NCBI GenBank assembly: GCA_001730095.1
Contig: MDLF01000058.1
Location: forward strand, 1 to 64,000
Reading direction: 5' to 3'
Length of the DNA stretch: 64,000 nt
Source: Rhodobacteraceae bacterium (ex Bugula neritina AB1)
Lineage (GTDB): Bacteria; Pseudomonadota; Alphaproteobacteria; Rhodobacterales; Rhodobacteraceae
The position numbers and the translations under genes were made by a program. Positions 1 to 64,000 of the stretch are shown here, one piece after another (position 1 is the stretch's first letter; the number at the start of each line of letters is the position of its first letter). Under the pieces are notes generated by a model, which did no database searches, was not told where the DNA came from, and saw nothing but the letters and a program-made list of their open reading frames with translations.

Positions 1-509
1 GCTCACCCGACATCCTGTCGGCGATTGGCGAGAAATGGGTGCCCGGCAGCACCGAAATCACAGGTCCGGCCCACCCCTTCACCCGGAAATTCGGCGCACT
101 GGCGATTGGCGAGACTCTGCACACCGCACCACGCACCGTGACGCTGGAGGATATCGAGACCTTTGCCCATTTCACTGGCGACACCTTCTATGCCCATATG
201 GACGACGCTGCCGCCAGGCGGAACCCATTCTTCCCAGGCCGCGTTGCCCATGGTTACCTCCTCCTGTCCTTTGCTGCCGGCCTGTTCGTGCAGCCAGACG
301 AGGGCCCGGTACTGGCCAACACCGGTCTCGACAATCTGCGCTTTCTGAAACCGATTGAGGCCGGCGAAAGCATCAAGGTCCGCCTGACCGTCAAAAACAA
401 GACCCCCCGCAACGAGGAATACGGCGAAGTGCGCTGGCACGTCACCCTGACCAACCAGAAGGATGAGGTTGCGGCAGAGTATGAACTGCTGACCATGAAC
501 GCCTTCTGA
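1..509 (+). CDS. paaZ: PaaZ C-terminal part (MaoC-like hydratase domain), cut by the window edge
   Basis: The frame is open from the first bases of the window, so this is the 3' end of a longer gene. The visible part of about 169 residues is a MaoC/hot-dog hydratase domain: TGDTFYAHMDD supplies the Asp and His of the R-hydratase active site, followed by FFPGRVAHGYLLLS. In phenylacetate degradation PaaZ joins an aldehyde dehydrogenase to this domain and opens the oxepin-CoA ring. The match to the PaaZ C-terminus rather than a free-standing MaoC protein is supported by the paaX-type regulator 83 bp downstream. The aldehyde dehydrogenase half lies outside the window and cannot be verified. Confidence 0.75.
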   Translation, partial: SPDILSAIGEKWVPGSTEITGPAHPFTRKFGALAIGETLHTAPRTVTLEDIETFAHFTGDTFYAHMDDAAARRNPFFPGRVAHGYLLLSFAAGLFVQPDEGPVLANTGLDNLRFLKPIEAGESIKVRLTVKNKTPRNEEYGEVRWHVTLTNQKDEVAAEYELLTMNAF

Positions 510-592
510 ACCGGCGCAAATGCGGCAGGCTGCCCCCGCATTTGACGCGCCCGGACTGGCCTAACCGGTTCGGGCGAACTATGTTTATCCTC

Positions 593-1393
593 ATGAACGA
601 ACAGCATAACCCCTGGTTTAACGCCGCCGTCCAGCAGCTGCACGACCCGCAAAACCAGCGGGTCTGGTCGTTGATCGTGTCGCTGTTTGGTGACCTTGCG
701 CAGGCGCAGGGCGCCCAGATCAGCGGCAGCGCCCTGACCCGCATCATCACTCCGATGGGGATCAAGCCCGAGGCCATCCGCGTGGCCCTGCACCGGCTGC
801 GCAAGGATGGCTGGATCGAAAGCGAACGCGCGGGCCGCGCCTCGGTGCACTTTCTGACTCAATACGGCCGCAGCCAATCCGCCGCGGTCACACCGCGCAT
901 CTACGGGCGGACCGGCGCGGCACCTGACGACTGGCGTCTGCTGATCGCCGAGGACGGGTCCGGCCAGGCAACCCTGGACGACGTGCTGCTGCTGCCCGGC
1001 TATATCGCCGTCAATCGCACAACCGCGCTTGGCCATGGCCCGACACCGCAAAGCCTGGATGATCTGCTGGTGGCTGAAGTCAGCTCAATGTCGGTACCAA
1101 GCTGGCTGAAAACCCGTTTATTCCCGGACCATCTGCGCGCGGCTTGCACAGCTCTGCACCACGATCTGGCGCAAATCTCTGTACCGCCGGCCGGGCTGTC
1201 ACCGGTACAGGCCGGCACTTTGCGCACCCTGATTGTGCACCGCTGGCGCCGCGTGGTTCTGCGCCACCCGGACCTGCCCTCCGGCTTCCACCCTTCGGAC
1301 TGGCACGGAGAGCCCTGCCGCACATTGGTTTTAAGCCTGCTCGACAAACTGCCCCGCCCGGATCCGACATCTCTCGACACCCTGCCCGGCTGA
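593..1393 (+). CDS. paaX: PaaX-family transcriptional regulator of phenylacetate catabolism
   Basis: This 266-residue protein fits the PaaX family in length. The N-terminal third is a winged helix (SGSALTRIITPMGIKPEAIRV then LHRLRKDGWI), and the C-terminal part contains the family's RTLIVHRWRRVVLRHPDLP stretch. PaaX represses paa operons and is released by phenylacetyl-CoA. It lies directly after paaZ on the same strand. Starts at 542 (TTG), 581 (ATG) and 593 (ATG) are in frame; none has a clear Shine-Dalgarno, and 593 was chosen because conserved-looking sequence begins there. A GC-rich hairpin follows the stop. Confidence 0.85.
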   Translation: MNEQHNPWFNAAVQQLHDPQNQRVWSLIVSLFGDLAQAQGAQISGSALTRIITPMGIKPEAIRVALHRLRKDGWIESERAGRASVHFLTQYGRSQSAAVTPRIYGRTGAAPDDWRLLIAEDGSGQATLDDVLLLPGYIAVNRTTALGHGPTPQSLDDLLVAEVSSMSVPSWLKTRLFPDHLRAACTALHHDLAQISVPPAGLSPVQAGTLRTLIVHRWRRVVLRHPDLPSGFHPSDWHGEPCRTLVLSLLDKLPRPDPTSLDTLPG

Positions 1394-1416
1394 AAGCCTC
1401 GCCTGACAGTCCCCTG

Positions 1417-1441
1417 GCTGTTCCCCCGGGGGCGGAACAGC
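1417..1441 (+). terminator. GC-rich hairpin after paaX
   Basis: Inverted repeat GCTGTTCC / GGAACAGC (1417-1424 and 1434-1441) with a C/G-rich loop. There is no T-run behind it, so it would be a weak or Rho-assisted terminator. Confidence 0.4.
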
Positions 1442-1566
1442 ACGCAACTTCATGAAAGAAATGACATAATTAGGTCGGCATGAAAAATGTCAGCAGAATC
1501 CGCGTTTCTCCTCCTTTTCTGCTTGACCCCGCAGGCGGCATTCCGTAAATCGCCTCCACACAGAGC

Positions 1567-1643
1567 GGCGGAGTAGCTCAGTTGGTTAGAGCAGCGGAAT
1601 CATAATCCGCGTGTCGGGGGTTCAAGTCCCTCCTCCGCTACCA
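1567..1643 (+). tRNA. tRNA-Met (CAT anticodon), elongator type
   Basis: A 77-nt cloverleaf with encoded CCA. The D-arm GAGTAGCTCAGTTGGTTAGA, the anticodon stem GCGGA/TCCGC around loop ATCATAA (anticodon CAT) and the T-loop GTTCAAGTC are all visible. The acceptor stem pairs with G-U as the first pair. The sequence resembles alphaproteobacterial elongator tRNA-Met rather than the initiator, which would have an unpaired first base and a GGG/CCC anticodon stem. The isoleucine CAT tRNA is less likely but not excluded. Confidence 0.88.
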
Positions 1644-1874
1644 CCCACCTCTTAAAGCGTTGTTATTGCAGGATCAAACTGCGACCATTGGGCCTTTTCG
1701 TGTCGGGTGGTACCTACCAATGCCCCCTCACAGAGCCGCAGCATAAGCCCGTCTGGGGAAAGGCGGAATGTGCTCAATCCCCGATTTGTGTAACAAGGCC
1801 ACCCTGCGGCGTCACTGTCACTGGCTTTGGCGGCAGAGTTCCATCCAAACAATTGCCAGTTGCGCCCGGGCAAT

Positions 1875-1896
1875 TAATTCGATTAAACCCGAATTA
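1875..1896. promoter_or_regulatory. Candidate ArsR operator overlapping the start of the arsenic operon
   Basis: Perfect 7-bp inverted repeat TAATTCG-N8-CGAATTA whose last base is the A of the ArsR-ArsC start codon. No Shine-Dalgarno precedes that ATG, so the transcript may be leaderless and a bound repressor would cover the transcription start. Confidence 0.5.
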
Positions 1897-2726
1897 TGAA
1901 AACAACGATTCCCCTCCGGCTCACTGCTCTGGGTCATCCGCAACGGCTGGCGGTTTTCCGGCTGCTCATGCGCCGGTATCCGGACCATGTGCCTGCCAGC
2001 GAGATAAGCGCTGCCCTGGATGTTCGGCCAAGCACCTTGTCATCTTACCTGGCAACGCTGATGCAAGCTGGCCTGGTCACCCAGACCCGTGAGGGTACCT
2101 GGCTGCGCTACCGGGCCGACATTCCTGCAATGCGGGAAACACTGGATGCATTTGTTCTGGATTGCTGCCAGGGACGCCCCGAACTGTGCCTGCCCCTGGC
2201 CCCCTCTGCCGCCACGGATGCGGCGGCAATGTCCGACACGCCCTTCAATGTTTTGTTCATCTGCACCGGGAACTCCGCCCGCTCCATCTTTGCGGAAGCG
2301 CTGCTGCGATCGCTGGGCAGCGGCCGCTTTAACGTATGTTCCGCGGGCACCAGGCCCAATTCGGAACTCAACCCTTTCGCGGTTCAGCTCCTCAAGGACA
2401 AAGGCCACGACACTGGCCAGCTAAGAGCAAAGAACGTGCAAGAGTTCCTAGGAGCTGATGCCCCTGAATTCGATTTTGTGTTTACCGTCTGCGATCAGGC
2501 CGCCAATGAGGAATGCCCCTCCTGGGAAGGCCAGCGGATCAGCGCCCATTGGGGAATGCCGGACCCGGTCAAGGCTGAGGGCACCAGTGCTGAAAAGGCT
2601 CTTGCCTTCCAGCAGGCCTACGGACTCTTGCAAAACCGGATCAAGGCCTTTGTGTCCCTGCCTTTTCAGGAGCTGGACCGTATCTCCCTGCAGCAGGCCG
2701 TAGATGAAATTGCGCAGTCAGTCTGA
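1896..2726 (+). CDS. ArsR repressor fused to LMW-phosphatase-type arsenate reductase
   Basis: This 276-residue protein has two domains. Residues 1-90 form an ArsR/SmtB winged helix (RLTALGHPQRLAVFRLLMRR, then STLSSYLATLMQAGLV) and end in C90, C91 and C98, a CC-x6-C cluster resembling the As(III) site near the C-terminus of Acidithiobacillus ArsR. Residues about 115-276 form a low-molecular-weight phosphatase fold with P-loop CTGNSAR at 123-129 and catalytic Asp in WGMPDP (D223), as in thioredoxin-type ArsC. It heads the operon with GAPDH 48 bp downstream. Sensing arsenite and reducing arsenate in one polypeptide is inferred from the domains. Confidence 0.88.
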   Translation: MKTTIPLRLTALGHPQRLAVFRLLMRRYPDHVPASEISAALDVRPSTLSSYLATLMQAGLVTQTREGTWLRYRADIPAMRETLDAFVLDCCQGRPELCLPLAPSAATDAAAMSDTPFNVLFICTGNSARSIFAEALLRSLGSGRFNVCSAGTRPNSELNPFAVQLLKDKGHDTGQLRAKNVQEFLGADAPEFDFVFTVCDQAANEECPSWEGQRISAHWGMPDPVKAEGTSAEKALAFQQAYGLLQNRIKAFVSLPFQELDRISLQQAVDEIAQSV

Positions 2727-2774
2727 CTGGCTGCCCACCGTTCCCCCGATACTTCCCGCGAACAAGGAAACGAC

Positions 2775-3773
2775 ATGACTGTTTACGCTTTGAATGGCCT
2801 CGGCCGCATGGGAAAGCTGGCGTTGAAACCGCTCCTGGAGAGCGGCGCACAGATCGCATGGATCAATGATGCAGTGGGCGATCCGGCCATGCATGCGCAT
2901 CTGCTTGAGTTCGACTCGGTGCACGGGCATTGGGATGCGGAGTTCAGCTCGGACGCGGAGGCCGTCATCATCAACGGCCAACGGCTGCCTGCCTATTGCG
3001 AACGGAGCCTTGAGGATCTGCCGCTGGAAGGGGTCGATGTGGTGATCGACTGTACGGGCGTTTTCAAAACCGAAGCCAAACTGGCGCCTTACTTTGACGC
3101 AGGCGTGAAGAAAGTGATTGTCTCGGCTCCGGTCAAGGACGGCAATGCCGCCAATATCGTTTATGGGGTCAATCAGGGCGCCTATAATCCGGATGAGCAC
3201 CGGATCATCACTGCTGCCAGCTGCACCACCAATTGCCTGGCGCCGGTGGTCAAGGTGATCCACGAAAGTCTTGGCATCAAGCACGGCTCCATCACCACCA
3301 TTCATGATGTCACCAATACCCAGACCATCGTCGACCGCCCCGCCAAGGATCTGCGCCGGGCACGGTCGGCGCTGACAAACCTGATACCAACCACAACCGG
3401 CAGCGCCACCGCCATCACGCTGATCTACCCCGACCTGAAAGGTAAGTTGAACGGTCACGCCGTCCGGGTGCCGCTGTTGAACGCCTCCATCACTGATTGT
3501 GTCTTCGAAGTAGAGCGGGAAACCACGGCCGAAGAAGTGAACGCGCTGTTCAAAGACGCAGCTGCAGGCGGCCTAAAAGGGATTCTCGGCTATGAGGAGC
3601 GCCCGCTGGTCTCGTCTGATTACACCAACGACCAGCGTTCCTGCATCATTGATGCGCCCACCACCATGGTGGTGAACGGAACCCAGGTCAAAATCTACGC
3701 CTGGTATGACAATGAAATGGGCTATGCACACCGCCTGGTGGACGTGGCCCGCATGGTGGGCGATCAGCTGTGA
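2775..3773 (+). CDS. ArsJ-associated glyceraldehyde-3-phosphate dehydrogenase
   Basis: A 332-residue GAPDH with N-terminal NAD fold ([13 protein letters not shown]), catalytic Cys150 in [10 protein letters not shown] and His177. A second GAPDH overlapping arsJ is the signature of the arsenate detoxification pair: GAPDH forms unstable 1-arseno-3-phosphoglycerate from arsenate and glyceraldehyde 3-phosphate, and ArsJ exports it. The start has AAGGAAA upstream. The stop overlaps the ArsJ start by 4 bp (GTGA), which implies translational coupling. Paralogy to a glycolytic gapA elsewhere in the genome is expected but not visible. Confidence 0.88.
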
Positions 3774-5035
3774 CACGCCAGGAGGGCCTGCCGGCCTACA
3801 TCGCGGTTACAGCCTCCTACTGGGCCTTTATGCTGACCGACGGGGCGCTTCGCATGCTGGTGCTGCTGCACTTTCATTCGATGGGGTTTTCGGCGGTTCA
3901 GCTGGCCTATCTGTTTCTCCTGTACGAGGCTGCGGGGATGGTAACCAACCTCTCTGCGGGCTGGATTGCCGCCCGTTTCGGTCTGGCAGCGACGCTTTAT
4001 GCAGGGCTGGGGCTGCAGGTCGGCGCGCTGCTGATGCTGTCGCAATTGGACCCGGCCTGGCAGATCAGCCTGTCGGTTGTCTTTGTTATGACAGTGCAGG
4101 GCCTGTCGGGTGCGGCCAAGGATCTGGCTAAAATGTCCTCCAAATCCGCAGTGAAGCTGCTGGCGCCAAAGGAAGACGGCGGGCTGTTTCGCTGGGTCGC
4201 CGTGCTGACCGGCTCCAAGAATGCCGTCAAAGGCGCGGGCTTCCTGCTGGGCGCTGTTTTGCTGGCATTGACGGGTTTTCAGGCCGCCGTGTTCAGCATG
4301 GCTGCTGTCCTTTCCGTGGTCCTGGCCGCGGTTGTTTTTGCCATGCCGCCCGGCCTGCCCGGCAGCCGCAAGGACATCAAGGTCTCCGAGATCCTCTCCA
4401 AATCGCGCAACGTGAACTGGCTGTCGGCGGCGCGATTGTTCCTGTTTGGTGCCCGCGACGTGTGGTTCGTGGTCGGCATCCCGGTGTATTTCTATGCTGT
4501 CCTCTCGGACGGGTCAGAGGAGGGAAACCGAACCGCTTTTTTTCTGATTGGCAGTTTCATGGCGCTATGGATCATCTCTTATGGTGCTGTTCAGGCCGCT
4601 GCCCCCCGGCTGCTTGGCGCAGCCCGCCGCAGCGAGAGCCAGCTTACCAGAGCGGCCCGAAAATGGGCGCTGCTGCTGGCAGTGATCCCGGCTGTCCTGT
4701 CGTTCGCCCTGCTGATGTCAGACGGTCCGGCGCCGTGGCTAACCGCATTGCTGACCGCAGGTCTGCTGGCCTTCGGTGCGGTTTTCGCTATCAATTCCTC
4801 CCTGCATTCCTATCTGATCCTGGCCTATACACAGGAGGACCGGGTCACGATGGATGTCGGGTTTTACTACATGGCGAACGCCAGCGGGCGGCTGGCAGGC
4901 ACCTTTCTGTCCGGCCTCACATGCCAGTTTGGTGGATTGGCCGTTTGCCTGGGAACCGCCGCGATAATGGCTCTGATAAGCGCCCTGGCTGCTGCCCGGT
5001 TGAGCAGCGGCGCCCGGAATGAGGCGCAAGCATGA
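3770..5035 (+). CDS. arsJ: ArsJ organoarsenical efflux permease (MFS)
   Basis: A 421-residue major-facilitator protein with about 11-12 hydrophobic segments. The N-terminus ([20 protein letters not shown], then [20 protein letters not shown]) has the pattern of ArsJ. Its family role is export of 1-arseno-3-phosphoglycerate made by the adjacent GAPDH, after which the compound hydrolyses outside the cell. It starts with GTG and overlaps the GAPDH stop. Last gene of the arsenic operon. Confidence 0.88.
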
Positions 5036-5162
5036 ATATCTTGGATCGGTAACCGAACATCTGGACCGCTCCGGCGATGGTCGCGGGCGTCAGCCTCGGC
5101 CGAAAACAACACAAAACGCCGATCAGAGATACGGCAAGCGTCGGGACAAACGCGCAACCGTT

Positions 5163-5202
5163 CCTCGCGCTGTATTGCTGCGCAATGCCCTGCCTGGCGG
5201 TG
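5163..5202 (+). repeat. Palindromic mini-element, copy X (behind arsJ)
   Basis: It begins CCTC, has arms GTATTGC / GCAATGC around loop TGC, then CTGCC. Over 40 bases it agrees at about 33 positions, by hand count, with copy B inside the IS66 relic 33 kb away. It lies in the otherwise featureless 287-bp gap between arsJ and the convergent gene at 5323. Confidence 0.6.
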
Positions 5203-5322
5203 ACCCGGGTGATTTTTTTTGCAGGCTCAGGGATCGGCGGAATGCGGCAGCAGATGTCCAAAGCTTTTCTTCTGGCCATCGCTGTCGCTGCAACCGTCAT
5301 CTATTGGTCATAACGCCAGGCT

Positions 5323-6192
5323 CTAAAACCATTGACCAGGCTCCATCAGCCCCAAGTCCAGCAATTGACGCGAGTGCCATTCGAAGGGGGTGGAGTTGTG
5401 CCAGCGGAATGTTTCGATTTCAAACGCGGAGCCGGGGTTGCGTTTTAGGGCCTTGGCCGTGCGAAAAGAACAGACAGCGGCAGTCAGATTGTGATGCCAG
5501 GGGCAGGCATATGTGTTGTATTCCTGATCGTTGAAGGTGTGGTTCGACAGTAGTTGCAACCCCGGTTTGGACCGGAACAATGATATCCGGTCGATCTTGC
5601 GGCTGGCTGCTGGAATATGTTCCTCGAACCGCCATCGCACGCCGCCGAAGAAATCCAATTGCCTCTCGCGCGAGTGGCCGGATTCCGGGTCATTGCGTGA
5701 CTGCGCATAATAGCCTGACTTGTCCAGAAAAGCCGTCTCCAGCGACACCGCGGAAGGGGCGTCGGCCAAATCGCCAGCATAGAGATCGATCACATAGGTG
5801 AGCATTGCGTCGCGGCGTTCTTCGGCTTGAAACGTCAGCATTTCGCCGATGCCGCGCGTTTCGCAAAACGGGTAGAACAGGTATTCTGAATTGTAGCAGT
5901 AATACAGCCAGCAGCCAGGCTCTGCTGCGGCAATCACTGCGTTGACAGCGCCGATGACCGCTCCGTCCGGCCCGCAGTCAAACGGCACCCGGTGCACCTT
6001 GGCCCGGATGTCCTGCGGCAGGTCGAACGCATCAGGCATCAGGGCAGCGACGGCCTTAAAGCCGCTTTGCAGATGGTGCCGCAGAGTGGTGGCGACTTCG
6101 ACTTCATCTTCAATGAAGATCAGGGCAACCGGTCCTGTGGCCAGCAGCGCCTTTCCCTCTTTCAGGAAATCCTGCAACGAAGAATACATCAT
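5323..6192 (-). CDS. Conserved protein of unknown function, possibly glycosyltransferase-2-like
   Basis: A 289-residue protein. The start at 6192 (tandem ATG, GGCAGAG upstream) is preferred to the longer 310-residue frame. The first half looks like an alpha/beta domain (GPVALIFIEDEVEVATTLRHH, then FKAVAALMPDAF), and the centre is aromatic-rich (CWLYYCYNSEYLFYPFCETR). No signal peptide. I recall similar roseobacter proteins labelled glycosyltransferase family 2, but no DxD motif is clear. It is convergent with arsJ and divergent from miaB. Confidence 0.5.
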   Translation of the reverse strand: MMYSSLQDFLKEGKALLATGPVALIFIEDEVEVATTLRHHLQSGFKAVAALMPDAFDLPQDIRAKVHRVPFDCGPDGAVIGAVNAVIAAAEPGCWLYYCYNSEYLFYPFCETRGIGEMLTFQAEERRDAMLTYVIDLYAGDLADAPSAVSLETAFLDKSGYYAQSRNDPESGHSRERQLDFFGGVRWRFEEHIPAASRKIDRISLFRSKPGLQLLSNHTFNDQEYNTYACPWHHNLTAAVCSFRTAKALKRNPGSAFEIETFRWHNSTPFEWHSRQLLDLGLMEPGQWF

Positions 6193-6318
6193 CTTGCTCT
6201 GCCCCGCCTTTCTGGCCTTTGCTGACAAAATCGGGTAAATCCCGCTGCATTGCAAGCGGCGGCAATTGCCTGTATTGCAAGCCGCTGTTTACCAACCCTG
6301 GCTGGAAGGCTGACCCGC

Positions 6319-7641
6319 ATGAGCGCCCCGAAGAAGCTGTTTATCAAGACCTATGGCTGTCAGATGAATGTCTATGACAGCGAACGCATGGCAGAGGCGC
6401 TGGGTGGCGAGGGCTATGTAGAGACCAAATCGGCCGATGACGCCGACATGATCCTGCTCAACACCTGCCACATCCGGGAAAAGGCGGCAGAGAAGGTTTA
6501 CTCCGAACTGGGACGCTTCAAGGGGCTGAAGGCAGAGAAGCCGGATCTCAAGATCGGTGTGGCGGGCTGTGTCGCCCAGGCCGAGGGCGAGGAGATCATG
6601 CGCCGCCAGCCGCTGGTCGATCTGGTGGTCGGGCCGCAAAGCTATCACCGGCTGCCAGAGATGGAAGCCAAAGCGCGCGAAGGCGAAAAGGTACTGGACA
6701 CCGATTTCCCAGAGGAAGACAAATTCGAAAAGCTCAAGAACCGCCCCAAGGCCAAACGCGGCCCGACGGCGTTTCTAACGGTGCAGGAAGGCTGCGACAA
6801 ATTCTGCGCATTCTGCGTTGTGCCATACACACGCGGCGCCGAAGTCTCGCGCCCCGCAGACCGCATTGTGCGCGAGGCGCAGGATCTGGTGGAGCGCGGC
6901 GTGCGTGAAATCACTTTGTTGGGTCAGAACGTAAATGCCTATCATGGCGCAGGCCCGAACGGGGATCTGACCCTCGCGCAGTTGATCTGGGATCTGGACA
7001 AGATTGACGGGCTGGAGCGCATCCGCTTCACCACCAGCCACCCGAACGACATGCAGGACGACCTGATTGAGGCACATGGCACCTGTGCCAAGCTGATGCC
7101 CTATCTGCATCTGCCGGTACAGGCAGGCTCGGACAAGATCCTCAAGCGGATGAACCGCTCGCATACCGCCGAAAGCTACATCCGCCTGATCGAACGAATC
7201 CGGGCTGCGCGCCCTGACATCCTGATTTCCGGTGACTTCATTGTCGGCTTCCCGGAAGAGACTGAGGAAGATTTCCAAGCGACCTTGGATCTGGTGGAAG
7301 CGGTGAAATACGGCACCGCTTATTCCTTCAAGTATTCCACCCGGCCCGGCACCCCGGCGGCAGAGCGCCCCCAGGTTGATCCTGCCGCAGCAGATGACCG
7401 GCTGCAGCGGCTGCAGGCCCTGCTGACCAAGCAGCAGCGCGAAGTGCAGGACAGCATGGTTGGCCGCGAGGTTGGGGTGCTGTTTGAAAAAGCAGGCCGC
7501 TTGCCTGGGCAGATGGTTGGCAAATCTGATTATCTTCACGCCGTGCATGTTGCCGACTGCAATCGCCAGGTGGGCGACCTTGCGCGGGTGCGCATTGTCT
7601 CTTCCGGCGCCAATTCTCTTGCGGGTGAATTGATCGACTAA
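6319..7641 (+). CDS. miaB: MiaB, tRNA 2-methylthio-N6-isopentenyladenosine synthase
   Basis: A 440-residue methylthiotransferase. The N-terminal UPF0004 domain ([20 protein letters not shown]) holds the auxiliary cluster cysteines, the radical-SAM domain has CDKFCAFC and the C-terminus is a TRAM domain. It adds the 2-methylthio group to i6A37 of tRNAs reading UNN codons. The start at 6319 matches the family N-terminus; upstream in-frame codons to 6250 are not conserved-looking. It heads the alphaproteobacterial core group continued by phoH and ybeY. Confidence 0.95.
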
Positions 7642-7920
7642 CAGCCGCCTTTGCTGGCAGAATCTGTGTTCTACCCTTGCACCCGGGCGCTCAGTCCCGG
7701 TCGGCTTCTGTGATCAGGTGAGTCTTCATTGCATCGCTTTCGGGAACAATTGCCCGCAAATGCAGTGAGTGTTCCTGATCGGCGCTCAATTCGTGCACAA
7801 TTATAGAAAAATTAGCAGGCAAACTGTATATCTATCGGGTAATTTGGCTTTTATGGCCTGAAAGGTGGCCGTGCGCGCGGCAACACCCTGGGGGGAACTT
7901 TAGGTGAAGGAATTCTGGTT

Positions 7921-8499
7921 GTGTCGATACTCAAACTGAACAAGGCAATTGCGCTGGCTGCTGCAGCCGCGGCTGCACTCAGCATTGCTGCTGCGCCGGT
8001 GAGCGCGCAAACGGGGCAGCGAACCATCAAGGGCGAACGCTATGTGCCCACGATCTGGGTGGACCCGGACGGGTGCGAGCACTGGGTGATGGATGATGGT
8101 GCAGAAGGGTTCATGACCCCGCATGTGACCCCTGACGGCAAACCAGTCTGCCGCCGCGGGAATGTCTGCGGTGTTATGCAGACCGATCAATTTTTTGCCA
8201 CTGACAAGCATTTCATCAATGCGGCGGGCCGCCAGCGTCTGGGTGAATTCTTTCAGAAGGCGAAATCCAATGGCGCACGTTACTTTGTGATTGCGGGCCA
8301 CACCGACAGCCGCGCTTCGGATGAATACAACATTCGCCTGTCAGAGCGCCGCGCAAGCGCCGTGGCCAAAGTAGGCCGTTCGGTGGGCGCCCGCATTGCT
8401 GATATACGGGCCTATGGTGAGCGTGATCCGCGGGTTCCGAACACCAGTGCCGCCAATATGGCTGAGAACCGCCGTGTCGAAATCTATTGCCTGCGCTGA
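7921..8499 (+). CDS. OmpA-family peptidoglycan-binding protein with an N-terminal WVDPxGCEHW module
   Basis: A 192-residue exported protein. A signal peptide with an alanine-rich core ends near AQT (residue 30). Residues about 40-75 form a small module (TIWVDPDGCEHWVMDDGAEG, then TPDGKPVC). Residues about 90-192 form an OmpA C-terminal domain: GHTD, N-x2-LSERRA and RRVEI are the peptidoglycan-binding landmarks. The start is GTG at 7921, after AAGGAA. The following small lipoprotein repeats the same module 10 bp downstream, so the two are one operon and probably act together in the envelope. Confidence 0.8.
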   Translation: MSILKLNKAIALAAAAAAALSIAAAPVSAQTGQRTIKGERYVPTIWVDPDGCEHWVMDDGAEGFMTPHVTPDGKPVCRRGNVCGVMQTDQFFATDKHFINAAGRQRLGEFFQKAKSNGARYFVIAGHTDSRASDEYNIRLSERRASAVAKVGRSVGARIADIRAYGERDPRVPNTSAANMAENRRVEIYCLR

Positions 8500-8508
8500 G
8501 GGAGAGGG

Positions 8509-8817
8509 ATGATGAAAACTGCTAAAACCGCCGTGTTCCTTGCCGCAGCTGCTGCAATCTCGGCCTGTACACCCGCAATCGACAAAACGACTGACGGGCA
8601 TGTGGGCGACGGACGTTCGCTGGATCTGTCGAACCTTACAGCCGGCATCTGGGTCGATCCGCAGGGCTGCGAGCACTGGATCATCGACGATGGTCTCGAA
8701 GGTTATGCCGATTTGCGCCGAACGCCTGACGGCAAGCCGGTCTGCAACAGCAATCTGCCGCGCAATGTGGCAACCGGTCCCTTCAAAAAGGGCACAACCT
8801 TCGGTGACCCGATCTGA
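8509..8817 (+). CDS. Small lipoprotein carrying the same WVDPxGCEHW module
   Basis: A 102-residue protein with a lipobox ending ISA-C20, so it should be a lipoprotein. Residues about 48-85 (GIWVDPQGCEHWIIDDGLEG, then TPDGKPVC) align almost residue for residue with the N-terminal module of the OmpA-like protein just upstream, including the two cysteines. No OmpA domain follows. Tandem ATG codons at 8509 and 8512 follow a GAGGGAGAGGG run. A strong terminator lies 24 bp after the stop. Function unknown. Confidence 0.75.
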   Translation: MMKTAKTAVFLAAAAAISACTPAIDKTTDGHVGDGRSLDLSNLTAGIWVDPQGCEHWIIDDGLEGYADLRRTPDGKPVCNSNLPRNVATGPFKKGTTFGDPI

Positions 8818-8840
8818 CAACAGCAATCCGCTGACAATCG

Positions 8841-8870
8841 CAGCCGCCCTCTGGGGCGGCTGTTTTGTTT
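8841..8870 (+). terminator. Rho-independent terminator of the OmpA-like/lipoprotein pair
   Basis: A 9-bp perfect stem CAGCCGCCC / GGGCGGCTG with loop TCTG followed by TTTTGTTT. Confidence 0.9.
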
Positions 8871-8958
8871 CATTTGAGTGATTTTGTGCAGCGCCTTCTT
8901 GCGCAAACGCTGCGGTGGAGGCAGACTGAAAGGGCAACGCCAGATTGAGGAGATCAGC

Positions 8959-9969
8959 TTGGCCATCAGCGCCCTGAATGAACCGCAGACCCAGACCGCA
9001 ACCCACGAAGTTCTGCTGGAATTTCCCGACAACCGATTGCTGATCGACCTATGCGGCGAATATGACCGCAACCTGGCTGACATTGAACAGAAACTGGGCG
9101 TGCAGATCGTCCGCCGCGGCAATCAGCTGTCGGTGATGGGCGAGGTATCCGTGCGTGAACAGGCCGCAGCTGTGCTGACGGCGCTCTACGACCGGTTGGA
9201 AACCGGCCGCAGCGTTGAAAGCGGTGATATCGACCGCGAATTGCGCATGGGAAGCGAAACGGATGAAGCTGAGCCCGATGGCCAGCTGCAGATGTTCCAG
9301 GGCGGCCGGGTGGAAGTTAAGACCCGCAAGAAGCTGGTCGAGCCACGGACAGAGGCGCAGAAGGCCTATGTTCAGTCCCTGTTCGAGCACGAACTCGCTT
9401 TTGGAATTGGTCCGGCAGGCACAGGCAAAACATATCTTGCCGTCGCAGTCGGCGTCTCCATGTTCATCACCGGTCACGTCGACCGTATCATCCTGTCCCG
9501 ACCCGCAGTTGAGGCCGGAGAAAAGCTTGGCTATCTGCCAGGTGACATGAAGGACAAAGTCGACCCTTACATGCAGCCGCTTTATGATGCGCTGAACGAC
9601 TTTTTGCCCAGCAAGCAGCTGGCCAGGCTGCTGGAAGAGAAGCAGATTGAAATCGCGCCGCTGGCCTTCATGCGGGGGCGGACGCTGGCGAATGCCTTTG
9701 TGGTGCTGGATGAGGCACAGAATGCCACCACCATGCAGATGAAAATGTTCCTGACCCGGCTTGGCGAAGGCTCGCGCATGGTGATCACCGGTGACCGGTC
9801 CCAGGTCGATCTGCCACGCGGGGTGCCATCCGGCCTAGCGGATGCCGAGCGGCTTTTGAAATCGATCCCCAAAGTCAGCTTCAATTACTTCACTGCACGC
9901 GATGTGGTCCGCCATCCGCTTGTGGCCGCGATCATTGAAGCCTATGACGCAGATACCAAACCGGCCTGA
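8959..9969 (+). CDS. phoH: PhoH-family ATPase
   Basis: A 336-residue PhoH/PhoL-type P-loop ATPase with Walker A GPAGTGKTY and Walker B VVLDEAQNA. The TTG start at 8959 follows GAGGAG at ideal spacing and gives the usual N-terminus; the frame extends to 8878 without a ribosome-binding site. Core bacteria pair this gene with ybeY, and a role in RNA metabolism is suspected. ybeY begins 65 bp downstream. Confidence 0.9.
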   Translation: MAISALNEPQTQTATHEVLLEFPDNRLLIDLCGEYDRNLADIEQKLGVQIVRRGNQLSVMGEVSVREQAAAVLTALYDRLETGRSVESGDIDRELRMGSETDEAEPDGQLQMFQGGRVEVKTRKKLVEPRTEAQKAYVQSLFEHELAFGIGPAGTGKTYLAVAVGVSMFITGHVDRIILSRPAVEAGEKLGYLPGDMKDKVDPYMQPLYDALNDFLPSKQLARLLEEKQIEIAPLAFMRGRTLANAFVVLDEAQNATTMQMKMFLTRLGEGSRMVITGDRSQVDLPRGVPSGLADAERLLKSIPKVSFNYFTARDVVRHPLVAAIIEAYDADTKPA

Positions 9970-10034
9970 CCTTTTCTTCTTGCCGGCAATATCCCGGGGG
10001 TGCACAGGCTGCCCTCCGCATCGGAACGCTGCAT

Positions 10035-10547
10035 ATGACGCTCGACATTTCCATCGAAGACAGCCGCTGGCAGGCAGCCGGTCTTCCGGCTTTGGCTGAT
10101 GAGGCCGTCACCCTGGTGACGGCGCATTTTGCGCTTGATTGCGATGAATGCGAGATTTCGCTGCTGGCCTGTAATGATGTGCGCATTGCAGAACTCAATG
10201 CGGAGTTCCGAGAAAAACCGCAGCCGACCAATGTTCTCAGCTGGCCTGCAGAAGATCTGTCTGCGGAGGAAGATGGGGGCGCACCGCTGCCGCCCGAGGC
10301 TGATTTTACAGGGGAAATTCCACTGGGCGACATTGCCATTTCCTTTGACACATGCGCCCGGGAAGCCGCCGAGGCGGGAAAATCCCTGACTGATCATACA
10401 TATCATCTGATCATTCACGGACTGTTGCATCTTCTGGGCTATGATCACATCCGTGACCACGATGCCGCATTGATGGAAGGGATTGAGGTCCTGCTACTTG
10501 GCAAACTGGGTATTGAGAACCCATATATGAGCGAGGACGCCCCGTGA
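10035..10547 (+). CDS. ybeY: YbeY endoribonuclease (16S rRNA maturation)
   Basis: A 170-residue protein with the zinc motif HGLLHLLGYDH near residues 127-137, followed by DHDAALM. YbeY acts in 16S rRNA 3'-end processing and ribosome quality control. Neighbours phoH and corC give the standard order. Confidence 0.94.
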   Translation: MTLDISIEDSRWQAAGLPALADEAVTLVTAHFALDCDECEISLLACNDVRIAELNAEFREKPQPTNVLSWPAEDLSAEEDGGAPLPPEADFTGEIPLGDIAISFDTCAREAAEAGKSLTDHTYHLIIHGLLHLLGYDHIRDHDAALMEGIEVLLLGKLGIENPYMSEDAP

Positions 10548-10569
10548 CCGGGGTATTTGGAATGGACAG

Positions 10570-11469
10570 ATGGGCGACATAGAAGGCAGTTCTAACGCGG
10601 CGCAAGGCGCGCTGCAGGACATCAACGGCACGGTGGCAGATGCGCCGGCCTCTGAGAGCAGCGGGCTATGGGCGCGGCTGCGCAATGTGTTCAACCCGGA
10701 TCCACAAGAAAGCGAGGACACCGGCGGCGAGCAGCCGGAGCCCGGCGGTGGTCCGCACGGAATGATCAACCTGCGCCGGATGCGGGTGGAGGACGTTGCC
10801 ATACCCTCAGCCGAAGTCGCCGCTGTACCGGTCAGCGTGGCTAAGGACGATCTGGTTGGGATTTTCCGGAAAAGCGGTTTTACCCGTATACCGGTTTACG
10901 AAGGCACGCTGGATACCCCACTGGGTTTTGTTCACCTCAAGGATTTCTCGCTGACGCATGGTTTCAACGGTGGAACCTCCGACTTCGATCTGTCCAAGAT
11001 GCTGCGCCCGCTGCTGTTCGTGCCGCCATCGATGCCTATCGGGGTGCTGCTGACCAAGATGCAGGCCGAACGGCGCCACATGGCGCTGGTGATTGACGAA
11101 TACGGCGGTGTGGACGGTCTGGTCACGATTGAGGACTTGATCGAACAGGTGGTGGGGGAGATTGAGGACGAGCATGACGCTGATGAATTGCAAACCTGGT
11201 TTGAGGAAAAACCGGGCTGCTATATCGCACTGGCTCGTACTTCGCTGCCTGAGTTCGAGGCCGAGACCGGTCACTCGCTGACCAGCCATGACGACGTGGA
11301 CGAGGAAGAGATCGAAACCTTGGGCGGATTGGTGTTCATGCTGTCGGGCCGGGTGCCCGCCCGCGGTGAGGTCATTCAGCACCCCGAAGGCGCAGAGTTT
11401 GAAGTTATGGATGCCGACCCGCGCAGGATCAAGCGGCTTCGGGTGCGGCTGCCGGATACTGCTGCATGA
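10570..11469 (+). CDS. CBS-domain protein of the CorC/HlyC (TlyC) family
   Basis: A 299-residue cytosolic-type member without the DUF21 membrane domain. After an acidic N-terminus there are two CBS repeats (MRVEDVAIPSAEVAAVP to about 215) and a CorC/HlyC C-terminal domain (EFEVMDADPRRIKRLRV). Family members are linked to Mg/Co efflux or ribosome function. Its stop overlaps the lnt start (ATGA). Confidence 0.88.
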   Translation: MGDIEGSSNAAQGALQDINGTVADAPASESSGLWARLRNVFNPDPQESEDTGGEQPEPGGGPHGMINLRRMRVEDVAIPSAEVAAVPVSVAKDDLVGIFRKSGFTRIPVYEGTLDTPLGFVHLKDFSLTHGFNGGTSDFDLSKMLRPLLFVPPSMPIGVLLTKMQAERRHMALVIDEYGGVDGLVTIEDLIEQVVGEIEDEHDADELQTWFEEKPGCYIALARTSLPEFEAETGHSLTSHDDVDEEEIETLGGLVFMLSGRVPARGEVIQHPEGAEFEVMDADPRRIKRLRVRLPDTAA

Positions 11470-12965
11470 TTTCAATTGGCTTTCGGCAGGCCGGACGCCA
11501 GCTCCGGCTGGCTCCTGCTGCACTGGCCTTTGGCAGCGGCGCGCTGGCGTCGCTGGCGCTGGCGCCCTGGCACCTGCTTCCAGGCCTGCCTGTTGCTCTG
11601 GCCGCCGCAGGCTGGCTGGTTCTTAAGGCCGCCTCTGGCCGCGCTGCAGCGCTGGCTGGATGGCTGTTTGGGCTGGGTTATTTTGCAGTCGGCCTTTCCT
11701 GGATTCTTGAGCCATTTCAAATCGATCCAGAGCGCCATGCCTGGATGGCACCTTTTGCGCTTGTCTTTCTTGCGGCCGGTCTCGCCCTGTTCTGGGGCTT
11801 GGCTTTTGGCGCCGCGGCCCGTTTCAGCCGTGGGGCGCTGCGGATTCCCATGCTGGTGGCATCGTGGGCGCTGGCGGAGTTTGCCCGCGCCTATATTCTG
11901 ACCGGTTTTCCCTGGGCAGCCTTTGGGCAGTTCTGGATTGATACGCCTGCCGAAAATCTCCTGCCATGGATCGGTCCTCATGGGCTGGCGCTGCTAACGC
12001 TTGTGGCGTTTCTGCCGCTTGCCTTGCTGCGAACGGCCCCCGCCCCTGCCCTGCTGCCGCTTGGGCTGATTGTGGCCGCAGCCCTAAGCGTTCCTGCGCC
12101 GCAGCAAACGGCGCAAACGGACAAGATTGTGAGAATCGTCCAGCCCAACGCACCGCAGGATCTGAAATGGCACCCGGATCACAGGTGGCGATTTCTCCGT
12201 CGTGCACTGGCTTTTTCTGCCGAACACCCGCGTCCGGATTTGATTGTCTGGCCTGAAACGGCGGTGCCGCAGATGTTGAACTATGCAGGGGATACCCTGC
12301 AGATCATTTCCGAAGGCGCGGGCCACGTGCCTGTTTTTCTGGGCATTCAGAGGGAAGAAGGCGGCGCTTTTTATAACTCTGCTGTGCTGCTGGACGCGGA
12401 TGGCCTGCCATCTGCGACTTACGATAAGGCGCATCTGGTGCCGTTTGGGGAATATGTGCCGTTTGGCGACTTCCTGGCCCGCTTCGGTATTCATGGGTTC
12501 GCTTCCCGAGCCGGGGCAGGATACGCGGCCGGACCCGGGGCACAGCTGCTGGATCTGCCCATCGGCCGGGCTCTGCCATTGATCTGTTACGAGGCCGTTT
12601 TTCCGCAGGATGTAAATGCCGCAGCTGCCCGCGCGGACATGCTGGTGCAGATCACCAATGACGCCTGGTTCGGCACCCGCTCTGGCCCGTACCAGCACCT
12701 CGTTCAGGCCCGAATGCGGGCCCTGGAGCAAGGCTTGCCAATGATCCGAGCTGCCAATACCGGCGTCTCGGCAATGATTGCACCAGACGGGAAACTGACA
12801 GACAGCCTGCCGTTAGGCGAAGCCGGATTTATCGACGCTGTTTTGCCCGCACCGCTGCCGCCGACACTCTACAGTCGAACCGGAGACTGGCCAGTGTTTC
12901 TGCTGTGCCTTCTCATCGCTGGCGCGGGTTTTGTCTTGTCTCGCGGTCATGCGCGGCGGTCATAG
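11466..12965 (+). CDS. lnt: Apolipoprotein N-acyltransferase
   Basis: A 499-residue inner-membrane enzyme that adds the third acyl chain to lipoproteins. About six N-terminal membrane segments precede a nitrilase-fold periplasmic domain with the catalytic triad Glu264 (WPETAVP), Lys321 (YDKAHLVPFGEYVP) and Cys374 (ICYEAVFP). It is coupled to the corC-like gene by an ATGA overlap, and a final membrane helix is visible at the C-terminus. Confidence 0.95.
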   Translation: MISIGFRQAGRQLRLAPAALAFGSGALASLALAPWHLLPGLPVALAAAGWLVLKAASGRAAALAGWLFGLGYFAVGLSWILEPFQIDPERHAWMAPFALVFLAAGLALFWGLAFGAAARFSRGALRIPMLVASWALAEFARAYILTGFPWAAFGQFWIDTPAENLLPWIGPHGLALLTLVAFLPLALLRTAPAPALLPLGLIVAAALSVPAPQQTAQTDKIVRIVQPNAPQDLKWHPDHRWRFLRRALAFSAEHPRPDLIVWPETAVPQMLNYAGDTLQIISEGAGHVPVFLGIQREEGGAFYNSAVLLDADGLPSATYDKAHLVPFGEYVPFGDFLARFGIHGFASRAGAGYAAGPGAQLLDLPIGRALPLICYEAVFPQDVNAAAARADMLVQITNDAWFGTRSGPYQHLVQARMRALEQGLPMIRAANTGVSAMIAPDGKLTDSLPLGEAGFIDAVLPAPLPPTLYSRTGDWPVFLLCLLIAGAGFVLSRGHARRS

Positions 12966-13030
12966 ATACTTAACTCTCATCGAATATAGATTGACCCGTG
13001 GGGACGGGCCGCGTATTGCGGCTTGATACC

Positions 13031-13084
13031 TGCCACAACGGCTTCCTGGCGTGGCAAGGAAAAACCAATGGAGCACTTCTCATG
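13031..13084 (+). promoter_or_regulatory. SAM/SAH riboswitch upstream of metK
   Basis: The block ACAACGGCTTCCTGGCGTG between stem halves TGCCAC and GTGGCA, then the downstream AATGGAGCA, reproduces the conserved core of the SAM/SAH class, a small H-type pseudoknot found in Rhodobacterales before metK. The GGAG (13070-13073) that would serve as metK Shine-Dalgarno is inside the pseudoknot strand, so ligand binding should block translation initiation. Confidence 0.92.
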
Positions 13085-14263
13085 ACCCGTATGAACTATA
13101 CTTTTACTTCGGAATCTGTTTCCGAGGGCCATCCGGATAAGGTTTGTGACCGTATCTCCGATGCCGTTTTGGATGCTTTGCTGGCAGAAGAACCCGAAGC
13201 GCGTGTGGCTGCTGAGACTTTTGCCACCACGAACCGTGTCGTCATCGGCGGAGAAGTGGGGCTGTCCGATCAGGACAAACTGCACGACTATATGGGCCGG
13301 ATTGAAGAAATTGCCCGCGCCTGCATCAAGGACATCGGTTACGAGCAGGACAAGTTTCACCACGAGACCGTGGAAGTGACGAACCTGCTGCACGAGCAAT
13401 CCGCCCACATCGCCCAGGGTGTCGATGCGTCTGGCGAAAAGGACGAAGGGGCCGGCGACCAAGGCATAATGTTTGGCTACGCCACCAGGGAAACCGAAGC
13501 CCTGATGCCTGCTCCGATCCAATACAGCCATGCGATCCTGCGCCGCCTTGCGGAGGTGCGCAAGAACGGCACTGAGCCTGCGCTTGGCCCGGATGCGAAA
13601 TCGCAACTGTCGGTGGTCTATGAGAATGGCAAGCCGGTTGGTGTCAGCTCGCTGGTGCTGTCGACGCAGCATCTGGATGAATCGCTGACTTCAAATGACA
13701 TCCGCGCCATTGTGGAACCCTACATCCGCGAAGCCCTGCCAGACGGCTGGCTGACGGCGCAGACCCAGTGGCATGTGAACCCGACAGGGAAATTTGTAAT
13801 CGGCGGCCCGGATGGCGACGCGGGCCTGACCGGCCGTAAGATCATCGTTGATACCTATGGCGGCGCGGCGCCGCATGGCGGCGGTGCGTTTTCCGGCAAG
13901 GATCCGACCAAGGTGGACCGATCCGCTGCTTATGCAGCGCGCTATCTGGCCAAGAACGTGGTGGCCGCTGGCATGGCAGAGCGATGCACGATTCAGCTGT
14001 CTTATGCGATTGGCGTATCCAAGCCCTTGTCGATTTATGCCGACACCCACGGCACCGGAGAGATTGATCCGGCGGCCATCGAGCGCGCGATTGATCAGGT
14101 CATGGACCTGACCCCGCGCGGCATCCGTTCGCATCTGGGTTTGAACAAACCGATCTACCAGCGCACCGCAGCCTATGGCCATTTTGGCCGCGAGCCGGAA
14201 GCGGATGGCGGTTTCAGCTGGGAATGCACGGATCTTGCCGAGGCCCTGAAGCGGGCGGTCTGA
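13082..14263 (+). CDS. metK: S-adenosylmethionine synthetase
   Basis: A 393-residue enzyme making SAM from ATP and methionine. The N-terminal [16 protein letters not shown] motif, GEVG, the [12 protein letters not shown] loop and a C-terminal YGHFGRE are all present. The start at 13082 is fixed by GGAG 8 nt upstream inside the riboswitch; ATG 13091 is an alternative. A strong terminator follows. Confidence 0.97.
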
Positions 14264-14285
14264 GACCGGTTCAAAATCATCAAGG

Positions 14286-14310
14286 AGCAGGCCGGAAGGC
14301 CTGCTTTTTT
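14286..14310 (+). terminator. Rho-independent terminator of metK
   Basis: Stem GCAGGCC / GGCCTGC with GGAA tetraloop followed by six T. Confidence 0.93.
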
Positions 14311-14510
14311 CTTTTGGGATGTAGGCGAATGCCCGGCTGCGTATGTTCAAAGGGATCGCTTTTGTTGAGGCCGAAACTGCCGCGAAGCGCGCCAAACGGC
14401 CGCCTGCCACAGGATACCGTTCGGCGGAACGGATGATGTTTTGAAGGTGGAGCGGCGCGGTTACCTGCGCCATAGTGCCAGGCAGGGATCACGAAACTGC
14501 CGGAGCCGCG

Positions 14511-15167
14511 ATGATACGTTTGGTATTTGCTGTTTTCTGTTTGATGCTGGCATCTGCTGCTGCCGCCAAGGAGACCTTGCCGCAAAAGTTCAGCCTGCAA
14601 GGTCATACACTGGTCTATGACACCGAAACGGATGTGAAAGACGAACTGGCGGAAATCACAGAAGAGGACGTCACGCACTTTCGCGAAATTCTGGAAAAAC
14701 GCCCGGAAATCACTGAACTGCAGCTCAACAGTGTTGGCGGCAGTGTGTATGCAGGCGAGGAAATTGCCGGTCTGGTACTGGCCTACGGGTTGGATACGCT
14801 GGTGGATGGCACGTGCGTCAGTGCCTGTGTGGACGTCTTTCTGGCCGGCGGGCGCAGACGGATGACCATCGGGTCCAGCATCGGTTTCCACCAGCGCAAC
14901 TGGCCGGCCGAGGCCGTACACAAATACTACCGCGGCGAACGCAAGCGCCGCCGCTGGGCAACACCGTTTGAGTTCGGTTCCTGGATTTACGAAGACACCC
15001 AGCGCGAGGTCTACGAACACCTCAGCTATATGGTTGAGCGCGGGACCGACCCCGGTTTTGCGATTGATACGCTGCGCACCGACCCTGAAGGGGAGTGGTA
15101 TCCCAGCCGACTGAGGCTCATAGCGGCTGGGGTTCTGCGGGAGCTTCGGCCGGGGCAAACACCCTAG
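14511..15167 (+). CDS. Exported ClpP/crotonase-fold protein of unknown role
   Basis: A 218-residue protein with a signal peptide (start at 14511, cleavage near AAAAK). The body resembles the ClpP-like COG3904 proteins: LNSVGGSVYAGEEIAGL forms the oxyanion region, GTCVSACVDVFLAGGRRRM follows where ClpP has its nucleophile, and IGFHQ supplies a His. Ser in the VSAC segment and His in GFHQ could be a catalytic pair. It sits alone between metK and trmB with its own promoter region. Substrate unknown. Confidence 0.7.
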   Translation: MIRLVFAVFCLMLASAAAAKETLPQKFSLQGHTLVYDTETDVKDELAEITEEDVTHFREILEKRPEITELQLNSVGGSVYAGEEIAGLVLAYGLDTLVDGTCVSACVDVFLAGGRRRMTIGSSIGFHQRNWPAEAVHKYYRGERKRRRWATPFEFGSWIYEDTQREVYEHLSYMVERGTDPGFAIDTLRTDPEGEWYPSRLRLIAAGVLRELRPGQTP

Positions 15168-15246
15168 ATGGCTTGACCCGCGAGCCTGCTTGCGGCACAG
15201 GGGCGGCCAGCCTTTCAATTGATGCCTCGAACAGGAGCCCAGACGC

Positions 15247-16023
15247 ATGTCCGGCGACCAGAAGCCCCGCGAAGACCAGTCCACGGATGCCCGGCCAGCA
15301 GCAGAAAATGCGGCAGACAAACACGCAAGCGGCGCGCCTTGGCGCAACTTCTATGGCCGGTTCAAAGGCAAGACCCTGAAAGACAGCCAAAAGCGATACC
15401 TGGACGAAGATCTGGCCAGCCTCAGCCCAGGTGCGGTCGGTTGGGAGGAAAACCCGGACCGCAATCCGCTGGACCTTGAAGCGCTGTTCGGCGGCAAGGA
15501 TACCTGGCTGGAGGTCGGCTTTGGCGGCGGCGAGCATCTGGTGCATCAGGCGGTCAGCAACCCCGAGGTAGGTATCATCGGCGCGGAACCGTTCATCAAC
15601 GGCGTGGCAATGCTGCTGGGCAAGATCCGCAACGCAGGTGCCGACAACATAGCTGTCCATCCCGGAGACGCCCGCGATCTGATGGATGTGCTGCCCGAGG
15701 CTTCCGTTTCGCGTGCCTTTCTGCTGTATCCCGACCCTTGGCCCAAGGCGCGCCATCACCGCCGCCGCTTTGTAACACAGGAACATCTGGAGCCGCTGGC
15801 CCGCTGCCTGAAGCCTGGCGCGATCTTCCGTGTCGCCACGGACATTCCCGACTACGTGCGTCAGACTTTGGAAGAGGTGCCAAAGGCCGGTTTTGAATGG
15901 CTGGCCGAGAGCCCTGCCGACTGGCGCCAGCCGTGGGATGATTGGATCTCCACCCGCTACGAGCAAAAAGCCCTGCGCGAAGGCCGCACTCCGCATTACC
16001 TGACCTTCCGCCGCCTGGGCTGA
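15247..16023 (+). CDS. trmB: tRNA (guanine-N7)-methyltransferase
   Basis: A 258-residue TrmB methylating G46 of tRNA with SAM. The SAM-binding loop EVGFGGGEHL and the signature FLLYPDPWPKARHHRRR are visible. The first about 30 residues are polar and poorly conserved, as in other alphaproteobacteria. Confidence 0.94.
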   Translation: MSGDQKPREDQSTDARPAAENAADKHASGAPWRNFYGRFKGKTLKDSQKRYLDEDLASLSPGAVGWEENPDRNPLDLEALFGGKDTWLEVGFGGGEHLVHQAVSNPEVGIIGAEPFINGVAMLLGKIRNAGADNIAVHPGDARDLMDVLPEASVSRAFLLYPDPWPKARHHRRRFVTQEHLEPLARCLKPGAIFRVATDIPDYVRQTLEEVPKAGFEWLAESPADWRQPWDDWISTRYEQKALREGRTPHYLTFRRLG

Positions 16024-16109
16024 GCCCAAATACGCTGGACCGGCCAGATCCAATCCGTTACCGATAGCGCAAACGAACAGACGAACGACCGACAGACGAA
16101 GGAAGCCCC

Positions 16110-17456
16110 ATGTCCGGACACGGCACGCCCATCCCGATGACCTCCCACCCTGCGGACCCGATCAAGGGCGTGGCGGAGGTGCCTGGCGACAAGTCGATCT
16201 CGCACCGCTCGCTGATCCTGGGGGCGCTGTCGGTGGGCGAGACCAAGATTTCAGGTCTGCTCGAGGGTGAGGATGTGCTGGATACGGCCAAGGCGATGCG
16301 GGCCTTTGGTGCTGAGGTGGTGAACCACGGAGGCGGCAACTGGTCAGTTTTCGGCGTAGGTGTCGGCGGTTTTGCAGAGCCGGACAATGTAATCGACTGC
16401 GGCAACTCCGGCACTGGCGTACGGCTGATCATGGGGGTGATGGCGACCTCTCCGATCACGGCGACTTTCTCCGGCGATGCCTCGCTGAACAAACGCCCGA
16501 TGGCGCGTGTAACCGACCCTCTGGCACAGTTTGGCACCCAATCCGTGGGCCGTTCCGGCGGCCGACTGCCGATGACCATCGTTGGCGCTGCTGATCCGGT
16601 GCCCGTCCGCTATACGGTACCGGTGCCTTCGGCACAGGTAAAGTCCGCAGTGCTCTTTGCCGGTCTCAACGCGCCGGGCAAGACCGTGGTGATCGAACAG
16701 GAAGCCACCCGCGACCATACAGAACGGATGCTTGCCGGTTTCGGAGCCGAGATCACCACAGAAGAGACCGAAGAGGGCCGGGTCATCACTCTGACTGGCC
16801 GGCCAGAGCTGAAGCCGCAAGTGATCGCCGTACCGCGCGATCCCTCTTCGGCCGCATTCCCGGTCTGTGCTGCACTGATCACCCCCGGTTCCGACGTGCT
16901 GGTGCCGAACATTGGCCTGAACCCGACCCGCGCAGGGCTTTTTTACACGCTGCAGGACATGGGCGCGGATCTGACTTTTGAAAACATGCGCGAAGAGGGC
17001 GGCGAACCAGTGGCTGACCTGCGTGCCAAATACTCGCCGGACATGAAAGGCATCGCAGTGCCGCCGGAGCGCGCGGCCTCGATGATTGATGAATACCCGG
17101 TGCTGTCGGTGGTGGCCGCCTTTGCAGAAGGCAAAACCATGATGGCGGGCGTCAAGGAACTGCGCGTCAAGGAAAGCGACCGGATCGACGCGATGGCCAA
17201 GGGCCTGCGCGCCAATGGTGTTACCGTCGAGGAAGGCGATGACTGGTGGGAAGTCACCGGCCTGGGCATCAACGGGGTTCCCGGCGGCGGCACTGGCGAA
17301 AGTTTCCTGGATCACCGCATCGCCATGTCCTTTATGGTGATGGGCATGGGTGCGCAGAACCCGGTCTCTGTCGATGACGGAAGCCCGATCGCCACGTCCT
17401 TCCCGATCTTCGAAAGCCTAATGGGCGGATTGGGTGCCAAGCTGGAGCGCACATGA
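16110..17456 (+). CDS. aroA: 5-enolpyruvylshikimate-3-phosphate synthase, class II type
   Basis: A 448-residue enzyme of the shikimate pathway. All four class II (CP4-like) signatures occur: GDKS at 26-29, SAQVK at 174-178, RDHTE at 201-205 and NPTR at 271-274. At the residue equivalent to CP4 Ala100, within GNSGTG (98-103), it has Gly (G101), as in sensitive class I enzymes. The stop overlaps the cmk start by 4 bp (ATGA), a usual alphaproteobacterial pair. Confidence 0.95.
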
Positions 17457-18085
17457 GCGAGAGCTTCACCATAGCTGTTGATGGCCCAGCCGCTGCGGGC
17501 AAGGGTACTTTGTCCAAAGCTCTGGCTGCGCACTATGGCTTTGGCCATCTGGACACGGGCCTTCTGTATCGCGCCGTAGGGGCAAAGATGCTGGATGGTG
17601 AGACGCCCGTGGAAGCTGCGCAGAACCTGACACCAGAAGATCTGGCACGCGGTGACCTGCGCGGACCGGAAGTCGCACAGGCGGCGTCCAAAGTTGCAGT
17701 AATCGCTGCGGTGCGGGCGGCACTGGTGGATTTTCAACGCGCCTTTGCCCGCCGCGCGGGCGGTGCGGTGTTGGACGGGCGCGATATCGGCACAGTGATC
17801 TGCCCCTATGCGCAAGTGAAGTTCTTTGTCACGGCCAGTGCCGAGGTCCGTGCCCGCCGCCGGTTCCAGGAATTGGCGGCAGCTGGCAAGGTGACAACGC
17901 TCGAAGAGGTGCTGAGCGACGTGAAAACCCGGGACGAGCGGGACATGAACCGGGCCGAAGCGCCGCTGCGGCCGGCTGCTGGTGCCATTCTGATCGACAC
18001 CAGCGATCTGAGCATCGAGGAAGCCTTGAACAAGGCAATGGCAGTGATTGAAGCGCGCCTTGATGCGGGCGAAGAGCTGCCCTAG
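17453..18085 (+). CDS. cmk: Cytidylate kinase
   Basis: A 210-residue (d)CMP kinase with P-loop [11 protein letters not shown] at residues 10-20, the [12 protein letters not shown] substrate region and [11 protein letters not shown]. Translationally coupled to aroA. Confidence 0.95.
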
Positions 18086-18321
18086 CCTTTCCATTCAGCT
18101 TTTTTGGCGCATGTAGCTCTGTTTGGGCCGGGGTACGTGTGGCAGCAAACATGAACCTGACGGTTATCAGGCAGGGTCATAGGGCGCCACCGGGTAGCGG
18201 CGGGGCTCGGCCCCTTCCCAATTGTCTGAACCTCATTCCAGTTGCGGATCACTCATCTGTGCATGGCAGCTTAGCCAGCAGCGCATTAGCCTGTATGTGG
18301 ATGCTGATAGGAGGGTCATTC

Positions 18322-18846
18322 ATGGCTTGGCTCAAGACAATTGCGATGGTTTGCGTTCTTGCGACGCCTGTGCAGGCGCAGGAAGAGCCGGAACCGCCAA
18401 TGACCTATGAACGTTTGGGCCGCATTCTTTTTGCACTGGATGAAGATGCGCAGCCGGTCGGGCAAGGGTTTCAGCTGGCGATCTCCGGGGTTCCGATGCT
18501 GGTGGTCACCGATCCGGCAGCGGACCGGATGCGGGCGATGGTGCCGCTGCGCCCGGCCGAAGGGCTGACGGCGGAGGAATTGATGCGGATGATGCAGGCC
18601 AATTTCGATTCCGCACTGGATGCACGGTATGCCATTGCCAAGGGGCAGCTATGGGCGGTGTTCATTCATCCGCTATCACCGCTGCGGAAGGATCAGCTGA
18701 TTTCCTCGTTGGGGCAGACAGTTAACATCGCGCGCACCTATGGGACGCTTTACACTGGCGGAGCCTTGCAGTTCGGCGGCGGCGACAGCCCAGGCATGCA
18801 GCGGCAGCTGATCGAGGAACTGCTGGAAAAGGGTGAGGAAATCTGA
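18322..18846 (+). CDS. Exported protein of unknown function
   Basis: A 174-residue protein starting at ATG 18322, five bases after a perfect AGGAGGG; the frame is open upstream to 18139 but lacks signals. The signal peptide is MAWLKTIAMVCVLATPVQAQ. The mature part has a mixed alpha/beta pattern (YERLGRILFALDEDAQPVG to MVPLRPAEGLTAEELMRMM) similar to YbjN/type-III-chaperone folds. It is followed by the hairpin GGGCTG-ATT-CAGCCC. No function can be assigned. Confidence 0.65.
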   Translation: MAWLKTIAMVCVLATPVQAQEEPEPPMTYERLGRILFALDEDAQPVGQGFQLAISGVPMLVVTDPAADRMRAMVPLRPAEGLTAEELMRMMQANFDSALDARYAIAKGQLWAVFIHPLSPLRKDQLISSLGQTVNIARTYGTLYTGGALQFGGGDSPGMQRQLIEELLEKGEEI

Positions 18847-18999
18847 TCTTCGCCGGGCTGATTCAGCCCCCGTCCCGAATACGAAAATCTGCCAGCTTTC
18901 CCGCCTTGGCGATAAATTTCGTCACCTTGTGCGCCGAATAATATGCACCAAGTCGCAAGCGGCGGCCTAAAGTCGCTGCAAACGGTTTGGAGAGCGCCC

Positions 19000-20145
19000 A
19001 TGACCACATTCAAGGACCGGCTGACTGCGCTGCGCCGCGACTTCCATCGCCATCCTGAGCTGGGCTTCCAGGAAGACCGCACCAAGGCAAAGGTTGCGGA
19101 ACAGCTGCGCGGACTGGGGCTGGAGGTGCATCAAGGCGCAGGTGTCATCGGATTGCTGCGAGTCGGCCAGGGAAACCGGGCTATCGGACTGCGGGCTGAT
19201 ATGGACGCACTGCCGATCGATGAGATCTCTACCCATGATTACGTTTCGCAAACGCCGGGGAAAATGCATGCCTGCGGTCATGATGGCCATATGGCGATGC
19301 TCTTGGGTGCCGCCGAACGGCTGACCCAGGAACAAGGCTTTGACGGCACCGTGGTGTTCATCTTCCAGCCCAACGAAGAACACGGGTTGGGTGCGCAGGC
19401 GATGATTGCCGAGGGCGTGCTGGAGAAATTCCCGATCGAAGAGGTCTATGCCATCCATAACCTTCCCGGGGCGCCAGTCGGGCAAATCTCGACCCGGGCG
19501 GGCCAGATCTGCAACAGCGAAAGCCTGTTTGAAATCTCGATCAAGGGGAAGGGCGGCCATGCCTCGATGCCGCAGGCCGGGGTGGATGCGATCACGGTTG
19601 GTGCAGAGCTGGTGCTGGCGCTGCAGACCATTGTCTCACGCAAGCTGGCACCTGGAGCAGGAGCTGTGGTTTCGGTCACAGAGTTTCAGACTGACGGCCA
19701 GCGCAATGTGCTGCCGGGTCACGCGGTTCTGAAAGGCGATGTCAGAGCGCGGGTTCCCGAGGACCGCAAATCGGTTGAGCGCTTCATGCGCCAGATCGCA
19801 ACCGGAGTCGCCGCCACCCACGGGGTGGAGGTCGAGATGAGCTTCAATACTGAATTTGTTGAGGCCATCAATGCGGAAGGCCCGACAGAGGCCGTCTACC
19901 GCGCTGGTGAGGCTGCAGGCTGCGAGGTGATCCGCAACCGGCCGCCGATGAGTTTCTCCGAGGATTTCGCCTATTTTGCAGAAGCGGTCCCGGGTTGCTT
20001 CTTGCTGCTGGGAAACGGTGAAAACGGCCCCAACGGGCAGCCGCTCCATTCGGCGGATTATGATTTCAATGACGCTCTGCTGACGATTGGCGCAGAGTTC
20101 TGGGTGCAGCTGGTCCGTGACCGGTTGCCAGCGGGAAAGGACTGA
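19000..20145 (+). CDS. M20 family metallo-amidohydrolase (hippurate/aminoacylase type)
   Basis: A 381-residue dinuclear metal hydrolase: MHACGHDGHMAMLLG and PNEEHGLGAQAM carry the metal ligands, and the lid domain follows (KGKGGHASMPQAGVDAI). The start at 19000 has GGAGAG upstream. Members cleave N-acyl amino acids or indole conjugates. It is the first gene of a tight four-gene run; dpaL begins 2 bp after its stop, so it probably releases an amino acid such as a diaminopropionate derivative from an N-acyl form (inference). Confidence 0.85.
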   Translation: MTTFKDRLTALRRDFHRHPELGFQEDRTKAKVAEQLRGLGLEVHQGAGVIGLLRVGQGNRAIGLRADMDALPIDEISTHDYVSQTPGKMHACGHDGHMAMLLGAAERLTQEQGFDGTVVFIFQPNEEHGLGAQAMIAEGVLEKFPIEEVYAIHNLPGAPVGQISTRAGQICNSESLFEISIKGKGGHASMPQAGVDAITVGAELVLALQTIVSRKLAPGAGAVVSVTEFQTDGQRNVLPGHAVLKGDVRARVPEDRKSVERFMRQIATGVAATHGVEVEMSFNTEFVEAINAEGPTEAVYRAGEAAGCEVIRNRPPMSFSEDFAYFAEAVPGCFLLLGNGENGPNGQPLHSADYDFNDALLTIGAEFWVQLVRDRLPAGKD

Positions 20146-20147
20146 CC

Positions 20148-21338
20148 ATGTTTGAGAATTTTGCGGTTTCCATGGGCTATGCAGCCGGCAGCCCAAAGGC
20201 CGGCGAGGCAGCATATGCGGTTTTGTCCGAGCGGGATTTCGGCAACGCGCAGGCGGAAATCACTGCTTGGGACGGCTATGAAGCGACACCGCTGGTGTCT
20301 CTGGCTGGTCTGGCAGACAAGATCGGCATTGCCCGTATTGACTATAAAGACGAAGGCCCGCGGTTCGGCCTTGGCAGCTTTAAGGCGCTGGGCGGGTCTT
20401 ATGCTGCGCTGCGGGTGCTGCAGCGGGAGCTGAGCAAACAGCTGGGGCAGGACGTCAGCCTGGAAGCCATCCGTAAAGGCGCGCACAAGGAAGCCTGCGC
20501 AGGCATCACTCTGGTTTCCGCCACCGACGGCAATCATGGGCGCTCGTTGGCCTGGGGGTGCAAGCGTTTTGGCGCGCCCTGCCGCATCTATATCCATGCT
20601 GAGGTCAGCGAAGGCCGTGCCGTGGCGATGCGTGAACTGGGCGCCGAGGTGATCCGGATCAGCGGCGACTATGACGAATCTGTTCTGCTGGCCAAGAAAG
20701 AGGCCGATGAAAACGGCTGGTTCGTGGTCTCCGATACCTCCTGGGAGGGTTACACCGAGCCGCCGCGCGACGTGATGGCCGGCTATAGCGTGATGACCCG
20801 CGAGGCCTGCGAAGCACTGGATCAGGCGCCGACCCATGTATTCCTGCAGGGCGGTGTCGGCGGACTGGCGGCCTCGGTCGCGGCAGCGCTGCGGCAGTAT
20901 TATGGGACAGAGGCGCCGCGGGTTGTGATCGTAGAGCCTGAACTGGCCGCCTGCCTCTTCGACAGCGCCAAAACTGGCAAGGCCACCAATTTCGCCATTC
21001 AGGAAGAGACGATCATGGCGGGCCTCTCCTGTGGTGAGCCGTCGGAAATGGCCTGGGAAATTCTGACCGAGGAAGCGTCTGACTTTCTGACCATTCCGGA
21101 CAGCATTGTGGCGCCCACGGTGCGGCTGCTGGCCAATGCGGAAACCGGTGATCCGGCGGTTGAAGCAGGCGAAAGCGCTGTTGCCGGGCTGTCTGCCCTC
21201 ATCGCGGCTTGCCAGTCTTCGCAGATGAAAGAGGCGCTGGGTCTGGATGCCGGTTCCCGCGTGCTGCTGATTGGGTCCGAAGGTGTCACCGATCCTGCGA
21301 TCTTTGCCGCGATCATGGAGGGCAAGAACCATGTCTGA
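20148..21338 (+). CDS. dpaL: Diaminopropionate ammonia-lyase
   Basis: A 396-residue PLP enzyme of fold type II. The Schiff-base lysine is K79 in FGLGSFKALGGSYA, the phosphate loop is GGVGGLAASVA and SATDGNHGRSLAWGCKRFG is the substrate loop typical of DpaL/YgeX. It converts 2,3-diaminopropionate to pyruvate and ammonia. AAGGA precedes the ATG; the 3' end overlaps the next gene by 8 bp. Confidence 0.88.
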   Translation: MFENFAVSMGYAAGSPKAGEAAYAVLSERDFGNAQAEITAWDGYEATPLVSLAGLADKIGIARIDYKDEGPRFGLGSFKALGGSYAALRVLQRELSKQLGQDVSLEAIRKGAHKEACAGITLVSATDGNHGRSLAWGCKRFGAPCRIYIHAEVSEGRAVAMRELGAEVIRISGDYDESVLLAKKEADENGWFVVSDTSWEGYTEPPRDVMAGYSVMTREACEALDQAPTHVFLQGGVGGLAASVAAALRQYYGTEAPRVVIVEPELAACLFDSAKTGKATNFAIQEETIMAGLSCGEPSEMAWEILTEEASDFLTIPDSIVAPTVRLLANAETGDPAVEAGESAVAGLSALIAACQSSQMKEALGLDAGSRVLLIGSEGVTDPAIFAAIMEGKNHV

Positions 21339-22497
21339 GGCACCCGCGCGCGGGTTTTCAGAGGCTGAATTCGCAGCACGTACAGAAAAGGCACAAGTAA
21401 TAATGGCACAGCAGGGGCTCGACGGGCTGCTGCTGCTGACTGAGCCGGAGGTACGCTATTTCAGCGGCTTCCACACGTTGTTCTGGCAAAGCCCGACCCG
21501 GCCCTGGTTCCTGTTTGTGCCGCCTGTGGGCAAGCCCATCGCGATCATCCCGGAAATCGGCGCCGATCTGATGCGCCGCACCTGGATCGAAGACATCCGC
21601 ACCTGGAGCGCACCTGCGCCTGAAGATGATGGGCTCAGCCTGTTGACAGAACTATTGTCGCCGATCGCAGGGCGCGGCGGGTCAATTGGCGTGATGAAGG
21701 GCCACGAAACCGCGCTCAGGATGCCCTTGGGCGATTATGAACGACTGATGGCAGGGCTGCCGGGGTTGAAGGTGGCAGATGCCACCCCGCTGGTTCGCAG
21801 CCTGCGGATGGTGAAATCGCAGGCCGAGATTGAGAAGCTGCGCCATATCTGCGGCATCGGTTCACGCAGTTTTGCCCGCGTGCCAAAACTGGCCCAAGCG
21901 GGGCAGCCGTTTGAGGATCTGTTCCGGGCCTTCCGCCGCGAAGCGCTGGCGCAGGGCGCTGACGATGTGCCCTATCTGGTCGGGGGGGCTGATCAGGGCG
22001 GTTACAGCGATGTGATTTCCCCGCCGACGGGCCGTCCTTTGCAGGCAGGCGACATCGTGATGCTGGATACCGGCTCCACCTGGGACGGATACTTCTGTGA
22101 TTTCGACCGAAACTTTGCGATTGGCCATGCCGATGAGCCGTCGAAACGGGCCTATGATGTATTGTGGCGGGCCACCGAAGCCGGCATCGCGGCAGCCAAA
22201 CCTGGCGCCACATGCCGGGATCTGTTTCAGGCGATGCAAGCCGTGATTGCCGAGATGGATGATCAGGGCGGCGACGTTGGGCGGCTGGGGCATGGTCTGG
22301 GGATGCAGCTGACCGAATGGCCGTCGCATGCAGCTTTTGACACCACTGTGATCCAGGAAAACATGGTGCTGACCCTGGAGCCTTCGCTGGGCTATGGGGA
22401 CGGCAAGATCATGGTGCATGAGGAAAACATCGTAGTGCGGGCGGATGGCGCAGAGCTTTTGACGGTGCGTGCTGCGCCGGAGTTACCGTTGATCTGA
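21331..22497 (+). CDS. M24 family creatinase/prolidase-like hydrolase
   Basis: A 388-residue pita-bread metallopeptidase. The creatinase N domain covers residues 1-150; the catalytic domain has VMLDTGSTWDGYFCDFDRNF (two Asp ligands), GHGLGM (His), LTLEPSLG and HEENIVV (Glu). The start at 21331 follows GGAGGG; the longer frame from 21271 is inside dpaL. It resembles ectoine hydrolase (EutD/DoeA) in family and neighbourhood, though the partner genes differ. Confidence 0.85.
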   Translation: MSEAPARGFSEAEFAARTEKAQVIMAQQGLDGLLLLTEPEVRYFSGFHTLFWQSPTRPWFLFVPPVGKPIAIIPEIGADLMRRTWIEDIRTWSAPAPEDDGLSLLTELLSPIAGRGGSIGVMKGHETALRMPLGDYERLMAGLPGLKVADATPLVRSLRMVKSQAEIEKLRHICGIGSRSFARVPKLAQAGQPFEDLFRAFRREALAQGADDVPYLVGGADQGGYSDVISPPTGRPLQAGDIVMLDTGSTWDGYFCDFDRNFAIGHADEPSKRAYDVLWRATEAGIAAAKPGATCRDLFQAMQAVIAEMDDQGGDVGRLGHGLGMQLTEWPSHAAFDTTVIQENMVLTLEPSLGYGDGKIMVHEENIVVRADGAELLTVRAAPELPLI

Positions 22498-22512
22498 AGG
22501 AGGTCTTTGGCC

Positions 22513-23268
22513 ATGAAGCTGCCCTATGACACGGATGCAGGGATAGGAACCCGCGCCACCTTGGGGGTTATTGTTCTGGAAACCGATGAAACGCTGGAGC
22601 CGGAGTTCTCCCGGATGATGGCCCAGCCCGGTGTTGCGCTTTATCACAGCCGCATCCCGATGGTGCCGGAAGTGCGCCCTGAGACGCTTGCAAAGATGCA
22701 GGCGGATCTGCCGGCCTCGGCACGGCTGTTTCCTTCTACGCCGGACTTTGACGTGATCGGATACGGCTGCACGTCTGCCTCTACGGTGATCGGTTCAGAC
22801 AAGGTGGCCGAGGCGGTGCAGACCGTTCTTCCCAAGGTCAAGGTGACAGACCCGCTGGCAGCAATCATCGCGGCAGGCAGAGCGCTGGGGGCCGCACGGT
22901 TCGGTTTTGTCACCCCCTATCTGCCAGAGGTTTCGGCGCAGATGCGTGCAAAACTGGAAGCGGAAGGGTTTGAAATCACAGGTTTCGGGTCATTTGAACA
23001 GAAGGACGACCGGGTGGTGGCGCGGATCAGCGAGACAGCTATTGCCAAAGCAGCCAAACAGGTCGCTGCACAGGCGGAGTGCGACGCCATTGTCATTTCC
23101 TGCACCAACCTGCGCTGCCTGCAGGTCATCCCAGAGATTGAAGCAGAGACAGGCGTGCCTGTGATTTCCAGCAATCAGGCGCTGGGCTGGCACATGCTGC
23201 GGCTTGCAGGCGTAGCAGACGAGCGGCCGGCGTTTGGCAGGCTGTTCACTCAGGCGCTGGCAGTCTGA
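22513..23268 (+). CDS. Asp/Glu racemase-superfamily protein (EutA/maleate-isomerase-like)
   Basis: A 251-residue protein. The start at 22513 has GAAGGAGG at correct distance. The two catalytic cysteines of the superfamily are in IGYGCTSAS (C86) and ISCTNLR (C197). EutA-type members accompany ectoine breakdown; arylmalonate decarboxylase and maleate isomerase are alternatives. Being last of the M20-dpaL-M24 run, it may isomerise an intermediate. Confidence 0.75.
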   Translation: MKLPYDTDAGIGTRATLGVIVLETDETLEPEFSRMMAQPGVALYHSRIPMVPEVRPETLAKMQADLPASARLFPSTPDFDVIGYGCTSASTVIGSDKVAEAVQTVLPKVKVTDPLAAIIAAGRALGAARFGFVTPYLPEVSAQMRAKLEAEGFEITGFGSFEQKDDRVVARISETAIAKAAKQVAAQAECDAIVISCTNLRCLQVIPEIEAETGVPVISSNQALGWHMLRLAGVADERPAFGRLFTQALAV

Positions 23269-23411
23269 TGATTAAAATTGTCCAGGATTTGCCAGCTGGC
23301 AATCTGCATCAGGCCGTGGCGCAGAAACGGCGCAGTCTGCGCTTGTAAACTGCGTGCAGACCGCCACAGATAGTCTCTGGAAACGTGAATTGTTCCAGCG
23401 AGGAAGCCCGG

Positions 23412-24962
23412 ATGCCTGCTGCACGCCCCGATAACCGCAATGTCCTGTTCATCATCATTGACCAATTGCGCGCGGATTGTGTGTCCGGGGCATTGGCCGA
23501 TCATGTGAACCTGCCGAACATCCGCGCCTTCATGCAAGAAGGGGTTTCCTTTGAGCGGCATTTCTCTGTGACCAACCCTTGTGGACCTTCACGGGCATCG
23601 ATCCTGACTGGGCAATATGCGATGAACCATCGTTCTGTCCGCAATGGCACCCCCCTGCGCCATGACACGCCGAACATTGCCACTGAGATGCGCAAGGCGG
23701 GCTATTTGCCAATGCTGTTCGGCTACACTGACACTTCGCAGGACCCCCGCGCCTATGACGCCAACGATCCGGCGCTGCGCAGCTATGAATACCCGATGAC
23801 CGGGTTTCACGAGATGACAGAGATGCGGCTGGAAATGTCCTATCCATGGCAATCGCATCTGATGAACCGAGGGTACCAGTTCGAAAAATTTTGGGATGTC
23901 TACAAACCGGTGTCCCCGGATGGCGGCGCCCCCTCCCTGAACGATCCGGCGCTGTACGCGGCAGAAGACAGTGACACTGCGTTTCTGACCGACTCCTTTC
24001 TGGGGAAAATGTCGGCCTATCAGAAAGAAAGCTGGTTCGCGCATCTGACATACATCCGCCCACATCCGCCACTGGTGGCGCCTGCGCCCTATAACAGCAT
24101 GTATGACCCGGCCAGCGTACCTTTGCCACAGCGGTTGGCAACAGCGGCGGAGGAATGCACCCAGCATCCGTTCTTTGAACCCCTGCAGCAAACAAGCCCC
24201 CCCGCCAGCTTTGTCGAGGGCTTTCCCGAGCTGGAGCCGACTGATGAAAACATCCGCACATTACGGGCCGTGTATCTGGGGCTGGCAACCGAGGTGGATC
24301 ATCATGTCGGGCGGGTGATCCAGTTCCTGAAGGACACTGGCCAATACGACAGCACGTTGGTTGTGATCACTGCAGACCACGGCGAGATGCTGGGCGACCG
24401 GCATTCCTGGGGCAAGATGACTGTATACGACGCGGCCTATCACACGCCGCTGATTATCCGGATGCCGGGGAATGACAAGAACGCTGGTCGCTGCATCTCG
24501 CACATCACCGAGTCTATTGACGTGACGCCAACGATACTGGAGTGGGTGGGGCAGGATGTGCCGAATTCCATGGACGGTCGGTCACTGCTGCCGCTCCTGA
24601 AGGGGGAGGCACCACAGGACTGGCGGCCATACTCCTTTTCGGAACTGGATTTTTCCGAACCACTGGCACCGACACTGTGGCAAAGGAAGTTAGACACGTC
24701 AGCCAGCGAGTCCTGCCTGGGCATCCTGCGGGATGAGCGGTTCACCCTGGTTGAGTTTGCCGCCGATCTGCCGCCGATGCTGTTTGACAGTCAAGGCCGG
24801 GGGGAATTGGAGAATGTAGCCGGAAAGCAGGAATATGCGGCGGAACTGAACCGCCTGACCCGCCTGATGCTGCGGCACCGGATGCGGAACATGGACCACA
24901 CATTGTCTCTCACTTCTATCACCCCGGATGGTGCGCGCAGCGTAAACAGGTGTGACGCCTGA
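23412..24962 (+). CDS. Sulfatase/phosphonate-monoester-hydrolase-like enzyme (formylglycine type)
   Basis: A 516-residue alkaline-phosphatase-superfamily hydrolase. TNPCGPSRASILTGQ holds the CxPSR formylglycine motif at C57, metal ligands occur in IIIDQLRADC, and TADHGEMLGDRHSWGK is the distal metal and catalytic segment. The start at 23412 follows AGGAAG. No signal peptide, so it is cytosolic, as for phosphonate monoester hydrolases and choline sulfatases. It lies 143 bp after the amino-acid cluster and may belong to it. Confidence 0.82.
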   Translation: MPAARPDNRNVLFIIIDQLRADCVSGALADHVNLPNIRAFMQEGVSFERHFSVTNPCGPSRASILTGQYAMNHRSVRNGTPLRHDTPNIATEMRKAGYLPMLFGYTDTSQDPRAYDANDPALRSYEYPMTGFHEMTEMRLEMSYPWQSHLMNRGYQFEKFWDVYKPVSPDGGAPSLNDPALYAAEDSDTAFLTDSFLGKMSAYQKESWFAHLTYIRPHPPLVAPAPYNSMYDPASVPLPQRLATAAEECTQHPFFEPLQQTSPPASFVEGFPELEPTDENIRTLRAVYLGLATEVDHHVGRVIQFLKDTGQYDSTLVVITADHGEMLGDRHSWGKMTVYDAAYHTPLIIRMPGNDKNAGRCISHITESIDVTPTILEWVGQDVPNSMDGRSLLPLLKGEAPQDWRPYSFSELDFSEPLAPTLWQRKLDTSASESCLGILRDERFTLVEFAADLPPMLFDSQGRGELENVAGKQEYAAELNRLTRLMLRHRMRNMDHTLSLTSITPDGARSVNRCDA

Positions 24963-25007
24963 AGTTTTCTGCGCTCGGTTGGAGGAAATGATCGGTGGGC
25001 GGCAAAC

Positions 25008-25052
25008 TTGCAAGTCATTCTCATTTACATTGCAGTTGCGAATGATTTGCAA
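25008..25052. promoter_or_regulatory. Two Fur/Mur-like boxes in front of sitA
   Basis: 25036-25052 reads TTGCGAATGATTTGCAA, a palindrome apart from its axis positions. 25008-25025 (TTGCAAGTCATTCTCATT) matches the reverse complement of the first with about three changes. The placement fits manganese-responsive Mur control of sit operons in alphaproteobacteria. Confidence 0.55.
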
Positions 25053-25091
25053 TAACGTCTAACCCAAAGACATCGTTACGTGGAGAATCGG

Positions 25092-25994
25092 ATGTTCCCG
25101 CCCCTGTTCAAGACTGTTTCTGCGGCTGCCATTGCGGCTGTCGCAGCCAGCGCAGCCCTTGCAGATGACAAGATGAAGGTCGTCACCACCTTCACTGTTC
25201 TGGCTGACATGGCCGCCAATGTGGCAGGTGACGCGGCCGAAGTCGTGTCTGTCACCAAGCCAGGAGCGGAGATCCACGGATATGAACCTACTCCGCGTGA
25301 CATCGTGCGGGCATCCGATGCAGATCTGATCCTGTGGAACGGCATGAATCTGGAACTGTGGTTCGAACAATTCCTGACCAATCTGGAGGGGGTGCCTTCT
25401 GCCACTCTGACCGATGGGATCAGCCCGATCCCGATCGGGGCCGGCTCCTATGAAGGCAAACCCAACCCGCACGCCTGGATGGGGCTGGATAACGCGCTGA
25501 TCTATATTGACAACATTGTCGAAGCCTTCGCTGAGCATGACCCGGAAAACGCGGCCATCTACGTGAAGAATGCCGGCGCGTACAAAGACAGGCTGCGCGC
25601 CACCATCGAACCACTGCGCGAGGCGATTGCACAGATCCCCGAAGACAAACGCTGGCTGGTGACCTGCGAAGGCGCCTTCAGCTATCTGGCCCGCGACTTT
25701 GCCATGAAGGAGCTGTATCTCTGGCCGATGAATGCCGATCAGGTCGGCACTCCGCAGCAGGTCCGGGCCGTGATCGATGGGGTGCGTGCAAATGACATCC
25801 CTGTGGTCTTCTGTGAAAGCACTGTGAACACCGCCCCGGCTGAGCAAGTGGCCCGTGAAACCGGCGTGGCTTATGGCGGTGAGCTGTTTGTGGACTCGCT
25901 CAGCGAGGCGGACGGGCCAGTTCCGACCTACCTGGATCTGCTCAGGGTCACATCGCAGACTGTGGCCCGCGGGCTGGTCGAGGTCTCCAACTAA
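25092..25994 (+). CDS. sitA: Mn/Zn ABC transporter substrate-binding protein (SitA-like)
   Basis: A 300-residue cluster A-I solute-binding protein. A signal peptide ends near LADDKMK. Metal ligands are predicted in EIHGYEPTP (His), NPHAWM (His), CEGAFSY (Glu) and LFVDSLS (Asp), the His2-Glu-Asp set of manganese-type SitA/MntC. ATG 25092 follows GGAG. A terminator-like hairpin separates it from the transporter genes. Confidence 0.88.
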
Positions 25995-26018
25995 GCTACC
26001 TTTCTTGCATATCCCTTT

Positions 26019-26049
26019 GCCCCGCAGCGAAAGTTGCGGGGCGTTTCAT
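26019..26049 (+). terminator. Attenuator-like hairpin between sitA and sitB
   Basis: Perfect 8-bp stem GCCCCGCA / TGCGGGGC followed by GTTTCATTT. It would let only part of transcripts continue into sitBCD and so raise the binding-protein to permease ratio. Confidence 0.6.
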
Positions 26050-26092
26050 TTCACAAAGCACAACTTCTGTGTGTAACTCTGCAGAACAGCCC

Positions 26093-26998
26093 ATGCTTGA
26101 TGCCAACGAGACCCGAATAATGGACACCAGCGCTCATCCCACGGACGGCGGGATTGCCGCCGAGAATGTCACGGTAACCTACCGTAACGGCCATACAGCG
26201 CTGTGGAATGCAAGCTTTGGCATCCCCCGTGGCACGGTGACTGCGCTGGTTGGGGTGAACGGGGCGGGTAAATCGACCCTGTTCAAGGCGATCATGGGGT
26301 TTGTGCCGACCGCACAGGGGGAAATCCGCATCCTTGGGATGACGGTCAAGGAGGCGCTGCGCAAGAACCTGGTTGCCTATGTGCCCCAGTCGGAGGAAGT
26401 CGACTGGGCCTTCCCGGTGCTGGTCGAGGACGTGGTGATGATGGGCCGTTACGGGCATATGGGGTTTCTGCGCCGTGCCAAGGCAGCGGACCACGAGGCC
26501 GTCGATCAGGCGCTGCGACGTGTGAACATGCAGGACTTCCGCCACCGTCAGATCGGTGAGCTGTCCGGTGGCCAGCGCAAACGGGTGTTTCTGGCCCGCG
26601 CGCTTGCGCAGGACGGGCAGGTGATCCTCTTGGATGAACCCTTTACCGGTGTTGATGTGAAGACCGAAGAGCAGATCATCGCCCTGTTGCGTGAACTGCG
26701 TGCTGAGGGCCGGGTGATGCTGGTCTCGACCCACAATCTGGGCAGCGTGCCGGAATTCTGTGACCGTACCATTCTGGTCAAAGGCACGGTGCTGGGCTTT
26801 GGGCCGACCGAAACCACCTTTACCCGCGCAAATCTGGAGCACGCTTTCGGCGGCGTGCTGCGCCATTTCACCCTGGGTGGCGATGCGTTGCATGACGACG
26901 GCGACACCCGCGAGGTCACCATCCTGACCGACGACGAACGGCCCTTTGTCCAATACGGCGAACGGACTCAGACCCGCGAGAGCCGGGAGCAGGAATGA
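26093..26998 (+). CDS. sitB: Mn/Zn ABC transporter ATPase (SitB-like)
   Basis: A 301-residue ATPase: Walker [12 protein letters not shown], signature [15 protein letters not shown] and Walker [12 protein letters not shown]. Starts at 26069 (GTG), 26093 and 26120 are possible; none has a good ribosome-binding site, and homology begins after 26120 ([11 protein letters not shown]). The C-terminal about 40 residues are acidic and variable. It overlaps sitC by ATGA. Confidence 0.88.
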
Positions 26999-27885
26999 TG
27001 GAATACCTGCTGGAGCCATTTGCCTACAACTATATGACCAATGCGATGTGGGTCTCTGCTCTGGTCGGCGGGGTATGTGCTTTTCTGTCTGCCTATCTGA
27101 TGCTGAAAGGCTGGTCTTTGATTGGCGATGCACTGTCCCATTCGGTGGTGCCAGGGGTGGCGGGCGCCTATATCCTTGGACTGCCTTTTGCGCTGGGCGC
27201 GTTCATTGCGGGCGGATTGGCGGCGGGCGCGATGCTGTTCCTGTCGGAACGCTCTGGTCTCAAGGTCGATGTGATCATCGGTCTGATCTTCACCTCCTTT
27301 TTCGGCCTTGGCCTGTTCATCGTCTCAATCAGCCCGATGTCGGTTTCAGTGCAGACCATCACCATGGGCAACATCCTGGCCATCACGCCGGAGGACACGG
27401 TTCAGCTGGCGATCATCGGCTTTGTCTCGCTGGCGGTGCTCTTGGCCAAATGGAAGGATCTGATGGTCACTTTCTTTGATGAAAACCACGCCCGTACTAT
27501 CGGCCTGCGTCCCGGCCTTCTCAAAGCCGTGTTCTTTGTGCTGCTGTCGGCCTCTGTGGTGGCGGCGATGCAGACCGTGGGAGCCTTTCTGGTGATCGCC
27601 ATGGTGGTGACACCCGGTGCCACGGCCTATCTGCTGTGCGACCGCTTCCCACGGCTGATCTTGCTGTCCGTGGTGATCGGCGCGGCGACCAGCTTTCTTG
27701 GCGCCTATGCCAGCTATTTTCTGGACGGCGCCACAGGCGGCATCATCGTGACGCTGCAGACGCTGATCTTCCTTGTGGTGTTCATTTTGGCCCCGAAACA
27801 CGGGTTGCTGGCCGCCAAACGCAAGGCACGCAACGCTTTGAAACGGGGACCTGCGGCACAAGAGGGGCTGCGTGATGGTTTTTGA
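26995..27885 (+). CDS. sitC: Mn/Zn ABC transporter permease (SitC-like)
   Basis: A 296-residue ABC-3 family permease with eight or nine membrane helices ([20 protein letters not shown] to [16 protein letters not shown]). [11 protein letters not shown] is the family's ATPase-contact signature. It starts within the sitB stop and overlaps sitD by 14 bp. Confidence 0.9.
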
Positions 27886-28735
27886 AACACTGCTGATGCC
27901 GTTCCAGTTTGCCTTCATGCAGAACGCCTTCTGGATTTCCCTGATCGTCTCGGTTCCGACGGCGTTGCTGTCCTGCTTTCTGGTGATGAAAGGCTGGGCG
28001 CTGATGGGCGATGCGGTCAGTCACGCGGTGCTTCCGGGGATCGTGCTGGCCTATGTCATCGGCATCCCGCTGATCATCGGTGCCTTTGCGGCCGGTATGC
28101 TTTGTGCGGTGGCAACCGGCTTTCTGTCCGGCAACAGCCGGGTCAAGCAGGATACGGTGATGGGCGTGGTCTTTTCCGGCATGTTCGGATTGGGCATCGT
28201 GATGTATGTCGGGCTCGAGACCAACGCGCATCTGGACCACATCCTGTTCGGCAACATGCTGGGCGTTGAAGGGCATGAGCTGTGGACCGCAGGCATCATC
28301 TCGCTGCTGGTCGGTACCGGGCTGGTGCTCAAATGGAAGGACCTGCTGCTGCACAGTTTTGATCCGGCTCAGGCGCAGGCCTCCGGGCTGCCGGTCACGG
28401 TGCTGCACTACGGGCTGCTGGCGGCGCTGTCGCTAACCATTGTGGCGACCCTGTCGGCGGCCGGGCTGATCCTGGCAATCGGTTTGCTGATTGCGCCGGG
28501 GGCGGTGGCCTTTCTGGTGGTGCGCAAGTTCTCCACCATGCTTTGGGTCTCGGTTCTGGTCTGCATGTTCTCGATGGTGGCGGGCACCTATGCCAGCTTC
28601 TTTCTTGACAGTGCTCCGGCGCCGACCATCGTGCTGATCCTGACGCTGATGTTCATCCTGGCCTTTGTGCGGCGGCTTTATCTGACGCGCCGCAGCTCAA
28701 TGCAGCGAGTCAAAGATTCCTCTGGGATCGTGTGA
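27872..28735 (+). CDS. sitD: Mn/Zn ABC transporter second permease (SitD-like)
   Basis: A 287-residue ABC-3 permease, paralogous to SitC, with GDAVSHAVLPGIVLAYVIG and eight helices. GTG 27872 or ATG 27875 starts it, after GAGGGG. Its stop is one base from the stop of the convergent LysR gene, leaving no room for a terminator between them. Confidence 0.9.
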   Translation: MMVFETLLMPFQFAFMQNAFWISLIVSVPTALLSCFLVMKGWALMGDAVSHAVLPGIVLAYVIGIPLIIGAFAAGMLCAVATGFLSGNSRVKQDTVMGVVFSGMFGLGIVMYVGLETNAHLDHILFGNMLGVEGHELWTAGIISLLVGTGLVLKWKDLLLHSFDPAQAQASGLPVTVLHYGLLAALSLTIVATLSAAGLILAIGLLIAPGAVAFLVVRKFSTMLWVSVLVCMFSMVAGTYASFFLDSAPAPTIVLILTLMFILAFVRRLYLTRRSSMQRVKDSSGIV

Positions 28736-28736
28736 A

Positions 28737-29651
28737 TCATTCGGTGCTGGCTGCAACCATTTCTAACAGCCACTGCCGCACCAGTTCGGCGTTCGGAACC
28801 AGATCCTGGCTTTTGGACCACACCAGGTAGAACCCTGCCCCAGTGGTCCAGGACCATTCCTCCCGTGCGGCCAAAAGCCCCTGTTTGATCAGTGGCTGTG
28901 TCACATGCCGCCAGCCAAAGGCAAAGCCCTCGCCGGCAATGGCCGCCTGCAGAACCAGGGCATAATCATTCAGTCGCATGCCAGCAGCTGGCGGGCGCCC
29001 GGTGACCCCGAAGTGTTCAAACCATTGCTGCCACCGGGGCCTCTCCCGGATTGGTTCTTCCAGATGGATCAGCCGCTCATGCAGCAGGTTTGGCACTGTT
29101 GCCAGGTTCACGGCTGAGGTCATCACCCGCGGGCTGGCCACCGGATAGATCACCTCCGGCGCAATCAGGGCTGAATGACAGTCCGGCCAGTTTCCATCAC
29201 CACGCCGCACCGCCAGCGAGATGCCTTCGGTATTGATATCCGGTTCCCGGTCCGAACTTTGCAGCCGCAGGTCGATATCCGGGTGCGCCTCGTGCAGCTG
29301 GGTCAATCTTGGCATCACCCAGTAGTATGCAAAAGCAGAGGAGCAATTGAGCGTGACATGGTCATTGCGCCCAAACTGCCGCACAGCTTTGGCCGAGGTC
29401 AGCACGTCCTCCAGCGCCTTGGCGACATCAGTGTAAAGCCGCATACCAGCTCCGGTCAGCTCTACTCTGCGATGGCTACGGCGGAACAAAACAACGCCCA
29501 GAGACGCTTCCATCTGTTTGATAGCCGCACTGACGGCAGGCTGCTGCACGTTCAGTTCTTCTGAAGCACGGGTAAAGGACCCGTGCCGGGCGGCGGCCTC
29601 GAACACGATCAGGTGGCGCGGACTGGTCAGGAGCTTCCACAATTCTTGCAT
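28737..29651 (-). CDS. LysR-family regulator (GcvA-like)
   Basis: A 304-residue regulator: N-terminal helix-turn-helix FEAAARHGSFTRASEELNVQQPAVSAAIKQME, then an effector domain with the GcvA/AmpR pattern (SLAVRRGDGNWPDCHS). It is transcribed away from the MttB-like gene across 95 bp and so probably controls it and the linked oxidoreductase. Confidence 0.88.
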   Translation of the reverse strand: MQELWKLLTSPRHLIVFEAAARHGSFTRASEELNVQQPAVSAAIKQMEASLGVVLFRRSHRRVELTGAGMRLYTDVAKALEDVLTSAKAVRQFGRNDHVTLNCSSAFAYYWVMPRLTQLHEAHPDIDLRLQSSDREPDINTEGISLAVRRGDGNWPDCHSALIAPEVIYPVASPRVMTSAVNLATVPNLLHERLIHLEEPIRERPRWQQWFEHFGVTGRPPAAGMRLNDYALVLQAAIAGEGFAFGWRHVTQPLIKQGLLAAREEWSWTTGAGFYLVWSKSQDLVPNAELVRQWLLEMVAASTE

Positions 29652-29746
29652 AAACCCAAGTTATCCAAACGATCAGATTTTTCAACAGTCACAAACCCAG
29701 GTCCGGGATTTAGTCTTACGCATCATTTGAGTCTTTGGAGAGCCCC

Positions 29747-31267
29747 ATGGCCCGACGCGCCCGCGCATCCCGCGACAGAAACACTGCCCCTGCCGGCGCT
29801 CCGGCTTCGCCCTGGATTCAGCGCACATTGCCGTTTTTTGATGTGCTGGATGAAGAAAAGCTGACCAAAATCGAAGCCCAGGTTGACTGGATCTTCGAAG
29901 ATGTCGGCATTGCCTTCCGGGATGACGCCGAAGCCCTGAGGATCTGGAAAGACGCGGGGGCGCGGATTGACGGCGACACCGTGCGCGCCGATGCGCAGTG
30001 GATCCGGTCGCTCTGCGCCAAGGCGCCGCAGGAATTTACCCAGCTGGCCCGCAACCCGGCGCGCTCGGTTACCATTGGCGGCAACAATCAGGTGTTCGCG
30101 CCGATCTATGGCGCGCCGTTTGTGCGCGATCTGGAAGGCGGGCGGCGCTATGGCGACATGGAAAGCTTTGAGAAGCTGGTGAAGCTCACCTATATGCATC
30201 CGAACCTGCATCATGGCGGGCTGGTGATCTGCGAACCCTGTGACGTGCCGGTCTCCAAGCGCCATTTCGACATGCTGTTTGCCCATATGACGCTGAGCGA
30301 CAAACCGCATCTGGGCGCCATCACTGAGATGTCCCGCGCGCAGGACAGTGTCGACATGGCCGAGATCGTCTTTGGGCGTGACGTCATGGACAACAACTGC
30401 GTGATCATGGGCAATGTGAACACCAACTCACCGCTGCTGGTCGACAAGGTGGTGACTGAGGCTGTGCGCACCTATTCCGCCCGCGGGCAGGGAATGGTGG
30501 TTGTTCCGTTCATCCTGACTGGTGCGATGGGGCCAGTATCGACTGCGGCGTCGGTCGCGCAGGCGATGGCCGAAGCAATGATGGTTTGTGCCTTCACACA
30601 ACTTGTTCGTCCCGGAGCGCCTTTCGTGCTGGGCAATTTCCTGTCGTCGATGTCGCTGAAGTCCGGCGCGCCGACCTTTGGCATGCCTGAACCGGTGGTG
30701 TCGAATTATGCCATCGGCCAGCTGGCGCGCCGTGCAGGCCTGCCGCTGCGTTGCGGCGGGTCGCTGACAGCGTCCAAGATCGAAGACGCCCAGGCGGCCT
30801 ATGAGAGCGCAGATTCGATGCACTCCACCATGCTGGCTGGCGCAAACTTTGTGCTGCATTCGGCAGGTTGGATGGAAGGCGGGCTGTGCACCGGATTCGA
30901 GAAGCTGATCATGGATGCCGACCGGCTGGGCTCCTACCAGAAGGTGCTGAGCCAGGGCCTGGATACCAGTGATGAAGCCTTTGCCCGCGATGCCTATGGC
31001 GAAGTAGAGCCGGGTGGGCATTTCCTCGGCTCCGGTCACACCATGCGCAATTACCAGACCGCGTTTTATGAGCCGAAGCTCAGCGACAGCGAAAACGTTG
31101 AAAGCTGGGAAGAGGGCGGGTCCAAAGACATGCGTCGCCGTGCCTATGAACGCTGGAACCAGATGCTGAACGAATATCAGGCGCCGCCGATGGATGAGGC
31201 GGTGAAAGAGGAGCTGGCCGCCTATGTCGCCCGCCGCAAGGAGGAGATCCCGGATGCGTGGTACTAA
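29747..31267 (+). CDS. MttB-family methyltransferase without pyrrolysine
   Basis: A 506-residue COG5598 protein. The start at 29747 follows GGAG. Family landmarks include IYGAPFVRDLEGGRRYG, VVPFILTGAMGPVSTAAS and the long TIM-barrel body. There is no in-frame amber codon, so it belongs with MtgB-type enzymes that demethylate quaternary amines such as glycine betaine rather than with trimethylamine MttB. No corrinoid protein is encoded nearby. The next gene carries a folate-binding GcvT domain, which suggests methyl transfer into folate metabolism (inference). Confidence 0.8.
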   Translation: MARRARASRDRNTAPAGAPASPWIQRTLPFFDVLDEEKLTKIEAQVDWIFEDVGIAFRDDAEALRIWKDAGARIDGDTVRADAQWIRSLCAKAPQEFTQLARNPARSVTIGGNNQVFAPIYGAPFVRDLEGGRRYGDMESFEKLVKLTYMHPNLHHGGLVICEPCDVPVSKRHFDMLFAHMTLSDKPHLGAITEMSRAQDSVDMAEIVFGRDVMDNNCVIMGNVNTNSPLLVDKVVTEAVRTYSARGQGMVVVPFILTGAMGPVSTAASVAQAMAEAMMVCAFTQLVRPGAPFVLGNFLSSMSLKSGAPTFGMPEPVVSNYAIGQLARRAGLPLRCGGSLTASKIEDAQAAYESADSMHSTMLAGANFVLHSAGWMEGGLCTGFEKLIMDADRLGSYQKVLSQGLDTSDEAFARDAYGEVEPGGHFLGSGHTMRNYQTAFYEPKLSDSENVESWEEGGSKDMRRRAYERWNQMLNEYQAPPMDEAVKEELAAYVARRKEEIPDAWY

Positions 31268-31419
31268 GGCAAGGAATTCTTCAGCCATTTCTTCAGCTTG
31301 TGCAGGATCTGCCGGTATGCCCCGGCGTCCCCTGTGCGCGCGCCCTACTCCGCCTTTGCACCCCCAGGGTGTCATGTACCGCAATTCCCGCATTTTGCCC
31401 CAGACCTGAGGACAAACCC

Positions 31420-33894
31420 ATGTCAGACAATTTTGCCCAATCGACGCTCAACATCCACAAGGAGGAGAGCACCGGCGACAAGAAGCTGCCGAGCCACGCC
31501 AAAGCGGTGATTATCGGTGGCGGTGTGGTTGGCTGCTCGATCCTGTTCCACCTGGCCAAGTTCGGCTGGAAGGATGTGGTGCTACTGGAACGCGACGAGC
31601 TGACCTCCGGTTCCTCCTGGCACGCGGCGGGACAGATCCATACCATTTCGTCCGACCCGAACATCTCGCGCCTGCAGAGCTATACCATCGACCTTTACAA
31701 GGAGATCGAGGAGACCTCTGGCCACAGCGTCGGCCTGCACATCACCGGCGGGTTTTATCTGGCGTCGAACAAGACCTGGTACGACTACCTGAAGCGGGAA
31801 CGTTCCAAGGCGCGGTACATGGGTCTGAACCAGGAGTTCATCAGCCCCAAGGAAGTGGCGGAGCGCCACCCGCTGATTGATCCGAAACACTACCACGCGG
31901 CGCTGTGGGATGATCAGGACGGCGATCTGGACCCCTCAGGCGCGACCTACGCCTTTGCGAAATCCGCCCGCGTGCATGGCGCGCAATATTTCACTCATAC
32001 GCCGGTGACCGGCACCACCCAGCGCCCTGACGGCAGCTGGGACGTGGTCACGCCGCGCGGTGTAATCAATGCCGAGCATATCGTGAACTGCGGCGGCCTG
32101 TGGGCGCGGGAAGTCGGCCATATGCAGGGCATCAACCTGCCGGTGCAGCCGATGGAGCACCACTATCTGATCACCGACAAGATCGACGCAGTGGCCAATC
32201 ACCCGACCCGCCTGCCGGCCGGTATCGACTATGAGGCCAACATCTATTTCCGGCAGGAACGACAGGGGATGCTCTTGGGCACCTATGAACCGAAGGGCAC
32301 ACCGTGGAAAGTCGGCGGCACGCCCTGGGATTTCGGCCATGAGCTGCTGCAGCCGGATCTGGACCGGATTGCCGACCGTCTGGAGATGTCGTTTGAACGC
32401 ATCCCGGCCATCGGCGAGGCGGGCATCAAGGACATGATCAACGGGCCGTTTACATTCGGCCCCGACGGTAACCCGATGATTGGCCCGGTTCCGGGCATGA
32501 AGAACTACTGGTGTGCCGTGGGCGTGATGGCAGGCTTCTGCCAGGGCGGCGGCGTTGGCCTGACCATGGCTGAATGGATGATCGACGGTGAACCCTCCAT
32601 CGACGTCTGGGCCATGGATGTGGCGCGCTTTGGTGACTTTGCAACCCCCGACTGGGGCACCGTGAAGTCGACCGAGAACTACGAGCGCCGCTTCGTGATG
32701 ACCTTCCCGAATGAGACGCTGCCGAAGGGCCGGATGCAGAAGACCACCGCCCTCTATGACCGTCTGGTTGCCAAGGGCGCGCGGATGGGCCAGGGCTTTG
32801 GCCTGGAGAACGCGCTGTGGTTTGCCGATGGCCCCGAGGATGCCCATGAAGAGCCGACGTTCGAACGCAACCGCAGCCACGACTATGTGGCGCGCGAGGT
32901 CAAAGCGGTGCGCGAAGCGGTGGGTGGCATCGAAGTTGCCAACTTTGCCAAGCATGAGTTCAAGGGCGCAGGTGCGCGCGCCTACCTGGACCGCGTTCTG
33001 GCAGGCTATGTGCCAAAACCGGGCCGCCTGACGCTGACGCCGATGCTGACCCCCAAGGGCAAGCTTTACGGCGACCTGACCGTGGCCTGCCTGGCAAAGG
33101 ATCACTTCATGCTATTCGGCTCCGGCGCGATGCAGGAAGCGCACCGCCGCTGGTTTGAGAAGGACCTCCCCGCGAATGTGTCCTATCAGAACGTCTCCGA
33201 TGATTGGCACGGCATCGCCCTGTCCGGCCCGAAATCGCGCGAACTGCTGCAGCGGATCACCCGCGACGATGTCTCTGCCGAGGCGTTCAAGTTCCGCGAC
33301 CTGCGCCAGACCTTTGTGGGCGGCGTGCCGGTGATCCTGAACCGGATCAGCTTCTCGGGCGAACTGGGCTATGAGATCTACTGCAAGCCACAGTATCTGC
33401 TGCGCCTGGCAGAGGCGATCGAGGAGGCAGGCGCGGATCTGGGCTACCGCTGGTATGGCGCGCGGGCGCTTATGTCGATGCGTCTGGAGAAGAGCTGGGG
33501 TGTCTGGACTTTGGACTTCCGCCCGGATTTCGACGCGGCAGAAAGCGGTATGGATGTCTTCATCAACTGGAAGAAGGATTTCGTAGGCAAGGAAGCTGCA
33601 CTGAAGGCCCGCGAGGCCGGTCCGAGCCGCAAGCTGATCACCATGACCATCGACGTGGACGGCATTGATGTCTCCAACGACGAGGCAATCCTGAAGGACG
33701 GTGAGGCGGTTGGCTATATCTCATCGGGCGGTTATGCGCATCACGCGCAGACATCCATGGCGATGGGCTATGTTTCGACGGACCATGCCGCGGCTGGCAC
33801 CAAGCTGCAGGTCGAAATCCTGGGCCAGATGTATGACGCCGAAGTGCTGGGGGCGCCAATCTATGACGCCAACGGCGCCAATATGCGCGCCTGA
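31420..33894 (+). CDS. Dimethylglycine/sarcosine dehydrogenase-like FAD-GcvT protein
   Basis: An 824-residue two-domain enzyme. Residues 28-400 are a DAO-type FAD domain (AVIIGGGVVGCSILFHLAKF; SGSSWHAAGQIH contains the His that holds FAD in dimethylglycine dehydrogenase). Residues about 440-824 are a GcvT aminomethyltransferase domain with C-terminal barrel, which passes formaldehyde to tetrahydrofolate. Together with the MttB-like gene 152 bp upstream this suggests stepwise demethylation of glycine betaine or a relative. Start chosen at 31420; upstream in-frame codons overlap the previous gene. Confidence 0.85.
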   Translation: MSDNFAQSTLNIHKEESTGDKKLPSHAKAVIIGGGVVGCSILFHLAKFGWKDVVLLERDELTSGSSWHAAGQIHTISSDPNISRLQSYTIDLYKEIEETSGHSVGLHITGGFYLASNKTWYDYLKRERSKARYMGLNQEFISPKEVAERHPLIDPKHYHAALWDDQDGDLDPSGATYAFAKSARVHGAQYFTHTPVTGTTQRPDGSWDVVTPRGVINAEHIVNCGGLWAREVGHMQGINLPVQPMEHHYLITDKIDAVANHPTRLPAGIDYEANIYFRQERQGMLLGTYEPKGTPWKVGGTPWDFGHELLQPDLDRIADRLEMSFERIPAIGEAGIKDMINGPFTFGPDGNPMIGPVPGMKNYWCAVGVMAGFCQGGGVGLTMAEWMIDGEPSIDVWAMDVARFGDFATPDWGTVKSTENYERRFVMTFPNETLPKGRMQKTTALYDRLVAKGARMGQGFGLENALWFADGPEDAHEEPTFERNRSHDYVAREVKAVREAVGGIEVANFAKHEFKGAGARAYLDRVLAGYVPKPGRLTLTPMLTPKGKLYGDLTVACLAKDHFMLFGSGAMQEAHRRWFEKDLPANVSYQNVSDDWHGIALSGPKSRELLQRITRDDVSAEAFKFRDLRQTFVGGVPVILNRISFSGELGYEIYCKPQYLLRLAEAIEEAGADLGYRWYGARALMSMRLEKSWGVWTLDFRPDFDAAESGMDVFINWKKDFVGKEAALKAREAGPSRKLITMTIDVDGIDVSNDEAILKDGEAVGYISSGGYAHHAQTSMAMGYVSTDHAAAGTKLQVEILGQMYDAEVLGAPIYDANGANMRA

Positions 33895-34245
33895 TCAAGC
33901 AGGGGAGCGGAAACCATGACCCAAGACATGCGGACGCTCCCCTAAGCGGCTGAGGCCATGCCGGCCTGCCGCTGCATCCTGCCGCATCTGCCGACCTTTC
34001 CGCCGCTGGAGGCTGCAAGCAGACACACGTAAGTTGCGCGCCCAGCTGACACGCCATGCAGGGTTGCAGAATTTTCACGAGGTCTCAAATCTAGCCTCTT
34101 GTAATCACAGAGCACATGCACCATCTCAGTGGGGCAAAGCTTCTTCCTACGACCTTCTGTTTCCTAACGGCCCCAGTTGTTCCTATGTTGACACTGGGCC
34201 AGGCTATCGCGTTTTGCGGATGGCATTTTTCTAGGAGACGACACG
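33895..34245. other. Gene-free stretch before the cold-shock gene
   Basis: It holds a 9-bp inverted repeat AGGGGAGCG / CGCTCCCCT (33901-33909 and 33935-33943) enclosing a nine-codon frame that begins ATG 33915 after GGGGAG; this may be a terminator or a decayed gene start. The last about 150 bases should include the promoter and long leader of the cold-shock gene. Nothing else was recognised. Confidence 0.5.
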
Positions 34246-34452
34246 ATGGCCAATGGCACCGTGAAATGGTTCAATTCTCAAAAAGGTTTTGGTTTCATCG
34301 CTCCTGAGCAGGGATCGAAGGACATTTTTGTCCATATTTCCGCTCTGGAGCGCGCAGGCATTCAGCAGCTTGACGATGGCCAAGCCGTGACTTTCGACAT
34401 TGAAAGCGGCCGTGACGGTCGCGAGTCCGCCAGCAATCTCGCGCTGGCCTAA
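34246..34452 (+). CDS. CspA-family cold-shock protein
   Basis: A 68-residue single OB-fold protein. RNP1 KGFGFIAP and RNP2 DIFVHISAL are intact. TAGGAGAC precedes the ATG. It binds single-stranded RNA/DNA. A hairpin (GCGGGAGCATT / AATGCTTCCGC) follows about 30 bp after the stop. Confidence 0.95.
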
Positions 34453-34659
34453 GCCTCTGCAGGCTTGAAACCTTCAGCGGGAGCATTCTTGCAATGCTTC
34501 CGCTTTCCGCATTTGCGGGGGCCTCTTTTCAGATACGGTTTTCAAAACTGCAGATAGAATGATCTTGATCGAAGTTCCTGGGCTTTACCTTGACCTGCAT
34601 TCAGGCCTCCCAGCGCGGACAAGAAAGAACGCGATAATCAGCCTCTTAGGAGTTAGACG

Positions 34660-34836
34660 ATGACCAAGTTTGAGATCGAGGAAATGAAACTGGCTGGCAT
34701 GACCCGCAAAGAAACCACGATGGAAAAGACCGATCGGGCCGCACGGGAAATTCTGGAAGACGAAAATGAAAAGCGGCGTAACAAAATCGAGCGCCTGAAA
34801 CGTTCCCGGCTTCAGTACAAGCGTGGCGGCCTATGA
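34660..34836 (+). CDS. 58-residue highly charged protein after cspA
   Basis: ATG 34660 follows AGGAG by 7 nt. The product starts MTKFEIEEMKLAGMTRKETT and is then dominated by Glu, Lys and Arg in a helical pattern ending near KRSRLQYKRGGL. The length, the clear ribosome-binding site and the helix-like periodicity argue that it is real. I recall similar small proteins in other roseobacters but cannot confirm it. It could bind nucleic acid; function unknown. Confidence 0.65.
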   Translation: MTKFEIEEMKLAGMTRKETTMEKTDRAAREILEDENEKRRNKIERLKRSRLQYKRGGL

Positions 34837-34960
34837 ATTAAGGCTGCCTGGCGCCTAAACCATACGAGCCGCAGGTCATTTGGATCATCTCTTGGAGGCA
34901 ATTGCTCTCAGGGCAGAAGCCTCGCAGCGTAAGCGGTGTATCCGCCCCACATGACTTTTC

Positions 34961-35296
34961 TCAGTCTTTGCCAAAATACCCAAGCTGGTCATAAAAAACG
35001 CGATATTTGGGGCCGAGGCTCAGTCTGACTTTATTCAGCACATCTAATGCTGCAATATCGAATTCATCGTATTGCTCTTTTGTCCAAGAACCTGGATCGG
35101 GAGGGTATTCCCAATTGAGTGCGGTATCGTGCCATTCGGTAAGCTGTTGCAGCCTTTCCTTGATCTGGGGCGTTAAGCCAACACTCTCTTCGACGGGCCC
35201 GACATCAAACCGTTTGAAGGCCGCATCATTCAAGCACCAAAGGCAGCCCCCTCCCCACTCGAACATCAGTGTTAACTTGTATTTGGGAGCCTCCAC
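34961..35296 (-). CDS. Hypothetical protein whose start lies in an IS66 end
   Basis: A 111-residue acidic protein, lower in G+C than its neighbours. It has a Trp/Cys-rich N-terminus (LMFEWGGGCLWCLNDAAF) and a DTALNWEYPPDPGSW segment that resembles small immunity-type proteins. The annotated ATG at 35296 lies inside the last codons of the IS66 tnpC relic; the next in-frame Met is at about residue 11. The IS may have supplied the start or may simply overlap it. Confidence 0.5.
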   Translation of the reverse strand: MEAPKYKLTLMFEWGGGCLWCLNDAAFKRFDVGPVEESVGLTPQIKERLQQLTEWHDTALNWEYPPDPGSWTKEQYDEFDIAALDVLNKVRLSLGPKYRVFYDQLGYFGKD

Positions 35297-35469
35297 GGCA
35301 GCAGTTCCTCAATCTTGCTTTGTTTGTGTCCGTTGACGATGGCTGTAAGCACGCGCGTCAAATAGCCATGCGGCTCAATGCCGTTTAGCTTACAGGTCTC
35401 AATTAGAGAGGCAAGGATAGCCCAGTTTTACGCCCCGGCATCATGACCAGCGAAGAGTGCGTTTTTCCG
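35272..35469 (-). pseudogene. IS66 transposase TnpC, C-terminal piece
   Basis: The minus-strand frame reads RKNALFAGHDAGA, then a TAA stop, then NWAILASLIETCKLNG and a final IEELLPW, closely matching the C-terminus of the intact-like TnpC at 44117. The stop replaces a Lys/Gln codon. The first codon (CGG, Arg) continues exactly from the Val-Gly that ends the other half at 38036. Confidence 0.85.
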
Positions 35470-38035
35470 GCTTGTGGCCAGTTCCCATTCATTCTGCCCA
35501 TGTCGGGCAGGTTTATCGGGTTCATTAACGATGGCATGCCTATTTGGGTGCGGACGTGAAGGTTTTCCGGACGCTCAATCGCGGTGATGGCCAACATGTC
35601 GGGCTCGAGCGCGATCCAGGTATTGCGATCCTCGCGCCTGCGTGGATTCTGGATGCTTCAGTTTGTCAGTGTTTCGAACTCGGCGCACCATTGGCGTCCG
35701 CGGAGGCGCTTTTCGAACTTCATTCGGTTCTCGGGCACCTTGGTTTTCGGCGAGGCTTCAAGGGTGACGATTCACCCATGGAGGCCCCCAAAGAAGCATC
35801 GCGAGATCCTGACACCAACCCTGTTGCCACTGCCTTTGACACAGCCGGCGTTGCTGACGGAACCGGAATACCGTTCGATCGTGACAGCGCTGGCCCAGGT
35901 GCTCCTGACCGCGGCAAGAACCGGTCCGGGAGGGCAAAGCGATGAATGACATGGCCCTCACGTTTCCACCGGAGCTGCTGAAGCGTCAGGCTGTGATCCA
36001 CGTGCGCCAGTCGACACAGAGTCAGGTCATGACGAACCTCGAAAGCCAGCGCCGGCAATACGATCTTGTCGAGAAGGCCCGTGGCTATGGCTTTGTCGGG
36101 ATTGATGTCATCGACGACGATCTTGGTGTATCAGCCAACGGCTGCCAGGCCCGGCCCGGCTTCGAACGGCTTGTCGCCATGCTGTGTTCTGGGGCGATCG
36201 GCGCGGTCTTCTGCTTGGAAGTGTCGCGTCTGGCCCGCAACGGGCGCGACTGGCATCACATGCTGGAGCTTTGCGGCCTGATAGATGCGCGTGTCGTGGA
36301 TCATGACGGCGTCTACGACCCACGCCATCCCAATGACTGGCTGCTTTGGGGCATGAAGGGGAGCATCAGCGAGTTCGAGCTCGGCGTTCTGCGCACGCGC
36401 ATGGTTGAAGCCGCAAGGGCGAAAGCGCGCCGAGGCGAACTGCGCTATACCCCGCCAGTCGGCTACCTTTGGGATCGTGACACCGGGGTGATGTTCGATC
36501 CCGATCGCTGCATCCAGGAGGTCGTCCGGCAAATCTTCTGCCGGTTCCGCGAACTCGGAAGCGCCCGGCAGGTTCTTTTGGCCATGTCCGGTGAGGGCAT
36601 TCATTTCCCCAGGCCTTCCGATGGCATTCGACTGACAAGTTTCGAATGGTAGCCCATTCGCTACCGCAACGTGATCAGCGTCTTGAAGAACATGTTTTCT
36701 GCCAGAGTCTACGCCTATGGTAAGACCGGGCGGCAAGTAAAAATCCGGGACGGCTGCGCGCATGTCACCTACAAGAACCGCAAGTCCCCCGAAGACTGGG
36801 ATGTGGTCATCAGAGACCACCATGTCGGTTATATCGATTGGGAGGAATGGGAGCGCAGTCAGGCGCAACTGGCCAAGAACGCTTTCGGACGTGCTGGCGG
36901 GGTCAAATCCGGTCGCGGCGGCGGCGCGCTCTTGGCCGGTCTCCTCTACTTTGCGAGATGCGGTCGACGGTTGCATGTGGTCTGTACAGGCCGCAAGCCC
37001 CGCTCCGTCTACCGCTGTGACAATCCAAACCTTCTCCTCGGACAGAATCGCTGCATCACCTTTGGTGGGTTCCGGCCCGACAAGTTCATCACAGATGCTG
37101 TTCTTGAGGCCGTGGCACCATTTGCCATCGACACCGCCATCGAGGCACGTGCCATGTTGACCCAAGCCATCGAAGACAAGCGATTGGTGCTCGAGATGGA
37201 GTTGCAGCAAGTCCGGTACGACGCATCCTTGGCAGAACGACGCTATGCCGCCTGTGACCCGGATAACCGCCTTATCGCATCAGAGCTGGAGAAACGGTGG
37301 GAAGAATCCTTGAGACGCGCTCGAAGTTTCGAGTCAGCGTCTCGATACGGATATTGCAGCAGCACCGGAGGTAGATGTCACGCGCCTTGAAGGGCTGGCG
37401 CAGGACCTTGAGACCGCCTGGACAGCTCCGGCGACATCCATGCGCGACAAGCAACGATTGCTCAGGACGCTGATCGAAGACATCGTGGCGGATACTGACG
37501 AAGATGCAGGCGAAATCGTTCTGGTCGTTCACTGGAAGGGCGGGCGGCACACGGAATTGCGTGTCAAGAAGCCGAAGAGCGGCGAGCACAATGCCCGCAC
37601 CAGTGAAGAGGCGCTGGGGGTCATCCGCGAGATGGCGGGCCGCTGCCGGACGAATCGATTGCTGTCTGTCTCAACCGCATGGGAATGCCGACAGGTCAGG
37701 GCAAGACCTGGAATGCGAAACGCGTTTCATCCATCCGGCGTGTGAATGACATTCACGGATACCTGTCTCCTGACAAAGATGGCCCGTGGCGCACAATGAC
37801 CGAGGCAGCGAAAGAGCTCGGGGTGACCGATCACGTCATCCGTAGGCTGATAAAAGACGGTATTCTGCCCGCGAATCAGGTGGTGGACGGCGCGCCGTAC
37901 AAAATCCGGACGGCTGACCTGCATTCAGACAAGGTCAAAAACGCACTCGCGCGAAAAGGACGCCCGTGTCGCGCTGATCACGAAGAACAGCTGTCAATGT
38001 TTCCAAGCACTTACGAAGGGGATGCATAATGACCA
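35470..38035 (+). mobile_element. Serine-recombinase element inserted in IS66 tnpC
   Basis: The 2566 bp between the two tnpC halves. Removing it rejoins ...SIAVG to RKNALF... in frame with no base gained or lost. It carries an upstream small reading frame, the decayed recombinase and its C-terminal helix-turn-helix. The right junction has the repeated CCAACCAAC, which may reflect the crossover core. Confidence 0.75.
35942..38029 (+). pseudogene. Large serine recombinase, inactivated
   Basis: The N-terminal resolvase domain has the nucleophile region AVIHVRQSTQSQV and EVSRLARNGRDWH, followed by the recombinase domain. An in-frame TAG at 36650-36652 (where a Lys codon is expected) interrupts it. 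The zinc-ribbon part (CGRRLHVVCTGRK) continues in the same frame to about 37330, then shifts frame, and shifts again near 37650 (one base short). The last piece ends with a helix-turn-helix (MTEAAKELGVTDHVIRRLIK). At least three lesions make it non-functional. A small coupled frame ending TGPGGQSDE overlaps its start. Confidence 0.88.
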
Positions 38036-38137
38036 ACCAACGGCAATGGATCGGATGGTGCGTTCGGCACTGTTATTGTCCAATTCCAAATGGCCGTTTT
38101 CGAGATACGGCCGGGCCTTCGGCATCCGGCCCAAGGC

Positions 38138-38175
38138 ATAGCGCCTAACGGTGATTGCGCTGCAATCACCTGCCG
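38138..38175 (+). repeat. Palindromic mini-insert E
   Basis: A 38-nt insert: CCTAAC, arms GGTGATTGC / GCAATCACC around loop GCT (38150-38158, 38162-38170), then CTGCCG overlapping the arm end. It interrupts tnpC between HY and ALGRMPK and is oriented opposite to B, C and D. Confidence 0.75.
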
Positions 38176-38397
38176 GTAATGGATGGCCTGGGCCAGTGGC
38201 GATTTTCCTGAGACCTTGGGCAATTGCGCGTGCAGCCAGGCCTCCAGATCACCGAAGACCAGCTTGGCTTTTGACTGCCGCAAAGCAACCCGTTCTGCCG
38301 GGGGCTTGCCGCGCGCCTCTTTCTCGACCGCATAGAGTTCGGCAATCTGGCGAATGGCCTCTCCAGCGATGGCGTTGCCCTGCGCGGCAAAGATATC

Positions 38398-38437
38398 TGT
38401 CATCCGGCAGTCGTTTGCTGTGCAAACGATGAGAGGG
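38398..38437 (-). repeat. Palindromic mini-insert D
   Basis: A 40-nt insert. Read on the minus strand: CCCTCTC, arms TCGTTTGC / GCAAACGA around ACA (38411-38418, 38422-38429), then CTGCCGG. It interrupts tnpC between RRKFV and DIFAAQ. Confidence 0.75.
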
Positions 38438-38464
38438 CACGAACTTGCGCCTGACATGCGCCAT

Positions 38465-38505
38465 GTCTTACCTGGCAGGCGCATGCGAAGCATGCTGCCG
38501 AGAAG
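38465..38505 (-). repeat. Palindromic mini-insert C
   Basis: A 41-nt insert. Read on the minus strand: CCTTCTC, core arms GCATGC / GCATGC around TTC, then GCCTGCC. It interrupts tnpC between GEMA and MAHVRRK. Confidence 0.7.
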
Positions 38506-38565
38506 GCTGGCCATCTCGCCAGCCTTGTTCTCACCGAACAGGCCGTTGAAACCGGAATAGCCATC

Positions 38566-38606
38566 CACTGCCCGGCAGGGCATTGCGCAGCAATGTCCCG
38601 AGAGGG
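38566..38606 (-). repeat. Palindromic mini-insert B
   Basis: A 41-nt insert. Read on the minus strand: CCCTCTC, arms CATTGC / GCAATG around TGC with flanking GGGA / CCC, then CTGCCGGG. It interrupts tnpC between VHA and DGYSGF and is closely similar to copy X at 5163. Confidence 0.75.
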
Positions 38607-39005
38607 GGCATGCACCCAGCCTTTGTATCCCGAGAGGTGGCTGACAGGATGCTCGCCTTTGCGGTCGATGGTGAACTGGTACCAGGCACAGGGTGGCGAT
38701 TTCCCGGCCCAGGGCCGCTCATCGCGGGCATAGGTCCAGACACGCGCCGTCTTGGTCTTCTTCTGCCCAGGCGCCTGCATCTTGACCGGAGTATCATCAG
38801 CGAACAGGGCGCCGCCTTGCCGGACGATCCGTCCGATTGCATCCGCCAGAGGTTCCAGAAGCGCGGTCGAACGGCCCACCCAATCCGCCATGGTCGAGCG
38901 GTCCAATGGCGGGCAAGGTCTCATCCCTTTAGCATTCCCACCCCTATACCGGAGCCAAGGCCGAAGGTGAATCCTGAAGGCGCTCAATGCCTATATTTTA
39001 TTGAT

Positions 39006-39415
39006 CTATCCGACGCTCAGAGGTCGCCAGGTCTTTTGCGGCATCCGCCAGTCAATGCCCTCAAGCAGCATCGAAAGCTGCGCCGCCGTCACGCTGATCT
39101 TGCCGTCTTTCGCTGCGGGCCAGACAAACCGCCCTTTCTCCAGCCGCTTTGTGAACAGACAGGCTCCCTGGGCTCCGCCCGTTCGGCCCTCAAATCATCC
39201 CCCGGATGATCTGCCGCTGCACGGTCCGGGCTTCACTCCCACCAGATGATCTTCAGGAAATCCCCGCGCCGCCCGCGGAAAACGAACAGATGACCGGAAT
39301 AGGGATCTTCTGCCAATACCTTCTCCGCCTGCGCCGCCAGCGTGTTGAAACCTCGCCGCATGTCCGTGACACCCGCCGCCAGCCAGACGCGCGTATTGCT
39401 GGGAACTGGGATCAA
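39006..39415 (-). pseudogene. IS66 TnpB, interrupted
   Basis: [20 protein letters not shown] starts a normal IS66 Orf2, which runs to KIIWWE. Insert A of about 64 bp then brings in a stop and a frameshift. The remainder (QGACLFTKRLEKGRF, then MPQKTWRPLSVG) follows in another frame and ends at 39006. The start overlaps the tnpA stop by 4 bp, as in intact IS66 elements. Confidence 0.85.
39172..39235 (+). repeat. Palindromic mini-insert A, longest copy
   Basis: About 64 nt, with CCTCAA, arms ATCATCC / GGATGAT around CCC (39194-39200, 39204-39210) and CTGCCG directly after. Extra flanks on both sides make it longer than the other copies. It separates the two halves of tnpB. Confidence 0.65.
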
Positions 39416-39792
39416 GCCATTAACCCCTGTACCAAACCAATGATGGACCCAAGCGACATCGGCCCTTCGATCAACACGCGCCGCCCATCGGACAATGTAA
39501 TATCAACCTTGTTTGCGGTAAGTGCGGCGGCGGGCGTGGCAACAATATCCGGAACTGAATGGGAGGCTGCCGCCGACACATCCAATTCGATGAAAGACGC
39601 GTCCGTAGGCATCGCAAGATCTTCCGCATCCGGCGCAAATCGCGGGTCCTTCAACCAGTTGTGGATCACATTGGCATTGGCGCTATAGCGCCGCGCTATC
39701 TGTGCCACCGAGGCCCCTGGAAGAACGGCCTGCTGGCAGATCTCCCGCTTTTCCTCGTCAGACCACTTCCGACGCTTTTTGCGATTACTCAT
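39412..39792 (-). CDS. IS66 TnpA (Orf1)
   Basis: A 126-residue protein with N-terminal [20 protein letters not shown] and a helix-turn-helix ([21 protein letters not shown]), the DNA-binding Orf1 of IS66. The frame is intact, but the partner genes are not, so it is functionally orphaned. Confidence 0.85.
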
Positions 39793-39801
39793 AACTGTCC
39801 C

Positions 39802-39833
39802 CTAAGTGTCCATTTAGCTAAGCGGACACTTAG
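39802..39833. repeat. Inverted repeat at the right end of the IS66 relic
   Basis: CTAAGTGTCC / GGACACTTAG, 10-bp perfect arms with a 12-bp spacer, just outside tnpA. It could be part of the element terminus or a promoter operator; no matching copy was found at the left end. Confidence 0.5.
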
Positions 39834-39879
39834 ATCACCCAGCAACGACGCGTGGGGTCGGGTTCATCGGGCGCTCACC

Positions 39880-40290
39880 GACGAGCTGAAGGCTTGACGC
39901 CTCCATCTGGTTGGTTTGCGGCTCCGATATCCCCGGCTCCAGTGTTAGAAGGTGTTTGCGGCTGATTTTCTCGGCCTCGGCCAGAACCTGCCGCCAGCGA
40001 TCTTTGCAGGAGGATTTGGCCTCCAACATGGTCAATCGAGCGTCCCCCGCGGTCGGGGCAGCCTGATAGGTCGCAAGGTCCGGAAACAGGAAGTCCGGCT
40101 TGTGATTGTGTTCTGTCACTGCACCGCGCACATGCCGGATGTCATGCGCCATGAATACGCCGCCAGATGGTTTTCCAGAGAGTGGCCCATCCGGGATTTC
40201 CGCCGGTTCTGAACACTCAAAGAGAAGCTGATGAAACCGTCCACGCGCAGCATCTGGATCGTCTTGGCTGCGGAAGATAGGAAATTCAAA
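39880..40290 (-). pseudogene. EcoRII-type restriction endonuclease, C-terminal domain relic
   Basis: The first piece (MLRVDGFISFSLSVQNRRKS, then MGHSLENHLAA) and the second (FMAHDIRHVRGAVTEHNHKP, then LTMLEAKSSCKDRWRQVLAE) join across a one-base deletion near 40155. The EcoRII-C nuclease residues are recognisable: Asp of KPDF, and two Lys four apart in AKSSCKDRW. It ends at LQLV, where IS66-flanking DNA begins, and the N-terminus is missing. No cognate cytosine methylase is in the window. Confidence 0.8.
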
Positions 40291-40373
40291 TGTCAGGATA
40301 ACCCCGGCTTTTGCTAGGAGCAGGAAACGAGATCCGGACGGTTCCCGGGATGCAGCAAACAGAGGTGGGCGGG

Positions 40374-41981
40374 ATGCGGGCTCCGATACCAGCTAATAGA
40401 CCGGTTCAGCAGCCAATCAATGGCGCAACGGCGGACAATGCGCAGAGGTGGCCTGAATCCAAGGCCGCCCGCTCTGCCGCGGCCAAAGCAGACAAAACCA
40501 CCGCCGGCGGGCCGCGGGGCGCTGCCTCCAAGGCGGTATGGAAGGAAGCGGGGGCCGCCGCGGCTGCGGAAAAAAACGGACCTTTGCCGCGTGACGCGGA
40601 AATCTCCCGTATTTCCTTCCTTGATGCCAGCGGCCGAAGCCATAAGGCGGATGTGAAACCGACCGGCCAGCGCCATCTGGGACGCGAAAGCATCTATGCG
40701 GAAATCGACCTGAATGGCCAGCCCACCGGCCGCACTTTCACACAGGACGGGGAAACGGACGAATTCATCTTGTTGCATGCGGAGCGCAACAAACCGGCAA
40801 CAGCCAGGCCGGCAGCTGCCCGGTCCGATGACAAAACGCCGTCACCAGCGGGCCAAAACCCGCAAGCCACCTCCGCTGGTGCCCGTCCCAGGGCCGCACA
40901 TGCAGCGGCGGAGGGGGGCCGGGAGAGCGAGGTTTTTCTGCAAGGTCTCTTGGCGGAAGTGAAAAAGAACCCGGCGCTCCTGGGCGCAAAGGGGTTTACG
41001 TCGCGGTCAGTTGCCGACAGGCAGGGTGTGAACTTTTCGCAGCTGCCGGATGCTGCGAAATTTCGCGTCATGGCCGAACTCATGAAGGGAGCCAGCACGG
41101 AGATTCCAAGGAAAACGTCTCACAAAATCGCCGAGCAGCTGACCGCACGCGATCCGCAGCTTGGCCGTTTTCTGAACAGCACTTACACTGTCAAGGGCAA
41201 GGAATTTCAATACCGCTCTAAGCTGACGGATGAAAAAACTCCCAAAGACAAAATCAGCGTGCTTGAACGGGTCTGCAAAAGCCGCATGAACAAAGTGCTG
41301 AGTTTTGCCGAGTGCACCGGTGCTGCCATGTATGCGGCCGGCTATATCTCGCGGCCGATCAACGAGGCGCTTCGTGCCGGAGATAAATCCCATCCCGCAC
41401 AGGATCTGGCTAAGGTAGTTCGCGGCGCGGCGCATAAGCTCCATCATTCCAGAACCGCGGCCGCCAACCAGCTGAGGTTTTCAGACATGTCGCCCTATAA
41501 CGGGGCCTACCGGTACATTCAGCCGCCTGCCGCAGCCAACGGGCAGCCGCAGAATTCCAAGGAGTTTGTTCTGGAAAAAATCGGCAAGCCCGGGGATATC
41601 ATCACCGATCCCTCGATCGTGAGTACCTCCATGTCGTTCACTGCAGCCAGCCACCGGCTGATAACTGGTGTTGCTGGAGGGACGCCAAAGGTCTGTGTTC
41701 TGTACAATCAGCCGCAGTCCATCATCCCGCTGGTGGACAAGATGGAGCCGGAATCAAGTTATAAGAACCGTAAGGGCATTGAGCCCAACGGATTGGGGCA
41801 TTGCACGGCTTATGCCGAGGCGATCATCGCTCCCGGCAGCCATTTCCGGGTTGCAGATGTGTCCTATGATGCAAGGCCGAAGTTCACGACGGTGATCCTG
41901 GAGCAAATTCCCGCAAGCGTGGTGGAAGCGGAAGATGACCAGGCGCTGGTAAGCCGCCTTGTCGACTATGATTTAGGGTGA
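40374..41981 (+). CDS. Putative ADP-ribosyltransferase-fold toxin or effector
   Basis: A 535-residue protein (start at 40374 after AGAGG; 40350 and 40311 also possible). Residues 1-190 are low-complexity, rich in Ala, Pro, Lys and Gly, as in secreted effectors. The last about 230 residues follow the exotoxin ART layout: YISRPINEALRAG (helix before strand 1), R380 in AYRYIQ, S417-T-S419 after GDIITDPSIV, and E482 in YAEAIIAPGSHFRV. The residue two before E482 is Tyr rather than the usual Glu or Gln. No signal peptide and no adjacent immunity gene; it is flanked by phage-defence and IS debris. Target unknown. Confidence 0.6.
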   Translation: MRAPIPANRPVQQPINGATADNAQRWPESKAARSAAAKADKTTAGGPRGAASKAVWKEAGAAAAAEKNGPLPRDAEISRISFLDASGRSHKADVKPTGQRHLGRESIYAEIDLNGQPTGRTFTQDGETDEFILLHAERNKPATARPAAARSDDKTPSPAGQNPQATSAGARPRAAHAAAEGGRESEVFLQGLLAEVKKNPALLGAKGFTSRSVADRQGVNFSQLPDAAKFRVMAELMKGASTEIPRKTSHKIAEQLTARDPQLGRFLNSTYTVKGKEFQYRSKLTDEKTPKDKISVLERVCKSRMNKVLSFAECTGAAMYAAGYISRPINEALRAGDKSHPAQDLAKVVRGAAHKLHHSRTAAANQLRFSDMSPYNGAYRYIQPPAAANGQPQNSKEFVLEKIGKPGDIITDPSIVSTSMSFTAASHRLITGVAGGTPKVCVLYNQPQSIIPLVDKMEPESSYKNRKGIEPNGLGHCTAYAEAIIAPGSHFRVADVSYDARPKFTTVILEQIPASVVEAEDDQALVSRLVDYDLG

Positions 41982-42959
41982 CCCGTAGGTTCAGGCCGGG
42001 CAGGCTTCGGGACCGTAACACGTGCACCGGCCTGTTCCGGCAGGCAAAGGTATCGGGAAAGCCGAATTGCCCATAGGCAGCCGTCATTGAATAGCGGCTC
42101 AGAGAGCGCACAGTCCTGAGTGCTTCTTCCTTTTGCTGCCTTGATGTGCAGGCCACGCTTCCCTGGCGCAGACCCAGCGTTTTTCATGCGCTCAATCATC
42201 CGGACTGAACCACATTACGTGCGAATGAGGACATTACCCTGACGGCGTACAATACTCGGCCTTATACTGGTTAAGAAGCGCCAGAAGACGGCGGGGCTGT
42301 TCTTCGTTCGAGACGGGCTCGATCATCCCGACTTGGGCGCGAGATCATCGACGTTTCCGGCTCAGATTTTTTGAGACTCAAAGTGGCCACCGGCTCACAA
42401 TAATTGCGACTGGGCTCAGATTATCTGAGACGGGCTCACGTCGCTGAGACTGAGCATATCACACTGGGTTTGTGGCCCGAGAACGACCGTTCGCACTGTC
42501 AGGCCCGAGCTGGTAAGATGCGGGACAAACCGGACTTCCGCTGCAGAAGCGAGAAGCCGGTTCCCATCGAGTTCTCGTCGGTCGCGAGGCGCAGGAAGCG
42601 GACGGCGTCAGAGAGCGACTTAACCGAAAGCACGACTGAGCGAACGGCCCAAGGCAGATAGCTGGCCAGTTGGACAGGAAACGCCGAAGCGGCCGTTCAA
42701 AAATCACTCCGCGAGTGGCGTCGGCTAGCCCAGAAGCAGACACGATCCTAGTCGTAGCTTGATCTCAATTTCCATGGTCAGGTAGTAGGGACGGCGAAAT
42801 TGCCTCTCCTCGTAAGGGCATGTATTTCTTCTCGGAAGTTCCAGTGGGAGGTAGACTTGCCAAATGTTCCAAAATTGCCTTCTACTGCGCTTTCTGCAAG
42901 ATCGCCGTGGTGCCATCCAAAGGCATTGAAATTATTTGGACCGTTTTGAGGAGTGTTTC
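41982..42959. other. Gene-poor stretch between the ART-like gene and the Abi relic
   Basis: Open frames here are short and have no recognisable family. The only structured part is the array of GGCTCA...GAC repeats at 42317-42451. The rest looks like decayed mobile DNA. Confidence 0.5.
42317..42451 (+). repeat. Array of GGCTCA-N-GAC repeats, IS21-type terminus
   Basis: Units at 42317-42333, 42360-42378, 42393-42411, 42414-42432 and 42434-42451: each begins GGCTC, ends GAC and is 17-19 nt (for example GGCTCAGATTATCTGAGAC). The last four are spaced 20-33 nt. Multiple short terminal repeats of this look are the transposase-binding sites of IS21-like elements; no transposase gene remains. Confidence 0.55.
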
Positions 42960-43668
42960 TTGAAAAACCAGAAAATCCCGGACCATATCGCGGATGATGA
43001 CGGCCTATTTGGACGTTTCAAGATCGCACTTTCCGAAGCACTTGCAGTCAGTATGGATGAGAGCGAGTGGAAGAAATTCGCGGTTCGTTACGGTCTCCGG
43101 GACAGGATCATCGGACATGAAAGGTTCATCCGAAGCCTACAGTGGGGCGATGCGGATCACGAAGGTCATGTTCTGGATTTGATTGAGCAGCTGTCATACT
43201 CGAATGTCCCTGCTTTCCTTGACCTGGTCGAAAGGCCAAACGTGAGACGGGCCCTTAAGAGGAAGGATCCGGAGATCTTCGATATCTGGCAGCATGATGT
43301 CGACCCGGTCGTCACCGCTCTCTCCCATAGTTTGGGAGAGGTCGCAGCTGTCAGCTCAGTGATCGACCTAAAGACGCATATCGAGCGGATCGAGAAGGCA
43401 CTGCCCGATGATCCCTACCTCGCGGTAGGGGCGACCAAGGATCTCCTCGAAGCGGCCATGCGGACGATCCTGACGAACCGGGGCCATACGGATGTTCGGA
43501 AACTTCATTTTCCGGAGCTCACCTCTACCTGCTTCAACGAACTGGGGCTTAGCCTTCAGACCCCTCCTGCAAGCAAGGGAGAGGGTCATATCCGGAAAAT
43601 ATCCAGCAATGCTAGGAAGATGATCGAGACCGCGAACGAGTTGCGGAACCTGACCGGTACCGGCCACT
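42960..43668 (+). pseudogene. Abortive-infection (Abi C-terminal domain) gene, 3' truncated
   Basis: The TTG start at 42960 follows GAGGAG. The encoded protein reaches DPYLAVGATKDLLEAAMRTI and ends at MIETANELRNLTGTGH, all typical of the Abi-C domain, where a GRT-type ending should follow. After GTGHC the frame runs into IS-derived DNA and stops at 43829 without homology. The junction with the IS66 passenger lies at about 43668-43676. Members abort phage infection; this copy should be inactive. Confidence 0.7.
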
Positions 43669-44148
43669 GCTGTACCCGGTTTTCAGATCTGCATGTTCGG
43701 GGTGCTTCGGATCGCTCATGGCTTCGAGGAACTCTTCGTAACCGGGTGCGCCGCCAACGTCCTCTGGCGGACAGCGGCCTGCGATATTTGTCAGACGCGG
43801 ATAGAGTTCGCCGGGAATGGGGTCACTGATTTTGCCGATCTTGATGGTGTGGTCCCAACTGTCGCCGAAGTCGTAGAGATAGTTGATCGTGCGAGCGCCA
43901 GTGTCTTCGATGACCTCGGCCAAGGTGGTCTTGTTGGCGGGCAGATCATCACCGCCGAAGTCCGGGTCTGGCAGCCCCCATGTCGCGCCGCCCGCCTCGA
44001 ACATGTAGAGATGTGAGTTGGTCCAGCCCATGGCGGCCTGGATGGTCAGGTGCAGGCGGTCCAGACGAATGTCGACAGGCACCTGCAAGGTGCGCATGAC
44101 AGCGGGTTCGATATATTCAATCGTGATCTTCAATTCGATGATGCTCAT
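43612..44148 (-). pseudogene. IS66 passenger gene of the pRiA4b ORF-3 family, truncated
   Basis: The first about 157 residues form a PF07929-type domain: TIEYIEPAVMRTLQVP, HLTIQAAMGW, YLYDFGDSWDHTI and RCPPEDVGGAPGYEEFLEAM. After HPEHADLK the expected C-terminal helices are replaced by a Ser/Arg-rich tail read from the Abi relic. The start overlaps the tnpC stop by about 32 bp, so it was co-transcribed with the transposase. Confidence 0.75.
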
Positions 44149-45298
44149 GGCTCTGCCCCCCAGTCAATCCTTTGTAATTCCAAGGCAAGAGGGCGTCGAT
44201 ATCAGATTGCTTGTGGTCTTGCGCGATGGCGGTGAGTGTCGCGGTCAACCAGGCGTGAGGATCGGCACCGTTGAGTTTGCAGGTCTCGATCAGTGACGCG
44301 ATCATGGCCCATTTCTGCGCGCCCGCATCGTGACCGGCAAAGAGCGCGCTCTTGCGGCTGAGGGCAATCGGGCGGATTCTCCGCTCCACGGCGTTGCTGT
44401 CCATCTCGATCCGGCCATCTTTGAGGAACAGGATCAGACCGGCCCGGTATTTGGCGATGTATTTCAGGGCCTCACCGATTGGGGATTTGGCCGACAGGCG
44501 GGCGCGGCTGGCCGTGAGCCAGCCCTCAAATGCCTCGATGATCGGCTTTGAGCGTTCCTGCCGTGCTGCACGGCGCGCGTTTGGGCTCAGGCCACGGATG
44601 TCCTTTTCAATGCGATAGAGCTTGCCGATCTGCTTGAGCCCCTCATCGGCAATTGGCGTTGGACCGGTCTGAGACACCTCGTGCAGTTTGCGGCGTGCAT
44701 GTGCCCAGCAATCAGCAAGCTGTACGTCCTGGGCCGATCGTTCCAGCAGTCGGTTGTAGCCTGCAGAGCCATCGACCTGCAGGATGCCATCAAAACCATC
44801 CAGGATTTTCTCAGCATATTGGCCAGAACGCCCCGGCGCATAGGTGCAGGCCACACCGGGTGGTTCCGGCCCGTTCCAGGCGCGATCATCACGCTCCAAG
44901 GCCCAGAAGTATCCCATCTTCGTTTTGCGCCTCCCGGGGTCGAGCACCGGCGCGGTGGTCTCAGCCATGAAGAGCTTGGTCGACCGTTTCAGGTTTGCTA
45001 ACAGCGCGTCATAGACAGGCATGAGCTCAAAAGCGGCCCGGCCAACCCAGGTGGCCAGCGTCGCACGATCAAATTCGATGCCCTGGCGGCTGTAAATCTG
45101 GGCCTGCCGGTACAGGGGCAGATGATCAGCGTAGTTGCTGACAACCACATGCGCCAGTGTCGCCTCGGTCGGCATCCCGCCGGGGATCAGATGCGCAGGT
45201 GCAGGCGCTTGCACGAGGCCGCTCTCACAGGAGCGGCAGGCATAACGCGGGCGGCGCGTGACAATCACGATCCGCACCCGGTTCGACAGAAAGATCAT
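44117..45298 (-). pseudogene. IS66 TnpC fused to the first codons of TnpB by deletion
   Basis: A 393-residue open frame. Its first about 10 residues (MIFLSNRVRI) are the usual start of TnpB; from VTRRPRYACRSCE onward it is TnpC, missing about 150 N-terminal residues. The catalytic core and C-terminus (RKSALFAGHDAGAQKWAMIA) look intact. The fusion removes most of tnpB and the tnpC N-terminal domain, so transposition activity is doubtful. Confidence 0.8.
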
Positions 45299-45470
45299 GG
45301 CGCGCCAAGCGCGCGTACGATCGCAGCAACCCGCGCCGCCGGTGTTGTCGCGTCCAGCCGGATGACAGCGTCAACGGATATGATCTCAATCGGTGGTGCG
45401 GTGGCATCCTGAGGTTCGGCGCCAGGAGCTTCGATCACCACCGGCGCAAACTCGGCCTTCGTCGGGAAAA
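45295..45470 (-). pseudogene. IS66 TnpA, C-terminal fragment
   Basis: The frame reads FAPVVIEAPGAEPQDATAPP, then SVDAVIRLDATTPAARVAAI and ends RALGAP, a TnpA tail, with an ATGA overlap to the tnpB::tnpC fusion. Its N-terminal part is lost at the junction with the IS3 relic, where GAAAACAG and CTGTTTTC form an 8-bp inverted repeat. Confidence 0.65.
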
Positions 45471-45499
45471 CAGCCCCTCAGACTGTTTTCTGATCCTCT

Positions 45500-45738
45500 T
45501 CAGTTTAACACCTCCCTCTCCTCCCGCAGAATACGGTTCTCTTTGCGCAAGCACGCATTGTCGCGGCGCAGTTCCGCGTCCTCGGCTGCAGCCGGATCGG
45601 TCGAATAACTCCGCATTCACTTGCCCAAAGTCGAAAATCCGAACCGAGGTCTGAGGCCACTTGCGGCCGGGTCAGGCCACTGTGCGTCGCGATCCGAACC
45701 GCTTCGCGTCTGAAATCTTCACCAGGTTTGGGTGCCAT
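45500..45738 (-). pseudogene. IS3-family OrfA relic
   Basis: MAPKPGEDFRREAVRIATHS is a typical OrfA start. After about 30 residues the frame changes, and the other frame gives GFSTLGK, a stop where Trp is expected, then DAELRRDNACLRKENRILRE, the leucine zipper of OrfA. A frameshift plus a nonsense codon make it inactive; orfB is absent. Confidence 0.75.
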
Positions 45739-45936
45739 ATCCGATCTCCTCTATGGCGAGCATTGTTCGCAGAAAACCGGAACGGTAGTGAAGCTGGTCC
45801 GCGTTGCTCTCGGTAAACCTGTCACACTGCCCGTAGCGTAAATCAGCCCCAGGAAAGGCCCCCTGCGGTCAGATCCGAATTCCTGCATCAGTGCCGCTGA
45901 AAACCTCATCACTTGACTCAAGGTTAGCGCCTCCTT

Positions 45937-45960
45937 AAACAAACACTTGTTTTTCTAAGA
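45937..45960. promoter_or_regulatory. Candidate operator in front of the TetR gene
   Basis: Inverted repeat AAACAA-ACAC-TTGTTT followed by TTTCTAAGAG, 31 bp before the TetR start. It partly resembles the sites at 53369 and 55943, which supports autoregulation. Confidence 0.45.
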
Positions 45961-45983
45961 GATCGACACAGGACAAGAGCGCA

Positions 45984-46610
45984 ATGAAATCTAATTTGCA
46001 AAGGTCAAACAATCGAAACGACTTGCTGCTTGACGCGGCAGCGGAGCTGTTTGCCACGCAGGGATTTCGCAGCACAACCATACGCGACATTGCCAAAGCC
46101 TCAGGAATGCTGCCTGGCTCGGTCTATTATCACTACGCCTCCAAGGAGGAATTGCTGCTTGCCGTTTACGACACCGGCGTTGCGCAGATCGTCGCGGCCT
46201 TTGAAGCGGCCGTCTCGCGGACCAATCACCCATGGGAACGCCTGAGCATCGCGATATCGACCCATGTCGAGGCGATTACGCAGGACAGTCACTATATGCG
46301 CGTGATCAATCGGGTCTTGCCCGAACATATCCCTGATCAACTGGGAGCACTGACGGAAATGCGGGCAAAATACGAGGCGTGCTTTCAGAGGCTCATCGAA
46401 GACCTGCCCGTCAACGCATCGGTCAACCGCTCTCTGCTCCGGCTGATGGTTCTTGGGGCGCTCAATCATACGCAATTCTGGTTTGACCCCAAGGGTGAGC
46501 TGACACCCGCCGAAGTCGGTGAGGCCTTTACCGGTTTCCTGGTCGAGTCCATAGCGACAGACCAAACCGCAGAAAAAACATCCGAAAAGGGAGACAGCCA
46601 TGCAAGCTGA
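45984..46610 (+). CDS. TetR/AcrR-family regulator of the B12-mutase cluster
   Basis: A 208-residue repressor with N-terminal helix-turn-helix (DAAAELFATQGFRSTTIRDI, then SVYYHYASKEELL) and a helical ligand domain. It overlaps the mutase small-subunit gene by 11 bp, so regulator and mutase are one transcript. The ligand is probably an acyl-CoA of the pathway, as for other TetR regulators of beta-oxidation genes (inference). Confidence 0.88.
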   Translation: MKSNLQRSNNRNDLLLDAAAELFATQGFRSTTIRDIAKASGMLPGSVYYHYASKEELLLAVYDTGVAQIVAAFEAAVSRTNHPWERLSIAISTHVEAITQDSHYMRVINRVLPEHIPDQLGALTEMRAKYEACFQRLIEDLPVNASVNRSLLRLMVLGALNHTQFWFDPKGELTPAEVGEAFTGFLVESIATDQTAEKTSEKGDSHAS

Positions 46611-47034
46611 ACAGCTACGTGTTCTGGTGACCAAGATCGGCTTTGATGGCCACGACCGTGGCAGCCGTGTGGTGGCTGCATATCTACGGGATGCCGGGAT
46701 GGAGGTGATCTATACACCGCCCTGGCAGCAAGTGGGCGCTGTCGTTTCCCTCGCGATTCAGGAAGATGTCGATGTGATCGGTATATCCAGTCTTGCCACT
46801 GACCATCTGATCATCCCTGACCTTATGGAAGCCCTCCGCGCGGCAGACCTTGGTCATGTCGGCGTCGTCGTTGGCGGCATCGTGCCCGAAATCGAATGCC
46901 AGGCCCTTAGGGATGCGGGCGTCGCACTGATCTTTGGTCCGGGCGCGTCGCGTGAAGACATCGTCAGTCAGGTCGCAAAGCTGGGCACGGACGGCCGCAA
47001 GACCAAACTTACATCGGGGGAATTTGCAGTATGA
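46600..47034 (+). CDS. Coenzyme-B12-binding subunit of an acyl-CoA mutase
   Basis: A 144-residue Rossmann-like cobalamin domain with the base-on signature DGHDRG (D16-H18-G21), SSLATDH and VVVGGIVP. It is the separate small subunit found in ethylmalonyl-like, isobutyryl- and 2-hydroxyisobutyryl-CoA mutases. GGGAGAC precedes the start. It overlaps the large-subunit gene by ATGA. Confidence 0.92.
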
Positions 47035-48737
47035 CCCTGGCAAAACTCAAGTCACCTCACGGTGAAGAAAAACAGCTGACATTGCCGGGGTTTGAAGCTG
47101 CAGAAGCGGACTGGCGCAAAGACTACGCCGCGCAGATCGGGCAAAACCGGAAGATCACAAACCGCTCTGGCATCGAAATAGCGCCGATCTATACGCCAAA
47201 GGACTGGTCGTCGGACCAGCACATGGCCGATCTCGGCTTTCCGGGGCAGTCGCCCTATACCCGTGGCATTTATCCGACCATGCACCGGGGACGCACCTGG
47301 ACCCAACGTCAGTTGATTGGTCTAGGTACGCCAGCTGATTACAACGAACGCGTGCGCAAGATCCTCGATCTGGGGGCATCGGCGATCAGCCTGTTGCCCT
47401 GCAATTCGGGCTTTCGGGGAATTGATTGCGACGAAGCGCCGCTCTCCCTACTTGGCACGTGCGGCACGGTCGTTAACACCGTCGACCATATGGACCAGGC
47501 GCTGGATCACGTACCGCTCGGCGAGATTTCTACCGCGATGAACGACCCGTCGCCCTTCACTCTTTTCGCCTTTCTGTTGGGCGTTGCGAAACGGCGCGGT
47601 GTGCCGTGGACCAAGATCACCGGCACCTCAAATCAGTCTGATTACATATCGCATTATGTTGCCAACCATATGTTCTACCGGCTTTCCCAACCCGGATCAC
47701 GGCGTATCCTTGTTGATCACGTCGCTTTCTGCCGTGAGCACGTGCCGAACTGGAACCCGGTATCCGTCGTCGGACAACACATGCAGCAGGCCGGGGCAAC
47801 CCCTGCCGAAACCATGGGTTTTGCCCTGTCGACGGCGATCCAATATGCCGAGGACTGCATGGCCAAGGGCATGGAGCCAGATGCGATCCTCCCCCGCTTC
47901 ACTTTCTTCTTCGATATCTCGATTTCATTCTTTGAAGAGATCGCCAAGTTCCGGGCCGGTCGGCGCATCTGGGCCCGGATTGCAAAGGATCGACTTGGCG
48001 CGAAAGACCCGAGATCGTGGAGGTTCAAGTTCCATGGCCAGACCTCCGGCGTCGATCTGACCGCGCAGCAGCCGCTCAACAATATCGCCAGAGTCGCGGT
48101 ACAGGCCACCGCGGGCATATTCTCAGGTCTGCAGTCAATGCACACCGACGCCTATGACGAGGCCATCACCTGCCCGACAGAAGAAACCGCACGCATCGCG
48201 GTGGCCACGCAGAACATTCTGCGCGAAGAGGCGCATCTCTGCGATGTCATCGATCCGCTGGGCGGCTCTTACTATATTGAAACTCTGACCAATCAGATGG
48301 AAGAGGATATTCTGAAGGTCATGGATCAGATCGAAACTGCTGGAGGCATGTATGCGGCGGTCGGATCGGGGCTGGTTCAGACCATGATCGGTCAATCCGC
48401 ACTCGCCGCGCAAGAAAAGATCGAGACTGGCGTCGAGAAGGTGGTTGGCGTCAATTGTTACCGCGAAGATGACGACGGTGTTAGCCAACCTCTGCCATAC
48501 CGGCCCGATGCCGATGCGATGCAGGCTCATGTAGAGGCGTTCAAAACCTTCAAGAAAGAGCGCAGTCAACAAGACGTCGAAAAAGCGATAGATGACCTGC
48601 GCCGTGCCTCGAACAACGAAGATCTGAATGTCTTCGAGAAAGTTGTCGATGCCGCCAGCGCAGGTGTCACGCACGGCGAAATCATTGGCACACTCAGAGA
48701 AGAACTTGGGTTTGGCCATCCGTTGGTGGTTGCCTGA
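47031..48737 (+). CDS. Large subunit of a divergent B12-dependent acyl-CoA mutase
   Basis: A 568-residue TIM-barrel mutase subunit. The C-terminal half is canonical (RFHGQT-like [43 protein letters not shown]). The substrate end is not: the Tyr89 of methylmalonyl-CoA mutase (RQY) is L95 (RQLIGLG), the Arg207 position is A211 (HYVANH), and the usual AFDL..GYDSD segment is replaced by [15 protein letters not shown]. Isobutyryl-CoA mutase has Phe and 2-hydroxyisobutyryl-CoA mutase has Ile at the first site, so this should be another substrate class. Coupled to the small subunit, with the chaperone directly downstream. Confidence 0.88.
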
Positions 48738-48741
48738 TCCC

Positions 48742-49773
48742 ATGCTGACAGAACCCGCAACAAAAGCAAAAGAGAGCGCATTCCAACGGCTTTTGGATGG
48801 TGATGTGGCCGTATTGGCCCGGGCGATTTCACTTCTGGAAACGGGAGGAACCGACAGTGAGGTTCTGACAAACCGCCTTCGCAATCACACCGGCTCGGCG
48901 CGTGTGGTGGCTTTCACAGGGCCGCCGGGTGCGGGCAAATCGACCCTGATCAATGCCTATGTGGCTGAACTCCGTCGGCGCGGCCATAGGGTCGCTGTTC
49001 TTGCAGTTGATCCTTCCAGCCCACTCACGGGCGGTGCGGTGCTGGGGGATCGTACCCGGATGGGAGAACACAGCGCGGACGCAGGTGTCTTTATCCGCTC
49101 TGTCGCCTCGCGCGGTCACCTCGGAGGGCTGGCATCATCCATCCCGGCCATCCTTGATGCCGTGGATGCGGCGGGCTGGCAGATCATCGTCCTAGAAACC
49201 GTTGGGGCGGGCCAGTCCGAAACCGAAATCGCCGAAATCGCGGACGTAAATGTTGTGCTGAATGCGCCGGGTCTTGGCGATGATGTTCAGGCCATCAAGG
49301 CCGGTATTCTGGAGATTGCCGATATTCTTGTCGTGAACAAATGCGACCTGCCCCATGCAGATCGCACCGTTCGCCAGCTTCAATCGATGCTGCAACTTCG
49401 CAAGGCGGAGCGGCGCAATATACCGATCCTTTCCACTTCGGCAGACCGCGCCGAAGGGATTTGCGAGCTGTCCGATGCCATATCTGCCAGGATCGAAGAC
49501 GCAAAGAAAGTATCACAGGAACAATACCGACGGCGGCGGCTGAAGGGACTGTTGTGCCGGCGCGCCGAGGCCATAGTCCGCAACCGGCTGTCCTCCCTGT
49601 CCGAAGCGGATGCCGACCGAATTTTGGAACAGGTGAGCCAGGGAAAGTTGTCAATTGAAACCGCAACGGAGGCGCTCATTGCAACGGTGTTTTCTGCAGT
49701 TCCTTCGCCATACCCGCAGCAGGTGTTAAACCCAAAGGATGATGACCCTGACAACTGGGATTGCGGTTTTTGA
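48742..49773 (+). CDS. MeaB/ArgK-type GTPase, B12 mutase chaperone
   Basis: A 343-residue G3E GTPase: Walker A GPPGAGKSTLI, EHSADAGVFIRSVASRGHLG as switch region, ETVGAGQSE and the NKCD specificity motif. It protects and reloads cobalamin in acyl-CoA mutases. The start at 48742 lies 5 nt after the large-subunit stop; the longer frame from 48628 overlaps that gene and is not conserved. Confidence 0.92.
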   Translation: MLTEPATKAKESAFQRLLDGDVAVLARAISLLETGGTDSEVLTNRLRNHTGSARVVAFTGPPGAGKSTLINAYVAELRRRGHRVAVLAVDPSSPLTGGAVLGDRTRMGEHSADAGVFIRSVASRGHLGGLASSIPAILDAVDAAGWQIIVLETVGAGQSETEIAEIADVNVVLNAPGLGDDVQAIKAGILEIADILVVNKCDLPHADRTVRQLQSMLQLRKAERRNIPILSTSADRAEGICELSDAISARIEDAKKVSQEQYRRRRLKGLLCRRAEAIVRNRLSSLSEADADRILEQVSQGKLSIETATEALIATVFSAVPSPYPQQVLNPKDDDPDNWDCGF

Positions 49774-50114
49774 CCTCTTTCCCCCGTGCAAACTATTGGC
49801 GCTCATAGCTCCAGTTGAAAACTGAAAACTCCAGGCCAATCAATCACGTCTCACTTGGGGAACACGCAAAGCAGACAGATTTTGCTTTGACTTCCGAAAG
49901 TTACTGGAACACGTCCTGGCAGACGACAATGGACCGGTCGCGCATTTGCGCCGCCCTCGGTGCATGTTTACATACATGAGAGAGGGACAGCTTGAACCCT
50001 CCAGCACAATGGGGTCTTCGGTCCGGCCGAAGGCTGCTTGCGCGACTTGCGTCGGACACTTGACGCGCTTGCAATTCCCTCGATCAGCCCCGCAGGTGCT
50101 GATGTCAGACAGAC
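49774..50114. other. Intergenic stretch between convergent operons
   Basis: No gene recognised. It contains the hairpin CTTCGG-TCCGG-CCGAAG, which may terminate one of the converging transcripts, and an A/T palindrome ATGTTTACATACAT. Short open frames here lack ribosome-binding sites. Confidence 0.5.
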
Positions 50115-50426
50115 TCACCGGTTCGGCGGCACCATCGGCAGGTTGTGCACCGTAAGCTCTTGTTCAACGCGGCGCGGTTGCCCCTCCATCAAATGGGCCA
50201 TCCCGTCCATCACAGACTGCCAGCGCCGGCTGCTGGCCTCAAACTTCTCTTTGTCTTTCCAGATCGTGATCCCAACGGATTCCGAACCGTCATCGACAAA
50301 GGTGTCCAAGATATAGAGCAAGCCCGTTTCCTCGGGATCATTCTCCCGAAGAAAGTTTTCAGCCTCTGCCTTGATCGCATCGAGCGTGCCGGGTTTCAGG
50401 GTGAAGTAGTTGATCCGCATGTACAT
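50115..50426 (-). CDS. ABM-type ferredoxin-fold small protein
   Basis: A 103-residue protein beginning MYMRINYFTLKPGTLDAIKA with the antibiotic-biosynthesis-monooxygenase/dimeric alpha-beta barrel pattern (GLLYILDTFVDDGSESVGIT, then KFEASSRRW). Start at 50426, or 50420; AGAAGAG precedes. Last gene of a three-gene minus-strand operon after the SDR and FadH-like genes. Members oxidise quinols or act as heme or substrate-binding proteins; specific role unknown. Confidence 0.7.
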   Translation of the reverse strand: MYMRINYFTLKPGTLDAIKAEAENFLRENDPEETGLLYILDTFVDDGSESVGITIWKDKEKFEASSRRWQSVMDGMAHLMEGQPRRVEQELTVHNLPMVPPNR

Positions 50427-50442
50427 GGCTGTGCTCTTCTGT

Positions 50443-52416
50443 TCAGATTTCGAAACCGGCCCGAAGCCCTTCCAGAACGGCCTCTTCCGCAGTGCGCGGC
50501 GCAAGACAGTCCCCGATGATCTTTGGTGTGAACCCTGCCGCCAGCAGATCGTCTGCCAGCGACGCATTGCGGCGCGGCGCGTGGTGTGAAACCAGCGTGT
50601 CGACACCCTCCATGATGACCGGCTGATTACTGGTGACATGCTGGAAGTAGACCGTGTCTTCATCGGCCCCGAACAGGCGGACATAGGGAACGACCTCGAC
50701 ATCCAGCTTGTGCAGCTCACCCATCCAGTGATCACGCACCATCGAGGGGATACGCTCCCCGGCCACAATACCATTCACCGCCAGCCGCACGTGGCAGCCG
50801 CTTTCGGCCAGCAGCTGCGCCAGCCCCAGCCCGACCCAGTCCGAGCGCCAGTCCCAGATCACCACGGATTTGCCGACATTGGCCTGCCCGCTGATAACCG
50901 ACCAGCTGTCCAGAACCGTGGCCGTCTCTGACAGATGTTCCAGCTGCGGCAGGTTTGAGGAAGCGCCGGTGGCCACGATCACCTCATCCGGGGCCAGATC
51001 CTGCACCATTGCCACATCTGCGGCGGTCGAGGTGCGGACATCCACGCCATTCAGGTCCAGTTCGCGCGCCAGATTGGTGGTCAACCCGCCGAACTCGGCC
51101 CGTTTCGGCAAAAGTTGCGCCAGGTTCACCTGTCCGCCCAGCCTCTTGTCGCGTTCCAGCAGGGTGACGTTGTGCCCGCGTTCTGCTGCGACCGCGGCTG
51201 CCTTCATGCCGCCGGGGCCACCACCGATCACCAGAACGCGCTTGGGGTGATCCGTTTTGGGCTTGTCGTAATACGCCAGTTCACGCCCGGTTTCCGGGTG
51301 CTGAATGCAGGAAATCGAATGCCCTTTCAGCCCATGTCCGATGCAAGCCTGGTTACAGGCGATGCAGGCGCGGATATCATCGGGCCGCCCTTGCCGCGCC
51401 TTTCTGGTGAATTGCGGGTCTGCGATATGCGCACGGACCAGCCCCACCATATCGGCCTGGCCATCTGCCAGAACCCGTTCTGCATCCTGCGGCTGGTTAA
51501 TCCGCCCCGCGATGAACACGGGCAGTGAGACATGCTTTTTCACATCCTCCGCCATAGGCGCCAAATAGGCGTTTTCATGCACCATATGCGGGATGATATG
51601 CATCCAGCCCGCATAGCTCGCGGTGGTCGCGGCAATGATGTTGAAATAGTCCAGATCCCCATCCGCTTCGAGCAGCTGAAGCGCCTGCGCGGTCTCACCG
51701 GGTTTCAGCCCCTCGTCATCCATTTCATCTGCCGAGATGCGAATACCAAGCAGTTTGTCCGGGCCAATCTTGGCGCGGATCTGTTGCAGAATATCGCGCA
51801 GGAATTTCAGCCGCGCCTCGAACGAGCCGCCAAATTCATCCTCCCGCTGATTCAGGCGCGGGTTCAGGAACTGCGACGGCAGATAGCCCATGCTGGACAC
51901 GATCTCGATCCCGTCCAGATCGGCCTCGGCCATGCGTACGGCCCCATCCACATAGGACTGGATCAGCTCATACACCGCGTCGGTGCGCAGGGGGCTGGGG
52001 ATGTTCTTGTAGACCTCGTCAGGCACTTCGGACGGGCCAAAGGTGGGCATGATCGACCCGTCGACCGAAACACCCGCAACTCGACCGGGGTGAAACAGCT
52101 GGCCGACCATGCGACAGTCATACTGGCGCCCCATGTCGGCCAGCGCTTTCAGCCCGGGAATACAATCGTCCGACATCGTCGACAGCCGGTTCGCCGGCGC
52201 ATAGGTCGGGTGGATCACGTTCACCTCGGTGATGATCATCCCGATATCGGCCTCGGCCCGGGCGCGATGATAGGCCAGCAGGCGGTCGCCCACGGTCCCA
52301 TCCGGTTCAATCAGCCGGGTGGCATGACCGGCTGAAAACGCGCGGTTCTTGACCGTCAGCTTACCGATTTCAAGCGGCGAGAAGAGATGCGGGTAATTCG
52401 GGTGCGGTTGTGCCAT
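50443..52416 (-). CDS. FadH/old-yellow-enzyme-type 2-enoate reductase (FMN, 4Fe-4S, FAD)
   Basis: A 657-residue three-domain flavoprotein: N-terminal TIM barrel (LFSPLEIGKLTVKNRAFSAG; GYLPSQFLNPRLNQREDEFG), a 4Fe-4S site CIACNQAC followed 11 residues later by C, then a nucleotide-binding half (RVLVIGGGPGGMKAA). The family reduces 2,4-dienoyl-CoA or enoates, or demethylates N-methyl compounds. The start shares one base with the stop of the SDR gene upstream in the operon. A second, distinct paralogue lies at 61803. Confidence 0.85.
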   Translation of the reverse strand: MAQPHPNYPHLFSPLEIGKLTVKNRAFSAGHATRLIEPDGTVGDRLLAYHRARAEADIGMIITEVNVIHPTYAPANRLSTMSDDCIPGLKALADMGRQYDCRMVGQLFHPGRVAGVSVDGSIMPTFGPSEVPDEVYKNIPSPLRTDAVYELIQSYVDGAVRMAEADLDGIEIVSSMGYLPSQFLNPRLNQREDEFGGSFEARLKFLRDILQQIRAKIGPDKLLGIRISADEMDDEGLKPGETAQALQLLEADGDLDYFNIIAATTASYAGWMHIIPHMVHENAYLAPMAEDVKKHVSLPVFIAGRINQPQDAERVLADGQADMVGLVRAHIADPQFTRKARQGRPDDIRACIACNQACIGHGLKGHSISCIQHPETGRELAYYDKPKTDHPKRVLVIGGGPGGMKAAAVAAERGHNVTLLERDKRLGGQVNLAQLLPKRAEFGGLTTNLARELDLNGVDVRTSTAADVAMVQDLAPDEVIVATGASSNLPQLEHLSETATVLDSWSVISGQANVGKSVVIWDWRSDWVGLGLAQLLAESGCHVRLAVNGIVAGERIPSMVRDHWMGELHKLDVEVVPYVRLFGADEDTVYFQHVTSNQPVIMEGVDTLVSHHAPRRNASLADDLLAAGFTPKIIGDCLAPRTAEEAVLEGLRAGFEI

Positions 52417-53333
52417 TAGACCGGATCCCAGCTGAAGAACTCTGGCGAAGTGTTGAGCGACGCAAAGCTGGACGACAGGCTTGGCATTGCGTGATCCGCA
52501 ATGGTTTCGGGCGTCCAGCCGTCTGCTGTATGCACACTGCGTTCCAGCCCTGTCGGGTGGAAGAGATAGACCTCATTCGCGCGCACACCAAAGATCTGCC
52601 CTGAGATCTCATGCGCCGCATCGCTAAGCAGGTAAACCGCCAGCGGGGCCACCGACTCGGGTGTCATCTTTTTCATCCGCTCGATGCGTTTTTGCTGTTC
52701 CGGAGTTTCAGACGGTAAATTCGAAAACATCCGTGACCAGGCAAAAGGCGCGATGCAGTTGGACCGCACGTTGTAGCGCTGCATGTCCAGCGCGATGCTT
52801 TTGGACAGGGCCACGATGCCCAGTTTGGCGGCGGCATAATTGGCCTGCCCCAGATTACCGATCAGCCCCGTCGTTGATGTCATATGCACCAGTGCCCCGC
52901 CTTTTTGATCGCGGAAGAACCCGGCGGCACTGCGCGAGACATTGAACGTGCCCATCAGATGCACGTCGATCACCGCCTTGAACGATTCATACGACATCTT
53001 GTGAAAGAAGCCATCGCGCAGGATGCCCGCATTGTTGACCACCCCGTCGACGCGCCCGAACGCCGCAACCGCGTCGCGGATCATCCCCTGCGCCTCATCC
53101 GGTTCAGCCACGCTGCCAGTGTTGACAATAGCCTGTCCGCCCAGTTTGCGGATCTCGGCTGCTGTCTCTTCTGCGGGTCCGGATGTGCGCCCTGCCCCGT
53201 CCAGTTCGGCGCCGATGTCATTCACAACAACATTGGCCCCTCGGGCGCCCAAGGCAATAGAGATTGCCCGCCCGACACCGCGCGCGCCGCCCGTTACGAC
53301 AATGGTGCGACCTTCGACATTCGGTTGTTTCAT
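52416..53333 (-). CDS. SDR of the MFE-2/(3R)-hydroxyacyl-CoA dehydrogenase type
   Basis: A 305-residue short-chain dehydrogenase: TGGARGVGRAISIALGARGA (NAD(P) loop), NNAGILRD, Ser in MTSTTG and YAAAK catalytic pair. The extended C-terminus ending SPEFFSWDPV resembles the dehydrogenase unit of MFE-2 and 17-beta-HSD type 4. ATG 53333 follows GAGGCAGG; upstream frame to 53738 is not conserved. First gene of the minus-strand operon, divergent from the SDR at 53452. Confidence 0.82.
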   Translation of the reverse strand: MKQPNVEGRTIVVTGGARGVGRAISIALGARGANVVVNDIGAELDGAGRTSGPAEETAAEIRKLGGQAIVNTGSVAEPDEAQGMIRDAVAAFGRVDGVVNNAGILRDGFFHKMSYESFKAVIDVHLMGTFNVSRSAAGFFRDQKGGALVHMTSTTGLIGNLGQANYAAAKLGIVALSKSIALDMQRYNVRSNCIAPFAWSRMFSNLPSETPEQQKRIERMKKMTPESVAPLAVYLLSDAAHEISGQIFGVRANEVYLFHPTGLERSVHTADGWTPETIADHAMPSLSSSFASLNTSPEFFSWDPV

Positions 53334-53368
53334 ACCTGCCTCATTCGACTGACCCCAATTCTCGTAGC

Positions 53369-53405
53369 ACAAGAATTTTTTTTCCCAAAGAGAAAATTGC
53401 TCTTC
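53369..53405. promoter_or_regulatory. Candidate TetR sites in the divergent SDR promoter
   Basis: ACAAGAATTTTTTTTCCC (53369-53386) matches 14 of 18 positions of the palindromic site at 55943. The reverse strand of 53387-53405 contains GCAATTTTCTCTT, matching the other site at 55926. Confidence 0.45.
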
Positions 53406-53451
53406 AAAACTGGTGCGCCCGCGCGTTACAGTATCAGCAAAGGAGATCGCC

Positions 53452-54225
53452 ATGGACTTGTTCAGCCTCGCAGGAAAAACAGCCCTTGTTACCGGTGCAT
53501 CGCGCGGGATCGGACGCGCGATTGCCCTGCGCATGGCCGAGGCGGGCGCAACCGTTCTGATCAACAGCCGGACGCCAGAGCGGTGCCAGGCCGTTGTTGA
53601 CGAAATCATAGCCGCCGGCGGGAAAGCCGCAGCGGTTCCATACAACATCTCGAAAGAAGCCGAAGTGCGGGAACTGGCCGAAAACTGCCTGGCGCAGTTT
53701 GGCACCGTCGACATCTTTGTTGGCAACGCAGCGGCCAATCCGCATTACGGCCCCGCGCTTGAGGCCCCGATGGAGGCCGTCGACAAGATCATCAACACCA
53801 ACATCAAATCGAACCTGATCCTGTGCAAGGCATTTGTCCCCGGCATGCGGAAAAAGGGCGATGGCGTGATCATGCTGATCACCTCGATTGCAGGCGCCCA
53901 ATCCTCCGAAGGGCTGGCCATCTACGGGATGAGCAAGGCCGCAGAGGCGTCGCTGGTGCGCAGCCTCGCGACTGAACTGGGGCCGGACAACATCCGCGTC
54001 AATGCCATCGCGCCGGGCCTTGTGCGCACCGACTTTGCCAAGGCTTTGTGGGAAGATAAAGAGCGGCTGAAACGCACCGAAGAGGCCTATCCTCTGCAAC
54101 GTATCGCCTCCCCCGACGAGATTGCCGGAACCGCCGTGTGGCTGGGTTCACCCGCCGGCGCTTTCGTCACCGGACAGACTATCACTGTCGACGGCGGCAT
54201 CACCGTGACCGGGAAACGCGCGTGA
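53452..54225 (+). CDS. SDR-family oxidoreductase (DHRS4-like)
   Basis: A 257-residue dehydrogenase with TGASRGIGRAIALRMAEAG, GNAAANPHYG (variant of NNAG), Ser in ITSIAG and YGMSKAA, plus the C-terminal VDGGITVTG. AAGGAGAT precedes the ATG. It may oxidise or reduce a carbonyl of the pathway substrate. Monocistronic, facing the convergent ligase gene. Confidence 0.85.
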   Translation: MDLFSLAGKTALVTGASRGIGRAIALRMAEAGATVLINSRTPERCQAVVDEIIAAGGKAAAVPYNISKEAEVRELAENCLAQFGTVDIFVGNAAANPHYGPALEAPMEAVDKIINTNIKSNLILCKAFVPGMRKKGDGVIMLITSIAGAQSSEGLAIYGMSKAAEASLVRSLATELGPDNIRVNAIAPGLVRTDFAKALWEDKERLKRTEEAYPLQRIASPDEIAGTAVWLGSPAGAFVTGQTITVDGGITVTGKRA

Positions 54226-54242
54226 GCGATTGCACCGCCCGG

Positions 54243-55889
54243 TCAATCGCCGGGCCGCAGCAAAACACCCGAGGGGTCATACTCCCACCCTTTCAACTGT
54301 GCGCGCAGGGTTTTCTTGTCGATCTTGCCCGTTGCGGTCTTGGGCAGATCATCGACAAACACAATCGCATCGGGGCACCACCAGCTTTGAACGCGGGGTT
54401 TCACAAAGGCGCGCAGGTCAGCCTCGGACAGCGCCGCTTCGGGCTGTTTGCGCACGACCAGCAAAGGGCGTTCCGACCATTTCGCATGCGGCAGGCCGAT
54501 TGCCGCGGATTCGATCACCCCAGGGTGAGCGTTGCATTCGCGTTCCAGCACCGCAGAGTTGATCCACTCCCCGCCCGATTTGATGATGTCCTTCAGACGG
54601 TCCTGCACCCGCACCCGACCATGGGTGTCGATCGAAACCACATCGCCGGTGCGAAAGCGACCCTGCGGAGTGAAAGCGACCGCATTTGCATCCGGGTTGC
54701 GGAAGTAAGACCCGATCACCAGATGCCCCTTCAATGTAAGCTCTCCGGTTGATTGACCGTCGCGCGGCACCTCTTGTCCGGCGTCGTCCTCGACCTTCAG
54801 ATCCATCCCAAAAATCGGCCGTTGCGCGGCATAGAGGTCCAGCCGGTCATCAGGCGAGCCTGCATCAAAATCCGGCCCATCACTGCCCAGGGCCAACCCG
54901 GCGGTGGTTTCGGTCATGCCATAGCCGGTCTCGGGCTGGATGCCGAACTCGTCGATCAGGGCCTGCAACAGGCTGCGCGGCACCGCACCGCCGCCAAAGC
55001 CGATGTTGCGCAAGCTGCCCGGCCCGCGCCCCTGAGCGCGCATTTGCTCCACCAGCCCCAGCCAGATCGTTGGCACGCCAAAACCGCAGGTCACCCCTTC
55101 GGCGTCGATCACCCGTAACAGGCTCTCCCCGTCCATATTCGGCCCGGGCAGCACGATTTTGCTGCCCGACAGCATGGCCTGAAACGGCTTACTCCAGCCA
55201 TTAACGTGGAACATGGGCACGCACATCAGCGCCGAGGCCTGCGTGCCAAGCGCCAGCTTTCCGGTCGCCAGCCCGGCCAGTGTGTAAAGCATGGTCGAGC
55301 GGTGCGAGTAGACAACCCCCTTGGGCTCCCCCGTGGTGCCAGAGGTATAACACATCGACGAGCCGCTGGTTTCCGGCACCTCAACCCACTCCGTCAACGG
55401 GGCGGTCGCGCTCGACTGTGCGTCCCAATCGGCGTCAAGCGTGATGATCTGTTCCAGCCTGGGACATTGCGCCGCCAGCCTTTCCACCCGCGCGCGCTGG
55501 CTGGGGTCGACCAAAGCAATCCGGTTTTCCGCGTGGTTGAGGATATAGACGATCTGTTCGTCCGAATAACGCGGGTTGATCGTATGCAGCACCGCGCCAA
55601 GGCCCGGAACCGAGAAGTAGAGTTCCAGATGCCGTCGATTGGTCCAGGCCAGAGTCGCGACACGCTCCCCCTTCTCCACCTTCAACGCCTGCCGCATATA
55701 GGCTGCTTGCCGCAGGCACCGGTCGCGAAAATGTGCAAAACTCATACGCTCGGCCCGGTGATCTGCATCGTAGGACACGATCTCCTGATACCCGAAGGCA
55801 CGCGCGCCATAATCCAGCAACTGCCCCATCGATAGCGGTATGAACATCATAGTGGAAGCGGCGGCCTCGGCCCTAGAACGGTCCTGCAT
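54243..55889 (-). CDS. Medium/long-chain acyl-CoA ligase (AMP-forming)
   Basis: A 548-residue ANL-superfamily enzyme: P-loop YTSGTTGEPKGVVYSHRS, GYGMTETTAG, RTGDVVSIDTHGRV and the C-terminal KTATGKIDKKTLR lysine. The start at 55889 follows GAGGAA. It should activate the carboxylic substrate of the cluster with CoA and ATP. Divergent from the FadJ-like gene across a 96-bp region carrying two candidate operators. Confidence 0.9.
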   Translation of the reverse strand: MQDRSRAEAAASTMMFIPLSMGQLLDYGARAFGYQEIVSYDADHRAERMSFAHFRDRCLRQAAYMRQALKVEKGERVATLAWTNRRHLELYFSVPGLGAVLHTINPRYSDEQIVYILNHAENRIALVDPSQRARVERLAAQCPRLEQIITLDADWDAQSSATAPLTEWVEVPETSGSSMCYTSGTTGEPKGVVYSHRSTMLYTLAGLATGKLALGTQASALMCVPMFHVNGWSKPFQAMLSGSKIVLPGPNMDGESLLRVIDAEGVTCGFGVPTIWLGLVEQMRAQGRGPGSLRNIGFGGGAVPRSLLQALIDEFGIQPETGYGMTETTAGLALGSDGPDFDAGSPDDRLDLYAAQRPIFGMDLKVEDDAGQEVPRDGQSTGELTLKGHLVIGSYFRNPDANAVAFTPQGRFRTGDVVSIDTHGRVRVQDRLKDIIKSGGEWINSAVLERECNAHPGVIESAAIGLPHAKWSERPLLVVRKQPEAALSEADLRAFVKPRVQSWWCPDAIVFVDDLPKTATGKIDKKTLRAQLKGWEYDPSGVLLRPGD

Positions 55890-55925
55890 AGCAAAATTCC
55901 TCAGCTCTTCTTGGATTTTGGTAGT

Positions 55926-55960
55926 ACAAGGCAATTTTCTTTACAAGAAACTTTTCTTGC
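55926..55960. promoter_or_regulatory. Tandem candidate TetR operators in the ligase/FadJ promoter
   Basis: CAAGAAA-CT-TTTCTTG (55944-55959) is a perfect palindrome with 7-bp arms. Directly before it, ACAAGGCAATTTTCTTTA (55926-55943) matches the same 18-nt pattern at about 13 positions. Confidence 0.55.
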
Positions 55961-55985
55961 AATATACGAACATTCGGAGGTGCCG

Positions 55986-58097
55986 ATGTCCCAAAAAAAC
56001 CCGCAGGCTCAGCTTGAGTTGACCGAATCCATCGCTGTTATTCAATTCCAAAATGCGCCGATGAATGCGATGTCTCCGGGCCTGCCCGGGGCGATCCTGC
56101 AGCAATTGCGCGCCGCGCAAGATGCCGGGGCCAAGGCGGTTCTGCTGGTGCCCGGCGGCTCTGGGGTGATGGCTGGGGCCGATATCTCGATGCAAGGGAA
56201 GGACTGGCCCGCGGACGAGCCGTTGATGTCGGACCTGATCCGCACATTGGATGATTGTGCCGTGCCAACCGCCATCCTGCTGCGCAAAAGCGCCTTGGGG
56301 GGCGGGTTGGAAATTGCCATGGCCTGCCGCTGGCGATTTGCCACTGCCGGCACGAAACTGGGCCAGCCCGAGGTCAATCTGGGCATTCCCCCCGGAGCAG
56401 GCGGCACCCAACGCCTGCCGCGCATCGTGGGCATTCAGCACGCCTTGGACATCTGCATTACAGGTCGCCCGATTGATGCGACCAAGGCCCAGTCCCTTGG
56501 CCTGATCGACGCCTTGGTGCCTGCTGAAACTGCGCAAGAGGCGTGCCTGTCGTTCCTGCGCGACGCACTGAAGGCGGGCCAGATCCCCGCACCGGCCGGC
56601 GCACGGCAGATCCCGGAGGTCGACGAAAGCGTTTTTGAGACCGCCCTGGCTCAGGCCACCAAACGCCGTCGGGGCGAAACCGCGCCAACGGCCATCATTA
56701 ACGCCATCCGCGCTGCCGCTCAGCTGCCGCTCAGCGAAGGGCTGGCACAGGAACGAAAACTCTATCTTGATTGCGTGGCTTCGGATCAGGCCGCTGCCAT
56801 GCGGCATGTGTTCTTTGCCGAACGCGCCGCCCTCAAAGGGCACACCAGCAAGGAGGCGCAGGCGCGCCCCATCACCAAGATCGCCGTTGTCGGTGCAGGC
56901 ACCATGGGCAGTGGCATTGCCATTGCCTTTATGATGGCCGGTCTCCACGTACATCTGGCCGAGCGTTCAGGCGAAGCATTGCAAGCCGGGCTGGACCGCA
57001 TCCGCGCCTTTTTCGATGGCCGCGTCAAAGCCGGCCGGATGAAGGACACAGCCGCCAGGGACATGCTGGCCAGGCTGAGCAGCAAAGCTGCGCTGGATGA
57101 CCTGCCCCCCGTCGATCTGGTGGTCGAGGCGGTGTTCGAGGAGATGGCAGTCAAGAAATCGGTGTTTGCCACCCTGGCCCAGGCCACCGCACCGGGCACC
57201 ATCCTGGCCACCAATACCTCTTATCTGGATGTGGATGAGATTGCCGCCGCTGTCCCGGACCGGGTGAGCGACGTTCTGGGCATGCATTTTTTCAGCCCTG
57301 CCAACATCATGCCCCTGCTGGAGATCGTGCGGGGCCGCGACACCGCTGATGACACGCTGGCCACGGTCCTGGCCCTGTCGAAAACCATCGGCAAGACGGG
57401 GGTTGTATCGGGTGTCTGCCACGGATTCATCGCCAACCGCAGCTTTTCCAAATACCTGCGCGAGGCCGAGTTCCTGTTGCAAGAGGGCGCAACACCCGCG
57501 CAGGTCGATGCAGCGATCCGCGCCTTTGGTCTGCCCATGGGCCCCTTTGCCGTGCGTGATCTGGCGGGGCTGGACATCGGTTGGGCGATGCGCAAATCCA
57601 CCGCCCATCTGCGCAACGCCAATGAACGCTACAGCACCGTGGGCGATGCGATCTGCGAGCGGGGCTGGTTCGGGCAGAAGACAGGCCGCGGGTTCTTTAA
57701 CTATGCCGAAGACAAACGCCGCGGTGCCGAAGACCCCGAGGTGCTGAACATCATCCGTGAAACAGGGGCCGCAGCGGGGATTACCCCACGCCAGATTTCG
57801 GATCAGGAAATCGTCGACCGCTGCCTGCTGGCGGTGGTGAACGAAGGCGCAAAAATCCTGCAAGAGGGGATCGCGCGGCGTGCCTCGGATTTCGATCTGG
57901 CCTGGATCAACGGCTATGGCTTTCCGAAATGGCGCGGCGGTCCACTGTTCTGGGCCGAGCAAACCGGGTTGCAAAAAGTTCTGGCACGGATCGGCTCCTT
58001 TCACGGCGATCACGATTTCTGGGAACCCGCCGCACTGCTGCAAGAGCTGGCCGCAGACGGAAAAACCTTTGCCCAGCATACAGGAGCACCGACATGA
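55986..58097 (+). CDS. FadJ/FadB-like enoyl-CoA hydratase / 3-hydroxyacyl-CoA dehydrogenase
   Basis: A 703-residue bifunctional beta-oxidation enzyme. Residues 1-190 are a crotonase ([28 protein letters not shown] and [20 protein letters not shown] with the two Glu). Residues about 295-480 are the NAD domain ([20 protein letters not shown]), followed by two C-terminal helical domains. The start at 55986 follows GGAGG. Coupled by ATGA to the thiolase gene. Confidence 0.92.
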
Positions 58098-59281
58098 GCC
58101 AACGTCAGGCTGTCATCGTTTCGACCGCGCGCACGCCGATTGCCAAGGCAGGGCGCGGTGCGTTCAACATCACTCACCCAGCCGAACTGGGCGGCCATGC
58201 GATTGAACACGCCGTGAAACGCGCAGGCCTTGATCCCGCCCGCGTCGAAGATGTCGTGATGGGGTGCGGGATGCCCGAGGGCAAGCAAGGCTTCAACATC
58301 GCCCGCATGTCGGGCCTGCGGGGCGGTGTGCCGGTGAACGCGGGCGGGCTGGTGATCTCGCGCCATTGTTCGTCGGGGCTGCAAGCAATCACCTTTGCCG
58401 CGCAGCAGATCGTCATGGAAGGCGCGCCGGCCATGGTGGCGGGCGGGGTGGAACATATCTCTCTGGTGATGGGCCAGCGTTCGCCTGGCGCACAGGACAA
58501 CGACTGGCTTCAGGCCAACAAACCCGACCTCTTCATGCCGATGCTGGACACTGCCGAAGTGGTGGCCAAACGCTATGGCGTTTCGCGCGAGGTGCAGGAT
58601 GAATACGCCCTGCAAAGCCAGAACCGCACCGCCGCCGCGCAAGAGGCCGGGGCTTTTGACGATGAGATCGTGCCCCTGGCAACAACCAAACAGGTGGTGG
58701 ATCGCGAAACCGGGGAAACCTCGCTCCAGGAGGTGACGCTGACCAAGGACGAAGGCAACCGCCCGGGCACCAAGCTGGAAAACCTCGCCTCTCTCAAACC
58801 TATCAAGGGCGCGGGCCACACCGTGACCGCAGGCAATGCCAGCCAGCTCTCGGACGGGGCATCGGCCTGCGTGCTGATGGAAGCAGGCGAGGCCGAAAAA
58901 GCCGGGCTGGAGCCTCTGGGTGCCTATCGCGGCATGGTCGTCGCGGGGCTGGAGCCAGATGAAATGGGCATCGGCCCGGTCTATGCCATCCCGCGCCTGC
59001 TGGAACGGCACAACCTGACCATCGATGACATCGACTTGTGGGAATTGAACGAGGCCTTTGCCGTTCAGACTGTCTATTGCCGCGACCGTTTGGGCATCCC
59101 GAATGAACGGCTGAACGTCAACGGCGGCGCCATTTCCGTGGGCCACCCTTTTGGCATGAGCGGCGCGCGTCTGACCGGCCATGCCCTGATCGAGGGCCGC
59201 CGCCGCAAGGCAAAATATGCCGTCGTGACCATGTGCATTGCCGGTGGTCAGGGTGCCGCTGCCTTGTTCGAAATTTTCTGA
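58094..59281 (+). CDS. Acetyl-CoA acyltransferase (thiolase)
   Basis: A 395-residue thiolase with nucleophile Cys in [30 protein letters not shown] (His) and CIAGGQGAA (second Cys). It cleaves the 3-ketoacyl-CoA made by the upstream bifunctional enzyme. The start at 58094 overlaps the previous stop. Confidence 0.93.
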
Positions 59282-59316
59282 CCCCGATTTGACCCAGATT
59301 TGACCCGGAGCGCGCG

Positions 59317-61107
59317 ATGACCAGCATCCTCGATCGCAAGACCATCGATTTCATTCTGTTCGATATGCTCTCAGTCGAACAGCAATGCGGTGCAGGACGG
59401 TATCAGGATCACGACAGACAGTCGCTTGATGCCGTCCTGGATCTCGCTCAGAAGCTATCCGAGGATGAGCTCTGGCCACATGCCGCCCTGTCCGACACCC
59501 GCGAGCCGCAGCTTGTTGAGGGTCAGGCACGCATTCTGCCCGAAGCAAAAGACGCATTGGCCAAACTGCGCGAGGCCGGGTTCTTTGCCGCGCATGCGGA
59601 TTACGAGCTTGGCGGGATGCAACTGCCAGTCAGCGTCAATCACGCCTGCAACGGCATGATGAAGGGCGCCAATGTCAGTACCCACGCCTATATGTCGCTG
59701 ACGCGCGCCGCCGGGAACCTGCTGAAGGCGCACGGAACCGACTGGCAAAAATGGGTCTATATGGAACCGATGCTCGAGGGCCGGTTCTTTGGCACCATGT
59801 GCCTGTCGGAACCCGATGCGGGCTCGTCGCTGGCCGATATCCGCACCCGGGCCAAAAACATGGGCGACGGCACCTATCATTTGACCGGATCCAAGATGTG
59901 GATCAGCGGCGGCGATCAGGATGTGTCAGAAAACATCGTGCATCTGGTGCTGGCCCGCCTGCCCGATGCCCCGCCGGGTGTACGCGGGATTTCCCTGTTT
60001 GCGGTGCCCAAATATCTGGTCAACGAAGACGGCTCACTGGGCGCGCGCAACGGGGTCGTGACGGCGGGCCTCAACCACAAGATGGGCTATCGCGGCACCA
60101 CCAACTGTCTGCTCAGCCTGGGCGATCCGGCCCCGGCCATTGGCACGCTGGTGGGTAAAGAGAACCACGGGCTGGCCACCATGTTCCACATGATGAACGA
60201 GGCGCGGATCGGTGTTGGCATCGGGGCGGCCATGCTGGGCTCGGTGGGCTACCGCTATTCGCTGAACTACGCGCAGGAGCGCCGTCAGGGGCGCACCCTG
60301 TCCAACCGCGATCCGCTCTCAAAGCCGGTACTGCTGATTGAACATGCCGACGTGCGCCGGATGTTACTGCGGCAAAAGGCGCTGTCCGAGGGGGCGATCG
60401 CCCTGTGTCTCTATGCGGGCGATCTGGTCGACCGCAGCATCCTGACCGATGATCCGGCAGAGAAGGAACGCCTTGCCGCGCTGCTTGATCTGCTGACGCC
60501 TGTGGTCAAGTCCTGGCCGTCCGAGTTCGGGCTGGACGCCAACCGCGAGGCGATTCAGATTCTGGGCGGCTATGGCTATACCCGGGAATTCCCGGTTGAA
60601 CGGCTTTACCGTGACAACCGGCTGAACATGATCCACGAGGGTACCAATGGCATTCAGGCCCTCGACCTTCTGGGTCGCAAGATCATCGGCAACGGGATGA
60701 AGTCCCTCGACATCTTCCGCCAGGAGGTCGCGACCACCCTGGCCGAAGCACGTGATCAAGACGCGCTGAAACCCCATTGCGCACGTCTGGAGCAAATGCT
60801 GTCAGACTTGACCAAAACCGCCGAGTCGGTGGCTGAGACGATGCAATCGGCCTCCAAGGATCAGGCCTTGGCCCATGCAAGCGCCTATCTGAATGCCTTT
60901 GGTCATTTCGTGGTGGCCTGGCTGTGGGTGCGCATGGCCAGCACAGCCGCCCTCCAACCCGCAAGCAGGGACGAGGCGTTCCTGACCGGCAAGAAAACCG
61001 CCTGTGCGTTCTTCTTGCAGCATGAACTGCCGCAGGCGCAGGCCTGGCTGGAGATTGCGGGCGCTGACACCAGCCTGCTGGCCAATGCCACCGCCGAAGT
61101 GTTCTAG
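59317..61107 (+). CDS. Acyl-CoA dehydrogenase, about 600-residue class
   Basis: A 596-residue FAD enzyme: CLSEPDAGSSLADIRTRA, GSKMWISGGDQ, then GGYGYTREFPVERLYRDNRL and IHEGTNGIQALDLLGRK with the catalytic-type Glu. Length and the C-terminal extension place it with the larger, DmdC-like class rather than short-chain enzymes. GGAGCGCGCG precedes the ATG. Third gene of the plus-strand beta-oxidation operon. Confidence 0.9.
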   Translation: MTSILDRKTIDFILFDMLSVEQQCGAGRYQDHDRQSLDAVLDLAQKLSEDELWPHAALSDTREPQLVEGQARILPEAKDALAKLREAGFFAAHADYELGGMQLPVSVNHACNGMMKGANVSTHAYMSLTRAAGNLLKAHGTDWQKWVYMEPMLEGRFFGTMCLSEPDAGSSLADIRTRAKNMGDGTYHLTGSKMWISGGDQDVSENIVHLVLARLPDAPPGVRGISLFAVPKYLVNEDGSLGARNGVVTAGLNHKMGYRGTTNCLLSLGDPAPAIGTLVGKENHGLATMFHMMNEARIGVGIGAAMLGSVGYRYSLNYAQERRQGRTLSNRDPLSKPVLLIEHADVRRMLLRQKALSEGAIALCLYAGDLVDRSILTDDPAEKERLAALLDLLTPVVKSWPSEFGLDANREAIQILGGYGYTREFPVERLYRDNRLNMIHEGTNGIQALDLLGRKIIGNGMKSLDIFRQEVATTLAEARDQDALKPHCARLEQMLSDLTKTAESVAETMQSASKDQALAHASAYLNAFGHFVVAWLWVRMASTAALQPASRDEAFLTGKKTACAFFLQHELPQAQAWLEIAGADTSLLANATAEVF

Positions 61108-61110
61108 CGC

Positions 61111-61398
61111 TCAGGGCACCAGCACGTTCTGCTGAAACACCGGCAGGCCCGCGGCGGTGGCCAGGGCCTGGTTCACCTGTTCCAGGGGATAGCTGTGCGA
61201 CTGGATGCGCGACAGGTCCAACTGGCCGCTTGCGATCATCTCGACCACCCGGCCCGGCGCATCACGGTCGAACCAGAACGACCCGACCAGCGTGATCCCG
61301 CGCAGCACCAACCCGCCAGCCTGCGGCGGCACGGCTTCACGACCTTCGATTGTCAGTTGGCCGGCCTCAAACCCCGTTTGGGCATATTTGATGATCAC
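61111..61398 (-). pseudogene. C-terminal fragment of a zinc-type alcohol dehydrogenase/quinone reductase
   Basis: The 95 residues align with the end of medium-chain dehydrogenases: LRGITLVGSFWFDRDAPGRV, then DLSRIQSHSYPLEQVNQALA. The catalytic and coenzyme domains are missing. An AAGGAAT-GTG start stands 18 bp after the SnoaL-like gene, so it could still be translated. Most simply it is the remnant of a deleted gene. Confidence 0.6.
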
Positions 61399-61416
61399 AT
61401 TCCTTGTCAGGCGAAG

Positions 61417-61806
61417 CTAGGCGTCATCCAGCCGGAACCCCGACCCCTTGCAATAGGCTGATTTGCTGGCGATCTTGTCGCCCTCGAAAACCAGCAGGTC
61501 CAACCCCCGCATCACCTTGCGCTGGCCTTCGATATCCATGGCCAGCGACCAGCTGGTCATGACCTTGTTCTGATCCGGATCGGCAAAATAATCCTCTCCC
61601 GCGAACGCGATCTGCCCGCGTGCGCCCGACAGCAGCGGCGCAAAGGAAGCGCGGATGTCATCCAGCCCGCGAAACACATTGCCCAACCCGTCATCATAGA
61701 CGGCATCAGCGGTGAAAAAGCGCATGACTGCGTCCAGATCGTGACGGTTGAACGCCTCGACAAATCCTTTGGTCAGCTCCTGCAGCTGTGTTGCACGTTG
61801 CATCAT
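61417..61806 (-). CDS. SnoaL-like (NTF2-fold) protein
   Basis: A 129-residue cone-shaped alpha-beta protein: FVEAFNRHDLDAVMRFFTAD, VFRGLDDIRASF, and GLDLLVFEGDKIASKSAYCK. The family includes ketosteroid isomerases, cyclases and hydroxylase partners. Tandem ATG at 61806/61803 overlaps the stop of the flavoprotein gene, so they are translationally coupled. Confidence 0.78.
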   Translation of the reverse strand: MMQRATQLQELTKGFVEAFNRHDLDAVMRFFTADAVYDDGLGNVFRGLDDIRASFAPLLSGARGQIAFAGEDYFADPDQNKVMTSWSLAMDIEGQRKVMRGLDLLVFEGDKIASKSAYCKGSGFRLDDA

Positions 61807-63821
61807 TTGGGTCCTCCAAATTCCATGGCCCATCTGTGGCCGTCATGAATGGCCATTGCGATTGGTCCCGGCGCCACGCAATCTCCGATGCGCGAGACAG
61901 ACCGGACGCCTGCCGCCGCACAATCTGCCTTGCGGGCCTCCAGATCATGAAACACGTCGGAGGCGGTGTCGCGCATTGTCACCATGACGATGTCGGCCCC
62001 TTCGATCACCTTGGGTGTGCCGGTCCAGGCGTGGGCCAGCTCGATCCGTTCAGGCGAGATGCTGGTCAGGTTGTGGGTGGGCAACAGTTCGATCTCCAAT
62101 TCGACCAACCGGCCCAGAACATGGCCGTATTCCTGCGCGAACTTGCTGTAGTTGGCGAATTCGGCCACCGGCGTCACCAGCGAGACGTCACAGCCCGCCA
62201 GTTTGAGTTTTTCGGCAATCACCGACCCCATGTAATAGTGGTCATCATCGAACACCACGACCCGGCCCGAGGGGCAATTCCCCACCATGATGTCATCGGG
62301 CGTATAGACATTCCCGGACTCCCACCCCGGCACCGGGCTGGAGTACTGCCGCCCCATGCCGTTGCGCCGCCATGGGCCGCCAGTCGCAAAGACCACGTTG
62401 GGAATGCCGAACTCCAGGATCTGTTCGGCATCCAGCGGGCTTTGCAGATAGGTGTTCACATTCGGCATCTGCGCCAGCTGACCAATCCGATACTCTGCCA
62501 CCGCCCGCCAGGCCGCCAGACCCGGCAGCGCCGCCTCTTGGATCACCCGTCCCCCCAAGGCGTCGCCCGCTTCGGCCAGGGTCACATCATACCCCCGCTT
62601 GCCCAACGTCAGGGCGCATTCCAATCCCGCAGGCCCGCCGCCGACGACCAGAACACTGTCCTGCGAACGGCGCACAGGCACGGTTTCAGGGTGCCAGCCA
62701 TCAACCTCTTTGCCAATGGTCGGGTTCTGAGTGCAGCGGATCGGAACCGACAGCAGCACGTTGGTGGTGCACATGTTGCAGCCGATACATTCGCGGATGT
62801 CGTCAATCTGCATGTCCCGGATCTTGTTCGGCAGGAACGGGTCGGCAATCGACGGGCGCGCGGCCCCAATCAGATCGAGCCGCCCCTTTTTGATGTCCGA
62901 TACCATCCGGTCCGGGTTCACATAGCGCCCCACTCCCACAACCGGTTTGGTGGTCACCGATTTCACAAAATCGGTGTATTCACGCTGATAGTCTTCCTCG
63001 AAAAACCGCGACACGCCGGAATCGTTTGACCAATCGCTGACATTCACGTCCCACAGGTCGGGGAGCTCGGCCAGCATTTCGACCACCTCGCGGCCTTCGT
63101 TCTGCCACTCCAGCCCGCCCGGTCCCATCATCTCGTCCACAGCAAAGCGTACGGCCACGGCGCATTTGTGGCCCACGGCCTCTTTCGTGGCTTCGATCAT
63201 CTGCCGGAACAGGCGCACGCGGTTTTCCAGCGACCCGCCGTATTCGTCACTGCGCCGGTTGTAGCGCGGCAACAGGAACTGCATCGGCAGTGACAGATCA
63301 TGCGCGGCATAAACATAGACAATATCCGCCCCTGCCGTCATCGCCCGCCTGGCCGCATCGGCCTGCGCCTGGATCACGCGGCGAATGTCGGATTTGTCGG
63401 CGGTCTTGGCCACATAAGGTCCAAACGACCAATAATGCGTCTGCGACGGGGCCAGCGGATATTCCCGCGTCAACTTGTTGGCCGCTGATTTGCCCGCATG
63501 ACACAGTTCAACCGCGAACAGCGCGTCATACTCGTGCACCGCATCCGCCATCCGCGCCAGAAACGGGATATCCGCATCGGACGCCAGCCGCATATGCGGG
63601 GAGGGCGAATGGTCCGAATTGCTGTCGATCATGCATTCTTCGGTGGCGACAACCCCCCAACCGCCCTCGGCCTTGGTTTTCCGATAGGCAATCGCGTGCT
63701 CCGGATAGGTAAAGCCCATGCCCGTCGCATGGGGCGCCTGAAAGAACCGGTTCTTTGCCGTCACCGGGCCGATTTGGACGGGCTCGAACAAAAGCGAGTA
63801 AGGATGCCTTGAGTTGGACAT
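61803..63821 (-). CDS. Trimethylamine-dehydrogenase-like flavoprotein
   Basis: A 672-residue enzyme with the domain order of TMADH/FadH. ILFEPIQIG-like LLFEPVQIGPVTAKNRFFQA starts the barrel, CIGCNMC plus a Cys 11 residues later is the 4Fe-4S site, and VLVVGGGPAGLECALTLGKR opens the nucleotide half. The TMADH residue Cys30 that binds FMN covalently is Ala here (PHATGMG). So it is closer in chemistry to enoate reductases or N-demethylases with non-covalent FMN. Start at 63821; upstream frame to 63953 lacks a ribosome-binding site. Substrate unknown. Confidence 0.82.
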   Translation of the reverse strand: MSNSRHPYSLLFEPVQIGPVTAKNRFFQAPHATGMGFTYPEHAIAYRKTKAEGGWGVVATEECMIDSNSDHSPSPHMRLASDADIPFLARMADAVHEYDALFAVELCHAGKSAANKLTREYPLAPSQTHYWSFGPYVAKTADKSDIRRVIQAQADAARRAMTAGADIVYVYAAHDLSLPMQFLLPRYNRRSDEYGGSLENRVRLFRQMIEATKEAVGHKCAVAVRFAVDEMMGPGGLEWQNEGREVVEMLAELPDLWDVNVSDWSNDSGVSRFFEEDYQREYTDFVKSVTTKPVVGVGRYVNPDRMVSDIKKGRLDLIGAARPSIADPFLPNKIRDMQIDDIRECIGCNMCTTNVLLSVPIRCTQNPTIGKEVDGWHPETVPVRRSQDSVLVVGGGPAGLECALTLGKRGYDVTLAEAGDALGGRVIQEAALPGLAAWRAVAEYRIGQLAQMPNVNTYLQSPLDAEQILEFGIPNVVFATGGPWRRNGMGRQYSSPVPGWESGNVYTPDDIMVGNCPSGRVVVFDDDHYYMGSVIAEKLKLAGCDVSLVTPVAEFANYSKFAQEYGHVLGRLVELEIELLPTHNLTSISPERIELAHAWTGTPKVIEGADIVMVTMRDTASDVFHDLEARKADCAAAGVRSVSRIGDCVAPGPIAMAIHDGHRWAMEFGGPK

Positions 63822-64000
63822 GCGGCGGAACCTGTTCTTGGTTTGGCTATTTGAACCCGGCGTCTTCTTGGAAGCACTGGCGAAGACGCCGGGTGACGCG
63901 CAGGGAGAGGGCGCGCGCTGTTGGATTTCAGGGCGAACCGGCCAGCGCCGCAAAGCGACGCCGCCGGATCAGTGAAGCAGTTGTGAAGGCGCGCGTCATA
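63822..64000. other. Right-edge non-coding stretch
   Basis: It probably holds the promoter of the minus-strand flavoprotein operon. No complete feature is recognised before the window ends. Confidence 0.4.

Follow-up and report, generated by a model that had tools for sequence, protein, structure and literature searches.

A conserved four-gene operon for a putative pivalyl-CoA-type mutase beside apparently separate catabolic gene sets in a Rhodobacteraceae genome

Introduction

β-Oxidation cannot start at a quaternary carbon, so that acids carrying one persist, and B12-dependent mutases are one known bypass of such carbons. Kitanishi, Cracan and Banerjee reportedly described an enzyme of this kind, pivalyl-CoA mutase (PCM), from Xanthobacter autotrophicus Py2 in J Biol Chem in 2015. 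It is said to interconvert pivalyl-CoA and isovaleryl-CoA and to be without isobutyryl-CoA activity. We take Xaut_5043/5044 to be this characterised PCM. As stated in two reports, the isobutyryl-CoA mutase IcmF also interconverts pivalyl-CoA and isovaleryl-CoA (PMC10481361, PMC9974510). According to a further report, the hcm operons of 2-hydroxyisobutyryl-CoA mutase (HCM) carry the hcl ligase gene, meaH and usually a GntR regulator gene (PMC7176365).

Here we analysed a window of 64,000 nucleotides (positions 1 to 64,000 of contig MDLF01000058.1) from Rhodobacteraceae bacterium (ex Bugula neritina AB1). An initial annotation had read an 18-kb stretch of this window as a single catabolic pathway around a B12-dependent mutase.

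Results

Three units in the 18-kb stretch

Pfam and NCBIfam searches confirmed all of the genes originally named in the 18-kb stretch, in frames free of stop codons, with the ABM-like protein as a weak match only; the coordinates were correct within the choice of start codon. The stretch consists of three parts, units A, B and C, and is not conserved as one unit.

Unit A is a tight plus-strand operon (45,984–49,773). Its first gene encodes a TetR-family regulator of 208 aa (45,984–46,610; TetR_N 1.7e-18, TetR_C_24 5.2e-18), followed by a B12-binding small subunit of 144 aa (46,600–47,034; Pfam B12-binding, PF02310, 5.5e-23), the 568-aa large subunit of an AdoCbl-dependent acyl-CoA mutase (47,031–48,737; MM_CoA_mutase, PF01642, 5.6e-164) and a MeaB-type GTPase chaperone of 343 aa (48,742–49,773; Pfam MeaB 2.2e-84; NCBIfam TIGR00750 295 bits against a cut-off of 240.75). 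For MeaB, the ATG at 48,742, directly after the mutase stop codon, is a more likely start than 48,628.

Unit B (50,115–61,107) is an acyl-CoA β-oxidation set that is convergent with unit A and 341 bases away from it. Its minus strand encodes the ABM-like small protein (103 aa, 50,115–50,426; Pfam ABM 0.00047, 20.7 bits, below the gathering score of 23.1), an OYE/2,4-dienoyl-CoA-reductase-like flavoprotein, OYE1 (657 aa, 50,443–52,416; Oxidored_FMN 3.4e-57), with PDB matches to 6qkg ('NCR') and the 2,4-dienoyl-CoA reductase 1ps9, a short-chain dehydrogenase-type protein, SDR1 (305 aa, 52,416–53,333; Pfam adh_short), with 60% identity to a plasmid-borne SDR of Sulfitobacter, and an AMP-forming acyl-CoA ligase (548 aa, 54,243–55,889; Pfam AMP-binding 2.7e-67), the best PDB match of which is the long-chain fatty-acyl-CoA synthetase 1ult. 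The plus strand encodes SDR2 (257 aa, 53,452–54,225; Pfam adh_short_C2 1.2e-63), a FadJ-type enoyl-CoA hydratase/3-hydroxyacyl-CoA dehydrogenase fusion (703 aa, 55,986–58,097; Pfam ECH_1, 3HCDH_N and 3HCDH), a thiolase (395 aa, 58,094–59,281; Thiolase_N 4.7e-60 and Thiolase_C) that overlaps the FadJ stop by 4 bases in a frame check, and an acyl-CoA dehydrogenase (596 aa, 59,317–61,107; Pfam, C-terminal PF12806; PDB match 6ijc, 5.7e-106).

Unit C comprises a SnoaL-like protein (138 aa, 61,417–61,833; SnoaL_2 7.7e-17) and OYE2, a TMADH/histamine-dehydrogenase-like flavoprotein (61,803–63,821; Oxidored_FMN 6.2e-69), both on the minus strand, with the SnoaL start overlapping the OYE2 stop. OYE2 matched 6l6j, histamine dehydrogenase (3k30) and trimethylamine dehydrogenase (1djq) in the PDB, and the unit forms one end of an amine-type catabolic set extending beyond 64 kb.

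The mutase clade and its closest described relative

The features expected of the methylmalonyl-CoA mutase (MCM) superfamily were found in both subunits, as the PF01642 catalytic domain of the large subunit and as the cobalamin-binding DxHxxG signature within GFDGHDRG of the small one. In the tree, the large subunit lies in a clade split off by a branch with a support value of 100 and a stem length of 2.8. The motifs PC[NC]S, GTxNQSD (carrying one inserted residue), FFD[IV]SxS and QTSGxDLT were present in 33/33 clade members and in 0/71 other mutases. GQH was likewise found in 33/33 members, and in one of the 71 others, where it lies away from the active site. Its His aligns with that of GYH in MCM and HCM, presumably the equivalent of His244, indicating that the active-site His is present. 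Alignment placed Leu at the site of MCM Tyr89 and HCM Ile90, Leu at that of HCM Asp117 (4r3u) and Asn at that of MCM Arg207. We take Tyr89 and Arg207 to be the MCM residues holding the substrate carboxylate, and Ile90 and Asp117 to be the HCM substrate residues. By tree and motifs, the clade is well separated from other mutases.

On pXAUT01, the plasmid to which our search of Xanthobacter Py2 was confined, Xaut_5043 is a large subunit 73% identical to the window mutase, with the same motifs and in the same clade. The Py2 copy (Xaut_5042–5045) also has the two-subunit build and the order TetR–small subunit–large subunit–GTPase. Downstream of it lie genes for a PaaI/PaaD-type thioesterase, for ligases and for a Liv-type transporter, which do not follow the window copy. 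The window mutase is most likely a pivalyl-CoA/isovaleryl-CoA mutase, or one acting on a closely similar α-quaternary acyl-CoA. Such an enzyme would convert an acyl-CoA with a quaternary α-carbon to a β-methyl-branched acyl-CoA by a radical 1,2-shift, and the branched product would be finished by isovaleryl-CoA dehydrogenase and methylcrotonyl-CoA carboxylase of the leucine pathway. The earlier proposal that the mutase lifts a block to β-oxidation, here a quaternary α-carbon, is plausible. The accompanying statement that no such pathway had been described is probably wrong for the mutase, as a pivalyl-CoA mutase has reportedly been described.

In the Sulfitobacter and Pseudosulfitobacter plasmid relatives, the mutase is followed by genes for a thioesterase, TetR, carboxyltransferase, hydratase, biotin carboxylase and acyl-CoA dehydrogenase, and biotin carboxylase- and dehydrogenase-like genes are also present at one further locus (L017). 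Neighbours of this type were found at 3/32 mutase loci, two of them near-identical Sulfitobacter-type plasmids, one of which is the reference, so that gene context lends the proposed activity little support. No carboxylase/dehydrogenase-type genes lie near the mutase in the window; elsewhere, the same genome encodes a carboxyltransferase that shares 51% identity with its plasmid counterpart. NCBIfam did not name these neighbours or the carboxyltransferase of this genome as methylcrotonyl-CoA carboxylase or isovaleryl-CoA dehydrogenase.

IcmF shares the reaction class of the activity proposed here. It is a single chain fused with a G domain, in contrast to the separate subunits of the window mutase, which scored 207 bits against the NCBIfam IcmF model (1500 required); we rejected this identity.

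Conservation of the cassette and lateral acquisition

Among 33 other distinct copies of the mutase, the small subunit adjoined it in 30, a homologous TetR lay upstream in 28 (on the same strand in 25) and MeaB lay downstream in 26. The cassette occurs in Alpha-, Beta- and Gammaproteobacteria, including six plasmid records. A mutase match at E<=1e-180 was found in 5 of 393 other genomes of the family. We searched within 12 kb of the mutase for orthologs of ten unit B/C proteins (identity of 45% or more across 60% of the length), and found any of them at 1/33 copies: a thiolase at locus L126, 65% identical to the window thiolase, 2.2 kb from the mutase and on the same strand. There were none among the 14 copies with at least 8 kb of flanking sequence on both sides; the other 19 were shorter on at least one side, and distant partner genes could go unnoticed there. 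Unit A is conserved without units B and C and is probably a self-contained, laterally moving operon. Judged by the criterion that the initial annotation set for its own refutation, the gene order of the whole 18 kb fails in the genomes examined, while the four genes of unit A are widely kept together.

Genus synteny ends near 34.0 kb, the left limit, and among the matches listed for 20 same-genus genomes none is colinear with 45.9–64 kb. Both observations agree with the lateral acquisition suggested in the initial annotation, and the region is supported as a laterally acquired genomic island. By codon usage, unit A was more distant from the window core (4.42) than were 500 same-length draws from the genes of units B and C (2.56–4.07), but its value does not exceed the largest found for subsets of the core itself (4.55, with a mean of 2.89).

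Parallels of unit B

Unit B resembles proteobacterial FadJ/FadE/FadA sets in combining a ligase, an acyl-CoA dehydrogenase, a FadJ fusion and a thiolase. For its FadJ, a search of 393 other genomes of the family gave nothing at E<=1e-190, and identities among the matches listed did not exceed 47%. Partial, diverged parallels were found on plasmids of Ochrobactrum (OYE1 47%, FadJ 40%, thiolase 39%), Leisingera S132 (FadJ 42%, thiolase 63%), and Actibacterium and Bosea (FadJ 43%, dehydrogenase 51%). The gene order of unit B in the window was not seen elsewhere in the matches examined, and diverged sets resembling unit B are found in the absence of the mutase. Unit B is apparently a separate acyl-CoA β-oxidation set, and units B and C probably do not serve unit A.

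Discussion

We consider it probable that the region is a composite in a genomic island, made up of a mobile operon for a pivalyl-CoA-type mutase (unit A), a separate β-oxidation set (unit B) and an amine-type set (unit C). The proposal that the 18 kb forms one new pathway is unlikely to hold, as gene order is not conserved in the genomes examined and unit B/C genes were found near only one of the 33 mutase copies.

A narrower form of that proposal is possible, if unlikely: units A and B may work together, with unit B shortening an (unsaturated) acid that ends in a tert-butyl or gem-dimethyl group, to yield pivalyl-CoA or a similar compound that unit A rescues. In favour of this, the units are adjacent, and the β-oxidation set of unit B is complete and includes a dienoyl-CoA-reductase-like enzyme. 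The 20 same-genus genomes lack the mutase, and their listed matches include none colinear with A and B. BktB-like thiolases lie near the mutase in 4/32 loci, and the thiolase at L126 is 65% identical to that of the window. Recent assembly would explain why the combination is not conserved elsewhere. However, the units are convergent with 341 bases between them and differ in codon usage, unit-B orthologs were found near one of the 33 mutase copies, and diverged B-like sets exist without the mutase. A further suggestion, which we regard as distinctly unlikely, has two parts. The rebuilt active-site loops and the inserted residue would mark the clade as a type with its own substrate range, of larger α-quaternary or gem-dimethyl acyl-CoAs rather than pivalyl-CoA alone, and A and B would here jointly make up a new pathway for unsaturated acids ending in a tert-butyl or gem-dimethyl group. 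If true, this would provide a marine-type bacterium with a route for, for example, terpenoid or naphthenic residues.

It is highly improbable that the mutase is a variant of HCM (HCM/RCM function, compared here through HCM sequences only). HcmAB (4r3u, the best PDB match of the mutase at 4.3e-100) is likewise a two-subunit AdoCbl acyl-CoA mutase laid out with a GTPase partner, but the window mutase differs from it in the Leu/Leu pair replacing Ile90 and Asp117 and in the inserted residue of the GTxNQSD loop. In addition, the unit A operon has TetR rather than GntR and no hcl-type ligase, and pXAUT01 already carries a separate HCM-type operon (Xaut_5018–5021) beside its clade member. That the mutase is a duplicate of an ordinary methylmalonyl- or ethylmalonyl-CoA mutase is barely credible: Pfam and NCBIfam models place it in the MCM family, but Asn and Leu stand in place of Arg207 and Tyr89, and the genome already has an MCM-like gene (C33) and, as the sole ethylmalonyl-type comparison, a seemingly ethylmalonyl-type one by our own label (C96), at 35% and 29% identity to the window mutase.

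Under the favoured reading of a mobile pivalyl-CoA-type operon within a composite island, the window is a warning that adjoining catabolic genes need not share one pathway. The clade is a well-marked group recurring as a four-gene cassette across classes of Proteobacteria, and its motifs make candidate pivalate-type degraders easy to test for by sequence.

Organization of the genes around the mutase

The genes named in the initial annotation between 45,984 and 63,821 were real, with open frames and correct family assignments; of the small proteins, SnoaL was assigned firmly, whereas the ABM assignment was weak. The plus strand carries a TetR regulator (45,984-46,610), a B12-binding small subunit (46,600-47,034), the large subunit of an AdoCbl acyl-CoA mutase (47,031-48,737) and MeaB (48,742-49,773). 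As neighbouring genes in this group overlap or almost touch, the four look like a single operon, here termed unit A or the cassette. Unit B (50,115-61,107) starts 341 bases past MeaB with the genes for ABM, an OYE-type flavoprotein (OYE1) and a first SDR (SDR1), which lie on the opposite strand and converge on unit A, and continues on mixed strands with SDR2, an acyl-CoA ligase, FadJ, a thiolase and an acyl-CoA dehydrogenase, reaching 61,107. Unit C (61,417-63,821, minus strand) consists of the mutually overlapping genes for SnoaL and a second OYE (OYE2), the ATG of OYE2 being placed at 63,821 by translation; minus-strand genes past 64 kb stand upstream of this pair.

Three minus-strand frames opposite FadJ and the thiolase had no Pfam match, and a promoter/terminator scan of 45,300-50,500 gave no signal exceeding that of shuffled sequences. 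Between units B and C, a minus-strand frame of 95 aa (61,111-61,398; GC3 0.81) matched nothing in Pfam or NCBIfam at the limits used, and may be a gene remnant.

The cassette is conserved apart from its neighbours

The initial annotation had joined these three units into one pathway of about 18 kb. Besides the mutase of the window, we compared 33 distinct copies with at least 55% identity, drawn from genomes and plasmids (34 copies in 33 loci less one duplicate contig, L162, equal to L022), among them a pair from a single Sphingobium plasmid and copies from two nearly identical plasmids of Sulfitobacter type. The small subunit adjoined the mutase in 30 of the 33, a homologous TetR gene lay upstream in 28 (on the same strand in 25), and MeaB lay downstream in 26; the missing genes are explained in part by contigs ending close to the mutase. 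Searching within 12 kb of the 33 copies for the ten unit B and C proteins at 45% identity or more returned a single match, a thiolase 65% identical to that of unit B at one locus (L126), where an aminotransferase-type frame separates it from MeaB. None of the ten was present around the 14 copies with at least 8 kb of sequence on both sides. Across the copies compared, the order of the four cassette genes is conserved, but that of the full 18 kb is not. One Sulfitobacter plasmid encodes an SDR 60% identical to SDR1, approximately 18 kb from its mutase.

The distribution of individual genes was also examined. Among 393 other genomes of the family, the mutase had a match at E<=1e-180 in five and FadJ had none at E<=1e-190. 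In a class-wide draw of 384 other genomes, the mutase was present in seven and relatives of OYE1 (48-54% identity) in 11; in one region from each of 10 of those 11, the rest of unit B was absent beside the OYE1 relative. OYE1 relatives also occurred in 26 plasmid records, with 33-49% identity among the matches listed. Unit B as a set of close identity was absent from three of these plasmid records and the 10 class-genome regions examined. A diverged B-like set was found on an Ochrobactrum plasmid (OYE1 47%, with FadJ 40% and thiolase 39% within 10 kb), in a stretch without a mutase, and Leisingera and Bosea plasmids carried FadJ-thiolase or FadJ-dehydrogenase pairs.

Third-position GC was 0.637 in the cassette, as against 0.741 in units B and C and 0.718 in core genes. 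The codon distance of the cassette to the core was 4.42, compared with 2.56-4.07 for 500 same-length draws from units B and C, although it falls inside the extreme of the core subsets themselves (up to 4.55, mean 2.89). In the PDB, OYE1 matched an NCR flavoenzyme and 2,4-dienoyl-CoA reductase, whereas OYE2 had histamine and trimethylamine dehydrogenases as relatives. Given the conservation of the cassette without B or C, the base composition and codon data and the differing kin of OYE1 and OYE2, we read the genes as three units. That the 18 kb serves one pathway is retained as a rival, judged unlikely on synteny: any of the ten unit B and C proteins lies within 12 kb of the mutase in just one of the 33 copies, 19 of which have less than 8 kb of sequence on at least one side. 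On our reading, the genes had been over-joined.

The mutase belongs to a divergent clade

The closest PDB relative of the mutase was 2-hydroxyisobutyryl-CoA mutase (HCM; 4r3u, 4.3e-100). We built a tree of 104 mutases by a quick method, comprising 33 clade rows including that of the window and 71 others; a partial gene (L024) was excluded by the length filter. A single branch, with SH-aLRT 100, divided the clade from the 71 others, on a stem 2.8 changes per column long. How the clade is placed among mutases is uncertain, as the program warned of long branches meeting, HCM and the clade among them. Motifs were counted in the 33 clade copies other than the window's and in the same 71 others, the four more distant mutases L008-L011 being left out of both tree and count. 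PC[NC]S, GTxNQSD, FFD[IV]SxS and QTSGxDLT each occurred in 33/33 clade copies and 0/71 outside, and LGTCG in 32/33 and 0/71. GQH was found in 33/33 and in 1/71 outside (L039, in which the active-site stretch is GYH). An aliphatic residue occupied the Tyr89 site in 32/33 clade copies, the lone exception being a masked sequence, and in 0/71 outside. Within the clade, one deep branch of four copies includes two (L022 and L160) for which neither the small subunit nor MeaB was detected next to the mutase under the thresholds applied.

Relative to methylmalonyl-CoA mutase (MCM), the window mutase has Leu for Tyr89 and Asn for Arg207, and relative to HCM it has Leu for both Ile90 and Asp117; the residue numbers and substrate roles are those we take to apply in MCM and HCM. 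The first pair of replacements makes holding of a carboxylate unlikely, and the second makes holding of a 2-hydroxyl unlikely. The enzyme retains its active-site histidine as well as its B12 motif. The Leu and Asn at the first two sites make an ordinary methylmalonyl-CoA mutase unlikely. Assignments as MCM, HCM or isobutyryl-CoA mutase (IcmF) were set aside in view of residues, models and operon layout. The genome has two further mutase genes, one MCM-like and another that we take to be ethylmalonyl-type.

Acquisition and left limit of the island

Similarity of 85-91% to 19 of 20 genomes from the same genus extended up to 33.9-34.0 kb of the window and then ended, being split into two pieces in seven of the 19; for the twentieth (G008), the match listed, at 83%, stopped at 28.7 kb. 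Against the same 20 genomes, 45,900-64,000 gave scattered matches, the best among those listed being 363 bits and 66% over 1.8 kb, and the listed matches fell mostly on thiolase, OYE, FadJ and dehydrogenase paralogs. At E<=1e-100, no genome of the 20 had the mutase. From approximately 34,010 onward the window is rich in IS elements, and GC dips to 0.537 at 34-36 kb. This stretch comes after the end of genus colinearity, so the island begins well ahead of 45.9 kb. An IS66 transposase (44,117-45,298) borders the cassette. The lost synteny, the absence of the mutase from the genus sample and this transposase support the lateral acquisition that had been thought plausible.

Matches to Leisingera plasmids at 40.3-42.2 kb (94.7%) and 42.6-43.7 kb (98.8%) point to a Roseobacteraceae host. 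An AbiJ/Abi_C abortive-infection-like gene (42,936-43,829) adjoins the IS zone; most of it, together with upstream DNA, matches a plasmid of Leisingera caerulea at 98.8% identity.

Unit C and the genes beyond 64 kb

The minus strand of the contig beyond the window (64,015-78,538) encodes a class II aldolase, two Rieske proteins, an Opp-type transporter, a third OYE and a thiamine-diphosphate enzyme. A methyltransferase-like protein and a cupin-type regulator also lie on the minus strand beyond 64 kb, under labels that, like that of the permease, were read from sequence. The Rieske proteins show partial likeness to glycine-betaine/carnitine monooxygenase, their GbcA matches scoring 134 and 122 bits where the cut-off is 670. 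These genes and OYE2 may serve methylated-amine catabolism.

Neighbours of related cassettes and the proposed substrate

On a Sulfitobacter and a Pseudosulfitobacter plasmid, genes for a hotdog thioesterase and a TetR regulator come after the cassette, and then a carboxyltransferase-hydratase-biotin carboxylase-acyl-CoA dehydrogenase operon, which on both plasmids we read as of the leucine/isovalerate kind. The hydratase exceeded an NCBIfam cut-off, but only as a crotonase-family protein, and NCBIfam gave no name to the carboxyltransferase, biotin carboxylase or dehydrogenase. Across 32 loci, including those that supplied the reference neighbours, we counted neighbours with at least 38% identity: the thioesterase in 11, a LivM-type permease in five, a 650-aa ligase and a BktB-like thiolase in four each, the biotin carboxylase and the dehydrogenase in three each and the carboxyltransferase in two. 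On the Xanthobacter Py2 plasmid pXAUT01, an HCM-type operon and a clade cassette lie approximately 20 kb apart, making it unlikely that the two enzymes do the same job. An authentic two-subunit pivalyl-CoA mutase was reportedly cloned from Xanthobacter autotrophicus Py2 by Kitanishi et al. in 2015.

Two further plasmids carried more than one copy or kind of mutase. That of Sphingobium sp. YC-XJ3 (L094) has two full cassettes with thiolase and ligase, and the approximately 10 kb that separates them includes insertion sequences. That of Diaphorobacter sp. HDW4B (L095) has a second, different acyl-CoA mutase at 32,629-34,679, approximately 11 kb from the clade mutase and accompanied by a CoA-transferase and a GTP-binding protein.

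From the neighbours of relatives, the coexistence on pXAUT01 and a pocket that lacks the residues binding acid or hydroxyl groups in MCM and HCM, we favour pivalyl-CoA/isovaleryl-CoA as the putative substrate pair. IcmF is reported to interconvert these esters besides its own reaction (PMC10481361, PMC9974510). Our literature search met no account of the mutase clade, though we do not claim its absence from print.

In the proposed mechanism, a ligase would form pivalyl-CoA and MeaB would load AdoCbl. Homolysis of the Co-C bond would give an adenosyl radical that takes hydrogen from a methyl group, and the thioester carbonyl would migrate to yield isovaleryl-CoA, to be converted to acetyl-CoA and acetoacetate via the leucine route. 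A candidate carboxyltransferase for that route, given no NCBIfam name, is encoded on another contig of this genome (C60). Radical rearrangement chemistry is established for the mutase superfamily, and we infer its use by the window mutase, a newly found example of an enzyme type that is already known but has received little study.
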